Positions 1 through 64,000 of a stretch of 64,000 nucleotides of DNA are shown here, piece after piece. The stretch spans positions 372,001-436,000 of the forward strand of contig JAGYIE010000002.1 of the NCBI GenBank assembly GCA_018402765.1. The letters are read 5' to 3'. The position numbers and the translations under genes are program-made. The notes below the pieces were generated by a model. It worked only from the letters and a program-made list of their open reading frames with translations, had not been told where the DNA came from and searched no databases. The DNA is from Vicingaceae bacterium. GTDB lineage: Bacteria > Bacteroidota > Bacteroidia > Flavobacteriales_E > Vicingaceae. Numbering within the stretch: the first letter of the stretch is position 1; each line of letters starts with the position of its first letter.

Positions 1-444
1 AAGCTGTTACGCCTTAGAAAGTATATCGTTAACAATGCACAGGGAAAACAACTAAAGATAAACGACCAAGAATTAGAAATACGTTATGAACATCGAAGCA
101 TTAAAGCACTTTATATTAAATGTATTAGGTTTCTCAAAGCAGATCAAACTTTCCTGCAACCAGAGTTAACAATAGACCTATTAGCAGAAAAGCTGGATGT
201 AAATGCAAATCAGCTTTCAAAAAGTATAAATGAAACGGCAGGCATGAACTTTAACCAATTCATCAACCAGCTTAGGATTAAGCACTCTGAAAAACTACTT
301 GCTGAAAATAAATACTCTATCAGCGAAATTGCTGAAATAGTAGGATTTTCTAACCGAATTAGTTTTTATCGATCTTTTAAGCACATTACAGGCATGTCTC
401 CTAAAGAATTTAGAGAGAATGTAATAAATAATATATTGGAATAA
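1..444 (+). CDS. AraC-type transcriptional regulator, C-terminal part (5' end outside window)
   Basis: Reading frame 1 is open from the first base of the window to the TAA at 442-444, so this is the C-terminal 147 residues of a longer gene. The last ~100 residues form an AraC/XylS-type double helix-turn-helix DNA-binding domain. Its second helix-turn-helix carries the family signature around ISEIAEIVGFSNRISFYRSF, followed by the G-x-SPKEFR end. The whole visible part aligns with the C-terminal part of the gene at 486-2093, including the short stretch just after that gene's membrane helix. It is therefore probably the end of a second TPR-membrane-AraC regulator. Only 41 bases separate the two genes, so co-transcription is likely. 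The first ATG inside this frame (244) is internal to the domain and is not the true start. Target genes cannot be deduced. Confidence 0.9.
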   Translation, partial: KLLRLRKYIVNNAQGKQLKINDQELEIRYEHRSIKALYIKCIRFLKADQTFLQPELTIDLLAEKLDVNANQLSKSINETAGMNFNQFINQLRIKHSEKLLAENKYSISEIAEIVGFSNRISFYRSFKHITGMSPKEFRENVINNILE

Positions 445-485
445 ATTTTATTCTGACCTATAGAAATCTTTACAATTATCGAAAA

Positions 486-2093
486 ATGAATAAACTAAAG
501 TTCATCTTATTTTATCTTCTACTTATTATAGCAACATCAGATAAACTAATTGCTCAACAAATTGAATCAGATATCAATCTATTAAGTTTTTATTTAAATA
601 CTGACCTATCCAAAGCGGATAGTTTATTTAATGAGCTTGAACCTCAATACCTCTCTAATGATATAGATTCTCTATACGCAAAGTATTACTTCTTTGGAGG
701 AATATTAAACTACTATAAAGAGAATTACATTTTATCAGAGTTATATTACAAAAAAGCATTTTATACTGCCTATTGCGCTAACAATTTAGCGTTTAAAACT
801 AGAATTTACAATAACCTTGGTATAACTTATGAGCTCTCTCAGTATTTAGACAGTGCTTATTTAGCCTACTCTAATTCTTTGACTATTGAAAAAAAGCTCA
901 ACAATACATATGGCGAAATGACCACCTTGCTAAACATTGGGTTGCTAAGAATCAAAATGAAGCAATACAAACTTGCTGATAGCCTTCTTTACCACTGCTT
1001 AACTTACTTTATTAAACAAAAAGACTCTGCCAAAATAGGCCTTTGCTATCTGAATATTGGAAGTCTCTATGAAAATACGGGGAACTTAACTAAATCAAAC
1101 GTAGCTGCTGATCAAGCTTTATTTTACTTTAAAACAACAAATGATACGTATAGTATAGGAAAAGTATACTATAACTTATTCAGCAATTATACATTGGCCA
1201 AAAACTCTACCTTGGCAAGAAAAATGCTCGACAGCTGCAGAAAATATATCGATCCAAATGGCTCTATAGCTTTAGTACGTTTGCCACTGGATGAGGCCTT
1301 GTTAATTAGTAATGAAGGAAATGAGCTAGAGGCTATTCAATTAATAGAAACGCTATCAAATAAAGTATATCACGACTTAGAAGCAATGAAGTTAATTGCT
1401 GCAACTAAGATGGACATATTCTCAAAAACTGGTAATCAAGAAAGACACAGAGCGGCTTTTAAAGAATATTCCATTTACTCCGATTCTCTAGATTTAATAA
1501 ATAATAAGAAACAAATTACCCAATTAGAAATAATTAACAAAACGAAAGAAATTTCAAAAAAACTAGAAGTTCAAAAACTATTAGTTCAAAAAGCAAATTT
1601 AGAAAAGGGGTATATTATTATTACTTCCATAACACTACTCGTGATTTTTTTGTTGATCGTAATTTTTAAACGTCGGTTTACGAAAATGCGTTCTTTCTTA
1701 GTTAACAATGCTAGAAGTAGACAATTAGAAACACTAGAACAAACAGGCCAATTTATTGAAAATGAACTCTACATTAGAGCTGTTGATTTTCTTAAAAAAA
1801 GCGAACTATATCTGCAAACAGAATTGAAATTAGAAACCTTAGCGCAAGAGTTAGGCACAAATATTTCAACTTTATCAAAGAGTATAAACGAAGCGTCAGG
1901 CGATAATTTTAATCAATTAATTAATCGATTAAGAGTAAGACATGCTGAAGTTCTTTTACTCAAAAATGAACATTCTATTGGTGAGATAGCTGAAAGGGTT
2001 GGTTTTGCTAATAGAACAAGTTTCTATCGTTCTTTTAAACTGAAAACAGGCTTATCTCCAAAAGAGTATAAAGATGCTCTGATCAATAAATAG
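486..2093 (+). CDS. TPR-repeat membrane sensor/regulator with AraC-type DNA-binding domain
   Basis: 535 residues. Residues 1-24 are a signal peptide or first membrane segment. About 50-320 are tetratricopeptide-like helical repeats, with recurring N-N-L-G and A-x-x-Y patterns. A basic coiled stretch follows, then one strong transmembrane helix at about 374-396 ending in KRRF. The C-terminal ~105 residues are an AraC-type double helix-turn-helix (GEIAERVGFANRTSFYRSF, then SPKEYK). The expected topology is a periplasmic TPR part and a cytoplasmic DNA-binding part, a one-component signalling layout common in Bacteroidota. The ligand or peptide partner is unknown. It lies 41 bases after a paralogous partial gene and converges on the PD40/OmpA gene. 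No classical terminator is visible in the 59-base gap between them. Confidence 0.9.
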   Translation: MNKLKFILFYLLLIIATSDKLIAQQIESDINLLSFYLNTDLSKADSLFNELEPQYLSNDIDSLYAKYYFFGGILNYYKENYILSELYYKKAFYTAYCANNLAFKTRIYNNLGITYELSQYLDSAYLAYSNSLTIEKKLNNTYGEMTTLLNIGLLRIKMKQYKLADSLLYHCLTYFIKQKDSAKIGLCYLNIGSLYENTGNLTKSNVAADQALFYFKTTNDTYSIGKVYYNLFSNYTLAKNSTLARKMLDSCRKYIDPNGSIALVRLPLDEALLISNEGNELEAIQLIETLSNKVYHDLEAMKLIAATKMDIFSKTGNQERHRAAFKEYSIYSDSLDLINNKKQITQLEIINKTKEISKKLEVQKLLVQKANLEKGYIIITSITLLVIFLLIVIFKRRFTKMRSFLVNNARSRQLETLEQTGQFIENELYIRAVDFLKKSELYLQTELKLETLAQELGTNISTLSKSINEASGDNFNQLINRLRVRHAEVLLLKNEHSIGEIAERVGFANRTSFYRSFKLKTGLSPKEYKDALINK

Positions 2094-2152
2094 AAATCAT
2101 TCTGTTTGTTTAATTCCAAAACCTCAAAGCCATGGTGTTGATTCACAGTATT

Positions 2153-4072
2153 TTATACTATGACTTTTTGGATTGAACCTCTAGTTAAATTAACAGAAAC
2201 TCTTCTATTTAATTTTCTACCTTGAACGGTAGAATTTGATGCAATTGGGTCGTCTTCTCCTCTGGATAATACATCATAATTAACTGTGACCCCTAGTTGT
2301 ATAAAATACTCTTTAACAGCGTTTGCTCTTCGTTCTGCAAGGATATTGTTGTAAGTCGAAGGCCCATAAGAATCTGTATGGCCTGTTATTGTTAAAACAC
2401 TCCCTTCCTCCAATTCCAATTGCTTAATGTAAGCCTCCATTTCTTTCTTACTATTTTCTGATATTCCATAAGAATCAAATCCAAAATAAACCATAAGTCC
2501 AATATCTTGAATTGTTTTTGTAGTATCATCATTAGCTGTTGCTCGTCTTTCATCGCCAATATCACTTTTAGATTCTACTTGTTGTATTTCATCTGTTTGT
2601 TTTGAAGCATCAGGCAATAAAGAATTATTTCCGCTAAGCACTTCATTAACAAATGCTTGATCTTCAATGAAGCGTTCTTGAACATTTGAGTCTGCAATTT
2701 CTGTTTTGATGGTGTTCTGTGAAATTTCTTCCATTGAAGCATCCGAGTAAGTAAGATCAGAAGAAGCAACCAAACTATCATCAATTACTGCATCTAAATT
2801 TGATTCTTCTGCTTCGTTTAAAGAGTTATCAGGAATTAATTCCTTTTCTATTAAGGCTATGTCATCTGATTTGATCAATGTATCATTCTGCTCTTTATTC
2901 GATATGGCTACTAGGTCATCTATAGAAAAATCTTCCATTCCTGCATCATCTCCATCCATTAGTGCAATTGTATAGACATCGGAATCGAGTTTTTTGTATT
3001 GAAATTTTCCCTTAGAATTGGCATAAATTGTGTCAACAACTGCGCCTAACCCATTTTTTACAAGTAACTTGATTGATTTTCTTGATGTTGTATCTAATTG
3101 GGCGATTGAAACTGTTCCCTCTAATAAGTTCGGTGTATTGGTAGCTATCAATTTAATGATGTTTCTATTTCGTTTAAATAACACCTGATAAATATCACTA
3201 AACTTCCCTTTTCGATTACTTGAAAATACTGCAGTATTTTCATCGATTATTGCATAAGACGCATCAAAACCTGTTGAATTGATTTTAGGCCCTAAATTTT
3301 CAGGAGTCGTCCAATCTGACCAACCTTCCCCAATACGCGCAGCTCTGTATATATCCGCAGACCCAAGTCCTCCATGTCCATCACTAGAAAAATACAATTC
3401 CTTCTTGTCTGCTGATAAAAAAGGTGTTGTCTCAATTCCATTGGTATTTATATTGGATCCAAGATCAACTAACTCTCCCCAACTGCCATCACTCTGTTTT
3501 AAACTAACAAAAATATCTTCATAATCTACCCCTTCTTTGGCAGTTGCTACAAAAAATTGTTCCTCGTCGGGTGTTACATAAAATGAATAGAACCCCAAGC
3601 CAATTTCAAACCCAGGTATATTAATGCTTATTGGACTGCCATATGACCCATCGTTGTCTGATTGCACGTATGCTAACCCTTTAGCTAATTTTTGTCTTGT
3701 GTCAAGAGAATTGAAAAAATAAATTCGCGATTCATCCTTATTAACTCCTACAATAACGTTATTCGCATTGTCGTTAGCAGAAACCTTCCAAGGAATTGGA
3801 GTTGTCCATTCTCCCTCCTCGTTTTGACTTAACCAGATTTCTTGCCCAGCCTTTGATGCCCTCTTTTTAGAGGCGCTCATTCGCATGAAGTACATTCTTT
3901 TTGAGGAAGAAATTACAGGATTGCATTCCTCTCCATTTGTATTGATCTCTTTTATCAGCTCAACAGATTCTATATCCTTTATCGCTTCTTGTCCTACAAT
4001 ATTGGTGCAATTAAAGATAACGCTAACAATAAGCAACAAGGAATATATATTTTTGTGTATTTTCATAATCAT
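2153..4072 (-). CDS. PD40 beta-propeller / OmpA-domain periplasmic protein (PorE-like), operon 1
   Basis: 639 residues. A signal peptide (about 1-28) is followed by PD40/WD40-like propeller repeats (about 30-310; repeated Y-F-S-S-x-G and F-x-T-P-D-E patterns). Next come a carboxypeptidase-regulatory-like beta domain (about 315-390) and an acidic Ser/Asp/Glu-rich linker (about 395-520). An OmpA peptidoglycan-binding domain closes the protein (about 525-632), with TGHTDSYGPSTYNNILAERR and GRKLNRRV. In T9SS bacteria such proteins bind peptidoglycan on the periplasmic face and associate with PorP-type outer-membrane proteins. This is the last gene of the operon giant protein, PorP/SprF, OmpA, with 30 bases to the PorP gene. 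A second Met two codons in (4066) could be the true start. It differs from its paralogue at 35999-38692 in having the acidic linker where that protein has five copies of a 94-residue unit. Confidence 0.9.
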   Translation of the reverse strand: MIMKIHKNIYSLLLIVSVIFNCTNIVGQEAIKDIESVELIKEINTNGEECNPVISSSKRMYFMRMSASKKRASKAGQEIWLSQNEEGEWTTPIPWKVSANDNANNVIVGVNKDESRIYFFNSLDTRQKLAKGLAYVQSDNDGSYGSPISINIPGFEIGLGFYSFYVTPDEEQFFVATAKEGVDYEDIFVSLKQSDGSWGELVDLGSNINTNGIETTPFLSADKKELYFSSDGHGGLGSADIYRAARIGEGWSDWTTPENLGPKINSTGFDASYAIIDENTAVFSSNRKGKFSDIYQVLFKRNRNIIKLIATNTPNLLEGTVSIAQLDTTSRKSIKLLVKNGLGAVVDTIYANSKGKFQYKKLDSDVYTIALMDGDDAGMEDFSIDDLVAISNKEQNDTLIKSDDIALIEKELIPDNSLNEAEESNLDAVIDDSLVASSDLTYSDASMEEISQNTIKTEIADSNVQERFIEDQAFVNEVLSGNNSLLPDASKQTDEIQQVESKSDIGDERRATANDDTTKTIQDIGLMVYFGFDSYGISENSKKEMEAYIKQLELEEGSVLTITGHTDSYGPSTYNNILAERRANAVKEYFIQLGVTVNYDVLSRGEDDPIASNSTVQGRKLNRRVSVNLTRGSIQKVIV

Positions 4073-4102
4073 TTGTCTTTAAGCATGTTTTTAGTAAATG
4101 CT

Positions 4103-5068
4103 TTAAAAAATAGAAACCCCAATAAATAATTCATTACTTCCACTTGAAACCGAACGTATTTCAGAAATATTGTAATCGTATGAATAGCCAATCTTGATCA
4201 ACCCATTAATGTGATAACTAAACAAAACTGAAACGGCATCTTGACTTCTATAAGCTAACCCTCCTGTTAGAATCTGCTTGTATGTTATTATGGCATTTAC
4301 ATCATAACTAAATGGGTTACTGCCAACCTTCTTGATTAAGAAACCTGGAGATAATCGAATTTCGTTGGTTACATCATAATTATATCCTGCCATAAAATAG
4401 TGATGAAAGTCAAAGCGCTCTGAACCAGTTGCCATTTTTACATTTGATAACCCAATTTGGCTTCTAATTAATTGTTGCGTCGAATAACCAACATAAAACT
4501 TATCAGAATAGACGTATACTCCTGAATTTACATTGAATTTATTTGATTGGTCACTAGAAGCATAAGCATCATAAATAGGATCCCCTGAATATAGCACATC
4601 TCCTTTGGTCTCATCAAAACTAAAGCTTTTTAATCCTGCACTTAATCCCATTGAGATAGATATTTCTCTATTTACAGGTAGATGTAATGCATATGAACCC
4701 GAAGCTTCTAATCGCTTAAAGGCTCCAAATTCACTAGAATTAACAACTGCTCCAACTGCATGTTTTACCATAGGCTTTCTCCTCGATGGATGACCCCAAG
4801 AATTACTCATTCTCACCGCAGATCTCATGTAGTTTTTTGGCCTGTTTAGTACCGTATGCCCACTAAAGTAGTATGTAGACGGAGCTACATCAATCCCTGT
4901 CCATTGTTTACGATAGCCCATTCGAATGTCAGCAAAGTTTTCATTTCCCGCAGCAGCAGGATTGATGATGTAATGATTCAAGTTATACATCGTATACTGC
5001 TGAACAGTCTGCGCTTTCATTACAACTGCCATTGAAAGTATAACTGCCATTATTAAAAATCTTTTCAT
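4103..5068 (-). CDS. PorP/SprF family type IX secretion system outer-membrane protein, operon 1
   Basis: 321 residues with a signal peptide (about 1-19). The family's N-terminal signature is visible as QQYTMYNLNHYIINPAAAG, followed by alternating beta-strands typical of an outer-membrane barrel and ending in a hydrophobic-aromatic final strand (ELFIGVSIF). PorP/SprF proteins are partners of individual T9SS substrates. SprF of Flavobacterium johnsoniae is needed to bring the type B substrate SprB to the surface. Here the gene starts 3 bases after the stop of the 10,249-residue type B protein, so it is probably that protein's cognate partner. The paralogue at 38697-39662 has exactly the same length and is very similar by eye, but diverged at many positions. 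Confidence 0.93.
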   Translation of the reverse strand: MKRFLIMAVILSMAVVMKAQTVQQYTMYNLNHYIINPAAAGNENFADIRMGYRKQWTGIDVAPSTYYFSGHTVLNRPKNYMRSAVRMSNSWGHPSRRKPMVKHAVGAVVNSSEFGAFKRLEASGSYALHLPVNREISISMGLSAGLKSFSFDETKGDVLYSGDPIYDAYASSDQSNKFNVNSGVYVYSDKFYVGYSTQQLIRSQIGLSNVKMATGSERFDFHHYFMAGYNYDVTNEIRLSPGFLIKKVGSNPFSYDVNAIITYKQILTGGLAYRSQDAVSVLFSYHINGLIKIGYSYDYNISEIRSVSSGSNELFIGVSIF

Positions 5069-5071
5069 CGC

Positions 5072-8000
5072 TTATCTTAATATTGATATAACCCCTGTTA
5101 CAACTTCTGATTTACCTAGCAATTCATATTTAATTAAATAATAATATGAACCAACCGATAATTCATTTCCTCCAAACTTCCCATCCCATGGAGTATATGA
5201 ACTTGAACGAAATACCTCGCTACCAAATCCATCATAAACCATTACATTATACGAATCTAATTCTTCTAAATTCTTAATCTCCCATGTATCATTTTGTCCA
5301 TCCGCGTTTGGTGTAAATGCACCCGGTATTATTAATCCTTCTAAAACAGTTACCTCGATGTAGCCATCTGCAAAACATCCATCCGAAGTTGTTACTCTAA
5401 CTGAATAACGTGTATCCTCGTCGGGACGAGCAAATGGTGTTTGAATTGAACTATTATCCAAACTAAACATTGGGAACCAACTGTACTGTATTACTGGAAT
5501 ATCGCTATCTACAAAGAGTCTTACGCCTTCTTCTTTGAAAATTGTTGTATCCGATAATGTTGTTAAAACTGGTACATCGGCTCCGATTAGTGTAACTGTA
5601 TCTGTGCTAGACCCGCATACCCCATTGCTAATGGTCCATACCAAGGTGTTTAATCCGTCGCCTAAGCCACTTACAAATGTTCGTGCATCGTTTACATTGC
5701 TCGGTACCCCTGTGCCGCCTATGAAACTCCATACCCCTGTTCCTGTTTGTGGAATATTTGCCTGCATGGTCGTACTTCGCTCGTCACACAAGGTTTGATC
5801 TGTTCCTGCAGCTGCAATTGTTGGCTCACTGTCAAAAGTAATGAAAACTGTATCACTGCTTGACGCGCACACGCCATTACTAATGGTCCATATAAACTGG
5901 TTTGCTCCTCGTTGCAATACTGCGGTTGTAAAAGGATTAGAAGGGTCTGTGATCACCACCCCTGTAGTAGTAGTAGTCCAAATTCCTGAGCCTATTACCG
6001 CTGAGTTTCCTGATAGTGTAACAGTATCTAAGCATACATTGAAGTCACTTCCTGCTGTTGCTGCTGTTGGTAATGCATCTCGTGTAACAGTGAAGCTACA
6101 TGAATCTACATTTCCATGGATATCAGTTACAACATGCGTTACTACTGTGCCACCTAAAGGGAAGGTTGACCCTGAAGCCAATCCACTTGTCCGAACTACA
6201 GAAGCGATTCCACAGTTGTCTGCGGTTGTTGGCAATGCATAAGTAAATACGCTATCACATACCGTAGTGTCTGCGATACAACTAATCGTTGGTAATTCTG
6301 TGTCATTTACTGTGATTGTAAAGCTAATGGTATCTGTATTCATCGCTGCATCATAAGCGATGTACGTAACAGTGGTAGTGCCTACTGTAAACACTGTTCC
6401 TAAATTATGGCTACTTACTAATGAATCCAATTGACAATTATCGGCAGCTGTTGGTAGTGTCCAACTCACTACTGCTCCACACTGCCCAGTATCATTGCTT
6501 ACAGCTATATTACTTGGAATATTTGCAATTATTGGAGCTACACTATCGATTACTGTAATTGTAAAACGACAAGTATCTGTGTTCATCGATTGATCATAAG
6601 CGATATAGGTAATTGTTGTTGTTCCTAACGCGAATGTGCTTCCTATCACGTGTGATCCGATTAATGAATCCAATTGTCCGTTATCGCTCGCTGTTGGAGC
6701 TATCCATGTTACTGCTGCATCACAGCTATTTAAGGCAGTAGATACCGTTATGTTTGTTGGGCAATTGGCTACCATTGGAGCTATCGTGTCTAGCACGGTT
6801 ACGACTTCTATAACACTGTCTGTGTTGTTGTTCACATCGATTGCGGTAAACCTTACATTGTTTGGTCCCAACTCGGTAACGTCAAACGTGGTTGAGTCTA
6901 TTCCAATGCTTGCTATCTGGCAATTGTCAGCTGTTCCATTGTCTAAGTCATTAGCTGTGATTGTTGCCAATCCGTTTGTTCCTAAATAAACTGTAATTGG
7001 CTGTGTAACAATAATTGGCTTAATGCTGTCAATAACGGTTACCAATACATTCACACTGTCTCGGTTTCCGCTTGCATCCGTTGCTTTAAAATTAACCGTG
7101 TTTACTCCTACTTCGCTACAATCAAAATTGCTGCTGTCAATAGTTATACTTGCTGCTTGGCAGTTGTCAGTTGTTCCGTTGTCTAAGTCAGTTGCGGTAA
7201 TCGTAGCTTGTCCATTCGCATCCAAATAAACAGTCAATGGCTGAGTCGCAATTATTGGCTTAATACTGTCAACTACTGTTACTGTTTCTGTTGTAATAGA
7301 TGTATTTCCATTTACATCAATCGCTGTAAAGACCACCGTGTTTGGTCCTACTTCGCTGCAATCAAAGTTTGAACTATCAATAGCGATACTTGCTACTTGA
7401 CAATTGTCAGATGTTCCGTTGTCTAAGTCAGTCGCGGTAATGGTAGCTTGTCCATTCGCATCCAAATAAACAGTTAATGGCTGTGTCGCAATAATTGGCT
7501 TAATACTATCAACTACTGTTACTGTTTCTGTTGTAATAGATGTGTTTCCATTTACATCGATTGCTGTAAAGACCACCATGTTTGGTCCTACTTCGCTGCA
7601 ATCAAAGTTTGAACTATCAATAGTTATACTTGCTACTTGACAATTGTCGGACGTTCCGTTGTCTAAGTCAGTGGCGGTAATGGTTGCTTGTCCATTCGCA
7701 TTCAAATAAACAGTCAATGGCTGTGTCGCAATAATTGGCTTAATACTGTCAACTACTGTTACTGTTTCAGTTGTAATAGATGTATTTCCATTTACATCAA
7801 TCGCTGTAAAGACCACCGTGTTTGGTCCTACTTCGCTGCAATCAAAGTTTGAACTATCAATAGCAATACTTGCTACTTGACAATTGTCGGACGTTCCGTT
7901 GTCTAAGTCAGTTGCGGTAATGGTTGCTTGTCCATTCGCATCCAAATAAACAGTCAATGGCTGTGTCGCAATAATTGGCTTAATACTGTCAACTACTGTT

Positions 8001-11000
8001 ATTGTTTCTGTTGTAATAGATGTATTTCCATTTACATCGATTGCTGTAAAGACCACCGTGTTTGGTCCTACTTCGCTGCAATCAAAGTTTGAACTATCAA
8101 TAGCAATACTTGCTACTTGACAATTGTCGGACGTTCCGTTGTCTAAGTCAGTCGCAGTAATGGTAGCTTGTCCATTTGCATCTAAGTAAACAGTCAATGG
8201 TTGTGTCGAAATAATTGGCTTGATGCTATCAATCACTGTTACTGTTTCTGTGCTTATTGATGTATTTCCATTTACATCAATTGCTGTAAAGACCACCGTG
8301 TTTGGTCCTACTTCGCTGCAATCAAAGTTTGAACTATCAATAGCAATACTTGCTATTTGGCAGTTGTCGGACGTTCCGTTGTCTAAGTCAGTTGCGGTAA
8401 TCGTAGCTTGTCCATTCGCATCCAAATAAACAGTCAATGGCTGTGTCGCAATTATTGGCTTAATACTGTCAACAACTGTTACTGTTTCTGTTGTATTAGA
8501 TGTATTTCCATTTACATCAATCGCTGTAAAGACCACCGAGTTTGATCCTACTTCGCTACAATCAAAATTGCTGCTGTCAATAGTTATACTTGCTACTTGA
8601 CAATTGTCGGACGTTCCGTTGTCTAAGTCAGTCGCAGTAATGGTAGCTTGTCCATTTGCATCTAAGTAAACGGTCAATGGTTGTGTCGCAATAATTGGCT
8701 TGATGCTGTCAATCACTGTTACTGTTTCTGTTGTAATAGATGTATTTCCATTTACATCAATTGCTGTAAAGACCACCGTGTTTGGTCCTACTTCGCTGCA
8801 ATCAAAAATTGAACTATCAATAGCGATACTTGCTACTTGACAATTGTCGGACGTTCCATTGTCCAAGTCACTTGCAGTAATGGTAGCTTGTCCATTTGCA
8901 TCTAAGTAAACAGTCAATGGTTGTGTCGAAATAATTGGCTTGATGCTGTCAACTACCGTTACCGATACATTCACACTATCTCGATTACCACTTGCATCAA
9001 CTGCTTTAAAGTTTATGGTATTTACTCCTACATCACTGCAGTCAAAATTGCTGCTATCAATAGCGATTCCTGCTAACTGACAATTATCAACAGTTCCATT
9101 GTCAACATCATTTGCTGTTATTGAAACCAAACCATTAACATCCAAGTAAATCGTTAGTGGTTGTGTTAATAATACAGGTGCAACTGTATCATTGTTCAAC
9201 ACATTTGCTGTATCTATTGCAATACAATTATTAGCATCTGTAATGGTAACACTGTACGTTCCTGCAAGTAAACTGTTTATTGCAGTTGATGTCGCCGAAT
9301 TGCTCCATATAATTGAATAAGGCAATGTACCTCCTGTAACTGAAACTTGCGCCGCTCCGTTATTAACACCTGCGCAACTAGCATTGTTAACAATACTTAC
9401 TGCTGCTGACAATTGAGCAGGTTCTGTCACTGTCGTATCATTTACTGCTGTTCCTCCATTTGCATCCGTTACGGTTACGGTGTATGTTCCCGCTGACAAA
9501 CCGGTAATGGTAGAGTCTGTCAAACTATTTGACCATAAGATGGTGTAAGGTTTTACTCCCCCTGTAACCGACACGCCTGCTCCTCCGTTCACTCCTCCAT
9601 TACACGTAACATTGGAATCTAATCGCATACTTGCGCGTATTGAGCCAGGCTCAAATACAGTAACTTGTTTGCTAGAGGTGCAGTTGTTACCATCTGTTAT
9701 CGTTACGGTATATACACCTGAAAACAGATTATTTATTGTAGCGGTAGTCGCAGCGGTATTCCATGCATACGTATAAGGAAATGTACCACCGGAACCACTT
9801 GCTGTTACACTTCCATCATTCGTTCCAAATATGCTTACGTTCTGATTAACTTGTATTGAAGAAACCAATACTGCAGGTTCAGTTATGGTTGTACTTGCTG
9901 TGGTTATACAGTTATTCGCATCGGTTACTGTTGCGGTATAAGTTCCTGCGGTTAAACCAGTGATATTTGCTGTGGTTGCTGAATTGCTCCACAAATAAGT
10001 ATACGCTGTTGTCCCGCCTGTCGCAGTTACTGTTGCTGATCCATCAGCACCTCCATTACAACTTACGTTTGTATTGCTTGAAGTTGCTGATAATGCTGTT
10101 GGCTCTGTTACGGTTGCACTTGATGTAGTTGTACATCCGTTTGCATCGGTTACTGTTGCGGTATACGTTCCTGCGGTTAAACCAGTAATGCTTGCTGTGG
10201 TTGCTGCGTTGCTCCACAAATAAGTATACACTGCTGTCCCGCCTGTCGCAGTTACTGTTGCTGATCCATCATTACCTCCATTACAGCTTACGTTTGTATT
10301 GCTTGAAGTTGCTGATAATGCCGTAGGCTCTGTTACGGTTGCACTTGATGTTGTCGTACATCCGTTGGCATCGGTTACTGTTGCGGTATAGGTTCCTGCT
10401 GCTAGCCCGTTTGCTGTGGCTGTTGTAGAAGCATTACTCCATAAGAACGTGTAAGGTGCTGTTCCACCTGAGCCGCTTGCTATAGCTGATCCATCACTTC
10501 CGCCATTACAGCTTACATTAGCGTTAACTACTGAACTCGCTGTTAATGCTGTAGGCTCAATAATCGTTGTGCTTGCTGTGATGGTACAGTTATTCACATC
10601 AGTAACCGTTACCGTATACGTTCCTGCTGATAGCCCATTTGCTGTGGGTGTTGTAGAAGCATTACTCCATAAGAACGTGTAAGGTGCTGTTCCACCGGTT
10701 GCAGTTGCAGTGGCTGATCCATCATTGCCTCCATTACAGCTTACAGGTGTATTTAATGCACTTGCTGCTAATACTGCAGGTTCAGTTATGGTTGTACTTG
10801 CTGTGGTTATACAGTTATTCGCATCGGTTACTGTTGCGGTATACGTTCCTGCGGTTAAACCAGTGATATTTGCTGTGGTTGCTGAATTGCTCCACAAATA
10901 AGTATACGCTGTTGTCCCGCCTGTCGCAGTTACTGTTGCTGATCCATCAGCACCTCCATTACAACTTACGTTTGTATTGCTTGAAGTTGCTGATAATGCC

Positions 11001-14000
11001 GTAGGCTCTGTTACGGTTGCACTTGATGTTGTCGTACATCCGTTTGCATCGGTTACTGTTGCGGTATACGTTCCTGCGGTTAAACCAGTAATGCTTGCTG
11101 TGGTTGCTGCGTTGCTCCACAAATAAGTATACACTGCTGTCCCGCCTGTCGCAGTTACTGTTGCTGATCCATCATTACCTCCATTACAGCTTACGTTTGT
11201 ATTGCTTGAAGTTGCTGATAATGCCGTAGGCTCTGTTACGGTTGCACTTGATGTTGTCGTACATCCGTTGGCATCGGTTACTGTTGCGGTATAGGTTCCT
11301 GCTGCTAGCCCGTTTGCTGTGGCTGTTGTAGAAGCATTACTCCATAAGAACGTGTAAGGTGCTGTTCCACCTGAGCCGCTTGCTATAGCTGATCCATCAC
11401 TTCCGCCATTACAGCTTACATTAGCGTTAACTACTGAACTCGCTGTTAATGCTGTAGGCTCAATAATCGTTGTGCTTGCTGTGATGGTACAGTTATTCAC
11501 ATCAGTAACCGTTACCGTATACGTTCCTGCTGATAGCCCATTTGCTGTGGGTGTTGTAGAAGCATTACTCCATAAGAACGTGTAAGGTGCTGTTCCACCG
11601 GTTGCAGTTGCAGTGGCTGATCCATCATTGCCTCCATTACAGCTTACAGGTGTATTTAATGCACTTGCTGCTAATACTGCAGGTTCAGTTATGGTTGTAC
11701 TTGCTGTGGTTGTACAGTTATTCGCATCGGTTACTGTTGCGGTATACGTTCCTGCTGTTAAACCAGTAATGCTTGCTGTGGTTGCTGCGTTGCTCCACAA
11801 ATAAGTATACGCTGTTGTCCCGCCTGTCGCAGTTACTGTTGCTGATCCATCAGCACCTCCATTACAACTTACGTTTGTATTGCTTGAAGTTGCTGATAAT
11901 GCTGTTGGCTCTGTTACGGTTGCACTTGATGTAGTTGTACATCCGTTGGCATCGGTTACTGTTGCGGTATAGGTTCCTGCTGTTAAACCAGTAACGCTTG
12001 CAGTGGTTGCTGCATTGCTCCATAAGTAAGTATAAGCTGTTGTTCCGCCTGTCGCTGTTACCGTTGCTGTTCCGTCGGCACCGCCATTACAACTTACGTT
12101 TGTATTGCTTGAAGTTGCTGATAATGCCGTTGGTTCTGTTACGGTTGCACTTGATGTAGTTGTACATCCGTTGGCATCGGTTACTGTTGCGGTATAGGTT
12201 CCTGCTGTTAAACCAGTAACGCTTGCAGTGGTTGCTGCATTGCTCCATAAGTAAGTATAAGCTGTTGTTCCGCCTGTCGCTGTTACCGTTGCTGTTCCGT
12301 CGGCACCGCCATTACAACTTACGTTTGTATTGCTTGAAGTTGCTGATAATGCCGTTGGTTCTGTTACGGTTGCACTTGATGTAGTTGTACATCCGTTTGC
12401 ATCGGTTACTGTTGCGGTATACGTTCCTGCTGTTAAACCAGTAATGCTTGCTGTGGTTGCTGCGTTGCTCCACAAATAAGTATACGCTGTTGTTCCGCCT
12501 GTTGCTGTTACCGTTGCTGTTCCATCAGCACCGCCATTACAACTTACGTTTGTATTGCTTGAAGTTGCTGATAATGCCGTTGGTTCTGTTACGGTTGCAC
12601 TTGATGTAGTTGTACATCCGTTTGCATCGGTTACTGTTGCGGTATACGTTCCTGCTGTTAAACCAGTAATGCTTGCTGTGGTTGCTGCGTTGCTCCACAA
12701 ATAAGTATACGCTGTTGTTCCGCCTGTTGCTGTTACCGTTGCTGTTCCATCAGCACCGCCATTACAACTTACGTTTGTATTGCTTGAAGTTGCTGATAAG
12801 GCCGTTGGCTCTGTTACGGTTGCATTTGATGTAGTTGTACATCCGTTGGCATCGGTTACTGTTGCGGTATACGTTCCTGCGGTTAAACCAGTAATGCTTG
12901 CTGTGGTTGCTGCGTTGCTCCACAAATAAGTATACACTGCTGTCCCGCCTGTCGCAGTTACTGTTGCTGATCCATCATTACCTCCATTACAGCTTACGTT
13001 TGTATTGCTTGAAGTTGCTGATAATGCCGTAGGCTCTGTTACGGTTGCACTTGATGTTGTCGTACATCCGTTGGCATCGGTTACTGTTGCGGTATAGGTT
13101 CCTGCTGTTAAACCAGTAATGCTTGCTGTGGTTGCTGCGTTGCTCCACAAATAAGTATACGCTGTTGTTCCGCCTGTTGCTGTTACCGTTGCTGATCCAT
13201 CAGCACCGCCATTACAACTTACGTTTGTATTGCTTGAAGTTGCTGATAAGGCCGTTGGCTCTGTTACGGTTGCACTTGATGTAGTTGTACATCCGTTGGC
13301 ATCGGTTACTGTTGCGGTATACGTTCCTGCTGTTAAACCAGTAATGCTTGCTGTGGTTGCTGCGTTGCTCCACAAATAAGTATATGCAGTTGTTCCGTCT
13401 GTCGCCGTTACCGTTGCTGTTCCATCAGCACCGCCATTACAACTTACGTTTGTATTGCTTGAAGTTGCTGATAAGGCCGTTGGCTCTGTTACGGTTGCAC
13501 TTGATGTAGTTGTACATCCGTTGGCATCGGTTACTGTTGCGGTATACGTTCCTGCTGTTAAACCAGTAATGCTTGCTGTGGTTGCTGCGTTGCTCCACAA
13601 ATAAGTATACGCTGTTGTTCCGCCTGTCGCTGTTACCGTTGCTGTTCCATCAGCACCGCCGTTACAACTTATGTTTGTATTGCTTGAAGTTGCTGATAAG
13701 GCCGTTGGCTCTGTTACGGTTGCATTTGATGTAGTTGTACATCCGTTGGCATCGGTTACTGTTGCGGTATACGTTCCTGCTGTTAAACCAGTAATGCTTG
13801 CTGTGGTTGCTGCGTTGCTCCACAAATAAGTATATGCAGTTGTTCCGCCTGTTGCTGTTACCGTTGCTGATCCATCAGCACCGCCATTACAACTTACGTT
13901 TGTATTGCTTGAAGTTGCTGATAAGGCCGTTGGCTCTGTTACGGTTGCACTTGATGTAGTTGTACATCCGTTGGCATCGGTTACTGTTGCGGTATAGGTT

Positions 14001-17000
14001 CCTGCGGTTAAACCAGTGATGCTTGCTGTGGTTGCTGCGTTGCTCCACAAATAAGTATACGCTGTTGTCCCGCCTGTCGCAGTTACCGTTGCTGTTCCAT
14101 CAGCACCGCCGTTACAACTTATGTTTGTATTGCTTGAAGTTGCTGATAAGGCCGTTGGCTCTGTTACGGTTGCATTTGATGTAGTTGTACATCCGTTGGC
14201 ATCGGTTACTGTTGCGGTATACGTTCCTGCTGTTAAACCAGTAATGCTTGCTGTGGTTGCTGCGTTGCTCCACAAATAAGTATACGCAGTTGTTCCGCCT
14301 GTCGCCGTTACCGTTGCTGTTCCGTCGGCACCGCCATTACAACTTACGTTTGTATTGCTTGAAGTTGCTGATAATGCCGTTGGCTCTGTTACGGTTGCAC
14401 TTGATGTTGTCGTACATCCGTTTGCATCGGTTACTGTTGCGGTATACGTTCCTGCGGTTAAACCAGTGATGCTTGCTGTGGTTGCTGCGTTGCTCCACAA
14501 GAACGTGTAAGGTGCTGTTCCACCTGCTCCGGTTGCAGTAACTGAACCATCTGATAAGCCATTACAGCTAATATCGATTTGAGCTATTGACACAATTGGA
14601 TTTGGATTAACAACTATTGCTATATTCGATGCTGACTGAATTGCACAACTTGTATTACTACAGCCTAAACCAATAACCCTCGATGGAGCGTTGAATAGCG
14701 TACCATTTTTGAGATTTGAGGTTTCATCTAAAAGAGTACTTCCTGACCCCTCTTCCATTCTATAATGACCTAATAACCCATATATAGAGGATAAATCACA
14801 CATATTTCGATAACCATTAACCTCACTTTCGGTTAGTGATCTATTCCAAAAGGTTACTTCATCGATTAAACCTGTAAACATCGAAGACTTTTCAGGTCTA
14901 CCCCCAATACGTGCAGCATTGTGACCATTAATTACACCTTGTCCTGAAGTTGAAAAAACCAATTGACCATTTAAGAAAAACTTAATCTCTGAGCTTGAAT
15001 AAGAAACAGCTATGTGCTCCCATTGATTTAGAGTTGATGTTATATTGGTATTAATATCCCTTCCAGCGAAAATATGGTATTTACTATCACTTTGAATCAC
15101 AATTGCTCTATCCCAATTACCATTATCATTACTTATAATATGATGAGGCCCGCTGGCCGTTGCCGTTCTTTTCACCCAAGCTGTAATAGTTAGTGTTGGA
15201 TTTGATGAAGTATTAATATTGATTGGCACAGTAGCATACTGGTTTGTTCCATTAAAGCTTATAGCTTCTCCTATTCCGGGGGTTAAATCTCCGATACTTG
15301 ATTTTAGGTAAAAATCTGTTGAAGTGTTTAAATTTCCGGTTTGGAAAGCTAAACTAGCACCCGTTCCAGCAAGAGGACCATCGACCAAGGTATTGTTTGT
15401 TGCCTCATATAGTGCATAATTAACACTTAGTTCTGATGAGTTGGTTGTAATTGTTGTTCCGCTGCCTGCGCAAAATTGTGTAGATGCAGCGGTTAATGCT
15501 TGATTGATAATTGAAGTCACGACAACATCATCAGTAGCGGTGCATCCATTAGCTTCGGTAACCGTTACCGTATAAGTTCCTATAGCAGAAACAATGGTTG
15601 TTTGTGTAGTTGCTGCATTAGACCAAACATAACTTGACCAGCCTGCACCTGCATCTAAAGTTACAGAACTAGTTCCGCATGATAGGATAGTATCTTGAGC
15701 GAGGTTGAATGAGGGACTAATTACAGTTAATGTTACTGAATCAGTGCATGACCCTATTCCATCTGACACGGTAACTGTATAAGTAGTTGTTAAAGTTGGA
15801 GAAACTGTTATTGTACTTGTAGTGTCTCCATTTGACCAACTATATGTATATGTTGATAAAGAGCCGGTAGAAGAAAATGATGGGTTAGAATTAAACACAG
15901 CATTGCCTTGTAGTGTAGCAGTTTGATTATCTATCACGTTCTTAGTAACATTCCCTGATCCTTCTTCAAAATTCCAATAACCCACAATTCCATTGGATGA
16001 AGTAGGGACCTTTTTACTGTAAGATGTTGAAATTTCACTTGCTGTTCTTGCCCTGTCCCAAATCCTCACTTCATCAATCTTTCCAAAGTGATAATTTCCA
16101 GCGCTTACCTGACCACCAATTTTAACTGTTGGAGCTGAACCAGGATTCATTGTTCCGGTAAGAGGAGACGTTCCTTGAGAAACACCGTCAATAAACAGCT
16201 CAACCTGCGACCCATTATATGTGCCAACTAAGTGATACCATTTACCTACAACAACACTTCCTGTAACGGTTGCTGTGCTGACTTCATTTAAATTTGAAAC
16301 TTCAAGACCTAAAGTTCCTTGAGATGGAAAGTAAAATAACCATCTGTCAGTTGATGAACTCTGGTGCCAATCAGACATAAAACGAATGCCAGAATTTACA
16401 GAATTAAAATATACCCAAGCCGAAATACTAATTTCACTAGTGGGTCTGATTGCGCTTGAGTTACCGAGATCTATATAATCTCCATTTCCATCAAATGAAA
16501 TAGAATGATTATTAATAACCCCTACTTGTTCAGTACTTAGTTGTATTGTTTGTCCATTACAAATAGTGGTATCATTTTGAACAATTTGTCCATTAATTAC
16601 ACTTACAGCCACACTATCATTCTCTGAACATCCATTTGCATCAGTTACTGTTACTGAATAAACACCAGAAGTTTTAATTGACGTCGTTTGTGCAGTTGCA
16701 AAGGTTGCTGAGCTTGTCGAAGTGCTCCATGCATAACTAGCCCAACCTGCTCCTGCGTCTACTATTACAGAATCTACACCACAAGAGAAGATCGTATCTT
16801 GAGCAAAGCTAAAAGAAATTGGTGCAGGCTCTGTTATGGTTACACTTGATGTAGTTGTACAAGAATTAGCATCTGATACCGTTACCGTATACGTTCCTGC
16901 AGTTACCCCTGTGACACTAGCTGTAATTGCTGAATTACTCCATACAAATGTATATGGTGACGTTCCGCCTGTTGCTGTTACCGTTGCTGTTCCGTCAGCA

Positions 17001-20000
17001 CCGCCGTTACAGCTTACAGATGTATTTACTGAACTCGCTGTTAATGCTGTTGGCTCAGTTATGGTTACACTTGATGTACTCGTACAAGCGTTTTCATCAG
17101 TTACAGTTACTGTATATGTTCCTGCAGCTAATCCTGTGATAGTTGCTGTCGTTGCGATGGTTGTTGAACTTGAAGAACTAGACCAATCATATGAAAGTCC
17201 ATCTCTTTCAATTGCCAAATAAGTCAATCCTGTCCAATTCGCTGTAACAACAGGGAATTCAAAGAATATAGTTCCATCTGGTCTTGCTATCGCAGTGCCA
17301 ACAAACTCAGCTGAATTTATAGTGGAAGATTTAAATGTAGTGGTTGCAATTGCACCGTTTACAGTTAATGTATTATTCACATTAAACGAAGTACTTGCAT
17401 TATTATAAGAAAATAAAGCATACTTATATCTTTCTCCTGCCTGAAGACCAATTACGGTAGCAGATGCAGGTACGGAACTACTAGAATTGGTATGAAAGCC
17501 TCTAGAGTAAGCTCTCAGAGCAGTCCATCCTGTAAGGTTAACAACATAACCATTATTTATAGTTTCTGTAAAAACAGTTGATGCGCTAAAATTACTATCA
17601 GACCCTTTATAAAAATTAGAAGTAAGGGAACTAATTAAGGATAGATCTGAATTATTTAATTTACCATTTACTATAGCTGTTGCTGATCCATCAGATAAAC
17701 CACTGCAGCTTACATTTGCGTTTACAACAGTTGATACCAAAAGAGGTGAAGAAATAGTGACAACTACACTGTCGGTAGCAGTACATCCATTGTTATCTGT
17801 TACTGTTACCGTATAAGTTCCTGAAGCATTAATTGATGTTGTTTGAGTTGCTGCGCTATTACTCCATGAATAACTTGCCCAACCTGCTCCTGCATCCAAT
17901 AAAACCGAACTAGCTCCACATGAACTAATCGTATCTGATGGAAAGTTAAACGCTAGACTGCTAACAACAACTGAAACAGTATCAGAATTCACGGAACACG
18001 TTACACCTCCAGGTTTAGTAACTATACTTCCCTCGGCGTAAACATAAAAATCTGTTGATGCCAATAAACTACCTGTGTTAAATACCAATCCAGAACCTGT
18101 TCCTGAAATTGGACCTGCAACAGTATTTCCATTGACTGCATTTTTTAATGTGTATGTAACTCCATTCTCTGAAGAAGCTGTTCTGACTGTTGTGGAAGAA
18201 CCTAAACAAACAGTAGGTTTTGTAACAGTTAAATTTTGAACAAGCGTTCTATTGATCGTTAATTCTAAAACGACTACTGTATCGCAACCACTTACACTTG
18301 CTAAGGTATCGTAATATGACCCTGATGATGTATAAGTTAATCCATCTGTCCAAGTGTAACTGTTGCAAGCAATTACGGTATCTCTTAGCCTTGGGGCAAT
18401 GTTAATCGTTAAATCTAATGTAATTAACGAGTCACAACCAGCTTGGTTTGTTAAGGTGTAAGTAGCTGTATTATTATTTGTTATATAGGTATTATTATCT
18501 ATCCACGTATAACTATCACAGCTAACTACTGTCTGCACACTAGAATTGTTTTGGTTGATTTCTATAGTATCCTTTGCAACTGATGCAGCCCCACAAGAAT
18601 TTGAACTTAAATCATATGAAATAACATATACACCAAATGTTGATGAGCTTAAATCAATTTCTCCTGTGCTTGCATTAATAGAAAGACCTGAGGTAGAAGA
18701 GAATGTTCCTCCTGTAGCTCCTGTTATAACCGGAGTGGGATCTAATTCTGTAGCACAATAACTAGATGATGAATAACTTATGGTAGCAAACGTAGATGGG
18801 GAAATCGTAATTGATGCAGGTTGTGAGCATAAATCAAACTTTTCATAGACGCGAACATGTCCCGAATTACTTCCTGCCCCGTCGTTTAAAGGTGCACCTG
18901 ATGCAACAATGTCACCAGGACCATTCATTGTAACAGCCCATCCTAGTCGATCGTTAGCAGCTTCACCATCTAGATCAATACCTAATTGATACCATGTGCC
19001 ACCTATATTTTCATAAACTCTAACACTTCCAGAATTACTTCCACCTCCATCATTCAGAGGAGACCCCACTACTACTCTATCCCCTAAATCATTAATAGCG
19101 ACACCACTTCCATCTCCTTCACCTGATCGATCGATAGCTGCTTCTCCTAGAATGTCTTGACCTACTTGAGTCCAAATACTTCCGCTGTAGCTGAAAACTC
19201 TTGTTAATCCTTGCTGACCAAAATCGTTAGGTGCACTTGCCACAACCTTATCACCTGCAGCATTCATATCTACCGACCAGCCAAAATGAGCATTGAATGT
19301 TCTCCCATTTATGTCATTACCTACTTGATTCCAAGTCAATCCATCGTATTCAAAAACACGTGCTTGACCTGAACCAGTGCCAAATCCATTGCTGTATCTA
19401 GCACCTGCTATTATTCTATCTCCTAGATCGCTCATAGATACGGAGAATCCGAATTCATCCGCAGCTACTTCACCATCGATATTCCCACCCAATTGAACCC
19501 ATGATCCATTTGTCAGCTCATAAATGCGAACTTGGCCTGAGTTACTGCCATTAACATCGTTATAAATTGCTCCTGCAACTATGCGATTTCCAGCTGCGTT
19601 GATATCTACAGACCAACCAAAACGGTCGTCACTTGATTGACCATCAATATCAGCTCCCAATTGTGACCATACGCCGTTATCGTATGAGAAAACACGAACT
19701 TGACCTGAATTAACTCCTCCAGCGTCACTAACTTGTGCACCAACAACTAGTCGATCTCCAGCTGCATTCAACGCTACATCCCATCCGAAATTATCATCTG
19801 CAAATTCGCCAGCAATCGTATTACCATAGTTTACCCATGTAGTATCGTTCCACTTATAAACAGTAACTGAACCTGAATTAAGACCGTTAGGATCATCATA
19901 TCTAGAACCAACTGCCATTATATCTCCTGCCTTATTTACATCGATTGAGTTTCCTGAATGATCATCTATAGCTGCACCATCAATATCTATTCCGAATTGA

Positions 20001-23000
20001 TTAAAGTTAGAAGGTGGTGTATAGGTAACATCATAACTTCCAGGAGTTGATGCCGATAGATCAATTGTTCCTGTTAAAGGATCTATTACTAATCCTGTAG
20101 ATGAAGCAAAAAGTCCTCCTGATACACCCGTAATTATTGCGGTAGGATTAGTATCATCACTACAGAATGTACTCGCTAAATAATTAAAATCAGCTGTAGT
20201 TGCCTCTATTTTTACATTTTGAACCATAACTCCTGTACAACTTCCTCCTGTTGTTCCAGGTGTGGTATACGTTACTGCATACACTCCAGGTGTGGATGCG
20301 TCTAAATCGATTACTCCAGTTGATGAATTAATTACGAGACCTGACGTTGAACCAAATACCCCACCTGAAATACCTATTATTGAAGGCGTTGGGTCATTCC
20401 CATCACTACAATAATTAATTGAACTATAACTAAATGTTGGGTCCTCATCTTGTTGAAGAATTATTGCCATTGGCAGTGGACAAATTACTGGTGCTTCATA
20501 TACCCGAACATGACCTGCATTCGCCGCTCCTCCAACATTGTTCCATGCGCCTGAAGCCATTCTATCACCAACTCCATTCATAGCCACTGAGTACCCTAAT
20601 CGGTTGTTTGCTGCCTCTCCATCTACATCAAATCCCAGTTGATTCCAAGAATTGCTTTCTAATCCGTATATTCTAACATGACCTGAATTACTTCCGTTAC
20701 CATCGTTGAGATGCGCTCCAATTGCAATTCTATCCCCCAAATCATTCATAGAAACTGCACTTCCTGCACCTTCCCCTGATCGGTCATCGCTCCCTTCACC
20801 TATAATTTCTTGGCCTTCTTGGCGCCATTTACCTGTGCTAAAACTATAAACAGAAGTATACCCAGCCCGTCCGTAATCATTAGGTGCGCTTACCACTATC
20901 TTATCGCCTGCAGCATTCATATCTACAGACCAACCAAAGTAACTATTTGCGGTTCTTCCATTGATATCTGCTCCTACTTGACTCCAAGTAGCTCCTGTGT
21001 ATTCATACACCCGCACATGGCCAGAATTATTACCAAATCCATCGTTGTATCTTCCTCCTGCTACTATTTTATCTCCTATTTGGTTAATAGATACAGAGCA
21101 GCCAAACTCATCCCCTGCAAATTCCCCATCTAGTGCTGCTCCTAATTGTGTCCAGATACCGTTACTTAATTCATAAATTCGAACTTGTCCTGAATTGCTT
21201 CCATTGGCATCATTGTATATCGCACCTACCACTATTCGGTCTCCTTTGGCATTCATGTCTACTGACCAACCAAAACGATCATCTGCTGCTTGTCCGTTAA
21301 GATCTGCTCCTAACTGAACCCATACGCCACTGTCATAAGCATATACACGAACTTGACCTGAGTTAACCCCACCAGCGTCACTAACTTGTGCACCAACTAC
21401 CAAGCGGTCTCCTGCTGCATTTAGCGCGACATCCCATCCGAAATTATCGTCTGCAAATTCTCCTGCAATAGGATTACCGTACTGAACCCAAGCTGTACCA
21501 TTCCATTTATATACCGTTACTTCTCCTGATTCTAAGCCATTTGGGTCATCTAATCGAGCGCCAACGGCCAAAATATCTCCAGCTTTATTTACTGCAACTG
21601 AGAATCCAAATTGATCTCCTGAACTTATCCCATCGATATCTGCTCCCAACTGATTAAAATTATACGGTGGGGTATAGGTTACATCGTAATTGCCGGCGGT
21701 TGATGCTGAAAGGTTGATTGTCCCTGTAATTGGATCTATCACTAGTCCTGTAGTTGAACTAAATACCCCATCAACCACTCCAGTAATGGCAGCTTTTGGA
21801 TTAGTATCGTTTACACAAAAAGTAGTCGCTCCATACGTAAAGTCGGTTGTGTTGGCTTCTACTCGAATGGTCTGTGACATAAATCCTGCACAACCTCCCA
21901 CTGTTGTTCCAGGTGTGGTATACGTTACTGCATATACTCCAGGTGTGGATGCGTCTAAATCGATTGCCCCTGTAGATGAATTAATTGATAACCCCGAAGT
22001 AGAGCTAAATGTGCCTCCCAACAGTCCTGTGATGACAGGCGTTGGATCGGCTTCTACGCTGCAGTAACTTGATGAACCGTAACTAAATGTTGGGTCCTCA
22101 TCTTGTTGAAGAATTATTGCCATTGGCAGTGGACAAATTACTGGTGCTTCATATACCCGAACATGACCTGCATTCGCCGCTCCTCCAACATTGTTCCATG
22201 CGCCTGAAGCCATTCTATCACCAACTCCATTCATAGCCACTGAGTACCCTAATCGGTTGTTTGCTGCCTCTCCATCTACATCAAATCCCAGTTGATTCCA
22301 AGAATTGCTTTCTAATCCGTATATTCTAACATGACCTGAATTACTTCCGTTACCATCGTTGAGATGCGCTCCAATTGCAATTCTATCCCCCAAATCATTC
22401 ATAGAAACTGCACTTCCTGCACCTTCCCCTGATCGGTCATCGCTCCCTTCACCTATAATTTCTTGGCCTTCTTGGCGCCATTTACCTGTGCTAAAACTAT
22501 AAACAGAAGTATACCCAGCCCGTCCGTAATCATTAGGTGCGCTTACCACTATCTTATCGCCTGCAGCATTCATATCTACAGACCAACCAAAGTAACTATT
22601 TGCGGTTCTTCCATTGATATCTGCTCCTACTTGACTCCAAGTAGCTCCTGTGTATTCATACACCCGCACATGGCCAGAATTATTACCAAATCCATCGTTG
22701 TATCTTCCTCCTGCTACTATTTTATCTCCTATTTGGTTAATAGATACAGAGCAGCCAAACTCATCCCCTGCAAATTCCCCATCTAGTGCTGCTCCTAATT
22801 GTGTCCAGATACCGTTACTTAATTCGTAAATTCGAACTTGTCCTGAATTGCTTCCATTGGCATCATTGAATATCGCACCTACCACTATTCGGTCTCCTTT
22901 GGCATTCATGTCTACTGACCAACCAAAATGATCATCTGCTGCTTGTCCATTAAGATCTGCACCTAACTGAACCCATACGCCACTGTCATAAGCATATACA

Positions 23001-26000
23001 CGAACTTGACCTGAGTTATTGCCATTTGCATCATTATAAACAGCTCCAACAATCAACCGGTCTCCAGATGCATTTAATGCTACATCAAAGCCAAAAAGAT
23101 CATCTGCTGATTCTCCGGCTATCGAATTACCATATTGCACCCAAGCTGTTCCATTCCATTTATATACTGTTACCTCTCCCGAATTACTTCCATTTGGATC
23201 ATCATAACGAGCGCCAACGGCTAAAATATCTCCAGCTTTATTTACTGCAACTGAGAATCCAAATTGATCTCCTGAACTTATCCCATCGATATCTGCTCCC
23301 AACTGATTAAAATTATACGGTGGGGTATAGGTTACATCGTAATTGCCGGCGGTTGATGCTGAAAGGTTGATTGTGCCTGTAATTGGATCTATCACTAGTC
23401 CTGTAGTTGAACTAAATACCCCATCAACCACTCCAGTAATGGTAGCTTTTGGATTAGTATCGTTTACACAAAAAGTAGTCGCTCCATACGTAAAGTCGGT
23501 TGTGTTGGCTTCTACTCGAATGGTCTGCGACATAAATCCTGCACAACCTCCCACTGTTGTTCCAGGTGTGGTATACGTTACTGCATATACTCCAGGTGTG
23601 GATGCGTCTAAATCGATTGCCCCTGTAGATGAATTAATTGATAACCCCGAAGTAGAGCTAAATGTGCCTCCCAACAGTCCTGTGATGACAGGCGTTGGAT
23701 CGGCTTCTACGCTGCAGTAACTTGATGAACCGTAACTAAATGTTGGGTCCTCATCTTGTTGAAGAATTATTGCCATTGGCAGTGGACAAATTACTGGTGT
23801 TTCATATACCCGAACATGACCTGCATTCGCCGCCCCTCCAACATTGTTCAATGCGCCTGAAGCCATTCTATCACCTACTCCATTCATTGCAACTGAAAAC
23901 CCTAATTGATTGTTTGCCGCCTCTCCATCTAAATCAAATCCCAATTGGTTCCATGAGTTGCTTTCTAATCCGTATATTCTTACATGACCTGAATTACTTC
24001 CGTTACCATCGTTTAAATACGCTCCAATTGCAATTCTATCCCCCAAATCATTCATAGAAACTGCACTTCCTTCTCCATGACCTGATCGATCACCGCCTGC
24101 TTCTCCAATAATTTCTTGTCCCTCTTGGCGCCATTTACCTGTACTAAAACTATAAACAGAAGTAGCTCCATTTTGACCGTAATCATAAGGTGCGCTCGCC
24201 ACTATCTTATCGCCTGCTGCATTCATATCTACAGACCAACCAAAGTAACTATTTGCGGTTCTTCCATTGATATCTGCTCCTACTTGACTCCAGGTAGCTC
24301 CTGTGTATTCATACACCCGCACATGACCCGAATTGCTGCCAAATCCATCGTTATTCCTTGCTCCAGCTACTATTTTATTTCCTAAAGCATTTATGGCTAC
24401 CGAATATCCAAAAAGATCATCAGCGTATTCTCCATCTAGTGCTGCTCCTAGTTGTGTCCAGATACCGTTACTTAATTCGTAAATTCGAACTTGTCCTGAA
24501 TTGCTTCCATTGGCATCATTGAATATCGCACCTACCACTATTCGGTCTCCTTTGGCATTCATGTCTACTGACCAACCAAAATGATCATCTGCTGCTTGTC
24601 CATTAAGATCTGCACCTAACTGAACCCATACGCCACTGTCATAAGCATATACACGAACTTGACCTGAGTTATTGCCATTTGCATCATTATAAACAGCTCC
24701 AACAATCAACCGGTCTCCAGATGCATTTAATGCTACATCAAAGCCAAAAAGATCATCTGCTGATTCTCCGGCTATCGAATTACCATATTGCACCCAAGCT
24801 GTTCCATTCCATTTATATACTGTTACCTCTCCCGAATTACTTCCATTTGGATCATCATAACGAGCGCCAACGGCTAAAATATCTCCAGCTTTATTTACTG
24901 CAACTGAGAATCCAAATTGATCTCCTGAACTTATCCCATCGATATCTGCTCCCAACTGATTAAAATTATACGGTGGGGTATAGGTTACATCGTAATTGCC
25001 GGCGGTTGATGCTGAAAGGTTGATTGTGCCTGTAATTGGATCTATCACTAGTCCTGTAGTTGAACTAAATACCCCATCAACCACTCCAGTAATGGTAGCT
25101 TTTGGATTAGTATCGTTTACACAAAAAGTAGTCGCTCCATACGTAAAGTCGGTTGTGTTGGCTTCTACTCGAATGGTCTGCGACATAAATCCTGCACAAC
25201 CTCCCACTGTTGTTCCAGGTGTGGTATACGTTACTGCATATACTCCAGGTGTGGATGCGTCTAAATCGATTGCCCCTGTAGATGAATTAATTGATAACCC
25301 CGAAGTAGAGCTAAATGTGCCTCCCAACAGTCCTGTGATGACAGGCGTTGGATCGGCTTCTACGCTGCAGTAACTTGATGAACCGTAACTAAATGTTGGG
25401 TCCTCATCTTGTTGAAGAATTATTGCCATTGGCAGTGGACAAATTACTGGTGTTTCATATACCCGAACATGACCTGCATTCGCCGCCCCTCCAACATTGT
25501 TCAATGCGCCTGAAGCCATTCTATCACCTACTCCATTCATTGCAACTGAAAACCCTAATTGATTGTTTGCCGCCTCTCCATCTAAATCAAATCCCAATTG
25601 GTTCCATGAGTTGCTTTCTAATCCGTATATTCTTACATGACCTGAATTACTTCCGTTACCATCGTTTAAATACGCTCCAATTGCAATTCTATCCCCCAAA
25701 TCATTCATAGAAACTGCACTTCCTTCTCCATGACCTGATCGATCACCGCCTGCTTCTCCAATAATTTCTTGTCCCTCTTGGCGCCATTTACCTGTACTAA
25801 AACTATAAACAGAAGTAGCTCCATTTTGACCGTAATCATAAGGTGCGCTCGCCACTATCTTATCGCCTGCTGCATTCATATCTACAGACCAACCAAAGTA
25901 ACTATTTGCGGTTCTTCCATTGATATCTGCTCCTACTTGACTCCAGGTAGCTCCTGTGTATTCATACACCCGCACATGACCCGAATTGCTGCCAAATCCA

Positions 26001-29000
26001 TCGTTATTCCTTGCTCCAGCTACTATTTTATTTCCTAAAGCATTTATGGCTACCGAATATCCAAAAAGATCATCAGCGTATTCTCCATCTAGTGCTGCTC
26101 CTAATTGTGTCCAGATACCGTTACTTAATTCATAAATTCGAACTTGTCCTGAATTGCTTCCATTGGCATCATTGTATATCGCACCTACCACTATTCGGTC
26201 TCCTTTGGCATTCATGTCTACTGACCAACCAAAACGATCATCTGCTGCTTGTCCGTTAAGATCTGCTCCTAACTGAACCCATACGCCACTGTCATAAGCA
26301 TATACACGAACTTGACCTGAGTTAACCCCACCAGCGTCACTAACTTGTGCACCAACTACCAAGCGGTCTCCTGCTGCATTTAGCGCGACATCCCATCCGA
26401 AATTATCGTCTGCAAATTCTCCTGCAATAGGATTACCGTACTGAACCCAAGCTGTACCATTCCATTTATATACCGTTACTTCTCCTGATTCTAAGCCATT
26501 TGGGTCATCTAATCGAGCGCCAACGGCCAAAATATCTCCAGCTTTATTTACTGCAACTGAGAATCCAAATTGATCTCCTGAACTTATCCCATCGATATCT
26601 GCTCCCAACTGATTAAAATTATACGGTGGGGTATAGGTTACATCGTAATTGCCGGCGGTTGATGCTGAAAGGTTGATTGTCCCTGTAATTGGATCTATCA
26701 CTAGTCCTGTAGTTGAACTAAATACCCCATCAACCACTCCAGTAACGGTAGCTTTTGGGTTTACTTCATTTATACAAAAAGTAGTCGCTCCATACGTGAA
26801 GTCGGTTGTATTGGCTTCTACTCGAATGGTCTGCGACATAAATCCTGCACAACCTCCAACTGTTGTTCCAGGTGTAGTATACGTTACTGCGTAAACCCCA
26901 GGTGTGGATGCGTCTAAATCGATTGCCCCTGTAGATGAATTAATTGATAACCCCGAGGTAGAGCTAAATGTGCCTCCTAACAGTCCTGTGATAACAGGTG
27001 TTGGATCGGCTTCTACACTGCAAAAATTAGTAGTACTGTAGGTAAATGAGGGATCCTCATTCGTAATAGTTAAATTTAGCGTAATCGTACTATCACAACC
27101 TAGAGTATTCGTTAAGGTCTCAAAATAAACACCTGATTCAAAATATAATTTGCCATTCTCAGGCCATGTATAAGTGCCGCAATTAGAAACAGTTTGTGAA
27201 TTTGAAGAACTTTGCCCTATAGAAATGGTAGCTTGGGAAACAGATGCTGATCCACAAGTATTTGAACTCAAATTATAGGAAACAACATAAGTCCCATCTG
27301 CAGAATTACTTAGATCAATCTCACCAGAATTTGCATCTATGGATAGCCCTACTGTGGATGAAAATGTTCCGCCTGTTGAGCCCGTTATCACAGGAGTTGG
27401 ATCTACTCCGGCTGAGCAATAATTTGATGAAGCATAACTAATAGAAGCAATAGGAGACAATGTAATACTTACAGGTGAAGATTGCGAGCATTGATCAAAT
27501 TTCTCATAAACTCGAACGTGGCCTGAATTGCTGCCGCCACCATCATTCCCTATAGCACCTGAAGCCACTCGGTCGCCTATTGCATTAATTGCAACAGAAA
27601 ATCCTAAATAATCATCTTGTGCTTCTCCATCTAAATGCGCTCCTAATTTAAACCAGCTACTTCCGTTAATTTCATATATGCTAGTTTGGCCTGAATTTCT
27701 TCCATTCCCATCATCTAACCATGCTCCAACAACTATTCGATCACCTAGGTCGTTCATCGCTACAGCATAGCCTAAGCGATCTTCATTATCTCCATTGATA
27801 TCATTTCCGAGTTTGCCCCAAACACCACCGCTGAATTCATAAACTCTTACTTGACCGGAATTGTTAGGAACCGCATCACTTAAATGTGCACCGACTACAA
27901 TACGATTACCTGAAGCATTCATGCCTACTTCTATTCCAAATTGGTCTCCTGCAAAGGCGCCATCGATATCGGTTCCCAATTGTGTCCAAGTCCCACTTAT
28001 TAATCCATAAACACTAACTTGTCCTGATGAAGGGCCATTCGCATTACTTGCAAATGCTCCAATAACTACCTTATCACCTAAATCATTTATCGCTACTGAA
28101 TTTCCAAATTGGTCTCCTGCAAATGCACCATCTAATGTTGCACCCAATTGAACCCACAATCCATTGATTAACTCATACATTGTTGCCTGCCCTGAATTGC
28201 TGCCATTTACATCATTCAATAGTGCCCCTACAACAATTCGATCTCCTCCTGCATTTATATCGACTGAGTAACCAAATTGATCATTTGCAAATGCTCCATT
28301 TATAGCTTGTCCAAGCTGATGCCAAGTCCCATTATCATAAGAGTAAACTCGCACTTGACCTGAATTGCCACCATTATCATCTTTAGATCGAGCACCTACT
28401 ATTAAGCGATTTCCTGCCGCATTCAATGCTACATCCCAACCAAATTGATCATCTGCTGATTCTCCTGCTATCGAATTGCCGTATTGAACCCAAGCTGTTC
28501 CATCCCATTGGTATACAAAAACTTCTCCTGAGCTTGCTCCGTTTGGGTCATCATAGCGAGCGCCTACGGCCATGATATCTCCAACTTTGTTAAACGCTAT
28601 AGCATTTCCAAATTCATCGCCAGCACTTTTTCCATCCAAATCTGCGCCTAACTGATTAAAGTTAGACGGTGGAGTGTAACTGATATTGTAATTCCCAGGA
28701 GTGGAGGCCAATAAATTAATCGTTCCTGTTGATGGGTCAATTATCAACCCTGTTGAGGAGCTGAATATTCCACCTGCAACTCCTGTAATTGTAGGAATTG
28801 GATCTACATCATTAGAACAAAAAGCCGTTGTGCTATAATTAAAATCAATTGAAGTAGATAATACCCTTATAATTTGCGAAGAATTACCTCGACAACTACC
28901 TATAGCAGTACCAGAGGTAGTGTACGTTACATCGTAAATGCCAGGGGTAGACGCATCTAAATCGATTGCTCCTGTGGATGAATTAATTACAAGGCCTGAT

Positions 29001-32000
29001 GTAGAGCTAAATGTGCCTCCTAAAGTACCTGTAATGGTTGGTGTTGGGTCTGCTTCAATACTGCAATAACTCGATGAATTGTAACTAAATGTTGGATCCT
29101 CTTGTTGTTGAAGTATTATTGGTAAGGGTAAAGGACAAATTACAGGAGTTTCATAAACTCGAACGTGGCCTGAATTGCTGCCGCCACCATCATTCCCTAT
29201 AGCACCTGAAGCCACTCGGTCGCCTATTGCATTAATTGCAACAGAAATTCCTGAATAATCATTAGCCGCTTCACCGTCTAAGTCAAAACCCAATTGTTCC
29301 CATAGACTTCCTTTAATTTCATAAACCCGAGTATGCCCAGAGTTAGAGCCATTCCCATCATCGAAATATGCTCCAACTACTATTCGATCGCCTGCATCGT
29401 TCATCGCTACAGCATAGCCAAAACGATCATCATTACTCTCTCCATTGATATCATTTCCGATTTTGCGCCAAGCTCCTCCGCTGAATTCGTATACTCTCAC
29501 TTGACCAGCATCGTTAGGAACTGCATCATTTAAATCTGCGCCAACGACAATACGATTACCTGAAGCATTCATGCCAACTTCTATTCCAAATCGATCACCT
29601 GCAAAAGCGCCATCGATATCGGTTCCCAATTGTGTCCAAGTCCCACTTATTAATCCATAAACACTAACTTGTCCTGATGAAGGGCCATTGGCATTACTTG
29701 CAAAGGCTCCTATAACTACCTTATCGCCTAAATCATTTATCGCTACTGAATTTCCAAATTGATCGTTTGCAAATGCGCCATCTAATGAAGCGCCTAATTG
29801 AACCCACAATCCATTGACTAACTCATAAATTGTTGCCTGCCCTGAATTACTGCCATTTACATCATTCAATCGCGCTCCAACAACAATTCGACCTCCTACT
29901 GCATTTATATCGACTGAGTAACCAAATTGATCATTTGCAAATGCTCCATTTATAGCTTGTCCAAGCTGCTGCCAAGTCCCATTATCATAAGAGTAAACTC
30001 GCACTTGACCGGAGTTATTCCCATTTGCGTCATTATGAATAGCTCCAACAATTAACCGGTCTCCGGATGCATTTAATGCGACATCCCAACCAAAACGATC
30101 ATCTGCTGATTCTCCTGCTATCGAATTACCATATTGAACCCAAGCTGTTCCATCCCATTGGTATACAAAAACTTCTCCTGAGTTTGCTCCGTTTGGGTCA
30201 TCATAGCGAGCGCCTGCGGCCATGATATCTCCAACTTTGTTAAACGCTATGGCGTTTCCAAACTCATCGCCAGCACTTTTCCCATCCAAATCTGCACCTA
30301 GCTGATTAAAGTTAGACGGTGGAGTGTAACTGACATTGTAATTCCCAGGTGTGGAGGCCAATAAATTAATCGTTCCTGTTAATGAATCGATTACTAAGCC
30401 TGTGCTAGACGTAAACTTTCCATTTAATACACCTGTTACGGTTGCTTTTGGATTGGTATCGTTAATGCAAAAAGTGGTTGCCGTATAGTTAAAGTCGGTT
30501 GTAGTAGCTGAAATGATTAGTTGTTGTGTCAATACGCCGGCACAACTGCCTATTGTACTTCCTGAAGTGGTGTACGTTACATCGTAAACGCCAGGGGTAG
30601 ACACATCTAAATCGATGGCTCCTGTGGATGAATTAATTACAAGGCCTGATGTAGAGCTAAATGTGCCTCCTAAAGTACCTGTAATGGTTGGTGTTGGGTC
30701 TGCTTCAATACTGCAATAACTCGATGAATTGTAGGTAAATGTTGGATCCTCTTGTTGTTGAAGTATTATTGGTAAGGGTAAAGGACAAATTACAGGGGTT
30801 TCATAAACCCGAACGTGGCCTGAATTGCTGCCGCCACCATCATTCCCTACAGCACCTGAAGCCACTCGGTCGCCTGTTCCATTTATTGCAACAGAAATTC
30901 CTGAATAATCAATAGCCGCTTCCCCGTCTAAGTCAAAGCCCAATTGTTCCCATAGACTTCCTTTAATTTCATATACCCGAGTATGCCCAGAGTTAGAGCC
31001 ATTCCCATCATCGAAATATGCTCCAACTACTATTCGATCGCCTGCATCGTTCATCGCTACAGCATAGCCAAAACGATCATCATTACTCTCTCCATTGATA
31101 TCATTTCCGATTTTGCGCCAAGCTCCTCCGCTGAATTCGTATACTCTCACTTGACCAGCATCGTTAGGAACTGCATCATTTAAATCTGCGCCAACGACAA
31201 TACGATTACCTGAAGCATTCATGCCAACTTCTATTCCAAATCGATCACCTGCAAAAGCGCCATCGATATCGGTTCCCAATTGTGTCCAAGTCCCACTTAT
31301 TAATCCATAAACACTAACTTGTCCTGATGAAGGGCCATTGGCATTACTTGCAAAGGCTCCTATAACTACCTTATCGCCTAAATCATTTATCGCTACTGAA
31401 TTTCCAAATTGATCGTTTGCAAATGCGCCATCTAATGAAGCGCCTAATTGAACCCACAATCCATTGACTAACTCATAAATTGTTGCCTGCCCTGAATTAC
31501 TGCCATTTACATCATTCAATCGCGCTCCAACAACAATTCGACCTCCTACTGCATTTATATCGACTGAGTAACCAAATTGATCATTTGCAAATGCTCCATT
31601 TATAGCTTGTCCAAGCTGCTGCCAAGTCCCATTATCATAAGAGTAAACTCGCACTTGACCGGAGTTATTCCCATTTGCGTCATTATGAATAGCTCCAACA
31701 ATTAACCGGTCTCCGGATGCATTTAATGCGACATCCCAACCAAAACGATCATCTGCTGATTCTCCTGCTATCGAATTACCATATTGAACCCAAGCTGTTC
31801 CATCCCATTGGTATACAAAAACTTCTCCTGAGTTTGCTCCGTTTGGGTCATCATAGCGAGCGCCTGCGGCCATGATATCTCCAACTTTGTTAAACGCTAT
31901 GGCGTTTCCAAACTCATCGCCAGCACTTTTCCCATCCAAATCTGCACCTAGCTGATTAAAGTTAGACGGTGGAGTGTAACTGACATTGTAATTCCCAGGT

Positions 32001-35000
32001 GTGGAGGCCAATAAATTAATCGTTCCTGTTAATGAATCGATTACTAAGCCTGTGCTAGACGTAAACTTTCCATTTAATACACCTGTTACGGTTGCTTTTG
32101 GATTGGTATCGTTAATGCAAAAAGTGGTTGCCGTATAGTTAAAGTCGGTTGTAGTAGCTGAAATGATTAGTTGTTGTGTCAATACGCCGGCACAACTGCC
32201 TATTGTACTTCCTGAAGTGGTGTACGTTACATCGTAAACGCCAGGGGTAGACACATCTAAATCGATGGCTCCTGTGGATGAATTAATTACAAGGCCTGAT
32301 GTAGAGCTAAATGTGCCTCCTAAAGTACCTGTAATGGTTGGTGTTGGGTCTGCTTCAATACTGCAATAACTCGATGAATTGTAGGTAAATGTTGGATCCT
32401 CTTGTTGTTGAAGTATTATTGGTAAGGGTAAAGGACAAATTACAGGGGTTTCATAAACCCGAACGTGGCCTGAATTGCTGCCGCCACCATCATTCCCTAC
32501 AGCACCTGAAGCCACTCGGTCGCCTGTTCCATTTATTGCAACAGAAATTCCTGAATAATCAATAGCCGCTTCCCCGTCTAAGTCAAAGCCCAATTGTTCC
32601 CATAGACTTCCTTTAATTTCATATACCCGAGTATGCCCAGAGTTAGAGCCATTCCCATCATCGAAATATGCTCCAACTACTATTCGATCGCCTGCATCGT
32701 TCATCGCTACAGCATAGCCAAAACGATCATCATTACTCTCTCCATTGATATCATTTCCGATTTTGCGCCAAGCTCCTCCGCTGAATTCGTATACTCTCAC
32801 TTGACCAGCATCGTTAGGAACTGCATCATTTAAATCTGCGCCAACGACAATACGATTACCTGAAGCATTCATGCCAACTTCTATTCCAAATCGATCACCT
32901 GCAAAAGCGCCATCGATATCGGTTCCCAATTGTGTCCAAGTCCCACTTATTAATCCATAAACACTAACTTGTCCTGATGAAGGGCCATTGGCATTACTTG
33001 CAAAGGCTCCTATAACTACCTTATCGCCTAAATCATTTATCGCTACTGAATTTCCAAATTGATCGTTTGCAAATGCGCCATCTAATGAAGCGCCTAATTG
33101 AACCCACAATCCATTGACTAACTCATAAATTGTTGCCTGCCCTGAATTACTGCCATTTACATCATTCAATCGCGCTCCAACAACAATTCGACCTCCTACT
33201 GCATTTATATCGACTGAGTAACCAAATTGATCATTTGCAAATGCTCCATTTATAGCTTGTCCAAGCTGCTGCCAAGTCCCATTATCATAAGAGTAAACTC
33301 GCACTTGACCGGAGTTATTCCCATTTGCGTCATTATGAATAGCTCCAACAATTAACCGGTCTCCGGATGCATTTAATGCGACATCCCAACCAAAACGATC
33401 ATCTGCTGATTCTCCTGCTATCGAATTACCATATTGAACCCAAGCTGTTCCATCCCATTGGTATACAAAAACTTCTCCTGAGTTTGCTCCGTTTGGGTCA
33501 TCATAGCGAGCGCCTGCGGCCATGATATCTCCAACTTTGTTAAACGCTATGGCGTTTCCAAACTCATCGCCAGCACTTTTCCCATCCAAATCTGCACCTA
33601 GCTGATTAAAGTTAGACGGTGGAGTGTAACTGACATTGTAATTCCCAGGTGTGGAGGCCAATAAATTAATCGTTCCTGTTAATGAATCGATTACTAAGCC
33701 TGTGCTAGACGTAAACTTTCCATTTAATACACCTGTTACGGTTGCTTTTGGATTGGTATCGTTAATGCAAAAAGTGGTTGCCGTATAGTTAAAGTCGGTT
33801 GTAGTAGCTGAAATGATTAGTTGTTGTGTCAATACGCCGGCACAACTGCCTATTGTACTTCCTGAAGTGGTGTACGTTACATCGTAAACGCCAGGGGTAG
33901 ACACATCTAAATCGATGGCTCCTGTGGATGAATTAATTACAAGGCCTGATGTAGAGCTAAATGTGCCTCCTAAAGTACCTGTAATGGTTGGTGTTGGGTC
34001 TGCTTCAATACTGCAATAACTCGATGAATTGTAGGTAAATGTTGGGTTTTCATCTTGTTTAAGTTCTATAGCCAATGGAAGAGGACAACTTTCTATAGTT
34101 TGATAAACCCGAACGTGGCCTGAATTACTGCCGCCGCCATCGTTTAGTTGAGCTCCGGATGTAACTATATCTCCTGCGCCGTTAATTGCTACAGACCATC
34201 CTGACCAATCGTCTTGTGCTTCTCCGTCTAAGTCAAAACCTAGTATATTCCAATAGCCTTTTTCTAATCCATAAACTCTTGCATGGCCTGAATTACTACC
34301 TCCACCATCATTTTGCCAAGCACCGATTACAACTTTATCTCCTATATCATTAATAGAAACAGAATTTCCATCAGCCCCACCTGAGTAATCTTGATTTGCT
34401 TCACCCAAAATATCTTGCCCTACTTGTGTCCAAGTATTTCCTGTATTGCGGTAAATTCTTGCTAACCCTTTTTGATTGTCTTCATTAGGTGCAGTTGCAA
34501 CAACCATATCCCCAGCCGCATTCATATCTACAGACCAACCAAAATATGTATTTGCTGTTTTCCCATTAATATCAGCACCGACTTGATTCCAACTTCCTAA
34601 ATTGTACGCATAAACTCTAACATGACCCGCATCATTAGCAAGCCCATCGTTGAATCTACCTCCTGCAACCACTCGATCGCCTAAATCATTCATTGCAACA
34701 GAAAAACCAAATTCATCTCCTGGCATCTCTCCATCGATATCTGAACCCAACTGAGCCCATAAACCATTAATCAACCCATAAATTCTTACATGACCTGAGT
34801 TACTCCCGTTACCATCATTGAATCTAGCTCCTGCTACTATCCGATCTCCTTGTGCATTGATATCAACTGACCAACCAAATCGATCGTCATTTGCCTCTCC
34901 ATCTATATCTTGTCCAAGTTGATTCCAAACCCCATTATTATAACTATATACCCGAACGTGACCTGAATTACTGCCACCATCATCATTTAATTGAGCACCT

Positions 35001-35821
35001 ACAACCAAGCGATCACCTTTAGCATTTAGTGCAACGTCTGTGCCAAACCGGTCGTCTCCAGACTCAGCAACAATAGCATTACCATATTGAATCCATGCCG
35101 TTCCATTCCATCTGTAAACATTTACTTGTCCAGAATTGCTTCCATTTGGATCGTCTAAAGGTGCTCCCACCGCCATGATATCTCCTGCCTTATTTAAATC
35201 GACAGAATAACCAAATCTGTCATCTGCGCCTGTTCCATCAATATCTAACCCTAGTTGAAAATAATTAGAGGGTGGAGTGTAGGTTACATTGTAACTTCCA
35301 GGTGAAGAAGCTGATATATTAACAGTTCCAGTTAACGAATCAACTACCAAACCTAAAGAAGACGAAAATTTTCCTCCTTGAACACCAGTTATTACCGCTT
35401 TTGGATTTGTGTCATTGATACAAAAAGTAGATGCTCCGTACGAAAAATCAGGGACATTAGTGGGACTGATGGTCACCTTATTTGAATAAGAAATTCCATT
35501 TAAAATATAAGAAACTGTATATATTCCTGGAGCAGAAGCATCTAAATCAATCACCCCAGTAGATGGATTTAAGGACAAACCTGTAGTGGACGAAAAAATA
35601 CCCCCTGAGGCTGTTATGGTAGGAGTTGGGTCGTTACTGTATGTGCAGTATGCATTTTGCGGATAATTAAAATAAACAAAACTACTCTGTGAAAAAGCAA
35701 CATAGTTATTTGTAAAAAAAATTAAAGCAAAAAGTGCTTGTTTTAATAATAAAACGCAGGTCTTATTTTTAGGTAATTGGATTTCAAGAGTATTCAATTC
35801 CATAGAAAAATAGATGTGCAT
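5072..35821 (-). CDS. Giant T9SS type B surface protein (10,249 residues) with ten FG-GAP propeller modules and SprB-type repeats
   Basis: A single uninterrupted frame of 30,750 bases, roughly a 1-MDa protein. N to C: signal peptide (about 1-45); ten ~550-residue modules (about 46-5662), each with two Ig-like head domains and a predicted seven-bladed FG-GAP propeller; further Ig-like units with C-x-x-Y-T-W motifs; a nested unknown domain and two nested LamG domains (about 6050-7050); about 24 SprB-type 75-residue repeats (about 7075-8875); ten 80-residue repeats (about 8880-9680); three HYR-like domains; PKD-like domains; and a type B gliding-motility-type C-terminal domain (about 10160-10249; AFTPNADGQNDTWEI, SVGSYYY). 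It should be exported by T9SS and displayed as an adhesin or gliding filament. A second Met at 35803 could be the start. It heads an operon with PorP/SprF and PD40/OmpA. Specific ligand unknown; an SprB-like role is inference. Confidence 0.9.
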   Translation of the reverse strand: MHIYFSMELNTLEIQLPKNKTCVLLLKQALFALIFFTNNYVAFSQSSFVYFNYPQNAYCTYSNDPTPTITASGGIFSSTTGLSLNPSTGVIDLDASAPGIYTVSYILNGISYSNKVTISPTNVPDFSYGASTFCINDTNPKAVITGVQGGKFSSSLGLVVDSLTGTVNISASSPGSYNVTYTPPSNYFQLGLDIDGTGADDRFGYSVDLNKAGDIMAVGAPLDDPNGSNSGQVNVYRWNGTAWIQYGNAIVAESGDDRFGTDVALNAKGDRLVVGAQLNDDGGSNSGHVRVYSYNNGVWNQLGQDIDGEANDDRFGWSVDINAQGDRIVAGARFNDGNGSNSGHVRIYGLINGLWAQLGSDIDGEMPGDEFGFSVAMNDLGDRVVAGGRFNDGLANDAGHVRVYAYNLGSWNQVGADINGKTANTYFGWSVDMNAAGDMVVATAPNEDNQKGLARIYRNTGNTWTQVGQDILGEANQDYSGGADGNSVSINDIGDKVVIGAWQNDGGGSNSGHARVYGLEKGYWNILGFDLDGEAQDDWSGWSVAINGAGDIVTSGAQLNDGGGSNSGHVRVYQTIESCPLPLAIELKQDENPTFTYNSSSYCSIEADPTPTITGTLGGTFSSTSGLVINSSTGAIDLDVSTPGVYDVTYTTSGSTIGSCAGVLTQQLIISATTTDFNYTATTFCINDTNPKATVTGVLNGKFTSSTGLVIDSLTGTINLLASTPGNYNVSYTPPSNFNQLGADLDGKSAGDEFGNAIAFNKVGDIMAAGARYDDPNGANSGEVFVYQWDGTAWVQYGNSIAGESADDRFGWDVALNASGDRLIVGAIHNDANGNNSGQVRVYSYDNGTWQQLGQAINGAFANDQFGYSVDINAVGGRIVVGARLNDVNGSNSGQATIYELVNGLWVQLGASLDGAFANDQFGNSVAINDLGDKVVIGAFASNANGPSSGQVSVYGLISGTWTQLGTDIDGAFAGDRFGIEVGMNASGNRIVVGADLNDAVPNDAGQVRVYEFSGGAWRKIGNDINGESNDDRFGYAVAMNDAGDRIVVGAYFDDGNGSNSGHTRVYEIKGSLWEQLGFDLDGEAAIDYSGISVAINGTGDRVASGAVGNDGGGSNSGHVRVYETPVICPLPLPIILQQQEDPTFTYNSSSYCSIEADPTPTITGTLGGTFSSTSGLVINSSTGAIDLDVSTPGVYDVTYTTSGSTIGSCAGVLTQQLIISATTTDFNYTATTFCINDTNPKATVTGVLNGKFTSSTGLVIDSLTGTINLLASTPGNYNVSYTPPSNFNQLGADLDGKSAGDEFGNAIAFNKVGDIMAAGARYDDPNGANSGEVFVYQWDGTAWVQYGNSIAGESADDRFGWDVALNASGDRLIVGAIHNDANGNNSGQVRVYSYDNGTWQQLGQAINGAFANDQFGYSVDINAVGGRIVVGARLNDVNGSNSGQATIYELVNGLWVQLGASLDGAFANDQFGNSVAINDLGDKVVIGAFASNANGPSSGQVSVYGLISGTWTQLGTDIDGAFAGDRFGIEVGMNASGNRIVVGADLNDAVPNDAGQVRVYEFSGGAWRKIGNDINGESNDDRFGYAVAMNDAGDRIVVGAYFDDGNGSNSGHTRVYEIKGSLWEQLGFDLDGEAAIDYSGISVAINGTGDRVASGAVGNDGGGSNSGHVRVYETPVICPLPLPIILQQQEDPTFTYNSSSYCSIEADPTPTITGTLGGTFSSTSGLVINSSTGAIDLDVSTPGVYDVTYTTSGSTIGSCAGVLTQQLIISATTTDFNYTATTFCINDTNPKATVTGVLNGKFTSSTGLVIDSLTGTINLLASTPGNYNVSYTPPSNFNQLGADLDGKSAGDEFGNAIAFNKVGDIMAAGARYDDPNGANSGEVFVYQWDGTAWVQYGNSIAGESADDRFGWDVALNASGDRLIVGAIHNDANGNNSGQVRVYSYDNGTWQQLGQAINGAFANDQFGYSVDINAVGGRIVVGARLNDVNGSNSGQATIYELVNGLWVQLGASLDGAFANDQFGNSVAINDLGDKVVIGAFASNANGPSSGQVSVYGLISGTWTQLGTDIDGAFAGDRFGIEVGMNASGNRIVVGADLNDAVPNDAGQVRVYEFSGGAWRKIGNDINGESNDDRFGYAVAMNDAGDRIVVGAYFDDGNGSNSGHTRVYEIKGSLWEQLGFDLDGEAANDYSGISVAINAIGDRVASGAIGNDGGGSNSGHVRVYETPVICPLPLPIILQQQEDPTFSYNSSSYCSIEADPTPTITGTLGGTFSSTSGLVINSSTGAIDLDASTPGIYDVTYTTSGTAIGSCRGNSSQIIRVLSTSIDFNYSTTAFCSNDVDPIPTITGVAGGIFSSSTGLIIDPSTGTINLLASTPGNYNISYTPPSNFNQLGADLDGKSAGDEFGNAIAFNKVGDIMAVGARYDDPNGASSGEVFVYQWDGTAWVQYGNSIAGESADDQFGWDVALNAAGNRLIVGARSKDDNGGNSGQVRVYSYDNGTWHQLGQAINGAFANDQFGYSVDINAGGDRIVVGALLNDVNGSNSGQATMYELINGLWVQLGATLDGAFAGDQFGNSVAINDLGDKVVIGAFASNANGPSSGQVSVYGLISGTWTQLGTDIDGAFAGDQFGIEVGMNASGNRIVVGAHLSDAVPNNSGQVRVYEFSGGVWGKLGNDINGDNEDRLGYAVAMNDLGDRIVVGAWLDDGNGRNSGQTSIYEINGSSWFKLGAHLDGEAQDDYLGFSVAINAIGDRVASGAIGNDGGGSNSGHVRVYEKFDQCSQSSPVSITLSPIASISYASSNYCSAGVDPTPVITGSTGGTFSSTVGLSIDANSGEIDLSNSADGTYVVSYNLSSNTCGSASVSQATISIGQSSSNSQTVSNCGTYTWPENGKLYFESGVYFETLTNTLGCDSTITLNLTITNEDPSFTYSTTNFCSVEADPTPVITGLLGGTFSSTSGLSINSSTGAIDLDASTPGVYAVTYTTPGTTVGGCAGFMSQTIRVEANTTDFTYGATTFCINEVNPKATVTGVVDGVFSSTTGLVIDPITGTINLSASTAGNYDVTYTPPYNFNQLGADIDGISSGDQFGFSVAVNKAGDILAVGARLDDPNGLESGEVTVYKWNGTAWVQYGNPIAGEFADDNFGWDVALNAAGDRLVVGAQVSDAGGVNSGQVRVYAYDSGVWVQLGADLNGQAADDRFGWSVDMNAKGDRIVVGAIYNDANGSNSGQVRIYELSNGIWTQLGAALDGEYADDLFGYSVAINALGNKIVAGARNNDGFGSNSGHVRVYEYTGATWSQVGADINGRTANSYFGWSVDMNAAGDKIVASAPYDYGQNGATSVYSFSTGKWRQEGQEIIGEAGGDRSGHGEGSAVSMNDLGDRIAIGAYLNDGNGSNSGHVRIYGLESNSWNQLGFDLDGEAANNQLGFSVAMNGVGDRMASGALNNVGGAANAGHVRVYETPVICPLPMAIILQQDEDPTFSYGSSSYCSVEADPTPVITGLLGGTFSSTSGLSINSSTGAIDLDASTPGVYAVTYTTPGTTVGGCAGFMSQTIRVEANTTDFTYGATTFCVNDTNPKATITGVVDGVFSSTTGLVIDPITGTINLSASTAGNYDVTYTPPYNFNQLGADIDGISSGDQFGFSVAVNKAGDILAVGARYDDPNGSNSGEVTVYKWNGTAWVQYGNSIAGESADDLFGFDVALNASGDRLIVGAVYNDANGNNSGQVRVYAYDSGVWVQLGADLNGQAADDHFGWSVDMNAKGDRIVVGAIFNDANGSNSGQVRIYELSNGIWTQLGAALDGEYADDLFGYSVAINALGNKIVAGARNNDGFGSNSGHVRVYEYTGATWSQVGADINGRTANSYFGWSVDMNAAGDKIVASAPYDYGQNGATSVYSFSTGKWRQEGQEIIGEAGGDRSGHGEGSAVSMNDLGDRIAIGAYLNDGNGSNSGHVRIYGLESNSWNQLGFDLDGEAANNQLGFSVAMNGVGDRMASGALNNVGGAANAGHVRVYETPVICPLPMAIILQQDEDPTFSYGSSSYCSVEADPTPVITGLLGGTFSSTSGLSINSSTGAIDLDASTPGVYAVTYTTPGTTVGGCAGFMSQTIRVEANTTDFTYGATTFCVNDTNPKATITGVVDGVFSSTTGLVIDPITGTINLSASTAGNYDVTYTPPYNFNQLGADIDGISSGDQFGFSVAVNKAGDILAVGARYDDPNGSNSGEVTVYKWNGTAWVQYGNSIAGESADDLFGFDVALNASGDRLIVGAVYNDANGNNSGQVRVYAYDSGVWVQLGADLNGQAADDHFGWSVDMNAKGDRIVVGAIFNDANGSNSGQVRIYELSNGIWTQLGAALDGEFAGDEFGCSVSINQIGDKIVAGGRYNDGFGNNSGHVRVYEYTGATWSQVGADINGRTANSYFGWSVDMNAAGDKIVVSAPNDYGRAGYTSVYSFSTGKWRQEGQEIIGEGSDDRSGEGAGSAVSMNDLGDRIAIGAHLNDGNGSNSGHVRIYGLESNSWNQLGFDVDGEAANNRLGYSVAMNGVGDRMASGAWNNVGGAANAGHVRVYEAPVICPLPMAIILQQDEDPTFSYGSSSYCSVEADPTPVITGLLGGTFSSTSGLSINSSTGAIDLDASTPGVYAVTYTTPGTTVGGCAGFMSQTIRVEANTTDFTYGATTFCVNDTNPKAAITGVVDGVFSSTTGLVIDPITGTINLSASTAGNYDVTYTPPYNFNQLGADIDGISSGDQFGFSVAVNKAGDILAVGARLDDPNGLESGEVTVYKWNGTAWVQYGNPIAGEFADDNFGWDVALNAAGDRLVVGAQVSDAGGVNSGQVRVYAYDSGVWVQLGADLNGQAADDRFGWSVDMNAKGDRIVVGAIYNDANGSNSGQVRIYELSNGIWTQLGAALDGEFAGDEFGCSVSINQIGDKIVAGGRYNDGFGNNSGHVRVYEYTGATWSQVGADINGRTANSYFGWSVDMNAAGDKIVVSAPNDYGRAGYTSVYSFSTGKWRQEGQEIIGEGSDDRSGEGAGSAVSMNDLGDRIAIGAHLNDGNGSNSGHVRIYGLESNSWNQLGFDVDGEAANNRLGYSVAMNGVGDRMASGAWNNVGGAANAGHVRVYEAPVICPLPMAIILQQDEDPTFSYSSINYCSDGNDPTPSIIGISGGVFGSTSGLVINSSTGVIDLDASTPGVYAVTYTTPGTTGGSCTGVMVQNVKIEATTADFNYLASTFCSDDTNPTAIITGVSGGLFASSTGLVIDPLTGTIDLSASTPGSYDVTYTPPSNFNQFGIDIDGAAIDDHSGNSIDVNKAGDIMAVGSRYDDPNGLNSGSVTVYKWNDTTWVNYGNTIAGEFADDNFGWDVALNAAGDRLVVGAQVSDAGGVNSGQVRVFSYDNGVWSQLGADIDGQSSDDRFGWSVDINAAGNRIVAGAIYNDVNGSNSGQVRIYELTNGSWVQLGGNIDGEVAADEFGFSVSMSDLGDRIIAGARYSNGFGTGSGQARVFEYDGLTWNQVGNDINGRTFNAHFGWSVDMNAAGDKVVASAPNDFGQQGLTRVFSYSGSIWTQVGQDILGEAAIDRSGEGDGSGVAINDLGDRVVVGSPLNDGGGSNSGSVRVYENIGGTWYQLGIDLDGEAANDRLGWAVTMNGPGDIVASGAPLNDGAGSNSGHVRVYEKFDLCSQPASITISPSTFATISYSSSSYCATELDPTPVITGATGGTFSSTSGLSINASTGEIDLSSSTFGVYVISYDLSSNSCGAASVAKDTIEINQNNSSVQTVVSCDSYTWIDNNTYITNNNTATYTLTNQAGCDSLITLDLTINIAPRLRDTVIACNSYTWTDGLTYTSSGSYYDTLASVSGCDTVVVLELTINRTLVQNLTVTKPTVCLGSSTTVRTASSENGVTYTLKNAVNGNTVAGPISGTGSGLVFNTGSLLASTDFYVYAEGSIVTKPGGVTCSVNSDTVSVVVSSLAFNFPSDTISSCGASSVLLDAGAGWASYSWSNSAATQTTSINASGTYTVTVTDNNGCTATDSVVVTISSPLLVSTVVNANVSCSGLSDGSATAIVNGKLNNSDLSLISSLTSNFYKGSDSNFSASTVFTETINNGYVVNLTGWTALRAYSRGFHTNSSSSVPASATVIGLQAGERYKYALFSYNNASTSFNVNNTLTVNGAIATTTFKSSTINSAEFVGTAIARPDGTIFFEFPVVTANWTGLTYLAIERDGLSYDWSSSSSSTTIATTATITGLAAGTYTVTVTDENACTSTSSVTITEPTALTASSVNTSVSCNGGADGTATVTATGGTSPYTFVWSNSAITASVTGVTAGTYTVTVSDANSCTTTSSVTITEPAPISFSFAQDTIFSCGVDSVIVDAGAGWASYAWSTSTSSATFATAQTTSIKTSGVYSVTVTDANGCSENDSVAVSVINGQIVQNDTTICNGQTIQLSTEQVGVINNHSISFDGNGDYIDLGNSSAIRPTSEISISAWVYFNSVNSGIRFMSDWHQSSSTDRWLFYFPSQGTLGLEVSNLNEVSTATVTGSVVVGKWYHLVGTYNGSQVELFIDGVSQGTSPLTGTMNPGSAPTVKIGGQVSAGNYHFGKIDEVRIWDRARTASEISTSYSKKVPTSSNGIVGYWNFEEGSGNVTKNVIDNQTATLQGNAVFNSNPSFSSTGSLSTYTYSWSNGDTTSTITVSPTLTTTYTVTVSDGIGSCTDSVTLTVISPSFNLAQDTILSCGTSSVTLDAGAGWSSYVWSNAATTQTTIVSAIGTYTVTVTEANGCTATDDVVVTSIINQALTAASTQFCAGSGTTITTNSSELSVNYALYEATNNTLVDGPLAGTGASLAFQTGNLNTSTDFYLKSSIGDLTPGIGEAISFNGTNQYATVPININTSSNPTLTITAWVKRTATASGPHHIISNDNGNWDRAIVIQSDSKYHIFAGRDINTNITSTLNQWEHIAVSYSSSEIKFFLNGQLVFSTSGQGVINGHNAARIGGRPEKSSMFTGLIDEVTFWNRSLTESEVNGYRNMCDLSSIYGLLGHYRMEEGSGSTLLDETSNLKNGTLFNAPSRVIGLGCSNTSCAIQSASNIAIVVNPNPIVSIAQIDISCNGLSDGSVTATGAGGTAPYTFLWSNAATTASITGLTAGTYTATVTDANGCTTTSSATVTEPTALSATSSNTNVSCNGGADGTATVTATGGTTAYTYLWSNAATTASITGLTAGTYTATVTDANGCTTTSNATVTEPTALSATSSNTNISCNGGADGTATVTATGGTTAYTYLWSNAATTASITGLTAGTYTATVTDANGCTTTSSATVTEPTALSATSSNTNVSCNGGADGSATVTATGGTTAYTYLWSNAATTASITGLTAGTYTATVTDANGCTTTSNATVTEPTALSATSSNTNISCNGGADGTATVTATGGTTAYTYLWSNAATTASITGLTAGTYTATVTDANGCTTTSSATVTEPTALSATSSNTNVSCNGGADGTATVTATDGTTAYTYLWSNAATTASITGLTAGTYTATVTDANGCTTTSSATVTEPTALSATSSNTNVSCNGGADGSATVTATGGTTAYTYLWSNAATTASITGLTAGTYTATVTDANGCTTTSSATVTEPTALSATSSNTNVSCNGGNDGSATVTATGGTAVYTYLWSNAATTASITGLTAGTYTATVTDANGCTTTSNATVTEPTALSATSSNTNVSCNGGADGTATVTATGGTTAYTYLWSNAATTASITGLTAGTYTATVTDANGCTTTSSATVTEPTALSATSSNTNVSCNGGADGTATVTATGGTTAYTYLWSNAATTASITGLTAGTYTATVTDANGCTTTSSATVTEPTALSATSSNTNVSCNGGADGTATVTATGGTTAYTYLWSNAATTASVTGLTAGTYTATVTDANGCTTTSSATVTEPTALSATSSNTNVSCNGGADGTATVTATGGTTAYTYLWSNAATTASVTGLTAGTYTATVTDANGCTTTSSATVTEPTALSATSSNTNVSCNGGADGSATVTATGGTTAYTYLWSNAATTASITGLTAGTYTATVTDANNCTTTASTTITEPAVLAASALNTPVSCNGGNDGSATATATGGTAPYTFLWSNASTTPTANGLSAGTYTVTVTDVNNCTITASTTIIEPTALTASSVVNANVSCNGGSDGSAIASGSGGTAPYTFLWSNASTTATANGLAAGTYTATVTDANGCTTTSSATVTEPTALSATSSNTNVSCNGGNDGSATVTATGGTAVYTYLWSNAATTASITGLTAGTYTATVTDANGCTTTSSATVTEPTALSATSSNTNVSCNGGADGSATVTATGGTTAYTYLWSNSATTANITGLTAGTYTATVTDANNCITTASTTITEPAVLAASALNTPVSCNGGNDGSATATATGGTAPYTFLWSNASTTPTANGLSAGTYTVTVTDVNNCTITASTTIIEPTALTASSVVNANVSCNGGSDGSAIASGSGGTAPYTFLWSNASTTATANGLAAGTYTATVTDANGCTTTSSATVTEPTALSATSSNTNVSCNGGNDGSATVTATGGTAVYTYLWSNAATTASITGLTAGTYTATVTDANGCTTTSSATVTEPTALSATSSNTNVSCNGGADGSATVTATGGTTAYTYLWSNSATTANITGLTAGTYTATVTDANNCITTASTTITEPAVLVSSIQVNQNVSIFGTNDGSVTASGSGGTFPYTYAWNTAATTATINNLFSGVYTVTITDGNNCTSSKQVTVFEPGSIRASMRLDSNVTCNGGVNGGAGVSVTGGVKPYTILWSNSLTDSTITGLSAGTYTVTVTDANGGTAVNDTTVTEPAQLSAAVSIVNNASCAGVNNGAAQVSVTGGTLPYSIIWSNSATSTAINSLLAGTYSVTITDANNCIAIDTANVLNNDTVAPVLLTQPLTIYLDVNGLVSITANDVDNGTVDNCQLAGIAIDSSNFDCSDVGVNTINFKAVDASGNRDSVNVSVTVVDSIKPIISTQPLTVYLDANGQATITASDLDNGTSDNCQVASIAIDSSIFDCSEVGPNTVVFTAIDVNGNTSITTETVTVIDSIKPIIATQPLTVYLDANGQATITATDLDNGTSDNCQVASITIDSSNFDCSEVGSNSVVFTAIDVNGNTSNTTETVTVVDSIKPIIATQPLTVYLDANGQATITATDLDNGTSDNCQIASIAIDSSNFDCSEVGPNTVVFTAIDVNGNTSISTETVTVIDSIKPIISTQPLTVYLDANGQATITATDLDNGTSDNCQVASIAIDSSNFDCSEVGPNTVVFTAIDVNGNTSITTETITVVDSIKPIIATQPLTVYLDANGQATITATDLDNGTSDNCQVASIAIDSSNFDCSEVGPNTVVFTAIDVNGNTSITTETVTVVDSIKPIIATQPLTVYLNANGQATITATDLDNGTSDNCQVASITIDSSNFDCSEVGPNMVVFTAIDVNGNTSITTETVTVVDSIKPIIATQPLTVYLDANGQATITATDLDNGTSDNCQVASIAIDSSNFDCSEVGPNTVVFTAIDVNGNTSITTETVTVVDSIKPIIATQPLTVYLDANGQATITATDLDNGTTDNCQAASITIDSSNFDCSEVGVNTVNFKATDASGNRDSVNVLVTVIDSIKPIIVTQPITVYLGTNGLATITANDLDNGTADNCQIASIGIDSTTFDVTELGPNNVRFTAIDVNNNTDSVIEVVTVLDTIAPMVANCPTNITVSTALNSCDAAVTWIAPTASDNGQLDSLIGSHVIGSTFALGTTTITYIAYDQSMNTDTCRFTITVIDSVAPIIANIPSNIAVSNDTGQCGAVVSWTLPTAADNCQLDSLVSSHNLGTVFTVGTTTVTYIAYDAAMNTDTISFTITVNDTELPTISCIADTTVCDSVFTYALPTTADNCGIASVVRTSGLASGSTFPLGGTVVTHVVTDIHGNVDSCSFTVTRDALPTAATAGSDFNVCLDTVTLSGNSAVIGSGIWTTTTTGVVITDPSNPFTTAVLQRGANQFIWTISNGVCASSSDTVFITFDSEPTIAAAGTDQTLCDERSTTMQANIPQTGTGVWSFIGGTGVPSNVNDARTFVSGLGDGLNTLVWTISNGVCGSSTDTVTLIGADVPVLTTLSDTTIFKEEGVRLFVDSDIPVIQYSWFPMFSLDNSSIQTPFARPDEDTRYSVRVTTSDGCFADGYIEVTVLEGLIIPGAFTPNADGQNDTWEIKNLEELDSYNVMVYDGFGSEVFRSSSYTPWDGKFGGNELSVGSYYYLIKYELLGKSEVVTGVISILR
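5075..5345 (-). other. Type B T9SS C-terminal sorting domain of giant protein 1
   Basis: The last ~90 residues contain the hallmarks of the gliding-motility-associated (CHU_C, type B) domain: IPGAFTPNADGQNDTWEI, a Y-D-G-x-G-S-E-V-F segment, W-D-G-K and SVGSYYYLI. Known members direct export by T9SS and need a PorP/SprF partner, which is the next gene. The equivalent domain in giant 2 (39673-39945) is homologous but clearly diverged, although DNA about 225 bases upstream is almost identical in the two genes. Confidence 0.9.
5571..7141 (-). repeat. 1.57-kb tract shared almost base for base with giant 2 (40169-41739)
   Basis: From 5571 to 7141 the sequence matches 40169-41739 at a constant offset of 34,598 bases. 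One difference was noticed (G at 7038 versus A at 41636). It encodes part of the last 80-residue repeats, three HYR-like domains and two PKD-like domains. Identity stops abruptly at both ends, and both flanks as well as the downstream PorP and OmpA genes are diverged. Recent gene conversion, or a segmental copy, is the simplest reading. Confidence 0.9.
6785..9185 (-). repeat. Ten 80-residue (240-bp) Ig/HYR-like repeats in giant 1
   Basis: A 240-bp period is obvious: the same phrase recurs every four 60-base lines from about 7011 to 8931. Each unit reads roughly P-I-I-x-T-Q-P-L-T-V-Y-L-D-x-N-G, then D-L-D-N-G-T-x-D-N-C, F-D-C-S-E-V-G and V-x-D-S-I-K. Two cysteines per unit suggest one internal disulfide. 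The central copies differ by only a few bases; the first and last copies are more divergent. Confidence 0.88.
9200..14600 (-). repeat. Array of about 24 SprB-type 75-residue (225-bp) repeats in giant 1
   Basis: Units carry the SprB-repeat pattern: S-C-N-G-G-x-D-G-x-A, Y-x-Y-L-W-S-N, T-G-L-x-A-G-T-Y-T-x-T-V-T-D-A-N-G-C, then V-T-E-P-T. SprB repeats occur in the Flavobacterium johnsoniae gliding adhesin SprB. Many units differ by only a few synonymous or conservative changes, so the array has been homogenised. Each unit has two conserved cysteines (S-C-N-G and N-G-C). Confidence 0.9.
9871..11676 (-). repeat. 903-bp tandem duplication inside the SprB array
   Basis: The block starting at 9871 is repeated almost perfectly at 10774 (offset 903 bp, 301 residues). 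It holds four successive SprB units in the same order, including the two odd units with A-L-N-T-P-V-S-C and V-V-N-A-N-V-S-C. It is a higher-order duplication laid over the 225-bp period, as expected from unequal recombination. Confidence 0.85.
14670..15275 (-). other. LamG/concanavalin-like domain 2 of giant 1, nested in an Ig-like unit
   Basis: About residues 6850-7051. LamG hallmarks: ISFNGTNQYATVPI, ITAWVKR, W-E-H-I-A-V-S-Y, FFLNGQ and GLIDEVTFWNRSLTESEV. These domains usually bind carbohydrate or protein ligands. The surrounding Ig-like unit exists without an insert at about 17,975-18,240 (F-C/V-C-x-G-S, S-T-D-F-Y), so the LamG sits inside it. Confidence 0.85.
15880..16515 (-). other. LamG/concanavalin-like domain 1 of giant 1, nested in a PKD-like unit
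   Basis: About residues 6436-6648. Starts SISFDGNGDYIDLG, includes ISISAWVYF, K-W-Y-H-L-V-G-T-Y and F-I-D-G-V, and ends K-I-D-E-V-R-I-W-D-R-A-R. It lies between the two halves of a PKD/Ig-like unit: TTICNGQTIQLS before it and YTYSWSNGDTTSTITVSP after it. Confidence 0.87.
17200..17665 (-). other. About 155-residue unrecognised domain nested inside an SprB-type repeat of giant 1
   Basis: An SprB unit begins normally (N-V-S-C-S-G-L-S-D-G-S-A-T-A) and is interrupted. It resumes with YDWSSSSSS, A-G-T-Y-T-V-T-V-T and ITEPT about 155 residues later. The insert is rich in Ser, Thr and Asn, with predicted beta character. I do not recognise its family. Confidence 0.7.
20446..27062 (-). repeat. Four 1,653-bp tandem copies (modules 6-9) with mosaic halves
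   Basis: The period is 1,653 bp, with the same junction phrase near 20446, 22099, 23752 and 25405. The early blades come in two types and the later blades in two types. The four modules carry all four combinations of these types. Head-domain DNA is nearly the same in all four. Confidence 0.88.
29105..34055 (-). repeat. Three near-identical 1,650-bp tandem copies (modules 2-4)
   Basis: The sequence repeats with a strict 1,650-bp period. The lines I compared between about 30,750 and 34,040 were identical from one copy to the next. The copy at 29,105-30,755 shows scattered changes at its 3' end (last blade and adjoining linker). Module 5 (27,485-29,105) is a more diverged relative. Confidence 0.88.
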
Positions 35822-35998
35822 TCACCACTGAAATTGCCACCAGTAATGAAGCGTTGGTTTAGGTTTTAGTTTTATGAAAAGTAAATATCTAAAGAATTCA
35901 AAAAAAAAGTGATACAAATCTTATAAATGGATAATTTGTATCACTTTTTATTTCTTCAATTTTATTCTTTATATCACAAAGCCTTGTTTGTCATAGTT
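35822..35998 (-). promoter_or_regulatory. Inter-operon region expected to hold the giant 1 promoter
   Basis: Between the operon 2 terminator and the giant 1 start lie about 82 bases. A weak -7-like TACTTTTC sits at 35883-35876 (minus strand), with TTTG at 35903-35900 only 16 bases upstream of it. This is a poor match to the Bacteroidota promoter pattern. No operator or riboswitch was recognised. Confidence 0.3.
35904..35949 (-). terminator. Perfect 16-bp stem-loop with U-tract, terminator of operon 2
   Basis: Arms 35904-35919 and 35934-35949 are exact inverted complements (AAAAAGTGATACAAAT) around a 14-base loop. On the minus strand the stem runs into a run of T. It lies 50 bases after the stop of the second PD40/OmpA gene and about 85 bases before the start of giant 1, so it separates the two operons. 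The A/T-rich ends would also allow it to work on the opposite strand. Confidence 0.85.
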
Positions 35999-38692
35999 TT
36001 AATTTATAATTTCAATCTCGACTCTTCTATTCATTGATCGACCAATTACAGTGGAATTATCCTCTGCAGGCTTTAATTCTCCTATTGCTTCTGTATTCGT
36101 AATAGTCAATTTTGAGCTGTTTAATACTAAATAATCACTTACTGCCTTTATCCGTTTTTCTGATAATATTAGGTTATACTGTTGAGACCCTATATAATCT
36201 GTGTGACCCATTAACCTGACTTGCAATTGTGAACTTTGCTTTGATAAAGCTATTAACTCGTCTAACTTTATTTTTTCTTCTGGCTTTATAATCGATTTAT
36301 CAAAGTCAAAATAGATAATAAATTCTTGCCCAATCTCCGATCCAACTGCTCGCGTAGATTTTTTAGAATTCGTAATATTTGCAAAGCCATTATTCGCATT
36401 TCCAATAAATGCAATCATATCCTCTGACGGAACTTTAATCCCGTCAATAACATAATAGGCTGCAGATAAACGTTTATATCGAAACTCTCCTTTCTCGTCT
36501 GTTAATAGGGTTTCCAACAATTCTCCATTATTTGCATACACTTGTATCTCTCGATTTGACATTACCTCTCCTTCTAATGATAATTTCACGAATGTTGAAG
36601 TTGTGTCTTCTGTTCTCAGCGTATTTAAGTCCACTAGGACTGCTGAGGAGGTGTCATCAATGGTTTTAAGCTCATTCCCGGTAGCCACAAATGCAATCAT
36701 ATCCTCTGACGGAACTTTAATCCCGTCAATAACATAATAGGCTGCAGATAAACGTTTATATCGAAACTCTCCTTTCTCGTCTGTTAATAGGGTTTCCAAC
36801 AATTCTCCATTATTTGCATACACTTGTATCTCTCGATTTGACATTACCTCTCCTTCTAATGATAATTTCACGAATGTTGAAGTTGTGTCTTCTGTTCTCA
36901 GCGTATTTAAGTCCACTAGGACTGCTGAGGAGGTGTCATCAATGGTTTTAAGCTCATTCCCGGTAGCCACAAATGCAATCATATCCTCTGACGGAACTTT
37001 AATCCCGTCAATAACATAATAGGCTGCAGATAAACGTTTATATCGAAACTCTCCTTTCTCGTCTGTTAATAGGGTTTCCAACAATTCTCCATTATTTGCA
37101 TACACTTGTATCTCTCGATTTGACATTACCTCTCCTTCTAATGATAATTTCACGAATGTTGAAGTTGTGTCTTCTGTTCTCAGCGTATTTAAGTCCACTA
37201 GGACTGCTGAGGAGGTGTCATCAATGGTTTTAAGCTCATTCCCGGTAGCCACAAATGCAATCATATCCTCTGACGGAACTTTAATCCCGTCAATAACATA
37301 ATAGGCTGCAGATAAACGTTTATATCGAAACTCTCCTTTCTCGTCTGTTAATAGGGTTTCCAACAATTCTCCATTATTTGCATACACTTGTATCTCTCGA
37401 TTTGACATTACCTCTCCTTCTAATGATAATTTCACGAATGTTGAAGTTGTGTCTTCTGTTCTCAGCGTATTTAAGTCCACTAGGACTGCTGAGGAGGTGT
37501 CATCAATGGTTTTAAGCTCATTCCCGGTAGCCACAAATGCAATCATATCCTCTGACGGAACTTTAATCCCGTCAATAACATAATAGGCTGCAGATAAACG
37601 TTTATATCGAAACTCTCCTTTCTCGTCTGTTAATAGGGTTTCCAACAATTCTCCATTATTTGCATACACTTGTATCTCTCGATTTGACATTACCTCTCCT
37701 TCTAATGATAATTTCACGAATGTTGAAGTTGTGTCATTGGTCTCTTTTCTATCCACTATTTTTGATAAATTCACTTTATATATATCGCTGTAATTGCCGT
37801 CACGGTTACTTGAAAAGTAAGCTGTCTTTTCATCTGAAGAAACCACTAAGTAAGCATCAAACGCTGAAGAGTTTATCTTATCTCCTAAGTTAACCGGTGT
37901 GTTCCACTCATCCCAACCATCACCTGTTCGAGTTGACTTAAACAAATCTGTTTCACCATAGCCACCATGACCAGCACTTGAGAAATATAATGTCTGTTTG
38001 TCTGCAGTAATAAAAGGTGATGTTTCAATGCTTAACGTATTTATAGTTGGCCCTAAACTTTTCAAAGTGGTCCAATTGCCATCAATGTTCTCAGAAACAT
38101 AAAGATCTTCATAAACCATTGTATCTATGGCTGCAGATACTAAAAGTGTCTTTTCATCTGGGGTAACATAAAATGCGTAATAGCCATCGCCTGCTTCAAA
38201 TCCTGGAATACTCAATTTCTTAATCTGACCCCATTTCCCTGTTGAATCTTTAGAAATATAAGCAAGCCCTTTAGCTAATTTATGTCGCGTTTCTAATGAA
38301 TTAAACAAATAAATGGTATTTCCATCTGCAGATGTTCCAATGACCGCGTTATTTGCTAAATCATTAATATTTAACTTTTCTTTTTGAGGACTGCTCCATG
38401 TTTCCCCCTCTCTATTGGCCACCCAAATCTCTTGACCGGATTTACTTAGTTTCTTTTTACTTGCAACTTGTGTCCTCATAAAGTATAACTGCTGATCATC
38501 TGCAGTTATAATTGGCATACTCTCCTCTATATCGCTATTAACCTGATCAAGTTTTACAGGTAAAAGCTGATTAAACTGTTTGTCAGTTCCTGAATTAGTC
38601 GGTTCTGTATTCTGCGCTGCCAATTGATTATCTTGAAAAAATAAAATAGCTGCTAGAAAAGGCAGTATGGTAAAATGGTTTAGTTTCTTCAT
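35999..38692 (-). CDS. PD40 / OmpA-domain periplasmic protein with five tandem 94-residue repeats, operon 2
   Basis: 897 residues from the Met at 38692. The longer open frame (to 38737) would overlap the PorP gene by 41 bases and put 15 residues before a good signal peptide, so I reject it. Signal peptide about 1-27, ending L-A-A-Q; PD40 propeller region about 40-315; five copies of a beta-rich carboxypeptidase-regulatory-like unit (320-762); OmpA peptidoglycan-binding domain about 788-897 (F-D-F-D-K-S, MGHTDYIGSQQYN, GRSMNRRVEI). Role as for its paralogue at 2153-4072: a peptidoglycan anchor for a PorP/SprF partner. The PorP gene ends only 4 bases upstream. The repeats are the oddity. The copies show no visible base differences, which suggests a very recent expansion that could vary between strains. 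Confidence 0.9.
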   Translation of the reverse strand: MKKLNHFTILPFLAAILFFQDNQLAAQNTEPTNSGTDKQFNQLLPVKLDQVNSDIEESMPIITADDQQLYFMRTQVASKKKLSKSGQEIWVANREGETWSSPQKEKLNINDLANNAVIGTSADGNTIYLFNSLETRHKLAKGLAYISKDSTGKWGQIKKLSIPGFEAGDGYYAFYVTPDEKTLLVSAAIDTMVYEDLYVSENIDGNWTTLKSLGPTINTLSIETSPFITADKQTLYFSSAGHGGYGETDLFKSTRTGDGWDEWNTPVNLGDKINSSAFDAYLVVSSDEKTAYFSSNRDGNYSDIYKVNLSKIVDRKETNDTTSTFVKLSLEGEVMSNREIQVYANNGELLETLLTDEKGEFRYKRLSAAYYVIDGIKVPSEDMIAFVATGNELKTIDDTSSAVLVDLNTLRTEDTTSTFVKLSLEGEVMSNREIQVYANNGELLETLLTDEKGEFRYKRLSAAYYVIDGIKVPSEDMIAFVATGNELKTIDDTSSAVLVDLNTLRTEDTTSTFVKLSLEGEVMSNREIQVYANNGELLETLLTDEKGEFRYKRLSAAYYVIDGIKVPSEDMIAFVATGNELKTIDDTSSAVLVDLNTLRTEDTTSTFVKLSLEGEVMSNREIQVYANNGELLETLLTDEKGEFRYKRLSAAYYVIDGIKVPSEDMIAFVATGNELKTIDDTSSAVLVDLNTLRTEDTTSTFVKLSLEGEVMSNREIQVYANNGELLETLLTDEKGEFRYKRLSAAYYVIDGIKVPSEDMIAFIGNANNGFANITNSKKSTRAVGSEIGQEFIIYFDFDKSIIKPEEKIKLDELIALSKQSSQLQVRLMGHTDYIGSQQYNLILSEKRIKAVSDYLVLNSSKLTITNTEAIGELKPAEDNSTVIGRSMNRRVEIEIIN
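36407..37735 (-). repeat. 4.7 tandem copies of a 282-bp unit in the operon 2 ompA gene
   Basis: Four full 282-bp units (94 residues each) plus 201 bp of a fifth: 1,329 bp, or 443 codons. The landmark CCTCTGACGG recurs at 36421, 36703, 36985, 37267 and 37549. I saw no base differences between copies. The unit encodes a ~67-residue beta domain (TTSTFVKL, EGEVMSNREIQVY, F-R-Y-K-R-L, S-E-D-M-I-A-F) and a 27-residue linker rich in Thr, Asp and Leu. Confidence 0.95.
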
Positions 38693-38696
38693 TCCC

Positions 38697-39662
38697 TTAG
38701 TATATTGTAAATCCAATAAATAATTCATTACTTCCACTTGAAACTTCGCGAATATCGGAAGTGATGTAATCGTAAGAATATCCTATTTTTATTAGGTTGT
38801 TAATCTGAATTGAAAACATTGCTGATAGAGCATCAGTACTTCTGTATCCTGCACCTAAAGACAGAAACTGCTTGTAAGTTAAAAAGGCATTTATATCATA
38901 ACTTAACGGGTTTTTACCGACTTGCTTCAATAAAACACTTGGCGTAAGTCTAAAATCATTGGTTAAATCAAAATTATAACCCCCCATCAACATGTGATGT
39001 AAATCAAATCGCTCACCTCCCGTAACTAGTTTGATATTTGATAGCCCAATCTCATTGCGGATTAATTGCTGTGCTGAATATCCTGCAAAAAATTTATCGG
39101 AATAAATATATACTCCTGTGCTTGCATTGAATCTAGTACTTCTGTCACTACTTGCATAAGAATCATAAATCGGATCGTTCGAATACAATACCTTAGCCTT
39201 ATTCTCATCAAAACTAAAGCTATTGATCCCTGCGCTAATACCCATAGATAAAGACACCTTTCTATTAATAGGTAAATGCAAAGCATATGACCCTGAGGCT
39301 TCTAATCTATTAAAAGCTCCAAATTGACTAGTGTTTACTAATCCTCCTACTGCATGTTTGACCATCGGCCTTCTAGCAGTCTTCCGCCATGTATCACTGA
39401 TTCGAATAGCTGACCGCTCATAATTTTTGGGTCGGTTCAATACCGTGTGGCCGCTTAAATAATAAGTCTTCGGGGCTTCTTTTAAACCAGACCATTGTTG
39501 CCGATAGCCCGATCGAATATCTGCAAAGTTTTCGTTACCTGCTGCTGCAGGATTAATCAGATAATGGTTCTGATTATACATCGTGTACTGCTGAACAGTT
39601 TGCGATTTCGCCACTACAGTAACTAACAATGTAAATGCTAATAGAATATAACGTATTTTCAT
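38697..39662 (-). CDS. PorP/SprF family type IX secretion system outer-membrane protein, operon 2
   Basis: 321 residues with a signal peptide (about 1-20) and the family signature QQYTMYNQNHYLINPAAAG near the N terminus. Predicted beta strands end in ELFIGFTIY. The role is probably to receive and anchor the type B surface protein encoded 7 bases upstream, by analogy with SprF and SprB. It lies in the tight operon giant protein, PorP, PD40/OmpA (gaps of 7 and 4 bases). The paralogue at 4103-5068 has the same length, with substitutions spread along the whole protein and no sign of recent conversion. This is in contrast to the near-identical tract shared by the upstream giant genes. Confidence 0.93.
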   Translation of the reverse strand: MKIRYILLAFTLLVTVVAKSQTVQQYTMYNQNHYLINPAAAGNENFADIRSGYRQQWSGLKEAPKTYYLSGHTVLNRPKNYERSAIRISDTWRKTARRPMVKHAVGGLVNTSQFGAFNRLEASGSYALHLPINRKVSLSMGISAGINSFSFDENKAKVLYSNDPIYDSYASSDRSTRFNASTGVYIYSDKFFAGYSAQQLIRNEIGLSNIKLVTGGERFDLHHMLMGGYNFDLTNDFRLTPSVLLKQVGKNPLSYDINAFLTYKQFLSLGAGYRSTDALSAMFSIQINNLIKIGYSYDYITSDIREVSSGSNELFIGFTIY

Positions 39663-39669
39663 CTGTTGC

Positions 39670-42600
39670 TTATCTTAATATGGAGATGGCTCCTGATTTA
39701 TATGTATTGTTTGATCCCAACTTTAACTCAATTACATAGTAATATGATCCTACGGATAGCATGTTTCCATTGTATTTGCCGTCCCAATTTTCATAACTAG
39801 TCGTTCTAAGAACTTCACTTCCATATCCGTCGTAAACTACCACTGAATGACGTTCATATTGATCAAGGTTTTTAATTTCCCATGTATCATTTGCTCCATC
39901 ACCGTTTGGTGTAAATGCTGATGGTATTACTAAATCCTTTATTACCGTTAACGTAACATCAGCTTGTGCCTCACATCCTAAGTCAGTCGTAACCTTAACT
40001 GTGTAAGTAGTGGTTTCTGTTGGACGAGCAAATGGACTTTGTATTGCCGCATTATCTAAACTAAACACCGGATCCCATCGGTAATCGACTACAGGAATAT
40101 CTGTGCTCACACTTAATTGATATCCATTGTCTTCAAATATGGTAGTATCTTGACCTGCATCCACTAGTGGTACATCGGCTCCGATTAGTGTAACTGTATC
40201 TGTGCTAGACCCGCATACCCCATTGCTAATGGTCCATACCAAGGTGTTTAATCCGTCGCCTAAGCCACTTACAAATGTTCGTGCATCGTTTACATTGCTC
40301 GGTACCCCTGTGCCGCCTATGAAACTCCATACCCCTGTTCCTGTTTGTGGAATATTTGCCTGCATGGTCGTACTTCGCTCGTCACACAAGGTTTGATCTG
40401 TTCCTGCAGCTGCAATTGTTGGCTCACTGTCAAAAGTAATGAAAACTGTATCACTGCTTGACGCGCACACGCCATTACTAATGGTCCATATAAACTGGTT
40501 TGCTCCTCGTTGCAATACTGCGGTTGTAAAAGGATTAGAAGGGTCTGTGATCACCACCCCTGTAGTAGTAGTAGTCCAAATTCCTGAGCCTATTACCGCT
40601 GAGTTTCCTGATAGTGTAACAGTATCTAAGCATACATTGAAGTCACTTCCTGCTGTTGCTGCTGTTGGTAATGCATCTCGTGTAACAGTGAAGCTACATG
40701 AATCTACATTTCCATGGATATCAGTTACAACATGCGTTACTACTGTGCCACCTAAAGGGAAGGTTGACCCTGAAGCCAATCCACTTGTCCGAACTACAGA
40801 AGCGATTCCACAGTTGTCTGCGGTTGTTGGCAATGCATAAGTAAATACGCTATCACATACCGTAGTGTCTGCGATACAACTAATCGTTGGTAATTCTGTG
40901 TCATTTACTGTGATTGTAAAGCTAATGGTATCTGTATTCATCGCTGCATCATAAGCGATGTACGTAACAGTGGTAGTGCCTACTGTAAACACTGTTCCTA
41001 AATTATGGCTACTTACTAATGAATCCAATTGACAATTATCGGCAGCTGTTGGTAGTGTCCAACTCACTACTGCTCCACACTGCCCAGTATCATTGCTTAC
41101 AGCTATATTACTTGGAATATTTGCAATTATTGGAGCTACACTATCGATTACTGTAATTGTAAAACGACAAGTATCTGTGTTCATCGATTGATCATAAGCG
41201 ATATAGGTAATTGTTGTTGTTCCTAACGCGAATGTGCTTCCTATCACGTGTGATCCGATTAATGAATCCAATTGTCCGTTATCGCTCGCTGTTGGAGCTA
41301 TCCATGTTACTGCTGCATCACAGCTATTTAAGGCAGTAGATACCGTTATGTTTGTTGGGCAATTGGCTACCATTGGAGCTATCGTGTCTAGCACGGTTAC
41401 GACTTCTATAACACTGTCTGTGTTGTTGTTCACATCGATTGCGGTAAACCTTACATTGTTTGGTCCCAACTCGGTAACGTCAAACGTGGTTGAGTCTATT
41501 CCAATGCTTGCTATCTGGCAATTGTCAGCTGTTCCATTGTCTAAGTCATTAGCTGTGATTGTTGCCAATCCGTTTGTTCCTAAATAAACTGTAATTGGCT
41601 GTGTAACAATAATTGGCTTAATGCTGTCAATAACGATTACCAATACATTCACACTGTCTCGGTTTCCGCTTGCATCCGTTGCTTTAAAATTAACCGTGTT
41701 TACTCCTACTTCGCTACAATCAAAATTGCTGCTGTCAATAGCAATCGTAAATAAAGTTCCATTATCTGTTGTTCCATTGTCTAAATCTGCTACGGTTATT
41801 GTAGCTTGACCGTTTGCATCTAAATAAATAGTTCGAGGCTGAGTAGCTAATATTGGACGTGTAGTATCTAAAACAGTTACTGCCACGACCACGCTGTCCA
41901 CATTATTATTCACATCAACAGCGGTAAACCATACATTATTTAGCCCTAGTTCTGTATAATCAAACGTTGTGCTATCAATAGCAATAGCTGCTAATTGACA
42001 GTTGTCGGCTGTTCCATTATCTAAGTCAGTTGCGGTTATTGTAGCCAATCCGTTTATTCCTAAGTAAACCGTAATTGGTTGAGTGCTAATTAGTGGTTTA
42101 AGGCTATCTATTACTGTAACCAATACATTCACACTGTCTCGGTTTCCGCTTGCATCTATTGCTTTGAAGTTGATTGTGTTTACACCTACTTCGCTGCAAT
42201 CAAAACTACCGCTATCAATACTAATAGATACAACTGTACTGTTATCCGTAGTTCCATTATCTAAATCTGCTGCAGTAATAGTAGCTTGTCCATTCACATC
42301 CAAATAAACAGTAAGTGGCTGTACTGCCATAACCGGAACAGTCGTGTCTAATACAGATACGACAACTATCATACTATCCGCATTATTGTTCACATCTACT
42401 GCGGTAAACCAAACGTTATTTGGTCCCAATTCTGTGTGATCAAACGTTGTGCTGTCAATAGCGATACTTGCTACTTGACAATTGTCGGACGTTCCGTTGT
42501 CTAAGTCAGTTGCGGTAATCGTAGCTTGTCCATTCGCATCCAAATAAACAGTCAATGGCTGTGTCGCAATTATTGGCTTAATACTGTCAACTACTGTTAC

Positions 42601-45600
42601 TGTTTCTGTTGTAATAGATGTATTTCCATTTACATCAATTGCTGTAAAGACCACCGTGTTTGGTCCTACTTCGCTGCAATCAAAGTTTGAACTATCAATA
42701 GCGATACTTGCTACTTGACAATTGTCGGACGTTCCGTTGTCTAAGTCAGTCGCAGTAATGGTAGCTTGTCCATTTGCATCTAAGTAAACAGTCAATGGTT
42801 GTGTCGAAATAATTGGCTTGATGCTGTCAACCACCGTTACCGATACATTTGCACTGTCTCGATTACCACTTGCATCAACAATAGTAATCGTAGTTGCATT
42901 TTGAGCTGTACAATTTGTAACTACAGCTGTGCCAAATGACACCCAGCTAGTGTTAATATCCATATTAACTAGCGTTCCGTTTAAAGTGCCTAATCCATTG
43001 TTTGTAGAAATACTACTTCCTATACCGTCTGAAAAGTCGTAACTAACTTTCAACCCTGATCCTTTCGAATTATTACAAATAAGCTCCTGAATTTCTGACG
43101 CATTCAGAACTCTTGACCAATAATTAAAGTCATCTAAACTTCCATTGTAGTGGCCTTGATAATTTCCATTTGCAAAAATTGACCCTAAGGATACGTTGGA
43201 TACCGTATTAACGTATTTGCTAATTAATCCTGAAGCATCCAACTGACCATCTACATATATCAAAACACTTCCTGAACCATCCCTTGTTATTGCAACATGA
43301 TGCCAGCTGCCATCAGCAACAATGGCATTTCCGCTTACACTTAAAACACCAGGAGTTCCATTACCTGAATAATATCTTAGTCGAGGGCCAAATAATGATA
43401 ACCCTCCATAATTATTAACTCCTGATCCTCCCCAACCAAATAGGAAAGGACTATTTGAAGCTGTACTCTTAACCCACACAGATATCGTATGATTTGAATC
43501 TTGAGTTAACCCGTTTGGAATACTAACATAATCATCTACTCCATCAAAGTTTAATGCAGTTACTCCATTATATGTTGCTTGAGGTAATACACATCCAAAT
43601 AGAGTGTCTGATAATGTTATTGATTGTATTCCACAATTATCAAAACTTGCACTATCAACATCGTTCACACTTAAAGTAGCAGACCCAAAAGAATCTAAAT
43701 ATACGGTAACGTTATTGAATAGCTGCATACTAGGTGGAACGGTATCATTGTTCAATATGTTTACGACAGATGTCGCTGTACAAGTATTGCCATCCGTTAT
43801 CGTTACGCTATAAGATCCTGCAAGTAAACTGTTTATTGCAGTTGATGTCGCCGAATTGCTCCATATAATTGAATAAGGCAATGTACCTCCTGTAACTGAA
43901 ACTTGGGCTGCACCATCATTCACTCCTGCGCAACTAGCATTGTTAACAATACTTGCTGCTGCTGACAATTGAGCAGGTTCTGTCACCGTCGTATCATTTA
44001 CTGCTGTTCCTCCATTTGCATCCGTTACGGTTACGGTGTACGCTCCCGCTGACAAACCGGTAATGGTAGAGTCTGTCAAACTATTTGACCATAGGAAGGT
44101 GTAGGGTTTTACTCCTCCTGTAACCGACACGCCCGCTCCTCCGTTCACTCCTCCATTACACGTAACATTGGAATCTAATCGCATCGATAAGCGAATAGAC
44201 CCTGGTTCATTAACAGTTGTTTGACTAATGGAGGTGCAGTTGTTACCATCAGTAATCGTTACGGTATATACACCTGAAAACAGATTATTTATTGTAGCGG
44301 TAGTCGCCGTGGTATTCCATGCATACGTATAAGGCAATGTACCACCGGAACCACTTGCTGTTACACTTCCATCATTCGTTCCAAATATACTTACGTTCTG
44401 ATTAACTTGTATTGAAGAAACCAATACTGCGGGTTCAGTTACGGTTGCACTTGATGTACTTGTACATCCGTTAGCATCGGTTACTGTTGCGGTATAGGTT
44501 CCTGCGGTTAAACCAGTAATGCTTGCTGTGGTTGCTGCGTTGCTCCACAAATAAGTATACGCTGCTGTCCCGCCTGTTGCTGTTACCGTTGCTGTTCCAT
44601 CGGCACCGCCATTACAACTTACGTTTGTATTGCTTGAAGTTGCTGCTAATGCTGTTGGCTCTGTTACGGTTGTACTTGATGTTGTCGTACATCCGTTGGC
44701 ATCAGTTACCGTTACCGTATATGTTCCTGCTGCTAGCCCGTTTGCTGTGGCTGTTGTAGAAGCATTACTCCATAAGAACGTGTAAGGTGCTGTTCCACCT
44801 GAGCCGCTTGCTGTGGCTGATCCATCTGATAAGCCATTGCAACTTACAGTTGAGTTGACTGCTGTTGAAGCAGTTAATACTGATGGTTCTGTTACGGTTG
44901 CACTTGATGTTGTCGTACATCCGTTGGCATCAGTTACTGTTGCGGTATAGGTTCCTGCGGTTAAACCAGTAATGCTTGCTGTGGTTGCTGCGTTGCTCCA
45001 CAAATAAGTATACGCTGTTGTTCCGCCTGTCGCAGTTACCGTTGCTGTTCCATCAGCGCCGCCATTACAGCTTACGTTTGTATTGCTTGACGTTGCTGAT
45101 AATGCCGTTGGCTCAATAATCGCTGTACTTGCTGTGGTTGTGCAGTTATTCACATCAGTAACCGTTACCGTATACGTTCCTGCTGATAGCCCATTTGCTG
45201 TGGCTGTTGTAGAAGCATTACTCCATAAGAACGTGTAAGGTGCTGTTCCACCGTTTGCAGTTGCAGTGGCTGATCCATCATTACCTCCATTACAGCTTAC
45301 AGGTGTATTTAATGCACTTGCTGCTAATACTGCAGGTTCAGTTACGGTTGCACTTGATGTTGTTGTGCACCCGTTGGCATCGGTTACTGTTACCGTATAC
45401 GTTCCTGCTGCAAGCCCATTTGCTGTGGCTGTTATAGAAGCATTACTCCATAAGAACGTGTAAGGTGATGTTCCGCCTGAGCCGCTTGCTGTAGCTGATC
45501 CATCTGATAAGCCATTACAACTTACTGTTGAGTTAACTACTGTTGAAGCAGATAATACTATTGGTTCAGTTATGATTACGCTTGATGTGTTCGTACATGA

Positions 45601-48600
45601 ATTTGCATCAGTTACCGTTACGGTGTACGTGCCTGCTACTACGCCTGTAATATTTGCTGTTGTTGCTGAAGTACTCCATAAGTAAGTATACGGTGCTGTT
45701 CCGCCGGCTCCGCTTGCTGTGGCTGATCCATCTGATAAGCCATTGCAACTTACAGTTGAGTTGACTGCTGTTGAAGCAGTTAATACTGATGGTTCAATTA
45801 TGATTACGCTTGATGTATTCGTGCATGAATTTGCATCAGTAACCGTTACCGTATACGTTCCTGCTGCTAGCCCGCTTGCAGAGGCTGTTGTAGAAGCATT
45901 ACTCCATAAGAACGTGTAAGGTAATACGCCACCTATTGCACTTGCTGTTGCTGATCCATCACTTCCGCCGTTACAGCTTACTGCTGTATTTACTACTGTT
46001 GATGCTACTAAAGCAGAAGGCTCAGTTAAAGTTACACTTGCACTATCGGTACATCCATTAGAATCTGTAATCGTTACATAATATGTTCCTGCCCCAAGGC
46101 CTGTTTCTTGGGCTACCGTTTGACCTGTACTCCATGAATAAAAATAAGGTGATGTGCCACCTATAGCAGAAGCTGTTGCCTGCCCATCGATATCTCCCCA
46201 ACAATCAATAGACGATGATACCGCAGCCGAAGCTACTAAAACAGTTGGCTCAGTTAAAGTTACACTTGCACTATCGGTACATCCATTAGAATCTGTGATT
46301 GTTACAAAATAGGTTCCTGCCCCAAGGCCTGTCTCTTGGGCTACCGTTTGCCCTGTATTCCATGAATAAATATAAGGTGATGTGCCACCTGTAGCTGAAG
46401 CTGTTACCTGTCCATCGAAATCTCCCCAACAATCAATAGACGATGATACCGCAGCCGAAGCTACTAAAACAGTTGGTTCTACAATGGATATATTTGACGT
46501 ATTGGTACATGAATTTGCATCAGTTACCGTTACTGTGTACGTGCCTGCTATTACGCCTGTAATATTTGCTGTAGTTGCTGAATTACTCCATAAGTAAGCA
46601 TACGGTGCTGTTCCACCAGACCCGCTTGCTGTGGCTGATCCATCACTTCCGCCGTTACAACTTACATTTGAGTTGACTACTAAACTCGCTGTTAATACTG
46701 TTGGTTCAGTTATCGTTGTGCTTGCTGTGGTTGTACATGAATTTGCATCAGTTACCGTTACTGTATAAGTTCCTGCTGCTAGCCCGCTTGCAGTGGCTGT
46801 TATAGAAGCATTACTCCATAAGAACGTGTAAGGTAATGTGCCACCTGAGCCGCTTACTGTAGCTGACCCATCACTTCCGCCATTACAGCTTACTGCTGAA
46901 TTTACTACTGTTGATGCTACTAAAGCAGAAGGCTCAGTTAAAGTTACACTTGCACTATCGGTACATCCATTAGAATCTGTGATCGTTACATAATAGGTTC
47001 CTGCCCCAAGGCCTGTTTCTTGGGCATCCGTTTCACCTGTATTCCATGAATAAATATAAGGTGATGTGCCACCTGTAGCCGAAGCTGTTACCTGTCCATC
47101 GAAATCTCCCGAACAATCAATAGACGATGATACCGCAGCCGAAGCTACTAAAACAGCTGGTTCTGCAACGGATATACTTGACGTATTGGTACATGAATTT
47201 ACATCAGTTACCGTTACCGTATATGTTCCTGCTGCTAGCCCATTTGCTGTGGCTGTTGTAGAAGCATTACTCCATAAGAACGTATAAGGTGCTGTTCCGC
47301 CTGAGCCGCTTGCTGTGGCTGATCCATCTGATAATCCGTTACAACTTACTATTGAGCTGACTACTGTTGAAGCAGATAATACTGTTGGCTCGGTTATGAT
47401 TACGCTATCAGAAACTGCACAAGCATTAGTCGCATCAGTTACTGTTACAGTATAGACTCCTGCAGATACCCCTGTAATACTAACTGTTGTTGCAGAAGTA
47501 CTCCATAAATACGTATATGGCAATGTCCCACCTAACACATTAACTGTTATACCTGCATCTGAAAGCCCATTACAAGTAACTGTTGAATCTACCTGACTAT
47601 TAGCTGTTAACACTGATGGCTCGGTGATAACAACACTAGAAACTACAGTACAACTGTTAGCGTCAGTAATAGTGACAAAATGTGTTCGAGCTTTCACTCC
47701 TGAAATAACCCCTGTAGTATCTCCGGTGCTCCAATTAAAACGATAAGGAGCTGTTCCACCAGTTGCATTCACAGTTGCTGATCCATCAGATCCCCCGTTA
47801 CAGCTTACATTAGCGTTGACCGCTGTTGAGGCCGCAACTGGTGAAGTAATATTTACAACTACATCATCAGATGCAGTACATCCATTATTATCTGTAATTG
47901 TTACCGAATAGATTCCTGAGGTAGTAACTGAAGTTGTTTGAGTTGTTGCACTATTAGACCATGCATAACTAGACCAACTTGCTCCTGCATCCACTAAAAC
48001 AGAAGTTCCACTGCAAGCTGTTAATGTGTCTTGAGCAAACGCAAAAGTTGGACTGTTTACGGTAACCGCAATAGAGTCAACACATGAGCCTATGCCATCG
48101 CTAATGGTTACTTTATAAGTGGTGTTTGCTGTTGGTGAAACATTTATGGTAGATGTTGTATCACCCGTTGACCAATTATACGTGTACTGTGGTAACGGGG
48201 ATAAAAGAGATATAGATACCCCGTTATTGGCTTGCCCATCATTGGTTGAGGATACCAAACTTGGAACTTGAGTACCGTTAATGTTGTTTAATGGTGCATA
48301 AAATACCAATCCTGAATCCGTTCCTATGAGAGATCGGTATCGGTTTGCGGCAATTTCTGAAGCTGATCTTGCATAATTCCAAAGCCTCACTTCACCAACA
48401 TTTCCATTTAAAAATCCAGAATTACTATTCCCTCTTTTTCCGATGGTGTACCCAGAAAGTACGGTATTAAATGTAGTGTTTTTTGATGCAACCATTATAC
48501 CATCAACATATAGCTTTAATTGCGATCCGTCAAAAGAAGCTGCAACGTGATGCCATTTGTTATCATTGAGCTGAACGGATGTTGACAAATCATTATTTTG

Positions 48601-51600
48601 TCCAGAATAGTATAATCTACTGTTGACTGTCATCAAAGCAGAACGTTGACCATTAGATACGGTACCGTATTCGAAAATAGATCCATTAGAGGTCTGCGTA
48701 GTTTTCACCCAAGCTTCTAGTGTTCTTGAGTTATTACCGGCGGGAAAGCCTGCATCGGAGCCTGAAATAAAATCATTCGACCCGTCCAAAAATACCGAGC
48801 CATTATTATCAAAACCTGCTCCATAAATTTTTGCAGAATCTCCTTCACAAATAATTTGATTAGAGCTCTTGAATATTTGATTAATGATACTTATTTCTAT
48901 ACTATCACTTGCAGTGCATCCATTTGCATCTGTAACTGTAACGGAATACGATCCTGAAGTGGTAATTGACGTTGTTTGTGTTGTTGCGCTATTGCTCCAT
49001 AAGTAACTAGAAAAACCTGCACCGGCATCAACCAATACAGTATCTGCCCCGCAAGAGAAAACAGTGTCTTGAGCAAATGCAAAAGAAATAGGTGCAGGTG
49101 CGGTTATCGTTGCACTTGCTGTTGTTGTACATCCATTCGCATCAGTAACCGTTACCGTATATGTTCCTGAAGATAATCCTGTAATGCTAGCTGTTGTTGC
49201 TGAATTACTCCAAACAAAGGAATATGGAGATGTGCCACCAGTTGCGCTTACTGTTGCTGATCCATCAGTTCCGCCGTTACATGTTATGTTTGTATTGCTT
49301 GAAGTTGCTGATAATGCCGTAGGCTCTGTTACGGTTGCACTTGCTGTTGTTGTACATCCATTCGCATCAGTAACCGTTACCGTATATGTTCCTGAAGATA
49401 ATCCTGTAATGCTAGCTGTTGTTGCTGAATTACTCCAAACAAAGGAATATGGGGATGTGCTACCAGTTGCGCTTACTGTTGCTGATCCATCAGTTCCACC
49501 ATTGCAACTTATTGCTGAAGAAACTGTAACTGATGCTACTACGGCCGTCGGTTCTGTAATGGATATACTTGACGTATTGGTACATGAATTCGCATCAGTA
49601 ACTGTAACAGTGTACGTTCCTGCGGTTAACCCTATCAAATTTGCTGAAGTGTCGGTGTTGTTCCATAGGTAAGTATAAGGCGCTGTTCCGCCTGAGGCTG
49701 TTAGTGATATCGCTCCATCCGAATCCCCATTGCATTCTAATGCAGTAGAAGAGGCATTCGAATTGCCAACCAAAATGTACAGCTTTCGCGTAGTGTATGT
49801 ATTGGCGTTTTGCTGAAACGTCCAATCAGGATGTGTTCCCGAATTGTTCCCTATTCCTAAGTCTCCTGTGGCATTTCGTGGAAAATTATTGTAAGCAAAT
49901 AATGTTTGACTAGCACCATAATTATGTACTTGGAAAGAGCCATAACAATTTGATGCACCAGCATAGCTATCATCAAAGTCATAAACGGAACTGCTTCCTC
50001 CTAATCCTGAATTCGCAGTTGTATTATAACATTGCGACCACATTTCTAAATTACCTGTAGCAATATTGTTCCCTGTTGTAATGCCAGACTTATTGGTGTA
50101 GACATTCATATTGCTCACAACCCTATCCCAAATAACATTATTGGTTTGACCCCTAGGCAATCCCAAAGATTTAAGATTTCCACTTGCGAAATCATCCATG
50201 GATACCCATATCCAATCATTATCTAACTGCATATAATAGGCTACCCGAGTGTGATTGGTATTTAATGTATTCGCATTATCAATTGCATAATTGATCGCAT
50301 TATTTGCATAGTGCGCATTTACCGGGATATCGAGTTCATATACTATTCCAAAACTAGCAGCCTCCGCCACTTTTGATACTATTGCAGATGGAGCAGCCGT
50401 AAGCCCTGCAGGAACAGCAGGAGCAAATGAAACCACTATGGGTGATGAGATATTCACCACTACATTATCAGTAGCAGTGCATCCATTTGCATCTGTTACT
50501 GTTACCGTGTATGTTCCTGAAGTGCTAACCGAAGTAGTTTGTGTAGTTGCACTATTAGACCACGCATAACTAGCCCAACCTGGACCTGCATCTGCAGTTA
50601 CAGAACTAGCTCCGCAAGAGGAAATGGTATCTTGAGGAAAGGCAAAAGATGGACTGCTCGAATTAACAACTACCGAATCTACACAAGAGCCTATCCCATC
50701 TGATATTGTTACATAATATGTAGATGAAGAAGACGGGTTTGACGAAATTGAAGGAGTAGAAGCACCGGTACTCCACAGGTATGAATAATTTTGAATCTGA
50801 GATGGCTGCTGAGCAAACAATGCTCCATTCGTATTATATGCAGAATTTGTTACCGAGTTTGTCCCTAAGGATCCACTTCCTTCATTAAATGAAAAACTAC
50901 CAACTAAACCTGAAGCTGTTTTAATGGTTTTGTTCATATTTATAGCAATCTCACTGGCAGTTCTTGCTGTAGTCCAGACTCTAATTTCGTCTAAAGACCC
51001 GTCCATAAAGCCAGGAGTGTTCAGAACACCATCTTGTCGATATGCTCCAATCAAAAATTCATTAGGAATCAATACATTTCCAACATTACCCGTTGCTTCT
51101 AAAGCACCATCCAAATAAAGCTTAGTGCTAGTAGAACCGTCTTTTACTACGGCTACGTGGTGCCATTGACCGTCGTTTACATTGGTTGTGCTTGTAACTT
51201 CTCTAAAAACACTTGGCGAACCTGGTGTGTGAATTAAGAAATTCAGCTTGTTTTGGTATATCCTAAACTGCATATTATTAACCCCAGCAAGAGTATTTGG
51301 GTTTCCTCCAGCTGAACTGCTGAGGATGTTTGGATATTTCCCATTAGCGATGGTTCCATCAGTTGTTTTTACCCAAGCTTCAATTGTAATTACAGATTGA
51401 TTTCCTCCATGAAGATTTGTAGGAATTTGTATATGATTATTTATTCCGTCAAAGTCGAGTGACGTTCCAGACTCTTTGGTTACTAAAGAAATAGAATTGC
51501 TGTTACAAATAGTAGTATCTGAATTAATAATTGATGCAGCAATCACGCTTGCAACCACATTATCAGTTGCAGAACAACCATTTGCATCAGTTACAGTTAC

Positions 51601-54600
51601 TGTATAAGTTCCTGAAGTAGTAATTGAAGTTGTTTGTGTAGTTGCACTATTAGACCACGCATAACTTGCCCAACCTGCTCCTGCGTCTGCAGTAACCGAA
51701 CTAGCTCCACAAGAAAGAATAGTATCTTGTGCAAAAGAAAAAGATGGATTGCTCACCGTTACCGTAACTGAGTCAACCGAAGAGCCGTTAGCATTACTTA
51801 CTGTTACATAGTAAGTAGTTGTTGCTGATGGGCTAACTTGTATTGATTGGGTAGTATCCCCCGTAGACCAATTGTAGCTGTAGTTTGCGGTTCTAGGCAA
51901 ATTGGGCTTTACAGCTGATCGCACCCAAATTTGATGCACCGTACTGCGGCTAAAATTACCCGGGTAATCATCTATTTCCCACCTACTACCTTGGCCTTTT
52001 ACACCCCAGTGATAAGCACCGTTAAGAAAAAAAGGGAAATTCGTCATTGCTCCATCGCCTTCATTTGTATAGTAACTGGCAGAGGATGCCGGCAAATTAG
52101 CCGTATGTCCAGATAACAATGTGTATTCAGCGCTATTGTTTAACCCAGAAATCGATCCGGTTCCGGTTTTAAAATAACTGAGCATGCTGCTCGAATTAGA
52201 TTTAAAGTGCATTACCCTGCTGTGGCCAGAGGTAATGCCATAAAACCTAACCTCTTCAGGATTTAATTTGGTGAACAATGCATTTCCAATATGCCCCCAA
52301 CTTGTAGGACTAGAAGATTCGTCACCTCCTAAAACTTCTGAGTTAAGAAGGGGCGTTTTATCCGTAAGAATATTCAAAGCAGGATTTGTTCCACCTAAAT
52401 GCACATAATTTAATGCCATTACCCAACCGCCTCCATCTTCATCAGAATCTACCTGAATCTTAAAGGTATCTGTACTGTTCGCATACCAGTATACCCCAGA
52501 AGGAATGTTGTAAACCTCATTTAAATTTGTAAATGGGTTTGTGCTTGTATAACCCAAGTTTGAAGCATTGGACCCTAACGTTACTGAAGATCCTGAACAG
52601 ATAGTGGTATCAGGAATGGTTATGGAAGCAGAAGGCGCTGTATTTGGATCTACATACTTTAAAATAATCCGTCCAAAACCGCCGTCTCCGCCCATCGTTC
52701 TTTGATTGACTTCATTAGCTGTTCCTCCCGAGCAAGCGGCACCAGCGCCACCACCACCGCCAAATCCATCTATACCGTCAAACCCTTTCGTAAATCCCGT
52801 AATAGAGCTCACGCCGTCCTCGCCTAGTCGATAATTGGCGCCGGCGCCTCCTCCACCTTGGCCGCCAGTTGCGCCAAGGGTTGGGATTCCATTGGTCACG
52901 TTAATGCCAGTTCCTCCTGCTCCACCTCCACCGTAAGTAACTGCTCCGCAAGAGAAATTTGATGTAGTTCCGTTATTTCCATTATTACCAATAGCTGCAG
53001 AAGTAGCGGTTAATGCACATGCATTTAGGCCCGCACCTCCTGTGCCACCTGCATAACCAACTCCACCAAAGCCACCAGTTCCACCAGCTCCGCCGAATGA
53101 ATTAGCCAATGTTCCGCCCATTTCACCACCATTGGCTTTTACTAGTTGGTTGCCATTGCTTATAATAACAGAATAATCACCAGAGATTGTTGGATAATAT
53201 CCACCCCAGGCATATCCTCTTCCACCTTTACCTGGTATAACTTGTAGCGAGCTTATGTTAGCTGTATTCAACACGCCTGTGCGAATTTCACCACCGCCGC
53301 CGCCACCGCCGCCGTCTGCCATGCCACCTGCACCGCCGCCAACAACAAAGTATTCTACTTGACTCACCCCATTTGGTACGTCAAACTGTGTACACATGAT
53401 AGCGAAGTTGTCAATACCCCAAGATTCATCGGTATTTACTTGATTAAGTGTTGAAGATATTTTTAGGGTTAAGTCATTTAACCCTGATGGTACATCTATA
53501 TACACCCGAATAATTTGATCATACCAATTCGCATTTGAGGGAGCACCAGTGTATGGAATATTTACTGCTGCATTATTAATTGCCCAAAGAGAATAATTAT
53601 ACCCGTTTAACGAACCATTTTGTATAAACCCGGTATTGTTTCCATTAATTGCAAAATCTACTAATAGCGTAGAACCATTACCAACATAAATTTGCATTTT
53701 TTCATTATCCCAAGAATCTAGGCGATAAAAGTCAAACGCTATTCGCTGCGATTTTTTATTTAGCTGAAATGTTTTTTGTATATAATCTCCAACGGCAAAA
53801 CGACCAAGAAAAAAGTTACCCCCTAATAGTGGCCCTCCATTGTAGCGAGCTGCAGGTGTAGTTGTTCCATTTTGTGTCCAACCATCAGCGCCTGATTCAA
53901 ATTTTTCTGTAACAGAGTAATATTCATACACCCTTATTGAATCTGCATTTTCTGCGCAAGTGGCATAGCTTTGAAAACAATTTGTTGGAGTAGGTGAAAC
54001 TGTAAAAAATGCAGGGGCACTATTTAAAGGGCTTTTAAATACATTTACTTTAAATGATCTATCTCCTAAGCTTGGTGAACCGCTAGTGTTTTTATAATAA
54101 ATTGCATCTATTAGTGCTTCAGCCTCTGAATTTGATATTGTTCCGTTTGATGATTTTTTTATCACAAACAAAGTGTTACCTGCAAGCGAAGAAACAGTTA
54201 AGCTGTAAGTTACACCTCCAAAAGTGAATGTTTGCGAAGATGGAGATGATAAGTTTATTGAAGTAGCTGGTGATGTGTTTGAAATTTCTATTTTTTCATT
54301 TGCCCCATCTAATATATTAGATGTACTATATTCAATTAGAAGTTCTTCTATATCTCCAACAACATTTGTTGCCCCAGTTGTAAATGAGTTGGGGCTTGAA
54401 TTAGCAAAGCTAACAGAATGATCAAGCCCATTTCCCGCCGTTGAATTAAGGTCAATTTCAGGCGCACTTACAGCTTGTGCGGAAGAAAAAGTTGGACCAA
54501 CAGAAAAGTCTAAATAAAAATAGGATAAGTTTCCATCATCTGACCCTACCTTAACAGTAAAACTAGAGAGTTGGTTGTACGTAACTCTAACCCTTGTTTC

Positions 54601-55224
54601 ATCAGCGTAATCATTATTATTATTATTTCCATTATTGGATTGAAATAAGGTTAAATTAGATGAAGGATTATAGCTAGGTACGATTCGGGTTGGGTTACCC
54701 AATTCATAAGTCAAAAATCCACCAAATTCATTATACTGTTTAGATCCACTATACCCATCTATATCATATGAGTTGATCTTAATATTTTGAAGTGTTACTT
54801 TGGTTCCAGTTTTTGTAGAATTATTATACGTCCCGGATAAAATAAATTGGAATTTAAATTTAGCATATGCATCAGCGCCTGTGCTAAAATTAAATCTAGG
54901 TGCGAATTGCTCAGAAGGAATATTAGTGCTACCTCCTGCATAATCATAGTTTGAAAATGAACTTACTCTATATAATTCTTCTGTGTACACAATAGCATCA
55001 AAAGACTGACACCCTATTGTCAGTACATTTTCATAAACTACAATATCGTTTGCTGATCTACCATCACCAACTTTATTGGAGACAGTGACACCAGAACCGC
55101 CAAATTTAATTTGTTGAAATGAAGAGTTATAGATCAAACCTGCGGGTTGAGGACATTGGGCAATCGAATAATTTGTTAGCAACAATAACAAAATGGACAT
55201 AAATCGAGTAAACAAATGCTTCAT
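39670..55224 (-). CDS. Giant T9SS type B surface protein (5,184 residues) with Gly-rich, fibrinogen-like, LamG and SprB-type domains
   Basis: N to C: signal peptide (1-23, ending S-I-A-Q); an unrecognised N-terminal region (about 24-420); a jelly-roll-like domain (about 440-608; F-E-S-G-A-D-G-W, W-G-I-D-N-F-A-I-M-C); a glycine-rich domain (about 618-851); a fibrinogen-like domain (about 908-1108); LamG 1 (about 1250-1478); a ~225-residue unrecognised insert (about 1598-1823); LamG 2 (about 2130-2342); about 18 SprB-type repeats in the main array (about 2465-3822; three more precede LamG 2); seven 80-residue repeats, the first split by LamG 3; three HYR-like and several PKD-like domains; and a type B C-terminal domain (AFTPNGDGANDTWEI). 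Cell-surface adhesin or gliding filament by inference. It heads operon 2 and is paralogous to giant 1 in its C-terminal half, but has no FG-GAP modules. Confidence 0.9.
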   Translation of the reverse strand: MKHLFTRFMSILLLLLTNYSIAQCPQPAGLIYNSSFQQIKFGGSGVTVSNKVGDGRSANDIVVYENVLTIGCQSFDAIVYTEELYRVSSFSNYDYAGGSTNIPSEQFAPRFNFSTGADAYAKFKFQFILSGTYNNSTKTGTKVTLQNIKINSYDIDGYSGSKQYNEFGGFLTYELGNPTRIVPSYNPSSNLTLFQSNNGNNNNNDYADETRVRVTYNQLSSFTVKVGSDDGNLSYFYLDFSVGPTFSSAQAVSAPEIDLNSTAGNGLDHSVSFANSSPNSFTTGATNVVGDIEELLIEYSTSNILDGANEKIEISNTSPATSINLSSPSSQTFTFGGVTYSLTVSSLAGNTLFVIKKSSNGTISNSEAEALIDAIYYKNTSGSPSLGDRSFKVNVFKSPLNSAPAFFTVSPTPTNCFQSYATCAENADSIRVYEYYSVTEKFESGADGWTQNGTTTPAARYNGGPLLGGNFFLGRFAVGDYIQKTFQLNKKSQRIAFDFYRLDSWDNEKMQIYVGNGSTLLVDFAINGNNTGFIQNGSLNGYNYSLWAINNAAVNIPYTGAPSNANWYDQIIRVYIDVPSGLNDLTLKISSTLNQVNTDESWGIDNFAIMCTQFDVPNGVSQVEYFVVGGGAGGMADGGGGGGGGEIRTGVLNTANISSLQVIPGKGGRGYAWGGYYPTISGDYSVIISNGNQLVKANGGEMGGTLANSFGGAGGTGGFGGVGYAGGTGGAGLNACALTATSAAIGNNGNNGTTSNFSCGAVTYGGGGAGGTGINVTNGIPTLGATGGQGGGGAGANYRLGEDGVSSITGFTKGFDGIDGFGGGGGAGAACSGGTANEVNQRTMGGDGGFGRIILKYVDPNTAPSASITIPDTTICSGSSVTLGSNASNLGYTSTNPFTNLNEVYNIPSGVYWYANSTDTFKIQVDSDEDGGGWVMALNYVHLGGTNPALNILTDKTPLLNSEVLGGDESSSPTSWGHIGNALFTKLNPEEVRFYGITSGHSRVMHFKSNSSSMLSYFKTGTGSISGLNNSAEYTLLSGHTANLPASSASYYTNEGDGAMTNFPFFLNGAYHWGVKGQGSRWEIDDYPGNFSRSTVHQIWVRSAVKPNLPRTANYSYNWSTGDTTQSIQVSPSATTTYYVTVSNANGSSVDSVTVTVSNPSFSFAQDTILSCGASSVTADAGAGWASYAWSNSATTQTTSITTSGTYTVTVTDANGCSATDNVVASVIAASIINSDTTICNSNSISLVTKESGTSLDFDGINNHIQIPTNLHGGNQSVITIEAWVKTTDGTIANGKYPNILSSSAGGNPNTLAGVNNMQFRIYQNKLNFLIHTPGSPSVFREVTSTTNVNDGQWHHVAVVKDGSTSTKLYLDGALEATGNVGNVLIPNEFLIGAYRQDGVLNTPGFMDGSLDEIRVWTTARTASEIAINMNKTIKTASGLVGSFSFNEGSGSLGTNSVTNSAYNTNGALFAQQPSQIQNYSYLWSTGASTPSISSNPSSSSTYYVTISDGIGSCVDSVVVNSSSPSFAFPQDTISSCGASSVTADAGPGWASYAWSNSATTQTTSVSTSGTYTVTVTDANGCTATDNVVVNISSPIVVSFAPAVPAGLTAAPSAIVSKVAEAASFGIVYELDIPVNAHYANNAINYAIDNANTLNTNHTRVAYYMQLDNDWIWVSMDDFASGNLKSLGLPRGQTNNVIWDRVVSNMNVYTNKSGITTGNNIATGNLEMWSQCYNTTANSGLGGSSSVYDFDDSYAGASNCYGSFQVHNYGASQTLFAYNNFPRNATGDLGIGNNSGTHPDWTFQQNANTYTTRKLYILVGNSNASSTALECNGDSDGAISLTASGGTAPYTYLWNNTDTSANLIGLTAGTYTVTVTDANSCTNTSSISITEPTAVVASVTVSSAISCNGGTDGSATVSATGSTSPYSFVWSNSATTASITGLSSGTYTVTVTDANGCTTTASATVTEPTALSATSSNTNITCNGGTDGSATVSATGGTSPYSFVWSNSATTASITGLSSGTYTVTVTDANGCTTTASATITAPAPISFAFAQDTVFSCGADTVLVDAGAGFSSYLWSNSATTQTTSITTSGSYSVTVTDANGCTASDSIEISIINQIFKSSNQIICEGDSAKIYGAGFDNNGSVFLDGSNDFISGSDAGFPAGNNSRTLEAWVKTTQTSNGSIFEYGTVSNGQRSALMTVNSRLYYSGQNNDLSTSVQLNDNKWHHVAASFDGSQLKLYVDGIMVASKNTTFNTVLSGYTIGKRGNSNSGFLNGNVGEVRLWNYARSASEIAANRYRSLIGTDSGLVFYAPLNNINGTQVPSLVSSTNDGQANNGVSISLLSPLPQYTYNWSTGDTTSTINVSPTANTTYKVTISDGIGSCVDSIAVTVNSPTFAFAQDTLTACSGTSVLVDAGASWSSYAWSNSATTQTTSVTTSGIYSVTITDNNGCTASDDVVVNITSPVAASTAVNANVSCNGGSDGSATVNATGGTAPYRFNWSTGDTTGVISGVKARTHFVTITDANSCTVVSSVVITEPSVLTANSQVDSTVTCNGLSDAGITVNVLGGTLPYTYLWSTSATTVSITGVSAGVYTVTVTDATNACAVSDSVIITEPTVLSASTVVSSIVSCNGLSDGSATASGSGGTAPYTFLWSNASTTATANGLAAGTYTVTVTDVNSCTNTSSISVAEPAVLVASAAVSSSIDCSGDFDGQVTASATGGTSPYIYSWNTGETDAQETGLGAGTYYVTITDSNGCTDSASVTLTEPSALVASTVVNSAVSCNGGSDGSATVSGSGGTLPYTFLWSNASITATASGLAAGTYTVTVTDANSCTTTASTTITEPTVLTASLVVNSNVSCNGGSDGSATASGSGGTAPYAYLWSNSATTANITGVIAGTYTVTVTDANSCTNTSNISIVEPTVLVASAAVSSSIDCWGDFDGQVTASATGGTSPYIYSWNTGQTVAQETGLGAGTYFVTITDSNGCTDSASVTLTEPTVLVASAAVSSSIDCWGDIDGQATASAIGGTSPYFYSWSTGQTVAQETGLGAGTYYVTITDSNGCTDSASVTLTEPSALVASTVVNTAVSCNGGSDGSATASAIGGVLPYTFLWSNASTTASASGLAAGTYTVTVTDANSCTNTSSVIIIEPSVLTASTAVNSTVSCNGLSDGSATASGAGGTAPYTYLWSTSATTANITGVVAGTYTVTVTDANSCTNTSSVIITEPIVLSASTVVNSTVSCNGLSDGSATASGSGGTSPYTFLWSNASITATANGLAAGTYTVTVTDANGCTTTSSATVTEPAVLAASALNTPVSCNGGNDGSATATANGGTAPYTFLWSNASTTATANGLSAGTYTVTVTDVNNCTTTASTAIIEPTALSATSSNTNVSCNGGADGTATVTATGGTTAYTYLWSNAATTASITGLTAGTYTATVTDANGCTTTSSATVTEPSVLTASTAVNSTVSCNGLSDGSATASGSGGTAPYTFLWSNASTTATANGLAAGTYTVTVTDANGCTTTSSTTVTEPTALAATSSNTNVSCNGGADGTATVTATGGTAAYTYLWSNAATTASITGLTAGTYTATVTDANGCTSTSSATVTEPAVLVSSIQVNQNVSIFGTNDGSVTASGSGGTLPYTYAWNTTATTATINNLFSGVYTVTITDGNNCTSISQTTVNEPGSIRLSMRLDSNVTCNGGVNGGAGVSVTGGVKPYTFLWSNSLTDSTITGLSAGAYTVTVTDANGGTAVNDTTVTEPAQLSAAASIVNNASCAGVNDGAAQVSVTGGTLPYSIIWSNSATSTAINSLLAGSYSVTITDGNTCTATSVVNILNNDTVPPSMQLFNNVTVYLDSFGSATLSVNDVDSASFDNCGIQSITLSDTLFGCVLPQATYNGVTALNFDGVDDYVSIPNGLTQDSNHTISVWVKSTASNSPFLFGWGGSGVNNYGGLSLFGPRLRYYSGNGTPGVLSVSGNAIVADGSWHHVAITRDGSGSVLIYVDGQLDASGLISKYVNTVSNVSLGSIFANGNYQGHYNGSLDDFNYWSRVLNASEIQELICNNSKGSGLKVSYDFSDGIGSSISTNNGLGTLNGTLVNMDINTSWVSFGTAVVTNCTAQNATTITIVDASGNRDSANVSVTVVDSIKPIISTQPLTVYLDANGQATITATDLDNGTSDNCQVASIAIDSSNFDCSEVGPNTVVFTAIDVNGNTSITTETVTVVDSIKPIIATQPLTVYLDANGQATITATDLDNGTSDNCQVASIAIDSTTFDHTELGPNNVWFTAVDVNNNADSMIVVVSVLDTTVPVMAVQPLTVYLDVNGQATITAADLDNGTTDNSTVVSISIDSGSFDCSEVGVNTINFKAIDASGNRDSVNVLVTVIDSLKPLISTQPITVYLGINGLATITATDLDNGTADNCQLAAIAIDSTTFDYTELGLNNVWFTAVDVNNNVDSVVVAVTVLDTTRPILATQPRTIYLDANGQATITVADLDNGTTDNGTLFTIAIDSSNFDCSEVGVNTVNFKATDASGNRDSVNVLVIVIDSIKPIIVTQPITVYLGTNGLATITANDLDNGTADNCQIASIGIDSTTFDVTELGPNNVRFTAIDVNNNTDSVIEVVTVLDTIAPMVANCPTNITVSTALNSCDAAVTWIAPTASDNGQLDSLIGSHVIGSTFALGTTTITYIAYDQSMNTDTCRFTITVIDSVAPIIANIPSNIAVSNDTGQCGAVVSWTLPTAADNCQLDSLVSSHNLGTVFTVGTTTVTYIAYDAAMNTDTISFTITVNDTELPTISCIADTTVCDSVFTYALPTTADNCGIASVVRTSGLASGSTFPLGGTVVTHVVTDIHGNVDSCSFTVTRDALPTAATAGSDFNVCLDTVTLSGNSAVIGSGIWTTTTTGVVITDPSNPFTTAVLQRGANQFIWTISNGVCASSSDTVFITFDSEPTIAAAGTDQTLCDERSTTMQANIPQTGTGVWSFIGGTGVPSNVNDARTFVSGLGDGLNTLVWTISNGVCGSSTDTVTLIGADVPLVDAGQDTTIFEDNGYQLSVSTDIPVVDYRWDPVFSLDNAAIQSPFARPTETTTYTVKVTTDLGCEAQADVTLTVIKDLVIPSAFTPNGDGANDTWEIKNLDQYERHSVVVYDGYGSEVLRTTSYENWDGKYNGNMLSVGSYYYVIELKLGSNNTYKSGAISILR
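39673..39945 (-). other. Type B T9SS C-terminal sorting domain of giant protein 2
   Basis: Last ~90 residues: IPSAFTPNGDGANDTWEI, V-V-Y-D-G-Y-G-S-E-V, W-D-G-K and SVGSYYYVI, ending GAISILR. Same class as in giant 1 but diverged, which fits each giant having its own PorP/SprF partner. Confidence 0.9.
40169..41739 (-). repeat. 1.57-kb tract shared almost base for base with giant 1 (5571-7141)
   Basis: Partner of the tract at 5571-7141, offset 34,598 bases. It encodes the last 80-residue repeat, the three HYR-like domains and two PKD-like domains. The match ends abruptly just after 41739, inside an 80-residue repeat, and just before 40169. Confidence 0.9.
41385..43740 (-). repeat. Seven 80-residue Ig/HYR-like repeats in giant 2, first one split by a LamG domain
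   Basis: Same unit as in giant 1 (T-V-Y-L-D-x-N-G, D-L-D-N-G-T, F-D-C-S-E-V-G). Copies here are more varied than in giant 1, with alternate endings D-V-N-N-N-x-D-S and D-A-S-G-N-R-D-S. DNA at about 42,480-42,830 again closely resembles copies in giant 1. Confidence 0.85.
42905..43565 (-). other. LamG domain 3 of giant 2, inserted inside an 80-residue repeat
   Basis: The host repeat runs T-V-Y-L-D-S-F-G-S-A-T-L to L-F-G-C, is interrupted by a LamG domain (ALNFDGVDDYVSIPNG, W-H-H-V-A-I-T-R-D, LIYVDGQLD, L-D-D-F-N-Y-W-S-R), and resumes with VDASGNRDSANV and V-V-D-S-I-K. The whole remains in one frame. Confidence 0.85.
43760..47850 (-). repeat. About 18 SprB-type repeats in giant 2
   Basis: Units of about 75 residues: S-C-N-G-G/L-S-D-G-S-A-T-A, G-G-T-x-P-Y-T-F-L-W-S-N, A-G-T-Y-T-V-T-V-T-D-A-N, ending EPT/A. 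Several carry a variant start (S-I-D-C-W-G-D-F-D-G-Q). This array is more diverse than that of giant 1. Its C-terminal three units resemble the same units in giant 1. Confidence 0.87.
48200..48835 (-). other. LamG domain 2 of giant 2, nested in a PKD-like unit
   Basis: SVFLDGSNDFISG, T-L-E-A-W-V-K-T, K-W-H-H-V-A-A-S-F, KLYVDGIMV and V-G-E-V-R-L-W-N-Y-A-R. Flanked by IICEGDSAKIYG before it and YTYNWSTGDTTSTINVSP after it, the same host-unit halves as around the other nested LamG domains. Confidence 0.85.
49755..50430 (-). other. About 225-residue unrecognised domain in giant 2
   Basis: Starts near P-A-V-P-A-G-L and runs to KLYILVGNSN, just before an SprB unit with E-C-N-G-D-S-D-G. It contains aromatic-rich segments such as VAYYMQLDNDWIWVSMDDF and Y-D-F-D-D-S-Y-A-G. 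It looks like a globular, possibly carbohydrate-binding, domain, but I do not recognise the family. Confidence 0.65.
50790..51475 (-). other. LamG domain 1 of giant 2, nested in a PKD-like unit
   Basis: TSLDFDGINNHIQIP, I-T-I-E-A-W-V-K-T, W-H-H-V-A-V-V-K-D, LYLDGALEA and L-D-E-I-R-V-W-T-T-A-R. Preceded by TTICNSNSISLVT and followed by YSYLWSTGASTPSISSNP. Confidence 0.85.
51900..52500 (-). other. Fibrinogen-like domain of giant 2, nested in a PKD-like unit
   Basis: Contains the fibrinogen-type start W-Y-A-N with F-K-I-Q-V-D-S-D-E-D-G-G-G-W-V-M, a central H-I-G-N-A-L-F segment and G-D-G-A-M-T-N-F-P-F. It ends R-W-E-I-D-D-Y with H-Q-I-W-V-R. Host-unit halves TTICSGSSVTLG and YSYNWSTGDTTQSIQVSP flank it, as for the nested LamG domains. 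Confidence 0.7.
52670..53370 (-). other. Glycine-rich domain of giant 2
   Basis: About residues 618-851. Gly-dense sequence with a run of eight Gly near its start and many G-G-A-G-G, G-G-T-G-G and GFGGGGG blocks, ending R-I-I-L-K-Y. This layout occurs in secreted bacterial glycine-rich domains. The DNA is locally GC-rich (GCC and CCG runs near 53,290-53,340) compared with the surrounding AT-rich sequence, because of the Gly codons. Confidence 0.8.
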
Positions 55225-55251
55225 AAGAGTATAAATTATTAAGAACTGAGA

Positions 55252-55272
55252 TAAACAGCTATCAACTGTTTA
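55252..55272 (-). promoter_or_regulatory. Small stem-loop in the giant 2 mRNA leader
   Basis: Perfect 7-bp arms TAAACAG and CTGTTTA around a 7-base loop, 28 bases upstream of the giant 2 start codon. The stem is AT-rich and weak, so it may be chance. Confidence 0.3.
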
Positions 55273-55331
55273 CTAGGGTTTTATTAATATCGGGATAGTT
55301 AAGCTGAAATAAATCTTATGCGTACATAAAA

Positions 55332-55362
55332 CAAAAAATAAAAGATTGATTTATCTTGCAAA
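55332..55362 (-). promoter_or_regulatory. Candidate Bacteroidota promoter of operon 2
   Basis: On the minus strand TTTG (55362-55359) is followed after 18 bases by TATTTTTTG (55340-55332), close to the -33 TTTG and -7 TAnnTTTG pattern of Bacteroidota but with one extra base inside the -7 element. Transcription would start near 55325, giving a leader of about 100 bases. Confidence 0.45.
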
Positions 55363-55885
55363 GAAACTTCATGAAATCAGTATTTTAAATTTAATCACAT
55401 ACAATTAGGTAAAAAGGCTATATGCTTAGGCAAACGACTTGTTTTTTACTTTTTATACCCCAATTTTAAGATTTAGCTCAACTTTTTTTAAAACAAATTA
55501 GATTTATTCAGAAAAGAGCCGAGTTTCTTGTTGTAAAAAGTAATGAGGTGTTTTTGAAATTTTCATACTGACATGCAGCTTATAAGGTAAATACCTTCTC
55601 TAAACGAAATCTGTTTGTTACTAACCTATCGTTTTAAATGAAATACATAACTATAATTTACACCTTCAGAAACTAATTTTTACATGTAAGATTATAAATT
55701 AACTAATTGATTTAAAGATAAATGTTTAATCGGATAACTTGCTCATATTTAACAACCCTATTAATAAAGTTGATAAATTATATTTAAACGTAATGGAAAC
55801 AGCATTTTGAAGTACTAAGACCACAATTAATCGAACAAATCAGCTATTTATCTAAATTATAGTATAATTATTATTTAATCAGGAT

Positions 55886-55893
55886 TACTTTTG
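55886..55893 (+). promoter_or_regulatory. Candidate -7 promoter element of the PP2C operon
   Basis: TACTTTTG matches TAnnTTTG exactly and lies 30 bases before the ATG at 55924. No good -33 TTG was found at the usual distance, so this is only half of the expected promoter. Confidence 0.4.
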
Positions 55894-55923
55894 AAGAACG
55901 ATTAACCAGAACAAAAACCACCA

Positions 55924-57273
55924 ATGCTTGACCGATTTACACTTTACATTTCTAACTTGGGATCAACTGGAGTTCGTTCTTCTAGTGCCAAGTTAAAACA
56001 CAGAACATTAAATTGGATTCTTTTTTGGTCTACTATAGCTTCTGTAGTGTGGGTGATTTTTCTATTATCAATCTCAAACACAGTAGCGGCGATTTTTCCA
56101 TTGCTCTCTGCAGTATGCATACCACTCTTATTTTTTACCCTCAATAGGGAAACAAAAAACTTTCAAAAAGTACTAAATATTGGTATTGCAATAGCCTTTT
56201 TTGTTCCTGCTATGGTTCAAATATTTCACGGCGGATTTATCAATTCAGGTGCAGCCATCCTTTGGACAATTTTAGCACCAATTACAGCATTGATATTGAA
56301 ACCAGTTATAGAAGCAAAAATAACTTTTGTGCTTTTTTTAATTGTTTTATTTTCAACAGCTTTAGTAGAAGTATTTATGCACATTCCTTTTGTGCAATTA
56401 CCAAAATCAGTAATTATATTGCAATTTATAATTAATATAATATCAGTAATATCAATATGTTACTTTCCTATCCTTCATTTTTCAAATGAAACCTTAAAAG
56501 CAAGGAGAATTATTAAACTACAAAACAATAAAATCATAAGTAGTATTGAATATGCCAAATACATTCAGCGTGCGAGCCTTTCATCAGAAGAAGAGCTTTC
56601 TGCATCTCTAAATGATGATTTCTTTTTATTTTACGAACCTAAAGATATTGTTGGAGGTGATTTTTACTGGGTCGCAATTAAAAATGGTCGAGTAATTATT
56701 ATTTGTGCAGATTGCACAGGACATGGCGTTCCAGGAGGCTTTTTGACTATAATGGGAATCAACCATTTAAACAATATTGTTAAAGAAAAAGGCATTACAG
56801 ATCCTTCGATGATTCTACTTTTTCTTCATTATGCAATTCGAGAGTCGTTAAAGTATTCTTCAGAAAGTATAACCGATGGAATGGACATCTCCATTTGCAG
56901 CATAGACTTAGAAAATAATTTATTAGAGTTCGCAGGTGCAAGAAACAAACTCTACTACTTTCACGATAAATTAGAGGTGATTCTACCAACAAAAGTTAGT
57001 GTAGGAGAAGATGTTGCTGATGTACAATTTGAAAAACATCAAATAACAATGAAAAAAGGAGATCGTTTTTATATGTGCTCTGATGGCTACATCGATCAAT
57101 TTGGAGGCCCTTTTGGAAAACGATTTGGAAGTAAACGACTTCAAATGTTGTTAAGCGAAATAAACTCCCTTGGTATTAAAGAGCAAGGTAAAATCATTGA
57201 GCACACAATGAAAGATTGGAAGGGAAATGAAGAACAAATTGATGACATCACATTTATGGGGTTCATCATCTAA
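55924..57273 (+). CDS. Membrane-bound PP2C/SpoIIE-type serine/threonine phosphatase
   Basis: 449 residues. Six predicted membrane helices occupy about 29-187, then a short coiled linker (about 190-215), then a SpoIIE-like PP2C domain (about 220-449). The metal-binding acidic residues are in recognisable places: G-G-D-F-Y-W, ADCTGHGVPGG, T-D-G-M-D-I-S, SDGYIDQFGG and the final D-D-I-T-F. It should dephosphorylate a serine or threonine phosphoprotein on the cytoplasmic side in response to a membrane signal. In other bacteria such enzymes act on STAS-domain anti-anti-sigma proteins, but no such partner is present here. It is the first gene of an operon with a response regulator 11 bases downstream. 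Its substrate is unknown. Confidence 0.9.
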   Translation: MLDRFTLYISNLGSTGVRSSSAKLKHRTLNWILFWSTIASVVWVIFLLSISNTVAAIFPLLSAVCIPLLFFTLNRETKNFQKVLNIGIAIAFFVPAMVQIFHGGFINSGAAILWTILAPITALILKPVIEAKITFVLFLIVLFSTALVEVFMHIPFVQLPKSVIILQFIINIISVISICYFPILHFSNETLKARRIIKLQNNKIISSIEYAKYIQRASLSSEEELSASLNDDFFLFYEPKDIVGGDFYWVAIKNGRVIIICADCTGHGVPGGFLTIMGINHLNNIVKEKGITDPSMILLFLHYAIRESLKYSSESITDGMDISICSIDLENNLLEFAGARNKLYYFHDKLEVILPTKVSVGEDVADVQFEKHQITMKKGDRFYMCSDGYIDQFGGPFGKRFGSKRLQMLLSEINSLGIKEQGKIIEHTMKDWKGNEEQIDDITFMGFII

Positions 57274-57284
57274 TACATACTATT

Positions 57285-57641
57285 TTGGAAGAGAAAAAAA
57301 AGAGAGTACTGATTATTGAAGATGACTCCTTAACTTTATTGGTGTTGAAAAATTTAATTCTAAATCAGAATTGTGAAATTATTGCACTTAATGATGGAAG
57401 AAAATACAAAGAAGAAATGATTGACATAGATGCAGTTATATTAGATTGTGGCTTGCCTTTTGTGTCAGGCGAAGAACTTGCCAAAGAAATTAAAACAACA
57501 TCTCCATCAACCAAAGTTGTTCTAACGTCTGTTTCATCAAAAGAAAATATCAAACCTAAAGTAATGAATCTAGTAGACGGTTTTATTGGGAAACCATACA
57601 ATACAGAGAAAATAGAACAGCTTTTTAAACTTTTATTTTGA
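57285..57641 (+). CDS. Single-domain response regulator (receiver only), TTG start
   Basis: 118 residues, just a receiver domain. The acidic pocket is E12-D13-D14, the predicted phosphoacceptor D54 (VILDCGLP), the switch residue T81 and the conserved lysine K103 (IGKPY). No output domain follows. The only sensible start is TTG, giving MEEKKKRVLIIEDD; no ATG or GTG lies in-frame before the acidic pocket. Being 11 bases after a PP2C phosphatase and overlapping the next gene by 4 bases, it is probably translated together with them. It may relay phosphate from a histidine kinase encoded elsewhere, or control its neighbours by protein contact. Confidence 0.88.
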   Translation: MEEKKKRVLIIEDDSLTLLVLKNLILNQNCEIIALNDGRKYKEEMIDIDAVILDCGLPFVSGEELAKEIKTTSPSTKVVLTSVSSKENIKPKVMNLVDGFIGKPYNTEKIEQLFKLLF

Positions 57642-58303
57642 GATTACTACCTAATAATGACCTTGAAGTTAATGTAAAAGAAGAAAAGCTTCTATTACTG
57701 CCTGAAAAAGCTATTTTTTGGAAAAAGAAACAACTCTTGTTAATTGCTGACCTCCACATTGGAAAAACTCACCATTTTAGAGCCAACGGATTTGCAGTTC
57801 CACCGAAAACAGAAGATACGAATTGGAAAATTTTAACTCATCTTCTCGTTAAACACAACCCAAAAAGAGTAGTAATACTTGGTGATCTTTTTCACAGTAC
57901 ATTTAATAAGGAGGTAAATAAGCTGAAAACTTTTTGTTTAAAATACCCTACTATCGAATTCGAATTAGTAATTGGAAATCACGATGTTTTAGGCTTAGCT
58001 ACCTATGAAGACATCAACTTAATGGTGCACCCAAATACACTAACTATAAACCCTTTTTTATTTTCTCACGAACCAATAACTTCATCAAAAAGTAAGCTAT
58101 ACAACCTTTCTGGGCACATACATCCGTCCGTAATGCTAAAAGGAAAAGGAAAAAGTAAACAGCGCCTGCCTTGCTTCTATTTTGCTAAAAATTATGGTTT
58201 GCTTCCAGCATTTGGAGCATTTACAGGAACAGCCGATATAAAACCATCAAAAAGTGATCAAGTTTATCTAATCGCAGAAGGTGAAATTGTTGCCATTCAA
58301 TAA
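57638..58303 (+). CDS. pdeM: PdeM-like (DNA ligase-associated) metallophosphoesterase
   Basis: 221 residues of the calcineurin-like metallophosphoesterase fold. Visible metal ligands: D38-x-H40 (IADLHIGK), GDLFHS (D83), GNHD (N114-H115), SHEP and the late G-H-I-H-P. Length and motifs fit the 'ligase-associated DNA damage response endonuclease' PdeM family. Members are often encoded next to an ATP-dependent DNA ligase and helicase; neither is visible here. The start is TTG within the TTGA that also holds the stop of the upstream response regulator, so translation is probably coupled. The end overlaps the convergent photolyase gene by 7 bases. A DNA-repair role fits that neighbour but is not proven. 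Confidence 0.8.
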   Translation: MRLLPNNDLEVNVKEEKLLLLPEKAIFWKKKQLLLIADLHIGKTHHFRANGFAVPPKTEDTNWKILTHLLVKHNPKRVVILGDLFHSTFNKEVNKLKTFCLKYPTIEFELVIGNHDVLGLATYEDINLMVHPNTLTINPFLFSHEPITSSKSKLYNLSGHIHPSVMLKGKGKSKQRLPCFYFAKNYGLLPAFGAFTGTADIKPSKSDQVYLIAEGEIVAIQ

Positions 58304-59712
58304 TGCTTTTCCCAATAATCAGGTGTTACTATTGGCTCAAAATAATTAGCAGTTAAATCAATAGGCTGTGCTTGAAATAAGTCTTTTGAAAGCGTCCATG
58401 GATGGTGAATAGTATCTGATAAATTTGCCAACTCAGGTAACCATAACTTTACATAATCTCCTTGTGGATCATAGCGTTTAGCCTGAAGAATACTATTAAA
58501 ATAACGATCTCTAGGGTCGTTTCCTACACCTGCTATATACATCCAGTTTCCATAATTGCTTGTAACGTCATAGTCAATTAATTTTGATTCAAAATAGGCT
58601 GCACCCATCCTCCAGTCTAATCCTAGCTCCGTCACTAAAAAGGACGCTACTACCTGCCTTCCTCTGTTACTCATAAACCCTGTAGCATTCAATTCCCGCA
58701 TATTCGCGTCTATAAACGGTATACCTGTCGTCCCACCCGCCCACTTGGTAAATAATTCTAAATCTACTTTCCAATCATATCGCTTTTTATTAATCCCTGT
58801 CAATTGAAATAGATCATTGCCATGCTTTAATCCAATGTATTTAAAAAAGTCACGCCAAATTAGTTCAAATATCAACCAATAAGTGGATTGGTTTTTCTTA
58901 ATTGACTCCTCATACCGCATCACTTCCCAATATATCTTTCGTAGTGAAATACACCCATTCCATAACCAAACTGATAGTTTAGATGAGTAATCGGCTCCAA
59001 TTAACCCATTTCTTGTCTCTTTGTAGATACTTAGGTGTTGCTCCTTAAAAAAATAATGATTTAATCTAGCTAGCCCTTCATCCTCTCCACCTTTGAAAGG
59101 CAAAACTGCTCTTTGATCAATAACCTCTTTCTCTAATCCAAAGTCGTTTAGGGAAGGAAGCTCTCCGGCAGACAACATAGAAGAAAGAGGAGGTAATTGA
59201 TCAGGAGTAGAAAATAATTCGCGAACAAAGACACTCTTTTCTATTCCTTTCCTAAATGCTGTAAACACATTAGGGATATTTTGGTACGGAAAAGGTAAAT
59301 CATTAATATGATAAAGCGTAGAACCTAAGAAGTACTTTATTTTACCTTCAAATACGGCTTCTAGTTGTTTTTCTACTTGTTTTTCCTCTGAAGTAATTTC
59401 TTTATGGGCATAAACTGTATCTATGCTGTGAGTTATCGCTAGTTTACATATCTCCTCTTCAGGTCTCCCTATTCGGATGACTAAGTCACTATTTTTCTTC
59501 TGAAGATTCTTCTTCAAATTTTCAACACTTTCTAACAGAAATTGTGCGCGTATGGCTGTTGTCTTTTTAAACCCATAAGTATCCTCAGCAAAGTGACGGA
59601 TATCAAAACAATAAAACGGAATTACTTCACTGAAGTTTTCTATTGCTTTAGACAGCGCTTCATGATCATGAAGCCTTAAATCGTTTCTAAACCAAACTAT
59701 TACTTTAGACAT
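58297..59712 (-). CDS. Cryptochrome/photolyase family protein, CRY-DASH type
   Basis: 471 residues. N-terminal photolyase antenna domain (about 2-165; [17 protein letters not shown]) and C-terminal FAD-binding domain (about 205-470). The latter contains [31 protein letters not shown] and [19 protein letters not shown], the last being very like CRY-DASH proteins. CRY-DASH enzymes use blue light to repair cyclobutane pyrimidine dimers, best in single-stranded DNA, and some act as light sensors. Its ATG overlaps the stop of the DUF2256 gene by 8 bases. It is the last gene of a four-gene operon with a YbjT-like SDR, DUF2892 and DUF2256 proteins. It converges on pdeM with a 7-base overlap. Confidence 0.9.
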
Positions 59713-59854
59713 GGGCTTTATTTCTACGGCATCTTTCGCTACAAAACTTTACATTGTCCCAATCTTTTGCCCACTTCTTCCGCCATTGAAAAGCACGATT
59801 GCAGCTTGGACAAACTTTCTCATCCAAGTTATCTTTTTTAACCATCTTTCCCAT
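59705..59854 (-). CDS. DUF2256 family small zinc-ribbon-like protein
   Basis: 49 residues, a gene easily missed because of its size. Translation from the ATG at 59854 gives a basic protein with CPSC (C15, C18), the highly characteristic [17 protein letters not shown] and C-S-E-R-C (C38, C42). This is the DUF2256 pattern, with four cysteines likely to bind zinc. DUF2256 genes are typically found next to photolyase or cryptochrome genes. Here the stop codon lies 8 bases inside the photolyase gene (ATGTCTAA), which implies coupled translation. The 5' neighbour (DUF2892) ends 8 bases upstream. The molecular function of the family is unknown. Confidence 0.9.
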
Positions 59855-59862
59855 CCAATTGT

Positions 59863-60078
59863 TTAGTTTACTCTTGTGTCTGTGTGTGTACCAATTAGTT
59901 TATAGAAAGGTGAACGACCAGTTAGTCCTACTACAAAATAAAACAAGCCCAAGAGTATTAAAAGTACCTGGTATACGAATGCCGAAGGCTGAGTAATGCC
60001 AAGATAAATTGCAAACCCCGCCATTAAAAAGCGAATAATCCGATCAACTATCCCCATATTCTTCTTAAATCCAAACAT
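59863..60078 (-). CDS. DUF2892 family small membrane protein
   Basis: 71 residues. A short N-terminal part with the family-like N-M-G-x-x-D-R-I-I-R-F motif precedes two membrane helices at about 14-30 and 35-54. The second contains [11 protein letters not shown] and is followed by P-F-Y-K-L-I-G. This fits the DUF2892 (YgaP-like membrane) family, whose function is unclear; some relatives are fused to rhodanese domains. It sits between the SDR gene (46 bases upstream) and the DUF2256 gene (8 bases downstream) in the photolyase operon. Confidence 0.85.
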
Positions 60079-60124
60079 GCTCTTTTTTTTGAAAAATTAA
60101 CCATTTGCTGCCATAAATAGCCAT

Positions 60125-61573
60125 TTAATCACTAAAAACTATCCTTTTTGACATATTAGTAAAGATAAACCCATGAAAAGGTAACACTGAAATCCAATAT
60201 AATCTTCCAGCAAGACCTTTTGGCCTAAAAGTAGCCGTTTGTACCAAAATCATTTTGTTATTATCTGTCTTATCTTCCTCCAATTTAAACTCTAGCCAAG
60301 CGTCTCCCGGCAATTTCATTTCAGCATAGAGTAACAATCTTACATTTTTTTGATCTACAAGCAATACCCTCCAGAAATCTAATGAATCTCCAGGATTAAT
60401 ATCAGTAGGACTTCTTCTACCTCTTCTTAAGCCTACTCCACCAACCATTTTATCTATATAACCTCTAAATTTCCAAAGAAAGTTACCATAGTACCATCCC
60501 TTTTTACCGCCAATTGACCAAATGTTTTCTTTCACTTTTTGTGCTCGACTTAACGGAAATGTCACACGTTGAACATCTTTAAATGTTCCGTTCCTTGGGA
60601 CCTCTATAAACTCATTCAACGCAACATCATGATTAATGTAGCTATCAGAATCTACCCATGAAGATACCACCATGTTTTGCTCAATTCGTTTGAATGCAAG
60701 CTTCACCGAGTCGCTATATGAAAACAGCGGTATGGAAATTACATCATTTAAATCATTCTTAACCACTACCTCATTTCTCATGCTTTCTACTAAGTTAGTG
60801 GCCAACTGATACGATGTAGAAGTCACAAAATATAACCAATAGGAAGAAAGTCTTGGACTAAAAATTGGTACAGTTAGAATATATCGACTAATCCCCCTCA
60901 CCTTAGCAAATTCAAGAAGCATTTGTTTATACGTAAGAATATCAGGCCCGCCTATATCATAGGTCTTATTGTAAGTTGATTCATTTAAGGCAACTTTTTC
61001 TAAGTATTGAATAACATTTCTAATTCCTATAGGCTGACATTTTGTATTTAACCATTTCGGAGCTATCATAACAGGAAGCTTTTCTACTAAATCGCGTATA
61101 ATTTCAAAACTTGCCCCACCTGAGCCGATAATTATAGCGGCTCTTAATACAGTAACAGGTATGGTGGATGCTTGTAAAATATCCTCTACATTTTTTCTAC
61201 TTGTTAAATGCTTAGACAATTCATCGTCATTTGATATGCCCCCTAGATAAATTACCTGCTTTGAAGATGTTGTTGAAATAAAATCACTAAAATTTTCAGC
61301 TGCTTTCGCCTCCATTTCTGAAAAATCTCCACTTGTGGAAGCAAGCGAGTGAATTAAGTAATAAGCTACATCAAAGTCCGTTGGTAGCTTACTTAATGAT
61401 TCTCTTTTAAGAAAATCAACCTCACAGATTTTTACTTGTTTATCGTATCCATTCGGAATAGTAATTCGATCTGCATCTCTTACACCTGCAATAACATCAT
61501 GCCCTGCTCGTGTTAAATTTATTAGCAACCTTTTTCCTATGTATCCATTCGCACCTGTAAGTAATATTTTCAA
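60125..61573 (-). CDS. YbjT-like SDR-family NAD(P)-binding protein with DUF2867 domain
   Basis: 482 residues if it starts at the TTG at 61573 (MKILLTGANGYIGKRL). I prefer this start because the longer frame to the ATG at 61645 would overlap the divergent gene and precede the Rossmann fold with 24 unconserved residues. An N-terminal NAD(P)-binding domain (about 1-290) shows G-A-N-G-Y-I-G and a Y-x-x-H-S-type segment (Y-Y-L-I-H-S). The C-terminal ~150 residues are DUF2867-like (GGKKGWYYGNFLWKFRG, G-D-x-x-D-F-W-R-V, FHGFIF). The layout matches E. coli YbjT. Substrate unknown. It is the first gene of the operon ending in the photolyase; relatives of this gene set are light- or stress-induced in some bacteria. 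Confidence 0.85.
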   Translation of the reverse strand: MKILLTGANGYIGKRLLINLTRAGHDVIAGVRDADRITIPNGYDKQVKICEVDFLKRESLSKLPTDFDVAYYLIHSLASTSGDFSEMEAKAAENFSDFISTTSSKQVIYLGGISNDDELSKHLTSRKNVEDILQASTIPVTVLRAAIIIGSGGASFEIIRDLVEKLPVMIAPKWLNTKCQPIGIRNVIQYLEKVALNESTYNKTYDIGGPDILTYKQMLLEFAKVRGISRYILTVPIFSPRLSSYWLYFVTSTSYQLATNLVESMRNEVVVKNDLNDVISIPLFSYSDSVKLAFKRIEQNMVVSSWVDSDSYINHDVALNEFIEVPRNGTFKDVQRVTFPLSRAQKVKENIWSIGGKKGWYYGNFLWKFRGYIDKMVGGVGLRRGRRSPTDINPGDSLDFWRVLLVDQKNVRLLLYAEMKLPGDAWLEFKLEEDKTDNNKMILVQTATFRPKGLAGRLYWISVLPFHGFIFTNMSKRIVFSD

Positions 61574-61588
61574 AATGATTATTTTAAG

Positions 61589-61618
61589 ACAAACAAATAG
61601 AGTGTGCCAATTGTTTGT
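61589..61618. promoter_or_regulatory. Inverted repeat between divergent SDR and SRPBCC genes
   Basis: Perfect 8-bp arms ACAAACAA (61589-61596) and TTGTTTGT (61611-61618) with a 14-base spacer; the arm centres are 22 bases apart, about two helical turns. It lies in the 66-base gap between the two divergent starts, so it is a candidate operator that could control both. The arms are low-complexity, so chance is possible. Confidence 0.35.
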
Positions 61619-61639
61619 AAAGTGAATTAATACATTTCT

Positions 61640-62101
61640 ATGCACACAATTAAAAGAATCAGCAAATTACCCATTTCTGTTGAACAAGCATGGAGTTTCT
61701 TCTCTTCTCCAGAAAACTTAAAAGAGATAACTCCTAAATACATGGGCTTCGATATTACTAGAGAATTGCCTGAAAAAATGTATCCAGGAATGATCATTAC
61801 CTATAAAGTTAAACCACTCCTCGGGATCCCCCTTAATTGGATGACAGAAATAACCTATGTAGATGAGCAAAATTTCTTCGTAGATGAGCAACGTATAGGC
61901 CCCTATAAAATATGGCATCACCAGCATCATTTTAAAGCGATTGATGGTGGTGTAGAAATGACCGATATCGTTGATTATGTTCTTCCTCTAGGTCCTATAG
62001 GACGAATTATGGAGCCAATAATTGTTAGAGGGAAGCTTAAACAGATATTTGACTACAGAGAGAAAAGAGTTGAAGAATTATTTGGGAAATTTATAGGTTA
62101 A
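61640..62101 (+). CDS. SRPBCC-fold (START-like) protein
   Basis: 153 residues. The N terminus, I-S-V-E-Q-A-W-S-F-F-S-S-P-E-N-L, is the typical opening of SRPBCC ligand-binding proteins. Beta-strand segments follow (P-G-M-I-I-T-Y-K-V, W-M-T-E-I-T-Y-V-D) with a W-H-H-Q-H-H-F motif and a C-terminal helix. The family binds hydrophobic ligands in a deep pocket; the ligand here is unknown. Proteins of this subgroup have often been labelled 'cell division inhibitor', without proof. It is transcribed divergently from the YbjT-like SDR gene over a 66-base gap. This pairing with SDR, DUF2256 and photolyase suggests membership of a light or photo-oxidative stress set (inference). Confidence 0.82.
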   Translation: MHTIKRISKLPISVEQAWSFFSSPENLKEITPKYMGFDITRELPEKMYPGMIITYKVKPLLGIPLNWMTEITYVDEQNFFVDEQRIGPYKIWHHQHHFKAIDGGVEMTDIVDYVLPLGPIGRIMEPIIVRGKLKQIFDYREKRVEELFGKFIG

Positions 62102-62125
62102 AAACGTCAACATCTTTACACATAA

Positions 62126-62155
62126 AAAGGGCCTCGATAAATACCGAAGCCCTTT
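62126..62155. terminator. Bidirectional stem-loop terminator between convergent genes
   Basis: Stem AAAGGGC with GCCCTTT plus an inner TCG with CGA, separated by one mismatch, and an 8-base loop. It is preceded by A residues and followed by CTTTTT, so it can end transcription of the SRPBCC gene (+) and of the T9SS cargo gene (-), whose stops lie 25 and 21 bases away. Confidence 0.85.
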
Positions 62156-62175
62156 CTTTTTATCCGTTGTATAAC

Positions 62176-63873
62176 TTACTTAATACTGATTTTCTGAATA
62201 GTATTGTTACCATTAATAACTGTTCTTAAGAAGTAAATACCTCCATTTAAGTTTGATAAATTCACTTGCTTCATTAAATTATTAGCTGCAAAAAAGTTGT
62301 TCGTGTATACTGAATTTCCAGTAATATCATAAACCTCAACCTGAATATTTCCTAAATTGTCTTCACTTTCAATCTCTAATGTAAATAAACCATTAGATGG
62401 ATTTGGATATACTGCAAACTTTGCAATTGAAGTCTGATCATCTAATCCAACTGAAACCATCCTTGGAGTTCCAAAATTAGGTCTAATCATGTAATTAGTA
62501 GCAAAGTTAGGACTTAATACTTCATTTGCTCTCCATGGGTTTGCTCCGAAAATTACAAAGTTAGTATTCGCATAAAAGTTTGCACTAGATGTTCCGATTG
62601 TTACATTAGAATCGCCTTCTACAACACCAACAAAGAATGAATCAGCAGGTAAAATTAATGACCCTCCGATATTATCAAAAGTCAACTCTACTTGAGCAGA
62701 ACCTGTTGCAGTATACGTTAACGTATCAGAAGTAGCTATAATAGTTCCTGGAAAACCATTCACAAAGTTTCTAATGTTTACTGAAAGTGGTTGGTTAGTC
62801 ATTGAACCATTACCATTAACGATAAAAGTAGAAACAGATGATAATGTATCGGCTGCGTTTAATTCAAATACTGTACCTAACTCTCCGGCAGCACCCGCGC
62901 CAATTCCTAAAGAACCAGTTGCGAGTCCATTATCTCTAGCTAATGTTGAATCCGTAATGAATAAAGAATCTGAAACAAAAACATTATCTGCCATATTAGC
63001 ATCCATATTGCTGTGAGACAATAGATACTCTAAGTGATATGCTCCTGTAACAGTCGGAACAAAATTAGATAATAACAATAAAGGTTGTGGAGCTGCTCCC
63101 GGAGCAATAAATGGAACTACTGAACTGTCAGTAAAAATTGTCACACCGTTTCTCATTAAGTTGAAGTTCATTTTTACATTGGTCAATGTATCAGAACCAG
63201 AATTTTGCACAACTGCTCCTACTACTACTGTATCAACTTGAGCAAGTGGCAAATTAATATACTCAGAAAGTGGTGAAGCTACTAAAATACTTGCGTCGTA
63301 TGAAGGTAACACATTCACTGTGAAATTATCAATAAATAGAATATTTCTATCATTTGAATTATTTCGAATGGCAATATGAACTGTATCTCCTGAATAAGCT
63401 CCTAAGTTCACTGTTCTGTTTGTCCAAAATGCGTTTTCAGCAGGAATTGAAAACAATACAGGATTAGCATTTAATCCTGCCAAATCAGGAGTTGTTGTTG
63501 AAATTAACACCTCATATCCATCAGGAAAACTTGCATCAGAAGCCTGAGCATCAAATTGCAGTACTGCATTTGCAGGAAGTATGATTGATGGAGAAATTAA
63601 GTAATCATCCGAAGTTCCTGCAGGAGTGTACCACGAAGTGCTTGCTACACAAGTATCTCCTATTGAAGAACTATCCGGATCCGGAAAAGAAATCCATGCG
63701 TCTGTAAAAAAGGCATAGTTTGCTTGTGGTGTATTTCCATCTTGGTCGATTAATGTCCAATTCTGTATACTAGTAGAACTGTTAAAGTTTTCTGAAAAAA
63801 CAACCTGAGCGTTAGAGCTCAAGGCAGAAATTCCAAACATTGCCGCAGCAATAGATTTGTAAAATGTTTTCAT
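62176..63873 (-). CDS. T9SS type A cargo protein with choice-of-anchor J-like domain
   Basis: 565 residues from the Met at 63873. The longer frame to 63963 adds 30 residues before a clear signal peptide (MKTFYKSIAAAMFGISALSS, then N-A-Q) and runs through the putative leader, so I reject it. About 23-190 is a jelly-roll 'choice-of-anchor J'/cleaved-adhesin-like domain (S-E-N-F-N-S-S, W-T-L-I-D-Q-D-G-N, I-D-N-F-T-V). About 195-330 resembles a CARDB-type adhesion domain. About 340-480 is an unrecognised beta-rich part. The C-terminal ~80 residues are a type A T9SS sorting domain (YPNPSNGLFTLEIE, V-Y-D-I-T-G, G-I-Y-F-L-R-T, Q-K-I-S-I-K). It should be secreted or surface-anchored through A-LPS after cleavage of that domain. 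Ligand unknown. Confidence 0.88.
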   Translation of the reverse strand: MKTFYKSIAAAMFGISALSSNAQVVFSENFNSSTSIQNWTLIDQDGNTPQANYAFFTDAWISFPDPDSSSIGDTCVASTSWYTPAGTSDDYLISPSIILPANAVLQFDAQASDASFPDGYEVLISTTTPDLAGLNANPVLFSIPAENAFWTNRTVNLGAYSGDTVHIAIRNNSNDRNILFIDNFTVNVLPSYDASILVASPLSEYINLPLAQVDTVVVGAVVQNSGSDTLTNVKMNFNLMRNGVTIFTDSSVVPFIAPGAAPQPLLLLSNFVPTVTGAYHLEYLLSHSNMDANMADNVFVSDSLFITDSTLARDNGLATGSLGIGAGAAGELGTVFELNAADTLSSVSTFIVNGNGSMTNQPLSVNIRNFVNGFPGTIIATSDTLTYTATGSAQVELTFDNIGGSLILPADSFFVGVVEGDSNVTIGTSSANFYANTNFVIFGANPWRANEVLSPNFATNYMIRPNFGTPRMVSVGLDDQTSIAKFAVYPNPSNGLFTLEIESEDNLGNIQVEVYDITGNSVYTNNFFAANNLMKQVNLSNLNGGIYFLRTVINGNNTIQKISIK

Positions 63874-63886
63874 AAAATTGTTTTGT

Positions 63887-63946
63887 GCTTGCTTAGAATA
63901 AAGCAAGCGGTTCATAATAAAATAGTTTGCCTTAGGGAAAAGGCAA
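63887..63946 (-). promoter_or_regulatory. Two consecutive stem-loops in the leader of the T9SS type A cargo gene
   Basis: Stem 1: GCTTGCTT (63887-63894) with AAGCAAGC (63901-63908), 8 bp and a 6-base loop, ending 14 bases before the start codon. Stem 2: TTGCCTT (63927-63933) with AAGGCAA (63940-63946), 7 bp and a 6-base loop. With the candidate -7 element at 63951-63958, transcription would begin close to the outer edge of stem 2, so the mRNA would start with a hairpin. A stabilising or translational role is possible. Confidence 0.45.
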
Positions 63947-63950
63947 TTAC

Positions 63951-63958
63951 CAAAGTTA
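63951..63958 (-). promoter_or_regulatory. Candidate -7 promoter element of the T9SS type A cargo gene
   Basis: On the minus strand TAACTTTG matches TAnnTTTG exactly, 78 bases before the start codon at 63873. No clear TTG was found 17-23 bases further upstream before the window ends. Confidence 0.45.
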
Positions 63959-64000
63959 ACCATTTGTAAAGGTTTAAATTGTTAACGATACTTAAACGGT

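Follow-up and report, generated by a model that had tools for sequence, protein, structure and literature searches.

Tandem PorP and PorE-like adhesin operons in a marine Flavobacteriales bacterium: a co-inherited address-and-anchor module, an apparently recombining stalk and likely static anchoring to the wall

Recent papers have asked how a cell with a dozen giant adhesins allots each of them to the moving gliding track or to a fixed site on the wall. The same question is posed by a 64-kb window (the whole stretch of DNA that was analysed) from a marine Flavobacteriales bacterium, in which two three-gene operons, A and B, lie in tandem on the minus strand. Each runs from a giant with a type B C-terminal domain (CTD), through a PorP/SprF protein, to a PD40-OmpA (PorE-like) protein. 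Where would these two giants be held, and how did the two operons come to lie side by side? The three-gene operon type is already known. In P. gingivalis, PorE, PorP and PG1035 form a complex, and the proposal has been made that PorP by itself serves the mobile adhesins, while those that do not move depend on PorP together with PorE (PMC9143113). F. johnsoniae has five operons that combine a PorE homologue, a type B substrate and a shuttle; its shuttles are mostly cognate, and Fjoh_3952, which comes from an operon with a PorE homologue, appears static (PMC12618676). The C-tail of SprF carries a CxC motif that is disulfide-bonded to Cys343 of GldK, holding SprF on the gliding track (PMC12635249).

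The host genome is 3.1 Mb and 99.8% complete, and the window lies within a 994-kb contig. In operon A, giant A (5072..35821; 10,249 aa) is followed by PorP A (4103..5068; 321 aa) and PorE-like A (2153..4072; 639 aa, composed of a PD40 propeller, a linker and an OmpA domain); in operon B, giant B (39670..55224; 5,184 aa) is followed by PorP B (38697..39662; 321 aa, 69% identical to PorP A) and PorE-like B (35999..38692; 897 aa), all on the minus strand. The open reading frame of PorE-like B opens with a GTG at 38737, while the ATG at 38692 begins the signal peptide, and counted from this ATG the gaps are 7 and 4 nt in operon B, against 3 and 30 nt in operon A. A sequence-only reading of this DNA had described two operons of shared gene order with these gaps, PorPs of identical length and giants with matching C-terminal architecture, and the coordinates and profiles bear out all three points. 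Both PorPs match PorP_SprF over their full length (E 4e-63 and 7e-67), exceeding the cut-offs of PF11751 and TIGR03519, with no sequence match for PorP in the PDB. The PD40 and OmpA domains of both PorE-like proteins are above the Pfam cut-offs. Both giants end in the type B CTD TIGR04131 (E 1e-15 and 2e-18), contain CHU_C in their C-termini and start with a signal peptide as judged by eye, the features of type B substrates, and HYR likewise occurs in both C-termini; in both operons the three genes are adjacent on one strand, the arrangement of PorE-PorP-type B operons. Scans for promoters and terminators between and before the operons returned nothing above shuffled sequences.

Among the nearest counterparts are F. 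johnsoniae operons such as Fjoh_3952-3951-3950, in which substrate, shuttle and PorE-like genes follow one another as they do here, with a cognate shuttle and proposed static wall anchoring. Here, however, the PorE-like proteins lack TPR and the PorPs lack a C-tail (a comparison in which the Fjoh proteins were not aligned residue by residue), the cargo is 5-10 thousand aa long, and there are two tandem operons with stalk conversion. With PorE-PorP-PG1035 of P. gingivalis the operons share a PorP barrel that carries a type B CTD protein and a propeller-CRD-OmpA link to peptidoglycan; the differences are one linker with about five CRD copies and a far larger cargo. P. gingivalis PorE is a lipoprotein with TPR, whereas neither PorE-like protein has TPR or, by eye, a clear lipobox. 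The SprB-SprF pair is also a giant with SprB repeats and a type B CTD followed by a PorP/SprF shuttle, yet F. johnsoniae SprF has its GldK-linked CxC tail and no PorE neighbour, and both the cysteines and the tail are missing from PorP A and PorP B.

Both proteins at the end of the operons combine a PD40 propeller with an OmpA peptidoglycan-binding domain, as PorE does, and their scores against NF052230 (PorE), 110 and 128 bits, lie below its 600-bit cut-off. In both, the peptidoglycan site of the OmpA domain keeps its Asp and its Arg. The full model of PorE-like B is weak (pLDDT 60), and the model of its OmpA domain has structural matches in OprF, in DAP-bound OmpA and in the C-terminal domain of PorE (6top). 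Searches with Pfam and a TPR profile found no TPR domain in either protein, and the propeller starts directly after the signal peptide. The linker of PorE-like B contains a perfect 282-bp tandem repeat of 4.7 copies (36407..37735, minus strand), which the earlier reading had overlooked. PorE-like B has about five exact CRD/transthyretin-like repeats of 94 aa, and its orthologue in L029, a locus of the same-genus genome G002, has two diverged ones. The repeats are likely to reflect a recent, frame-keeping expansion of the periplasmic linker, and the repeat tract is possibly variable in length.

We then looked at the gene order in 26 genomes sampled from the family and the class. At least 21 of the 26 carry one or more same-strand CTD-PorP-PorE-like triads, a lower bound taken from the PorP matches listed, so the gene order is not due to chance; a search for this order in Bacteroidota had been suggested by the sequence-only reading as a check. 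In L029 the gene after the B-type PorE opens like an A-type giant (81.8% over 1,971 nt). This B-then-A order means that the tandem arose before the host and G002 separated, and operon A appears to have been already beside B in the common ancestor with this same-genus relative. Genome G001 has only a distant copy. Other arrangements were also seen. In G013:C34 (L027 and L031), two A/B-like operons lie about 34 kb apart in opposite orientation, with their giants running off both contig ends, and at L030:2713-6754 and L072:5938-11001 PorE-like genes are doubled in tandem behind one PorP.

The three genes of a triad share their history. Across 33 complete triads from related genomes, pairwise distances correlate at 0.86 (PorP-CTD), 0.83 (PorP-PorE) and 0.84 (CTD-PorE), with none of 2000 permutations as high, although these correlations partly reflect the species history common to all three genes. 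Operon A, moreover, departs from the species pattern identically in PorP, CTD and PorE, nesting in all three trees among copies from genus g12 (the CTD tree taken alone is weakly supported). Grouping of the g12 copies without A is rejected by the AU test (p 0.004 for PorP, 0.028 for CTD and 1e-5 for PorE). CTD, PorP and PorE-like protein thus form one co-inherited address-and-anchor module, and the co-evolution test proposed earlier comes out in agreement between the trees by distances, nesting and AU tests alike.

The matching gene order, the adjacency of the operons and PorPs of equal length at 69% identity are what a simple local tandem duplication in the host lineage, with heads diverging afterwards, would leave, and the earlier reading had held that duplication let the cargo heads diverge. 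This origin is rejected by the AU tests in all three gene trees under the models used, as a clade of operons A and B of the window with L029 fails at p 2e-4 for PorP, 6e-79 for PorE and 0.004 for CTD. The level of identity speaks against it as well. With the core PorP beside gldJ as the vertical baseline between genomes, the host is 57-59% identical to genus g12, 89% to G002 and 78% to G001, whereas PorP A is 76-84% identical to the g12 copies and 82-84% to the two nearest. Given also that the giant heads show no similarity, a local duplication is very unlikely. Operon B groups with L029 at an identity in line with vertical descent (PorP 91%), and the address module of giant B is 92% identical in DNA to that of L029; between operons A and B identity is 69% for PorP, 59% for CTD and 37% for PorE. 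Within g12, the A-type genes conflict with the core PorP tree, G049 grouping with G013/G050 and not with G048, which indicates that the module moves. Nesting, identity and conserved synteny together show that operon A, as one complete unit, either came from a different genus of the family or was traded with it, and a horizontal arrival is most likely. A g12 donor and the host genus as recipient would be the simplest reading of the nesting, since the reverse needs several transfers.

The two giants have unrelated heads. Giant A consists of ten head units of about 550 aa, LamG-like regions, SprB repeats, HYR repeats, an Ig-like domain and the type B CTD, while giant B has a Gly-rich region, a weak fibrinogen-like match and LamG ahead of the same series of SprB repeats, HYR repeats, Ig-like domain and CTD. 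Of the heads named in the sequence-only reading, FG-GAP propellers in A and Gly-rich and LamG regions in B hold, and the fibrinogen domain reduces to a sub-threshold GGGWT match (E 4e-4). The ten tandem units of giant A (18788..35674, minus strand; period 1650/1653 bp, with exact repeats of up to 3,071 bp) each combine an Ig-like domain with a seven-bladed, integrin-alpha-like FG-GAP propeller. One unit was modelled as a seven-blade FG-GAP beta-propeller with pLDDT mostly 72-98 over residues 150-530, and the best Foldseek matches in the PDB are integrin alpha headpieces (alphaM, alpha6 and alphaX). The unit has the same predicted fold as the integrin alpha beta-propeller, but at about 17% identity, in a bacterial protein and with ten units in a row, this is a fold match only and does not imply functional equivalence. 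Because residues 1-5946 of giant A have no detectable similarity to giant B, the heads appear to have been swapped or fused rather than to have diverged.

In the stalk, a tract of giant A (5570..7037) is identical at 1,468/1,468 positions to one of giant B (40168..41635), both on the minus strand, an identity that had escaped the earlier reading; there are only these two full copies in the genome. The tract ends 166 aa before the C-termini of the giants, between one Ig-like domain and the next. What follows is the address module, the last Ig-like domain plus the type B CTD, of 166 codons including the stop (5072..5569 in giant A and 39670..40167 in giant B, minus strand), a length within the 150-235 aa of measured type B signals (PMC12618676). 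On this CTD side identity drops at once to about 60% in DNA, with PorP at about 70% and OmpA lower between A and B, and on the far side it is 54-73% for about 700 bp before a patch of 97-98% over 200 bp.

Assemblies fail at perfect long repeats, and the identity is known from the assembly alone, so the 1,468-bp tract and the perfect internal repeats could in principle be assembly artefacts. However, both copies of the tract lie within one 994-kb contig with differing flanks, the further repeat patches that the loci share reach 97-99% identity and not 100%, and 3-kb repeats are resolved in the assembly, which makes an artefact very unlikely. The tract indicates instead a recent copying of stalk sequence from one giant to the other, which went as far as the address module and stopped there. 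Exchange has occurred more than once, since L029, of B type, and L027, of A type, agree at 78% in their stalks and at 62% in their CTD modules. A conversion direction from B to A, suggested by the 79.7% likeness of L029 to the tract, was dropped because of this 78% agreement between the two stalks. A clean tract edge is what protection of a module read by the shuttle would give, though one edge does not prove selection. In this way natural recombination sets apart, within these adhesins, a stalk that can be exchanged and an address module that is spared.

The edge also bears on whether the two operons might build one composite surface structure, with both giants displayed together and PorP and PorE partners interchangeable. 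The operon order is kept in a relative, the PorPs are 69% identical, and CTD crosstalk is known at 68% identity (PMC12618676). Yet the CTDs of A and B are only 59% and the PorEs 37% identical, each triad keeps its own history, and the recombination tract ends before the address module. We regard a composite structure as rather unlikely.

Are the giants then mobile or static? Mature PorP A and PorP B contain no cysteine and no C-tail. The C-tail cysteine of SprF-type mobile shuttles being absent, the SprF-type disulfide with GldK is unavailable to them, and static wall anchoring of both giants is likely for this reason, although most operonic PorPs that have no PorE neighbour lack tail cysteines as well (counts below). 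Stalks built of SprB repeats, and a host genome that encodes GldJ, would suit SprB-like mobile gliding adhesins whose PorPs ride the GldJ/GldK track while the OmpA protein only steadies the envelope. This reading is opposed by the missing cysteine and periplasmic tail, by the separate occurrence in the host genome of Cys-tailed PorPs beside gldJ and gldK, and by F. johnsoniae, whose mobile substrates are not encoded alongside PorE homologues (PMC12618676); we consider mobility unlikely.

Taken as a whole, the evidence is best explained by each operon encoding one statically wall-anchored giant adhesin, with a co-inherited address and anchor, an exchangeable stalk and head, and a horizontal origin of A, an explanation we hold to be probable. 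By analogy with the known systems, the giant would be exported by the type IX system, and its last ~166 aa (Ig-like domain and type B CTD) would be read by its own PorP/SprF barrel, which would take the giant from the translocon and keep it on the surface. The PorE-like protein would meet the periplasmic side of the barrel, probably via its propeller, and its OmpA domain would hold the barrel to peptidoglycan, making the giants immobile adhesins for surface display and adhesion. The earlier logic of cargo, outer-membrane holder and wall anchor agrees with the literature, the conserved gene order, the kept Asp and Arg, and the PorP-OmpA and PorP-SPOR fusions described below.

Looking at shuttle classes among the PorP matches listed, none of 40 PorPs with a PorE-like gene downstream lies beside gldJ or gldK, whereas 45 Cys-tailed PorPs without CTD or PorE neighbours adjoin gldJ (25) or gldK (20). 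Tail cysteines occur in 2/39 PorE-linked PorPs, 6/35 CTD-linked ones without PorE and 58/61 others in the same matches. The raw Fisher p for tail cysteine against PorE linkage is 9e-12; on the PorP tree the two traits change only six and three times, with no support from independent pairs. Operonic PorPs without a PorE neighbour also mostly lack the cysteine (29/35). For both reasons the idea that tail cysteine and PorE linkage are correlated independently of the phylogeny was dropped, and the association is kept as a clade-level pattern.

The anchors themselves differ in TPR, as scored with the TPR profile. PorEs with TPR (E 1e-26 or better) are found in 28 of 43 PorE-linked pairs, and all 28 partner PorPs have a C-tail, 26 with PR[YF]F-like endings and 2 with Cys. 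The other 15 PorEs lack TPR, and 13 of their partner PorPs are tail-less or have a different short tail (exceptions L036 and L160). The operons of the window fall into this subclass without TPR and without tail, mainly one clade, to which a model of PorE docking on PorP by way of TPR cannot apply. This pairing of tail and anchor may be a novel lead, one that is not yet phylogenetically independent.

The 26 genomes also contain PorPs fused to an anchor of their own. PorP-OmpA fusions were found at L046:5173-6675 and L086:4879-6408, and PorP-SPOR fusions over the cut-off at L101:4479-5882, L129:4948-6459 and L146:2830-4404 (those in L095 and L135 are borderline); one PorP barrel is fused to TPR repeats (L162:4089-6023). 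All of these fusions have a type B CTD gene upstream. In the literature searched, no paper was found that links PorP or SprF with a SPOR domain. The fusions hint independently that such PorP barrels may be tied to the wall. The PorPs of these genomes fall into classes with a Cys tail beside gldJ/gldK, an SPRYF tail beside a TPR-bearing PorE, no tail beside a TPR-less PorE, and OmpA/SPOR fusions. Read jointly, the PorP/SprF C-tail may be a destination label read in the periplasm: Cys would direct to the GldK/GldJ track, SPR(Y/F)F would be bound by the TPR domain in wall anchors of the PorE type, and barrels without a tail would go with TPR-less anchors docking otherwise or with their own OmpA/SPOR. 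Address, shuttle and anchor would move between genomes as a module while stalks and heads recombine freely. We put this forward tentatively, with somewhat less than even confidence. The comparison would yield a sequence-level rule for where shuttles take their cargo, one testable by tail swaps.

Three further observations concern the surroundings of such genes. A large class of PorPs, those of L033, L041, L055, L063, L068, L076, L081, L087 and L103, have a giant type B substrate upstream, no PorE neighbour, no tail cysteine and short acidic or charged tails. Two tandem AraC-type regulators, 41% identical to each other (486-2093 of the window and G000:C9:370840-372429), adjoin operon A; they were not found in the same-genus genomes searched and are possible regulators of the locus. 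Finally, a type A T9SS substrate with Por_Secre_tail and a cleaved-adhesin domain is encoded near the operons, at 62176-63963.

Follow-up and report, generated by a model that had tools for sequence, protein, structure and literature searches.

Whole domains occupy loops of stalk units in giant type IX adhesins of a Vicingaceae bacterium

Introduction

The stretch of Vicingaceae DNA analysed here (64,000 nucleotides, called the window) encodes two very long proteins whose stalk repeats are at several points broken by a different domain. How can a stalk of tandem units carry such domains in its interior, and do the two pieces of stalk that flank each of them belong to one unit or to two? An initial annotation of the letters of the DNA had proposed that, in the longer protein, two LamG domains and a domain of about 155 residues interrupt a PKD-like unit, an Ig-like unit and an SprB repeat, and that binding domains are displayed from loops of the stalk in this manner. 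Interrupted units are referred to below as hosts (plain when uninterrupted, loaded when not), and the domains within them as guests.

Two giant adhesins and their shuttle genes

5072..35821, minus strand: giant 1, a single open frame that encodes 10,249 aa; predicted surface adhesin with a C-terminal CHU_C (T9SS type B) signal
4103..5068, minus strand: PorP/SprF shuttle gene directly downstream of giant 1 (E 4.2e-63)
39670..55224, minus strand: giant 2, 5184 aa; paralogue of giant 1 with the same design
38697..39662, minus strand: PorP/SprF shuttle gene directly downstream of giant 2 (E 7.4e-67)

Judged from their sequences, giant 1 and its paralogue are SprB-class adhesins and cargo of the type IX secretion system (T9SS). 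Giant 1 has both SprB repeats and CHU_C, the traits of SprB-class type B adhesins, and in both giants a porP/sprF gene lies directly downstream. Giant 1 does not fit type I secretion, which goes with RTX repeats at the C-terminus; its own C-terminus is the CHU_C domain of T9SS type B.

Three split units in giant 1

17957..18238, minus strand: plain Ig_7-like unit, residues 5862-5955 (Pfam Ig_7 E 0.0015, 19.2 bits, below cut-off)
17663..17749, minus strand: SprB host, N-terminal half, residues 6025-6053 (profile 3-27; Pfam SprB 5-23, E 0.0086, below cut-off)
17198..17662, minus strand: 155-aa guest, residues 6054-6208 (no Pfam or NCBIfam match)
17051..17197, minus strand: SprB host, C-terminal half, residues 6209-6257 (profile 33-72)
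16526..16600, minus strand: PKD-like host, N-terminal half up to strand B, residues 6408-6432 (profile 2-16)
15851..16525, minus strand: LamG 1 guest, residues 6433-6657 (Pfam match, AlphaFold, fold match)
15716..15850, minus strand: PKD-like host, C-terminal half from strand C, residues 6658-6702 (profile 21-61)
15296..15502, minus strand: Ig_7-like host, strands preceding the insert, residues 6774-6842 (profile 2-64)
14660..15295, minus strand: LamG 2 guest, residues 6843-7054 (Pfam match, AlphaFold, fold match)
14603..14659, minus strand: Ig_7-like host, last strand, residues 7055-7073 (Pfam Ig_7 match once the flanks are joined)

Host profiles were made from uninterrupted units, and the flanks of each insert were scored apart and joined. 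All three inserts were confirmed where the initial annotation had placed them, and the plain sister of the Ig-like host, expected at about 17,975-18,240, was found at nearly the same place. The joined flanks score 69.9 bits on the SprB host profile and 59.7 bits on the PKD-like one; in both hosts the two flanks align to adjoining, non-overlapping profile positions. On Pfam PKD the joined PKD-like host reaches 20.3 bits over near full length, below the cut-off of 23.5. The names 'PKD-like' and 'HYR-like' (see below) are used because the joined Pfam scores fall below the cut-offs, while those on our own profiles are strong. The Ig_7-like case is of another kind: its last strand alone scores 1.9 bits on its own profile and is misplaced, and joining gains only 4.2 bits there, but the joined flanks match Pfam Ig_7 (PF19081) at 37.8 bits, covering positions 7-84 of the 84-position model (cut-off 27.3).

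Both LamG guests pass the Laminin_G_3 (PF13385) cut-off (E 3.6e-54, two stretches) and have a complete fold. The 155-aa guest matches no Pfam or NCBIfam family; against PDB sequences its matches are at chance level only (antibody light chains and fibronectin, E 0.02-0.73), and among 100 genomes searched it has a full match in one, its own, and a 53-residue fragment in one.

There is good support for placing the guests in loops of stalk units that are otherwise complete. This is the part of the initial proposal that stands, by virtue of the complementary halves, the joined Pfam matches and the plain and loaded relatives described below; display from those loops is kept here as a proposal. The opposite outcome, in which the flanks are two separate complete domains, is unlikely because one half comprises just 19-29 residues.

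Structure predictions

Structure prediction agrees in part. Both LamGs come out as complete folds with host strands on either side, but within the hosts only the N-terminal part of the Ig_7-like unit is confident. LamG 1 has a pLDDT of 80-98 per ten-residue block over most of the domain (AlphaFold), and its fold search returns a complete LamG/pentraxin-like fold with Z up to 26.7. LamG 2 matches 4dqa (Z 23.1, 194 aligned, rmsd 2.5). The matches of the LamG folds include a putative carbohydrate-binding protein and pentraxins; these searches are dominated by LamG and uninformative on the hosts.

The Ig_7-like host before the insert, from residue 6784 on, has a pLDDT of 70-91 per ten-residue block, and its last strand (model positions 1066-1069) one of 45-62. 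The PKD-like host lies at about 40-63 overall, with a strand of its N-terminal half (model positions 28-33) at about 50, and the SprB host gave no usable model. A single model with all three hosts had 33 alignment rows, which is too shallow, and was poor for LamG 1 and for the SprB host plus guest. The PKD-like host with LamG 1 was modelled again from an alignment free of plain host rows (plain and Ig_7 rows removed); this gave a good LamG and a weak host.

The same design in giant 2 and beyond

51748..52626, minus strand: giant 2, PKD-like host split by a 218-aa fibrinogen-like GGGW-type guest (profile 3-20 then 21-64)
50656..51543, minus strand: giant 2, PKD-like host split by a LamG (profile 2-17 then 21-59)
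48052..48876, minus strand: giant 2, PKD-like host split by a LamG (profile 1-16 then 21-64)
42823..43737, minus strand: giant 2, HYR-like host split by a LamG (profile 6-47 then 53-77)
18770..35455, minus strand: giant 1, ten FG-GAP_2 beta-propellers of about 389 aa, each perhaps within an Ig-like unit, with a plain sister adjoining (suggestive only)

The 218-aa guest matches NF040941 with E 4.6e-4, below the cut-off of that model. The HYR-like flanks find no match apart and, joined, reach 18.9 bits on Pfam HYR (5-81 of 81; cut-off 21.7). A third protein holds three LamGs in Big_5 and CarboxypepD hosts; joined Big_5 flanks score 35.6 bits in Pfam, over the cut-off, versus 15.8 and 14.9 for the halves apart. 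Across the genome, eight of ten LamGs are plugged in.

Complementary host halves are found in six of the nine cases in the window, and a seventh (Ig_7) is supported by Pfam and by relatives. The other two fail the profile test, namely the propeller host (propellers identified as FG-GAP_2 by Pfam on the first 1300 aa) and a 220-aa module of giant 2. This module (residues 1603-1822) was considered as an SprB guest and ruled out; the N-terminal half of a host is absent, and in locus L056 the module lies near the N-terminus.

Plain and loaded units in other genomes

Host units with and without inserts were sought in other genomes, as the initial annotation had suggested, and the Ig_7-like unit was found both ways with the same point of interruption. 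Among 21 loci read, it is plain in 12 and carries one or two LamGs before its last strand in nine; two LamGs in tandem can occupy one loop. A larger count of 44 Ig_7-like units gave 22 plain, 20 loaded and two unclear, both kinds occurring together in four proteins. The LamG insertion point is common to seven genomes, and at one locus (L102) the joined flanks reach 63.4 bits on Pfam Ig_7, over the cut-off. A second, unannotated domain of about 130 aa, unrelated to LamG, occupies the same site in seven of nine Ig_7 loci read; its removal and the joining of the flanks raised the Ig_7 score from 62.6 to 79.4 bits in one of the two loci tested and from 58.6 to 70.7 bits in the other. The third protein keeps its inserts across genera, and all eight relatives in which both CarboxypepD flanks are aligned have a spacer of 214-216 residues.

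In a blind survey, joining rebuilt a host (at least 20 bits) in 23 of 203 LamG blocks versus seven of 600 random excisions made in those proteins; the counts with the Ig_7-like profile were 13 of 203 versus none of 600. Most of the 203 blocks have no assigned host, and in the window one of five LamG hosts was picked up, a low recall that we think is due to neighbouring units masking the gain. A regular expression written to find plain PKD units proved too strict. In a tree of LamG guests (66 rows, quick method) the host labels cluster, with ten changes versus a shuffled mean of 36.8, and the deep forks are weak. Hopping of guests between hosts is not claimed, because with weak deep forks each host may have had a single origin.

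Proposed mechanism and alternatives

The explanation that we hold to be probable is that whole heads sit in single loops of stalk units and that each host closes as one Ig-like domain. The stalks of both giants are tandem Ig-like units (SprB, PKD-like, Ig_7 and HYR), a few of which hold a whole head domain: PKD-like and SprB units in the loop that links strands B and C, and Ig_7 units in the loop connecting their last two strands. By strand order we take the Ig_7 loop to resemble antibody CDR3 and the B-C loop to resemble CDR1. The chain would depart from the stalk axis, fold the head and return, and the host strands on either side would close into one Ig-like domain. Heads (LamG, fibrinogen-like and orphan domains) could be gained or lost with the stalk unbroken. 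They may project sideways to contact proteins or sugars, and the molecule would be tethered to an SprF-type shuttle on the cell surface by its C-terminal signal.

The flanks could instead be short linkers between LamGs strung like beads, remnants of unequal recombination that look like fragments of stalk repeats, with halves that form no single domain. This reading agrees with the uncertainty of AlphaFold about the host halves and with the few random excisions that also rebuild a unit; yet leftovers are not expected to complement each other, with a margin of a few residues, in one host after another, to share one site in seven genomes or to keep a conserved spacer in the relatives of the third protein, and we consider it improbable. 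It is also rather unlikely, in our judgement, that insertion is real but serves no display, the guests being structural spacers, stabilisers or neutral passengers in exposed loops. The passenger-like occurrence of the 155-aa guest and the sharing of a loop by two LamGs would suit such a role, as would the conjectural nature of ligand binding; against it stand the resemblance of the LamG fold to pentraxins and a putative carbohydrate-binding protein, the several unrelated kinds of guest at shared sites and the persistence of the third-protein inserts across genera.

Insertion of heads into loops may reach further within giant 1. There is about an even chance that its propellers are plugged in as well and that nearly all of its non-stalk mass consists of inserted heads, which extends the preferred explanation rather than opposing it. 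Plain and propeller-bearing Ig-like units alternate, and the distance from Cys to the next unit is 25 residues after propellers versus 26 after plain units; however, joining the propeller hosts gains only 2-4 bits, and the profile end is reached in two of ten. A broader generalization is offered tentatively: in Bacteroidota type IX adhesins, a few stalk loops (before the last strand in Ig_7, B-C in PKD and SprB) may be general sockets in which unrelated heads are inserted, doubled and removed by recombination. Such modular display would be distinct from tip adhesins and would account for the mid-protein adhesive domains of this phylum.

Significance and comparison with known systems

If heads are indeed carried in loops, a stalk unit that ends before its last strand flags a head, whether named or, like the 155-aa and ~130-aa domains, still without a name, and directs annotators to the business ends of giant Bacteroidota adhesins. 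The same loops would be natural insertion sites able to carry a domain with the stalk intact.

In Gram-positive pilus-tip adhesins a VWA domain is inserted in a supporting domain. These have one head, at the tip, and other anchoring and folds, whereas the giants bear heads along the stalk. Fibrillar adhesins share with the giants a stalk and adhesive domains, and a central position of the adhesive domains in Bacteroidetes adhesins is a reported oddity; the portion of the source consulted mentions no insertion into stalk units, and loop insertion would be one possible route to such mid-protein heads (PMC8286594). SprB-class type B T9SS adhesins have in common with the giants a CHU_C/type B C-terminal domain, SprB repeats and a cognate porP/sprF gene directly downstream, but inserted heads go unmentioned in the consulted portion of their description (PMC12618676).

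The closest parallel is found in the RTX adhesins AhLap, FrhA and MpIBP, in which, according to the portions consulted, a ligand-binding domain leaves an Ig-like domain that is completed past the insert, and the heads are said to point off the adhesin axis (PMC12077191, PMC10865825). Split-domain display is therefore already known; for Bacteroidota giants no description was found in the literature searched, mostly title-level listings, and their case appears new. As far as those portions go, both groups have long stalks of tandem units and a head within an Ig-like unit completed past the insert, in giant 1 by sequence and with partly confident structure. The RTX proteins use type I secretion in gammaproteobacteria and carry CBM, PA14, RTX, vWFA and peptide-binding heads, whereas the giants use type IX secretion and carry LamG, fibrinogen-like and unnamed domains. 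Unlike in RTX adhesins, the hosts here are SprB, PKD-like, Ig_7, HYR, Big_5 and CarboxypepD units, and one site is plain or loaded across many proteins. Giant 1 thus resembles the split-domain RTX adhesins in its working without being a member of that class.

Split stalk units in giant 1

Giant 1, a surface adhesin of 10,249 residues, is encoded by an intact frame on the minus strand. Three of its stalk units (hosts) are interrupted by an inserted domain (guest).

17198-17662 (-): 155-residue guest, in an SprB repeat
15851-16525 (-): LamG 1, in a PKD-like unit
14660-15295 (-): LamG 2, in an Ig_7-like unit

Uninterrupted units (175 PKD-like, 128 SprB, 27 HYR, and 17 Ig_7-like) served to build the host profiles. 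In profile searches, the flanks of all three guests match these as two adjoining pieces, which bears out the claim of the initial annotation that guests split SprB, PKD-like, and Ig-like units of this protein. The SprB host occupies profile positions 3-27 and 33-72, scoring 23.0 and 46.4 bits apart and 69.9 bits when joined after guest removal, and the PKD-like host of LamG 1 occupies positions 2-16 and 21-61 (59.7 bits joined). The Ig_7-like host of LamG 2 covers positions 2-64, with 59.8 bits for its N-terminal part and 64.0 joined; its short last strand alone gives no score against this profile. Pfam Ig_7 matches the joined host at positions 7-84 of 84 (37.8 bits, cut-off 27.3) and is the sole Pfam family found there at E up to 1, a threshold at which it is absent from a scan of the same region unjoined. 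The 155-residue guest is nearly an orphan: among 100 genomes, it has a full match only in its own and a 53-residue fragment in one other.

As a control for chance, a blind test took 203 LamG blocks flanked on each side by 60 residues or more, a rebuilt host being defined by at least 20 bits joined and a gain of at least 4 bits. A host was rebuilt in 23 blocks versus 7 of 600 random excisions of the same sizes from the same proteins, and in 0 of the 600 by the Ig_7-like profile. Five LamG hosts lie in the window, of which the test called one; it hence misses cases, we think because the gain is masked by adjacent intact units. Most remaining blocks have hosts outside the modelled profiles, or no host.

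Plain and loaded sites in relatives

The initial annotation proposed looking for the same hosts with and without inserts in other genomes, and both occur. An Ig_7-like unit is found at E up to 0.001 in 13 of 60 genomes, at 21 places; read downstream, 12 are plain (L179 and L189 being a single unit seen twice), 8 carry one LamG, and 1 carries two in tandem. In the nine loaded loci, LamG always lies between a 'TYNVYA'-like strand end and an 'EMTQTVTITV'-like strand. Across the proteins analysed there are 44 such units (22 plain, 20 LamG-loaded, 2 unclear), counts that are not a frequency because a loaded query was used to collect some of these proteins. Plain and loaded units coexist within giant 1 and the proteins L073, L116, and L129. 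Loaded units of named origin come from, among others, Tenacibaculum, Aureispira, Chitinophagaceae, and Cyclobacteriaceae. At locus L088, LamG sits in an FN3-like host whose joined fn3 match is under its cut-off. Plain PKD-like units, or close equivalents, occur in 58 of 60 relatives.

The Ig_7 site also receives a second guest. Of 60 relatives, 59 contain Pfam Ig_7 matches, many of those listed ending at profile position 63-69 of 84. In seven of nine such loci read, an unrelated domain of ~130 residues, ending in a 'YYYFYNW'-like stretch, stands at this point; it is absent from L265 and L266.

L257, L259, L260, L261, L263, L267, L268: Ig_7 units with the ~130-residue domain before the last strand

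In the two cases tested, joining the flanks extended the Ig_7 match to position 83 and brought its score to 79.4 bits (62.6 before) and 70.7 bits (58.6 before). The domain matches no Pfam or NCBIfam family (two members) and has no PDB relative by sequence (one member). Several of its hosts are ~1,170-residue proteins listed from many genomes.

Further hosts

In giant 2, the paralogue of giant 1, two PKD-like units carry a LamG, a third carries a guest of fibrinogen-like type (NF040941, E 4.6e-4, under the family cut-off), and one HYR-like unit carries a LamG. A ~220-residue unnamed module (residues 1603-1822, window 49759-50418) lies between units, not inside one; L054 and L056 contain it too, as Hymenobacter L069 apparently does. 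Besides the two giants, another protein of this genome carries LamGs inside its units.

L023 (G000:C9 661001-681000): 3121 residues, three plugged-in LamGs

One of these LamGs lies inside a CarboxypepD_reg-like unit (26.7 bits joined, under the cut-off of 32.3), and two lie inside one Big_5 unit (positions 14-41 and 54-101; 35.6 bits joined versus 15.8 and 14.9 for the halves). Nine further genomes hold relatives (L228-L236). Among eight proteins with both flanks aligned, L023 included, the N-to-C spacing of the CarboxypepD host is 214 residues in seven and 216 in one. LamG placement in both hosts is fixed across genera in these ~3,100-residue proteins. The genome has ten LamGs, eight of them plugged in and two (L011, L018) located near the N-terminus of small proteins.

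Export signal and gene context

Both giants end in a CHU_C type IX signal, and a porP/sprF gene lies directly downstream of each. OmpA-family proteins with PD40 repeats adjoin each sprF gene (window 2153-4072 and 35999-38737). By eye, the last ~500 residues of the giants are nearly identical except the last ~130, as after recent duplication or gene conversion. Ten ~389-residue FG-GAP_2 propellers (window 18770-35455) alternate with plain Ig-like units; several are nearly identical copies (e.g., giant 1 residues 1142-2240) and look recently duplicated. In L019 (G000:C9 257000-275000), a 4139-residue frame with a long SprB array, no inserted domain was seen, making it a natural comparison for a stalk without heads.

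Structure models and proposed mechanism

Two AlphaFold models were computed, Model 1 for giant 1 residues 6004-7080 (33 rows) and Model 2 for residues 6398-6712 (40 rows). In Model 1, pLDDT is mostly 70-95 for LamG 2 and the preceding host strands and 45-62 for a strand that follows LamG 2 (model 1066-1069); this model is of no use for LamG 1 or for the SprB host and the 155-residue guest. Model 2 gives LamG 1 mostly 80-98; it also contains strand B of the host (28-33) and strands C to G (261-303), lettered by our own reading, at about 45-63. LamG 2 matches 4dqa, a Bacteroides protein that putatively binds carbohydrate (Z 23.1 over 194 aligned positions, rmsd 2.5), and also pentraxins; LamG 1 matches PAPP-A (Z 26.7 over 206 positions, rmsd 2.1) and 4dqa (Z 23.4 over 201 positions, rmsd 2.4). 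Because the predicted folds match known structures, both LamGs are complete domains. The proposed closure of the host round its guest, which the initial annotation expected, is consistent with the models.

In the most likely mechanism, the type B signal holds the C-terminus at the cell, and each head would exit and re-enter the stalk at a single loop, the stalk unit closing round it. Insertion falls between strands B and C in PKD-like and SprB hosts and between F and G in Ig_7 hosts. In an Ig domain, the B-C and F-G loops are found at the same pole, as CDR1 and CDR3 are. The fold of the LamG guests suggests that they may bind ligands.

Comparison with known systems

In published work on F. johnsoniae, adhesin and porP/sprF pairs of this kind are cognate, and the SprB type B signal directs cargo to the gliding machinery (PMC12618676). 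RTX adhesins display heads from 'split' Ig-like domains, the split already serving as a criterion for finding ligand-binding domains (PMC12077191, PMC10865825). The giants share this working principle but are not members of that group, since secretion system, hosts, and guests differ. As far as our searches show, the novelty lies in the type IX context, in the variety of hosts, in the use of one site plain, loaded once, loaded twice, or with an unrelated unnamed domain, and in the spread of this site over Bacteroidota families.

Follow-up and report, generated by a model that had tools for sequence, protein, structure and literature searches.

The window, a stretch of 64,000 nucleotides, raises the question of what a surface protein encoded by a single open frame of about 30.7 kb is built from and what it does, and in particular whether, as a sequence-only reading had proposed, it strings ten seven-bladed propellers (about 70 blades) on one polypeptide. 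The frame lies at 5072–35821 on the minus strand, as do all features given below, runs from an ATG start with no internal stop, and encodes a predicted giant T9SS cargo of 10,249 aa in a marine-type Bacteroidota bacterium with a 3.1-Mb genome. Ten modules occupy residues 44–5667, the outer, N-terminal half of the protein (about 16.9 kb of DNA), and the span first noted, 18835–35690, agrees with this, covering residues 44–5663 from the first spacer domain through the end of the tenth propeller. Modules follow one another at 550–551 residues, except from M5 to M6, where an extra piece of about 130 residues, additional spacer material (27062–27499), raises the distance to 681.

Blades were counted with a blade-core pattern, which picked out 70 sites, clustered as ten groups with exactly seven in each, no site outside the propeller region of the protein, and a mean of 0.6 sites (maximum 3) in shuffled sequence; a blade profile, used as a second counting method, also gave 70. 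The earlier count of seven, made on five modules, thus extends to all ten, and the proposed string of propellers is borne out as 10 × 7 blades. The propellers were placed at 34079–35272 (M1, residues 184–581), 32426–33619 (M2, 735–1132), 30776–31969 (M3, 1285–1682), 29126–30319 (M4, 1835–2232), 27476–28669 (M5, 2385–2782), 25433–26626 (M6, 3066–3463), 23780–24973 (M7, 3617–4014), 22127–23320 (M8, 4168–4565), 20474–21667 (M9, 4719–5116) and 18821–20014 (M10, 5270–5667). The profile search suggested with the first reading confirmed the family: Pfam FG-GAP_2 (PF14312) matched the three module stretches scanned at E values of 6e-30 to 9e-41 (103–138 bits per stretch, cut-off 23), and had no match in other genes of the genome. 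Pfam matches to Kelch_3 and Rax2, also propeller families, were set aside, being far weaker than FG-GAP_2 and at or below cut-off with the sole exception of Rax2 on M10 (36.6 vs 28.8 bits). Among relatives from many phyla with complete frames, 77 of 96 blade groups contain seven blades, one contains fourteen and the rest contain fewer; these sevens are independent support for seven-fold closure.

Structure prediction, likewise suggested earlier, was carried out with AlphaFold2 for M2 plus the spacer pair before it (alignment of 23 sequences) and for M9 together with M10. The M2 model has propeller pLDDT block means of about 80–98 and, as read from the strand list, seven four-stranded blades, of which the last consists of three strands plus the N-terminal one; M9 and M10 also close with seven blades each, in a model whose relative domain placing is unreliable (pTM 0.46). 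A Foldseek search with the M2 model returned integrin alpha heads as the best PDB matches (E 1.1e-17), and one with the M9–M10 model returned integrins mixed with double-propeller proteins. Superposition of the M2 model on integrin alpha heads using VIA-align 2 gave Z 39.6 over 354 residues (rmsd 2.9 Å), overlapping model residues 145–538 with integrin chain residues 1 onward, and because it starts at integrin residue 1, the ring would close as in integrins. At the sequence level, a single module found no convincing match in the PDB, and only a profile built from the ten propellers did so, matching integrin alphas only (best E 8.7e-5). By these models the modules have a predicted seven-bladed propeller fold, and the fold and profile matches agree in pointing to the integrin type. 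The FG and GA motifs are kept in the blades and variation between modules is highest beside them, with a constant core; proline follows GA/SA/GS in few of the blades inspected (e.g. M1_b1, M10_b7), so that the FG-GAP/Cage proline in every blade that marks the strict metazoan integrin type (PMC3192720) is not found here.

An Asp/Asn-rich turn (N-D-x-N-G-S-N-S-G) had been reported in nearly every blade and proposed to bind calcium. Turns of the ND-x-NG-x-NSG type are indeed present in 58 of the 70 blades, but they lie between the GA motif and the SG-x-VRVY strand and make up the 2,3-loop, at the FG-GAP/Cage end of the blade, whereas integrin propellers hold calcium in a DxDxDG 1,2-loop at the opposite end of the blade (PMC3192720; PMC3123361). 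Where integrin alpha-6 has VDLNKDGWQD in the 1,2-loop, a profile alignment shows a short LNAAGD-type turn in the blades. The Dx[DN]xDG loop, which the strict-type calcium criterion places in blades 4/5–7 and which occurs in all seven blades of the bacterial set (PMC3192720), is absent from residues 1–5700 and from all 70 blades. Calcium binding by the Asp/Asn-rich turn, which sits at the other blade end, was accordingly dropped as unsupported by homology.

Each propeller is preceded by a pair of beta-rich units, homologous to each other and about 82 and 64 residues long (for example 33608–34045), so that the domain pairs described as separating the propellers are present, while their description as Ig-like is weakly supported: matches to bacterial Ig-like Pfam families, including PF16403, fall below cut-off, the best PDB match is weak (E 0.06), and the pair has low confidence in the M2 model (pLDDT about 35–80). 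Ig-like is a reasonable, if unproven, label for these spacers.

DNA comparison of the modules showed M2 and M3 to be identical over 1,620 nt and M4 to differ from M2 at 10 sites, with a 3,071-nt exact self-match at offset 1,650 in a block of perfect 1,650-nt periodicity across M2–M4 (29325–34045). M6–M9 are mosaics with sharp switches; M9, for example, has spacers near-identical to those of M8, a stretch of first blades 100% identical to M6, and a remainder 100% identical to M8. Of 140 blade comparisons, 107 (20 expected by chance) gave the same-numbered blade of another module as the best match, so the unit that multiplied was the seven-blade module and not the single blade. A Vicingaceae single-cell genome, L031, has a first module with 85% identity to M1, at which its contig ends, and L030 has one with 91% identity to M10 at the edge of another contig. 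To the other modules in the window, the L031 module is only 54–62% identical and the L030 module 60–73%; on these values, the outer modules predate these splits and the near-identical inner ones are young. In the L030 locus (L030:3-3450), the M10-like propeller is followed, across a masked (N) stretch, by a frame ending in an apparent type-A T9SS tail, not type B. The inner modules appear to be recent tandem duplicates (M2 and M3) and recombinant mosaics, and propeller number probably grew as whole modules were exchanged or gained through unequal crossing-over. A more tentative extension, possible but on balance doubtful, is a recombining library of integrin-like heads, in which the first and last propellers are conserved and those between them are reshuffled in number and face residues by unequal crossing-over; attachment would then vary between strains in valency and specificity.

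With M2 and M3 identical, the figure of exactly ten depends on the correctness of the assembly there, and the same identity, with the near-identity of M4 and the long exact self-match, would fit the possibility that assembly had inflated or scrambled the copy number of a true gene with fewer modules. This is very unlikely, since the array contains nine distinct propeller sequences, leaving at most M3 doubtful on sequence grounds, and the frame is uninterrupted over 30.7 kb with ordered ends that match related genomes.

Between the propellers and the C-terminus, Pfam searches and DNA repeats delimited two LamG/ConA-like lectin domains with a first SprB repeat (14642–18820), an SprB repeat array (9212–14641; PF13573, 24 significant stretches, 848.7 bits, period about 225 nt), and a HYR/OmpL47-like repeat stalk (period 240 nt) with the C-terminal region (5075–9211). 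The tandem arrays in the DNA comprise 20.5 copies of 225 nt at 9882–14500 and about nine copies of 240 nt at 6909–9105. The C-terminus carries a type-B T9SS signal (5087–5332; TIGR04131 / CHU_C, 56.4 bits vs cut-off 35 and 64.7 vs 27), and the gene is followed by a PorP/SprF-family outer-membrane protein, the predicted cognate anchor (4103–5068; 224.9 bits vs 90.55), and a PD40 and OmpA protein (2153–4072) that is PorE-like by architecture and scores 109.8 bits against the PorE model, far below its cut-off of 600. The order cargo-PorP-OmpA is kept in relatives. By its C-terminal domain and adjacent PorP/SprF gene the protein classifies as a predicted T9SS type-B cargo, in keeping with the surface location first proposed.

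The neighbouring operon (35999–55224) is paralogous, with a 5,184-aa cargo without FG-GAP_2 blades, then PorP and OmpA genes, and offers a test case for cargo-shuttle specificity. The two giant genes have in common a 1,468-nt exact stretch in the stalk (5570–7037 and 40168–41635) that ends about 165 residues short of each C-terminus, and past its end DNA identity drops to about 52–71%; the last 100 residues of the two cargos are 57% identical and their PorP proteins 68%. The common stretch looks like gene conversion that spared a shuttle-specific signal. The OmpA/PD40 protein of this operon (35999–38737) contains about five near-identical 94-residue (282-nt) repeats, against about two in its L031 counterpart and no obvious ones in the 639-aa paralog.

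Taken together, the protein is probably a multivalent, wall-tethered cell-surface adhesin of the SprB kind, with ligand binding and multivalency as plausible elements. PorP-like proteins bind and anchor type-B cargo at the surface in Flavobacterium and Porphyromonas, SprF binds SprB, cargo beside porE-like genes has been postulated to be wall-fixed (PMC9143113), and cognate shuttles are described for type-B cargo (PMC12618676); the tethering is inferred from the surface anchoring by PorP-like proteins and from the porE-like neighbour. T9SS would export the cargo, PorP would hold its C-terminus in the outer membrane, and the OmpA protein would tie PorP to peptidoglycan, so that a stalk of lectin-like, SprB and HYR-type repeats could hold a flexible string of ten propellers off the cell, with FG-GAP/Cage faces that would attach avidly to a repeated polymer or to the surface of a partner. 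Against the adhesin reading, propellers also serve as structural or enzymatic scaffolds, the orientation of the beads has no reliable prediction in the two-module model, the identity of M2 and M3 may be an assembly effect, and gliding machinery in the genome leaves room for mobility.

This last point bears on whether the protein is instead mobile, a gliding adhesin that, as with SprB of Flavobacterium johnsoniae, is propelled along the cell while its propellers grip the substratum. Its SprB repeats, type-B C-terminal domain and adjacent SprF-like gene would suit that role, and SprA and GldJ score over cut-off in the genome; it is nevertheless unlikely, since a PorE-like OmpA gene follows, where sprB and sprF of F. 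johnsoniae have none and such neighbours are postulated to mark fixed cargo (PMC9143113), and since 15 type-B cargos score over cut-off, any other of which may be the motor adhesin. About equally improbable is that the propellers do not bind ligands but serve chiefly as bulk, in a shield or spacer that recombines and varies in length and guards against phage, predators or host defences. Identical and near-identical copies, mosaics, the high copy number of the other repeat arrays in the protein and the lack of a known ligand are compatible with such a shield, but blade cores and the FG and GA motifs are strictly conserved against variable loop positions on either side, and in sister genera a protein of this kind retains one intact propeller. 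The tethered adhesin remains the preferred reading.

The contrast drawn at the outset with a usual single integrin-like head holds among relatives, which mostly carry one propeller, as do two SprB-repeat proteins from sister genera (L112, L113). The most found elsewhere, among complete frames in a large, non-exhaustive sample, was three (L110 and L130), and in G001, of the same genus, the giant gene is truncated and contains Ns; because the sample is non-exhaustive and arrays of this kind are where short-read assemblies break, other proteins with as many propellers may exist. A literature search combining FG-GAP with gliding, T9SS or propeller terms returned no paper on such a protein, the only relevant ones being PMC3192720, PMC9218822 and PMC3123361. 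Against the known combination of an integrin-type propeller and an SprB-type T9SS adhesin, it is the number, recency and shuffling of the modules that stand out. Ten heads on one such adhesin, with its anchor genes beside it, make a concrete case for asking what the heads bind and whether valency is selected, and the 16.9-kb array for how domain arrays expand and homogenise.

Among known systems, the LDL-receptor-related giants megalin and LRP1 are animal surface proteins with several six-bladed YWTD propellers and EGF domains; they likewise string multiple propellers on one giant surface protein, a functional analogy only, and to our knowledge are unrelated to the giant cargo by sequence. The integrin alpha head (e.g. 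7ceb, 3v4v, 1jv2) matches over the whole domain fold and weakly but specifically in sequence, whereas the cargo has no known beta partner, no calcium loops, ten copies, and the setting of a bacterial T9SS cargo. Bacterial integrin-type FG-GAP propellers have been described as one or two per protein, in tandem in some, with no known role (PMC3192720); the present ones resemble them in having seven FG-GAP blades and a ring closed by the N-terminal strand, and differ in numbering ten, in being of the FG-GAP_2 (PF14312) type, in having no DxDxDG calcium loop where that set has one in every blade, and in lacking the Cage proline from most blades (PMC3192720). In Flavobacterium johnsoniae, similar systems are SprB and the type-B CTD adhesins (PMC9143113, PMC12618676), with which the cargo has in common SprB repeats, a type-B CTD, a PorP/SprF gene directly downstream and giant size, and from whose sprB-sprF arrangement it differs in its propeller array and in the OmpA/PorE-like gene that follows.
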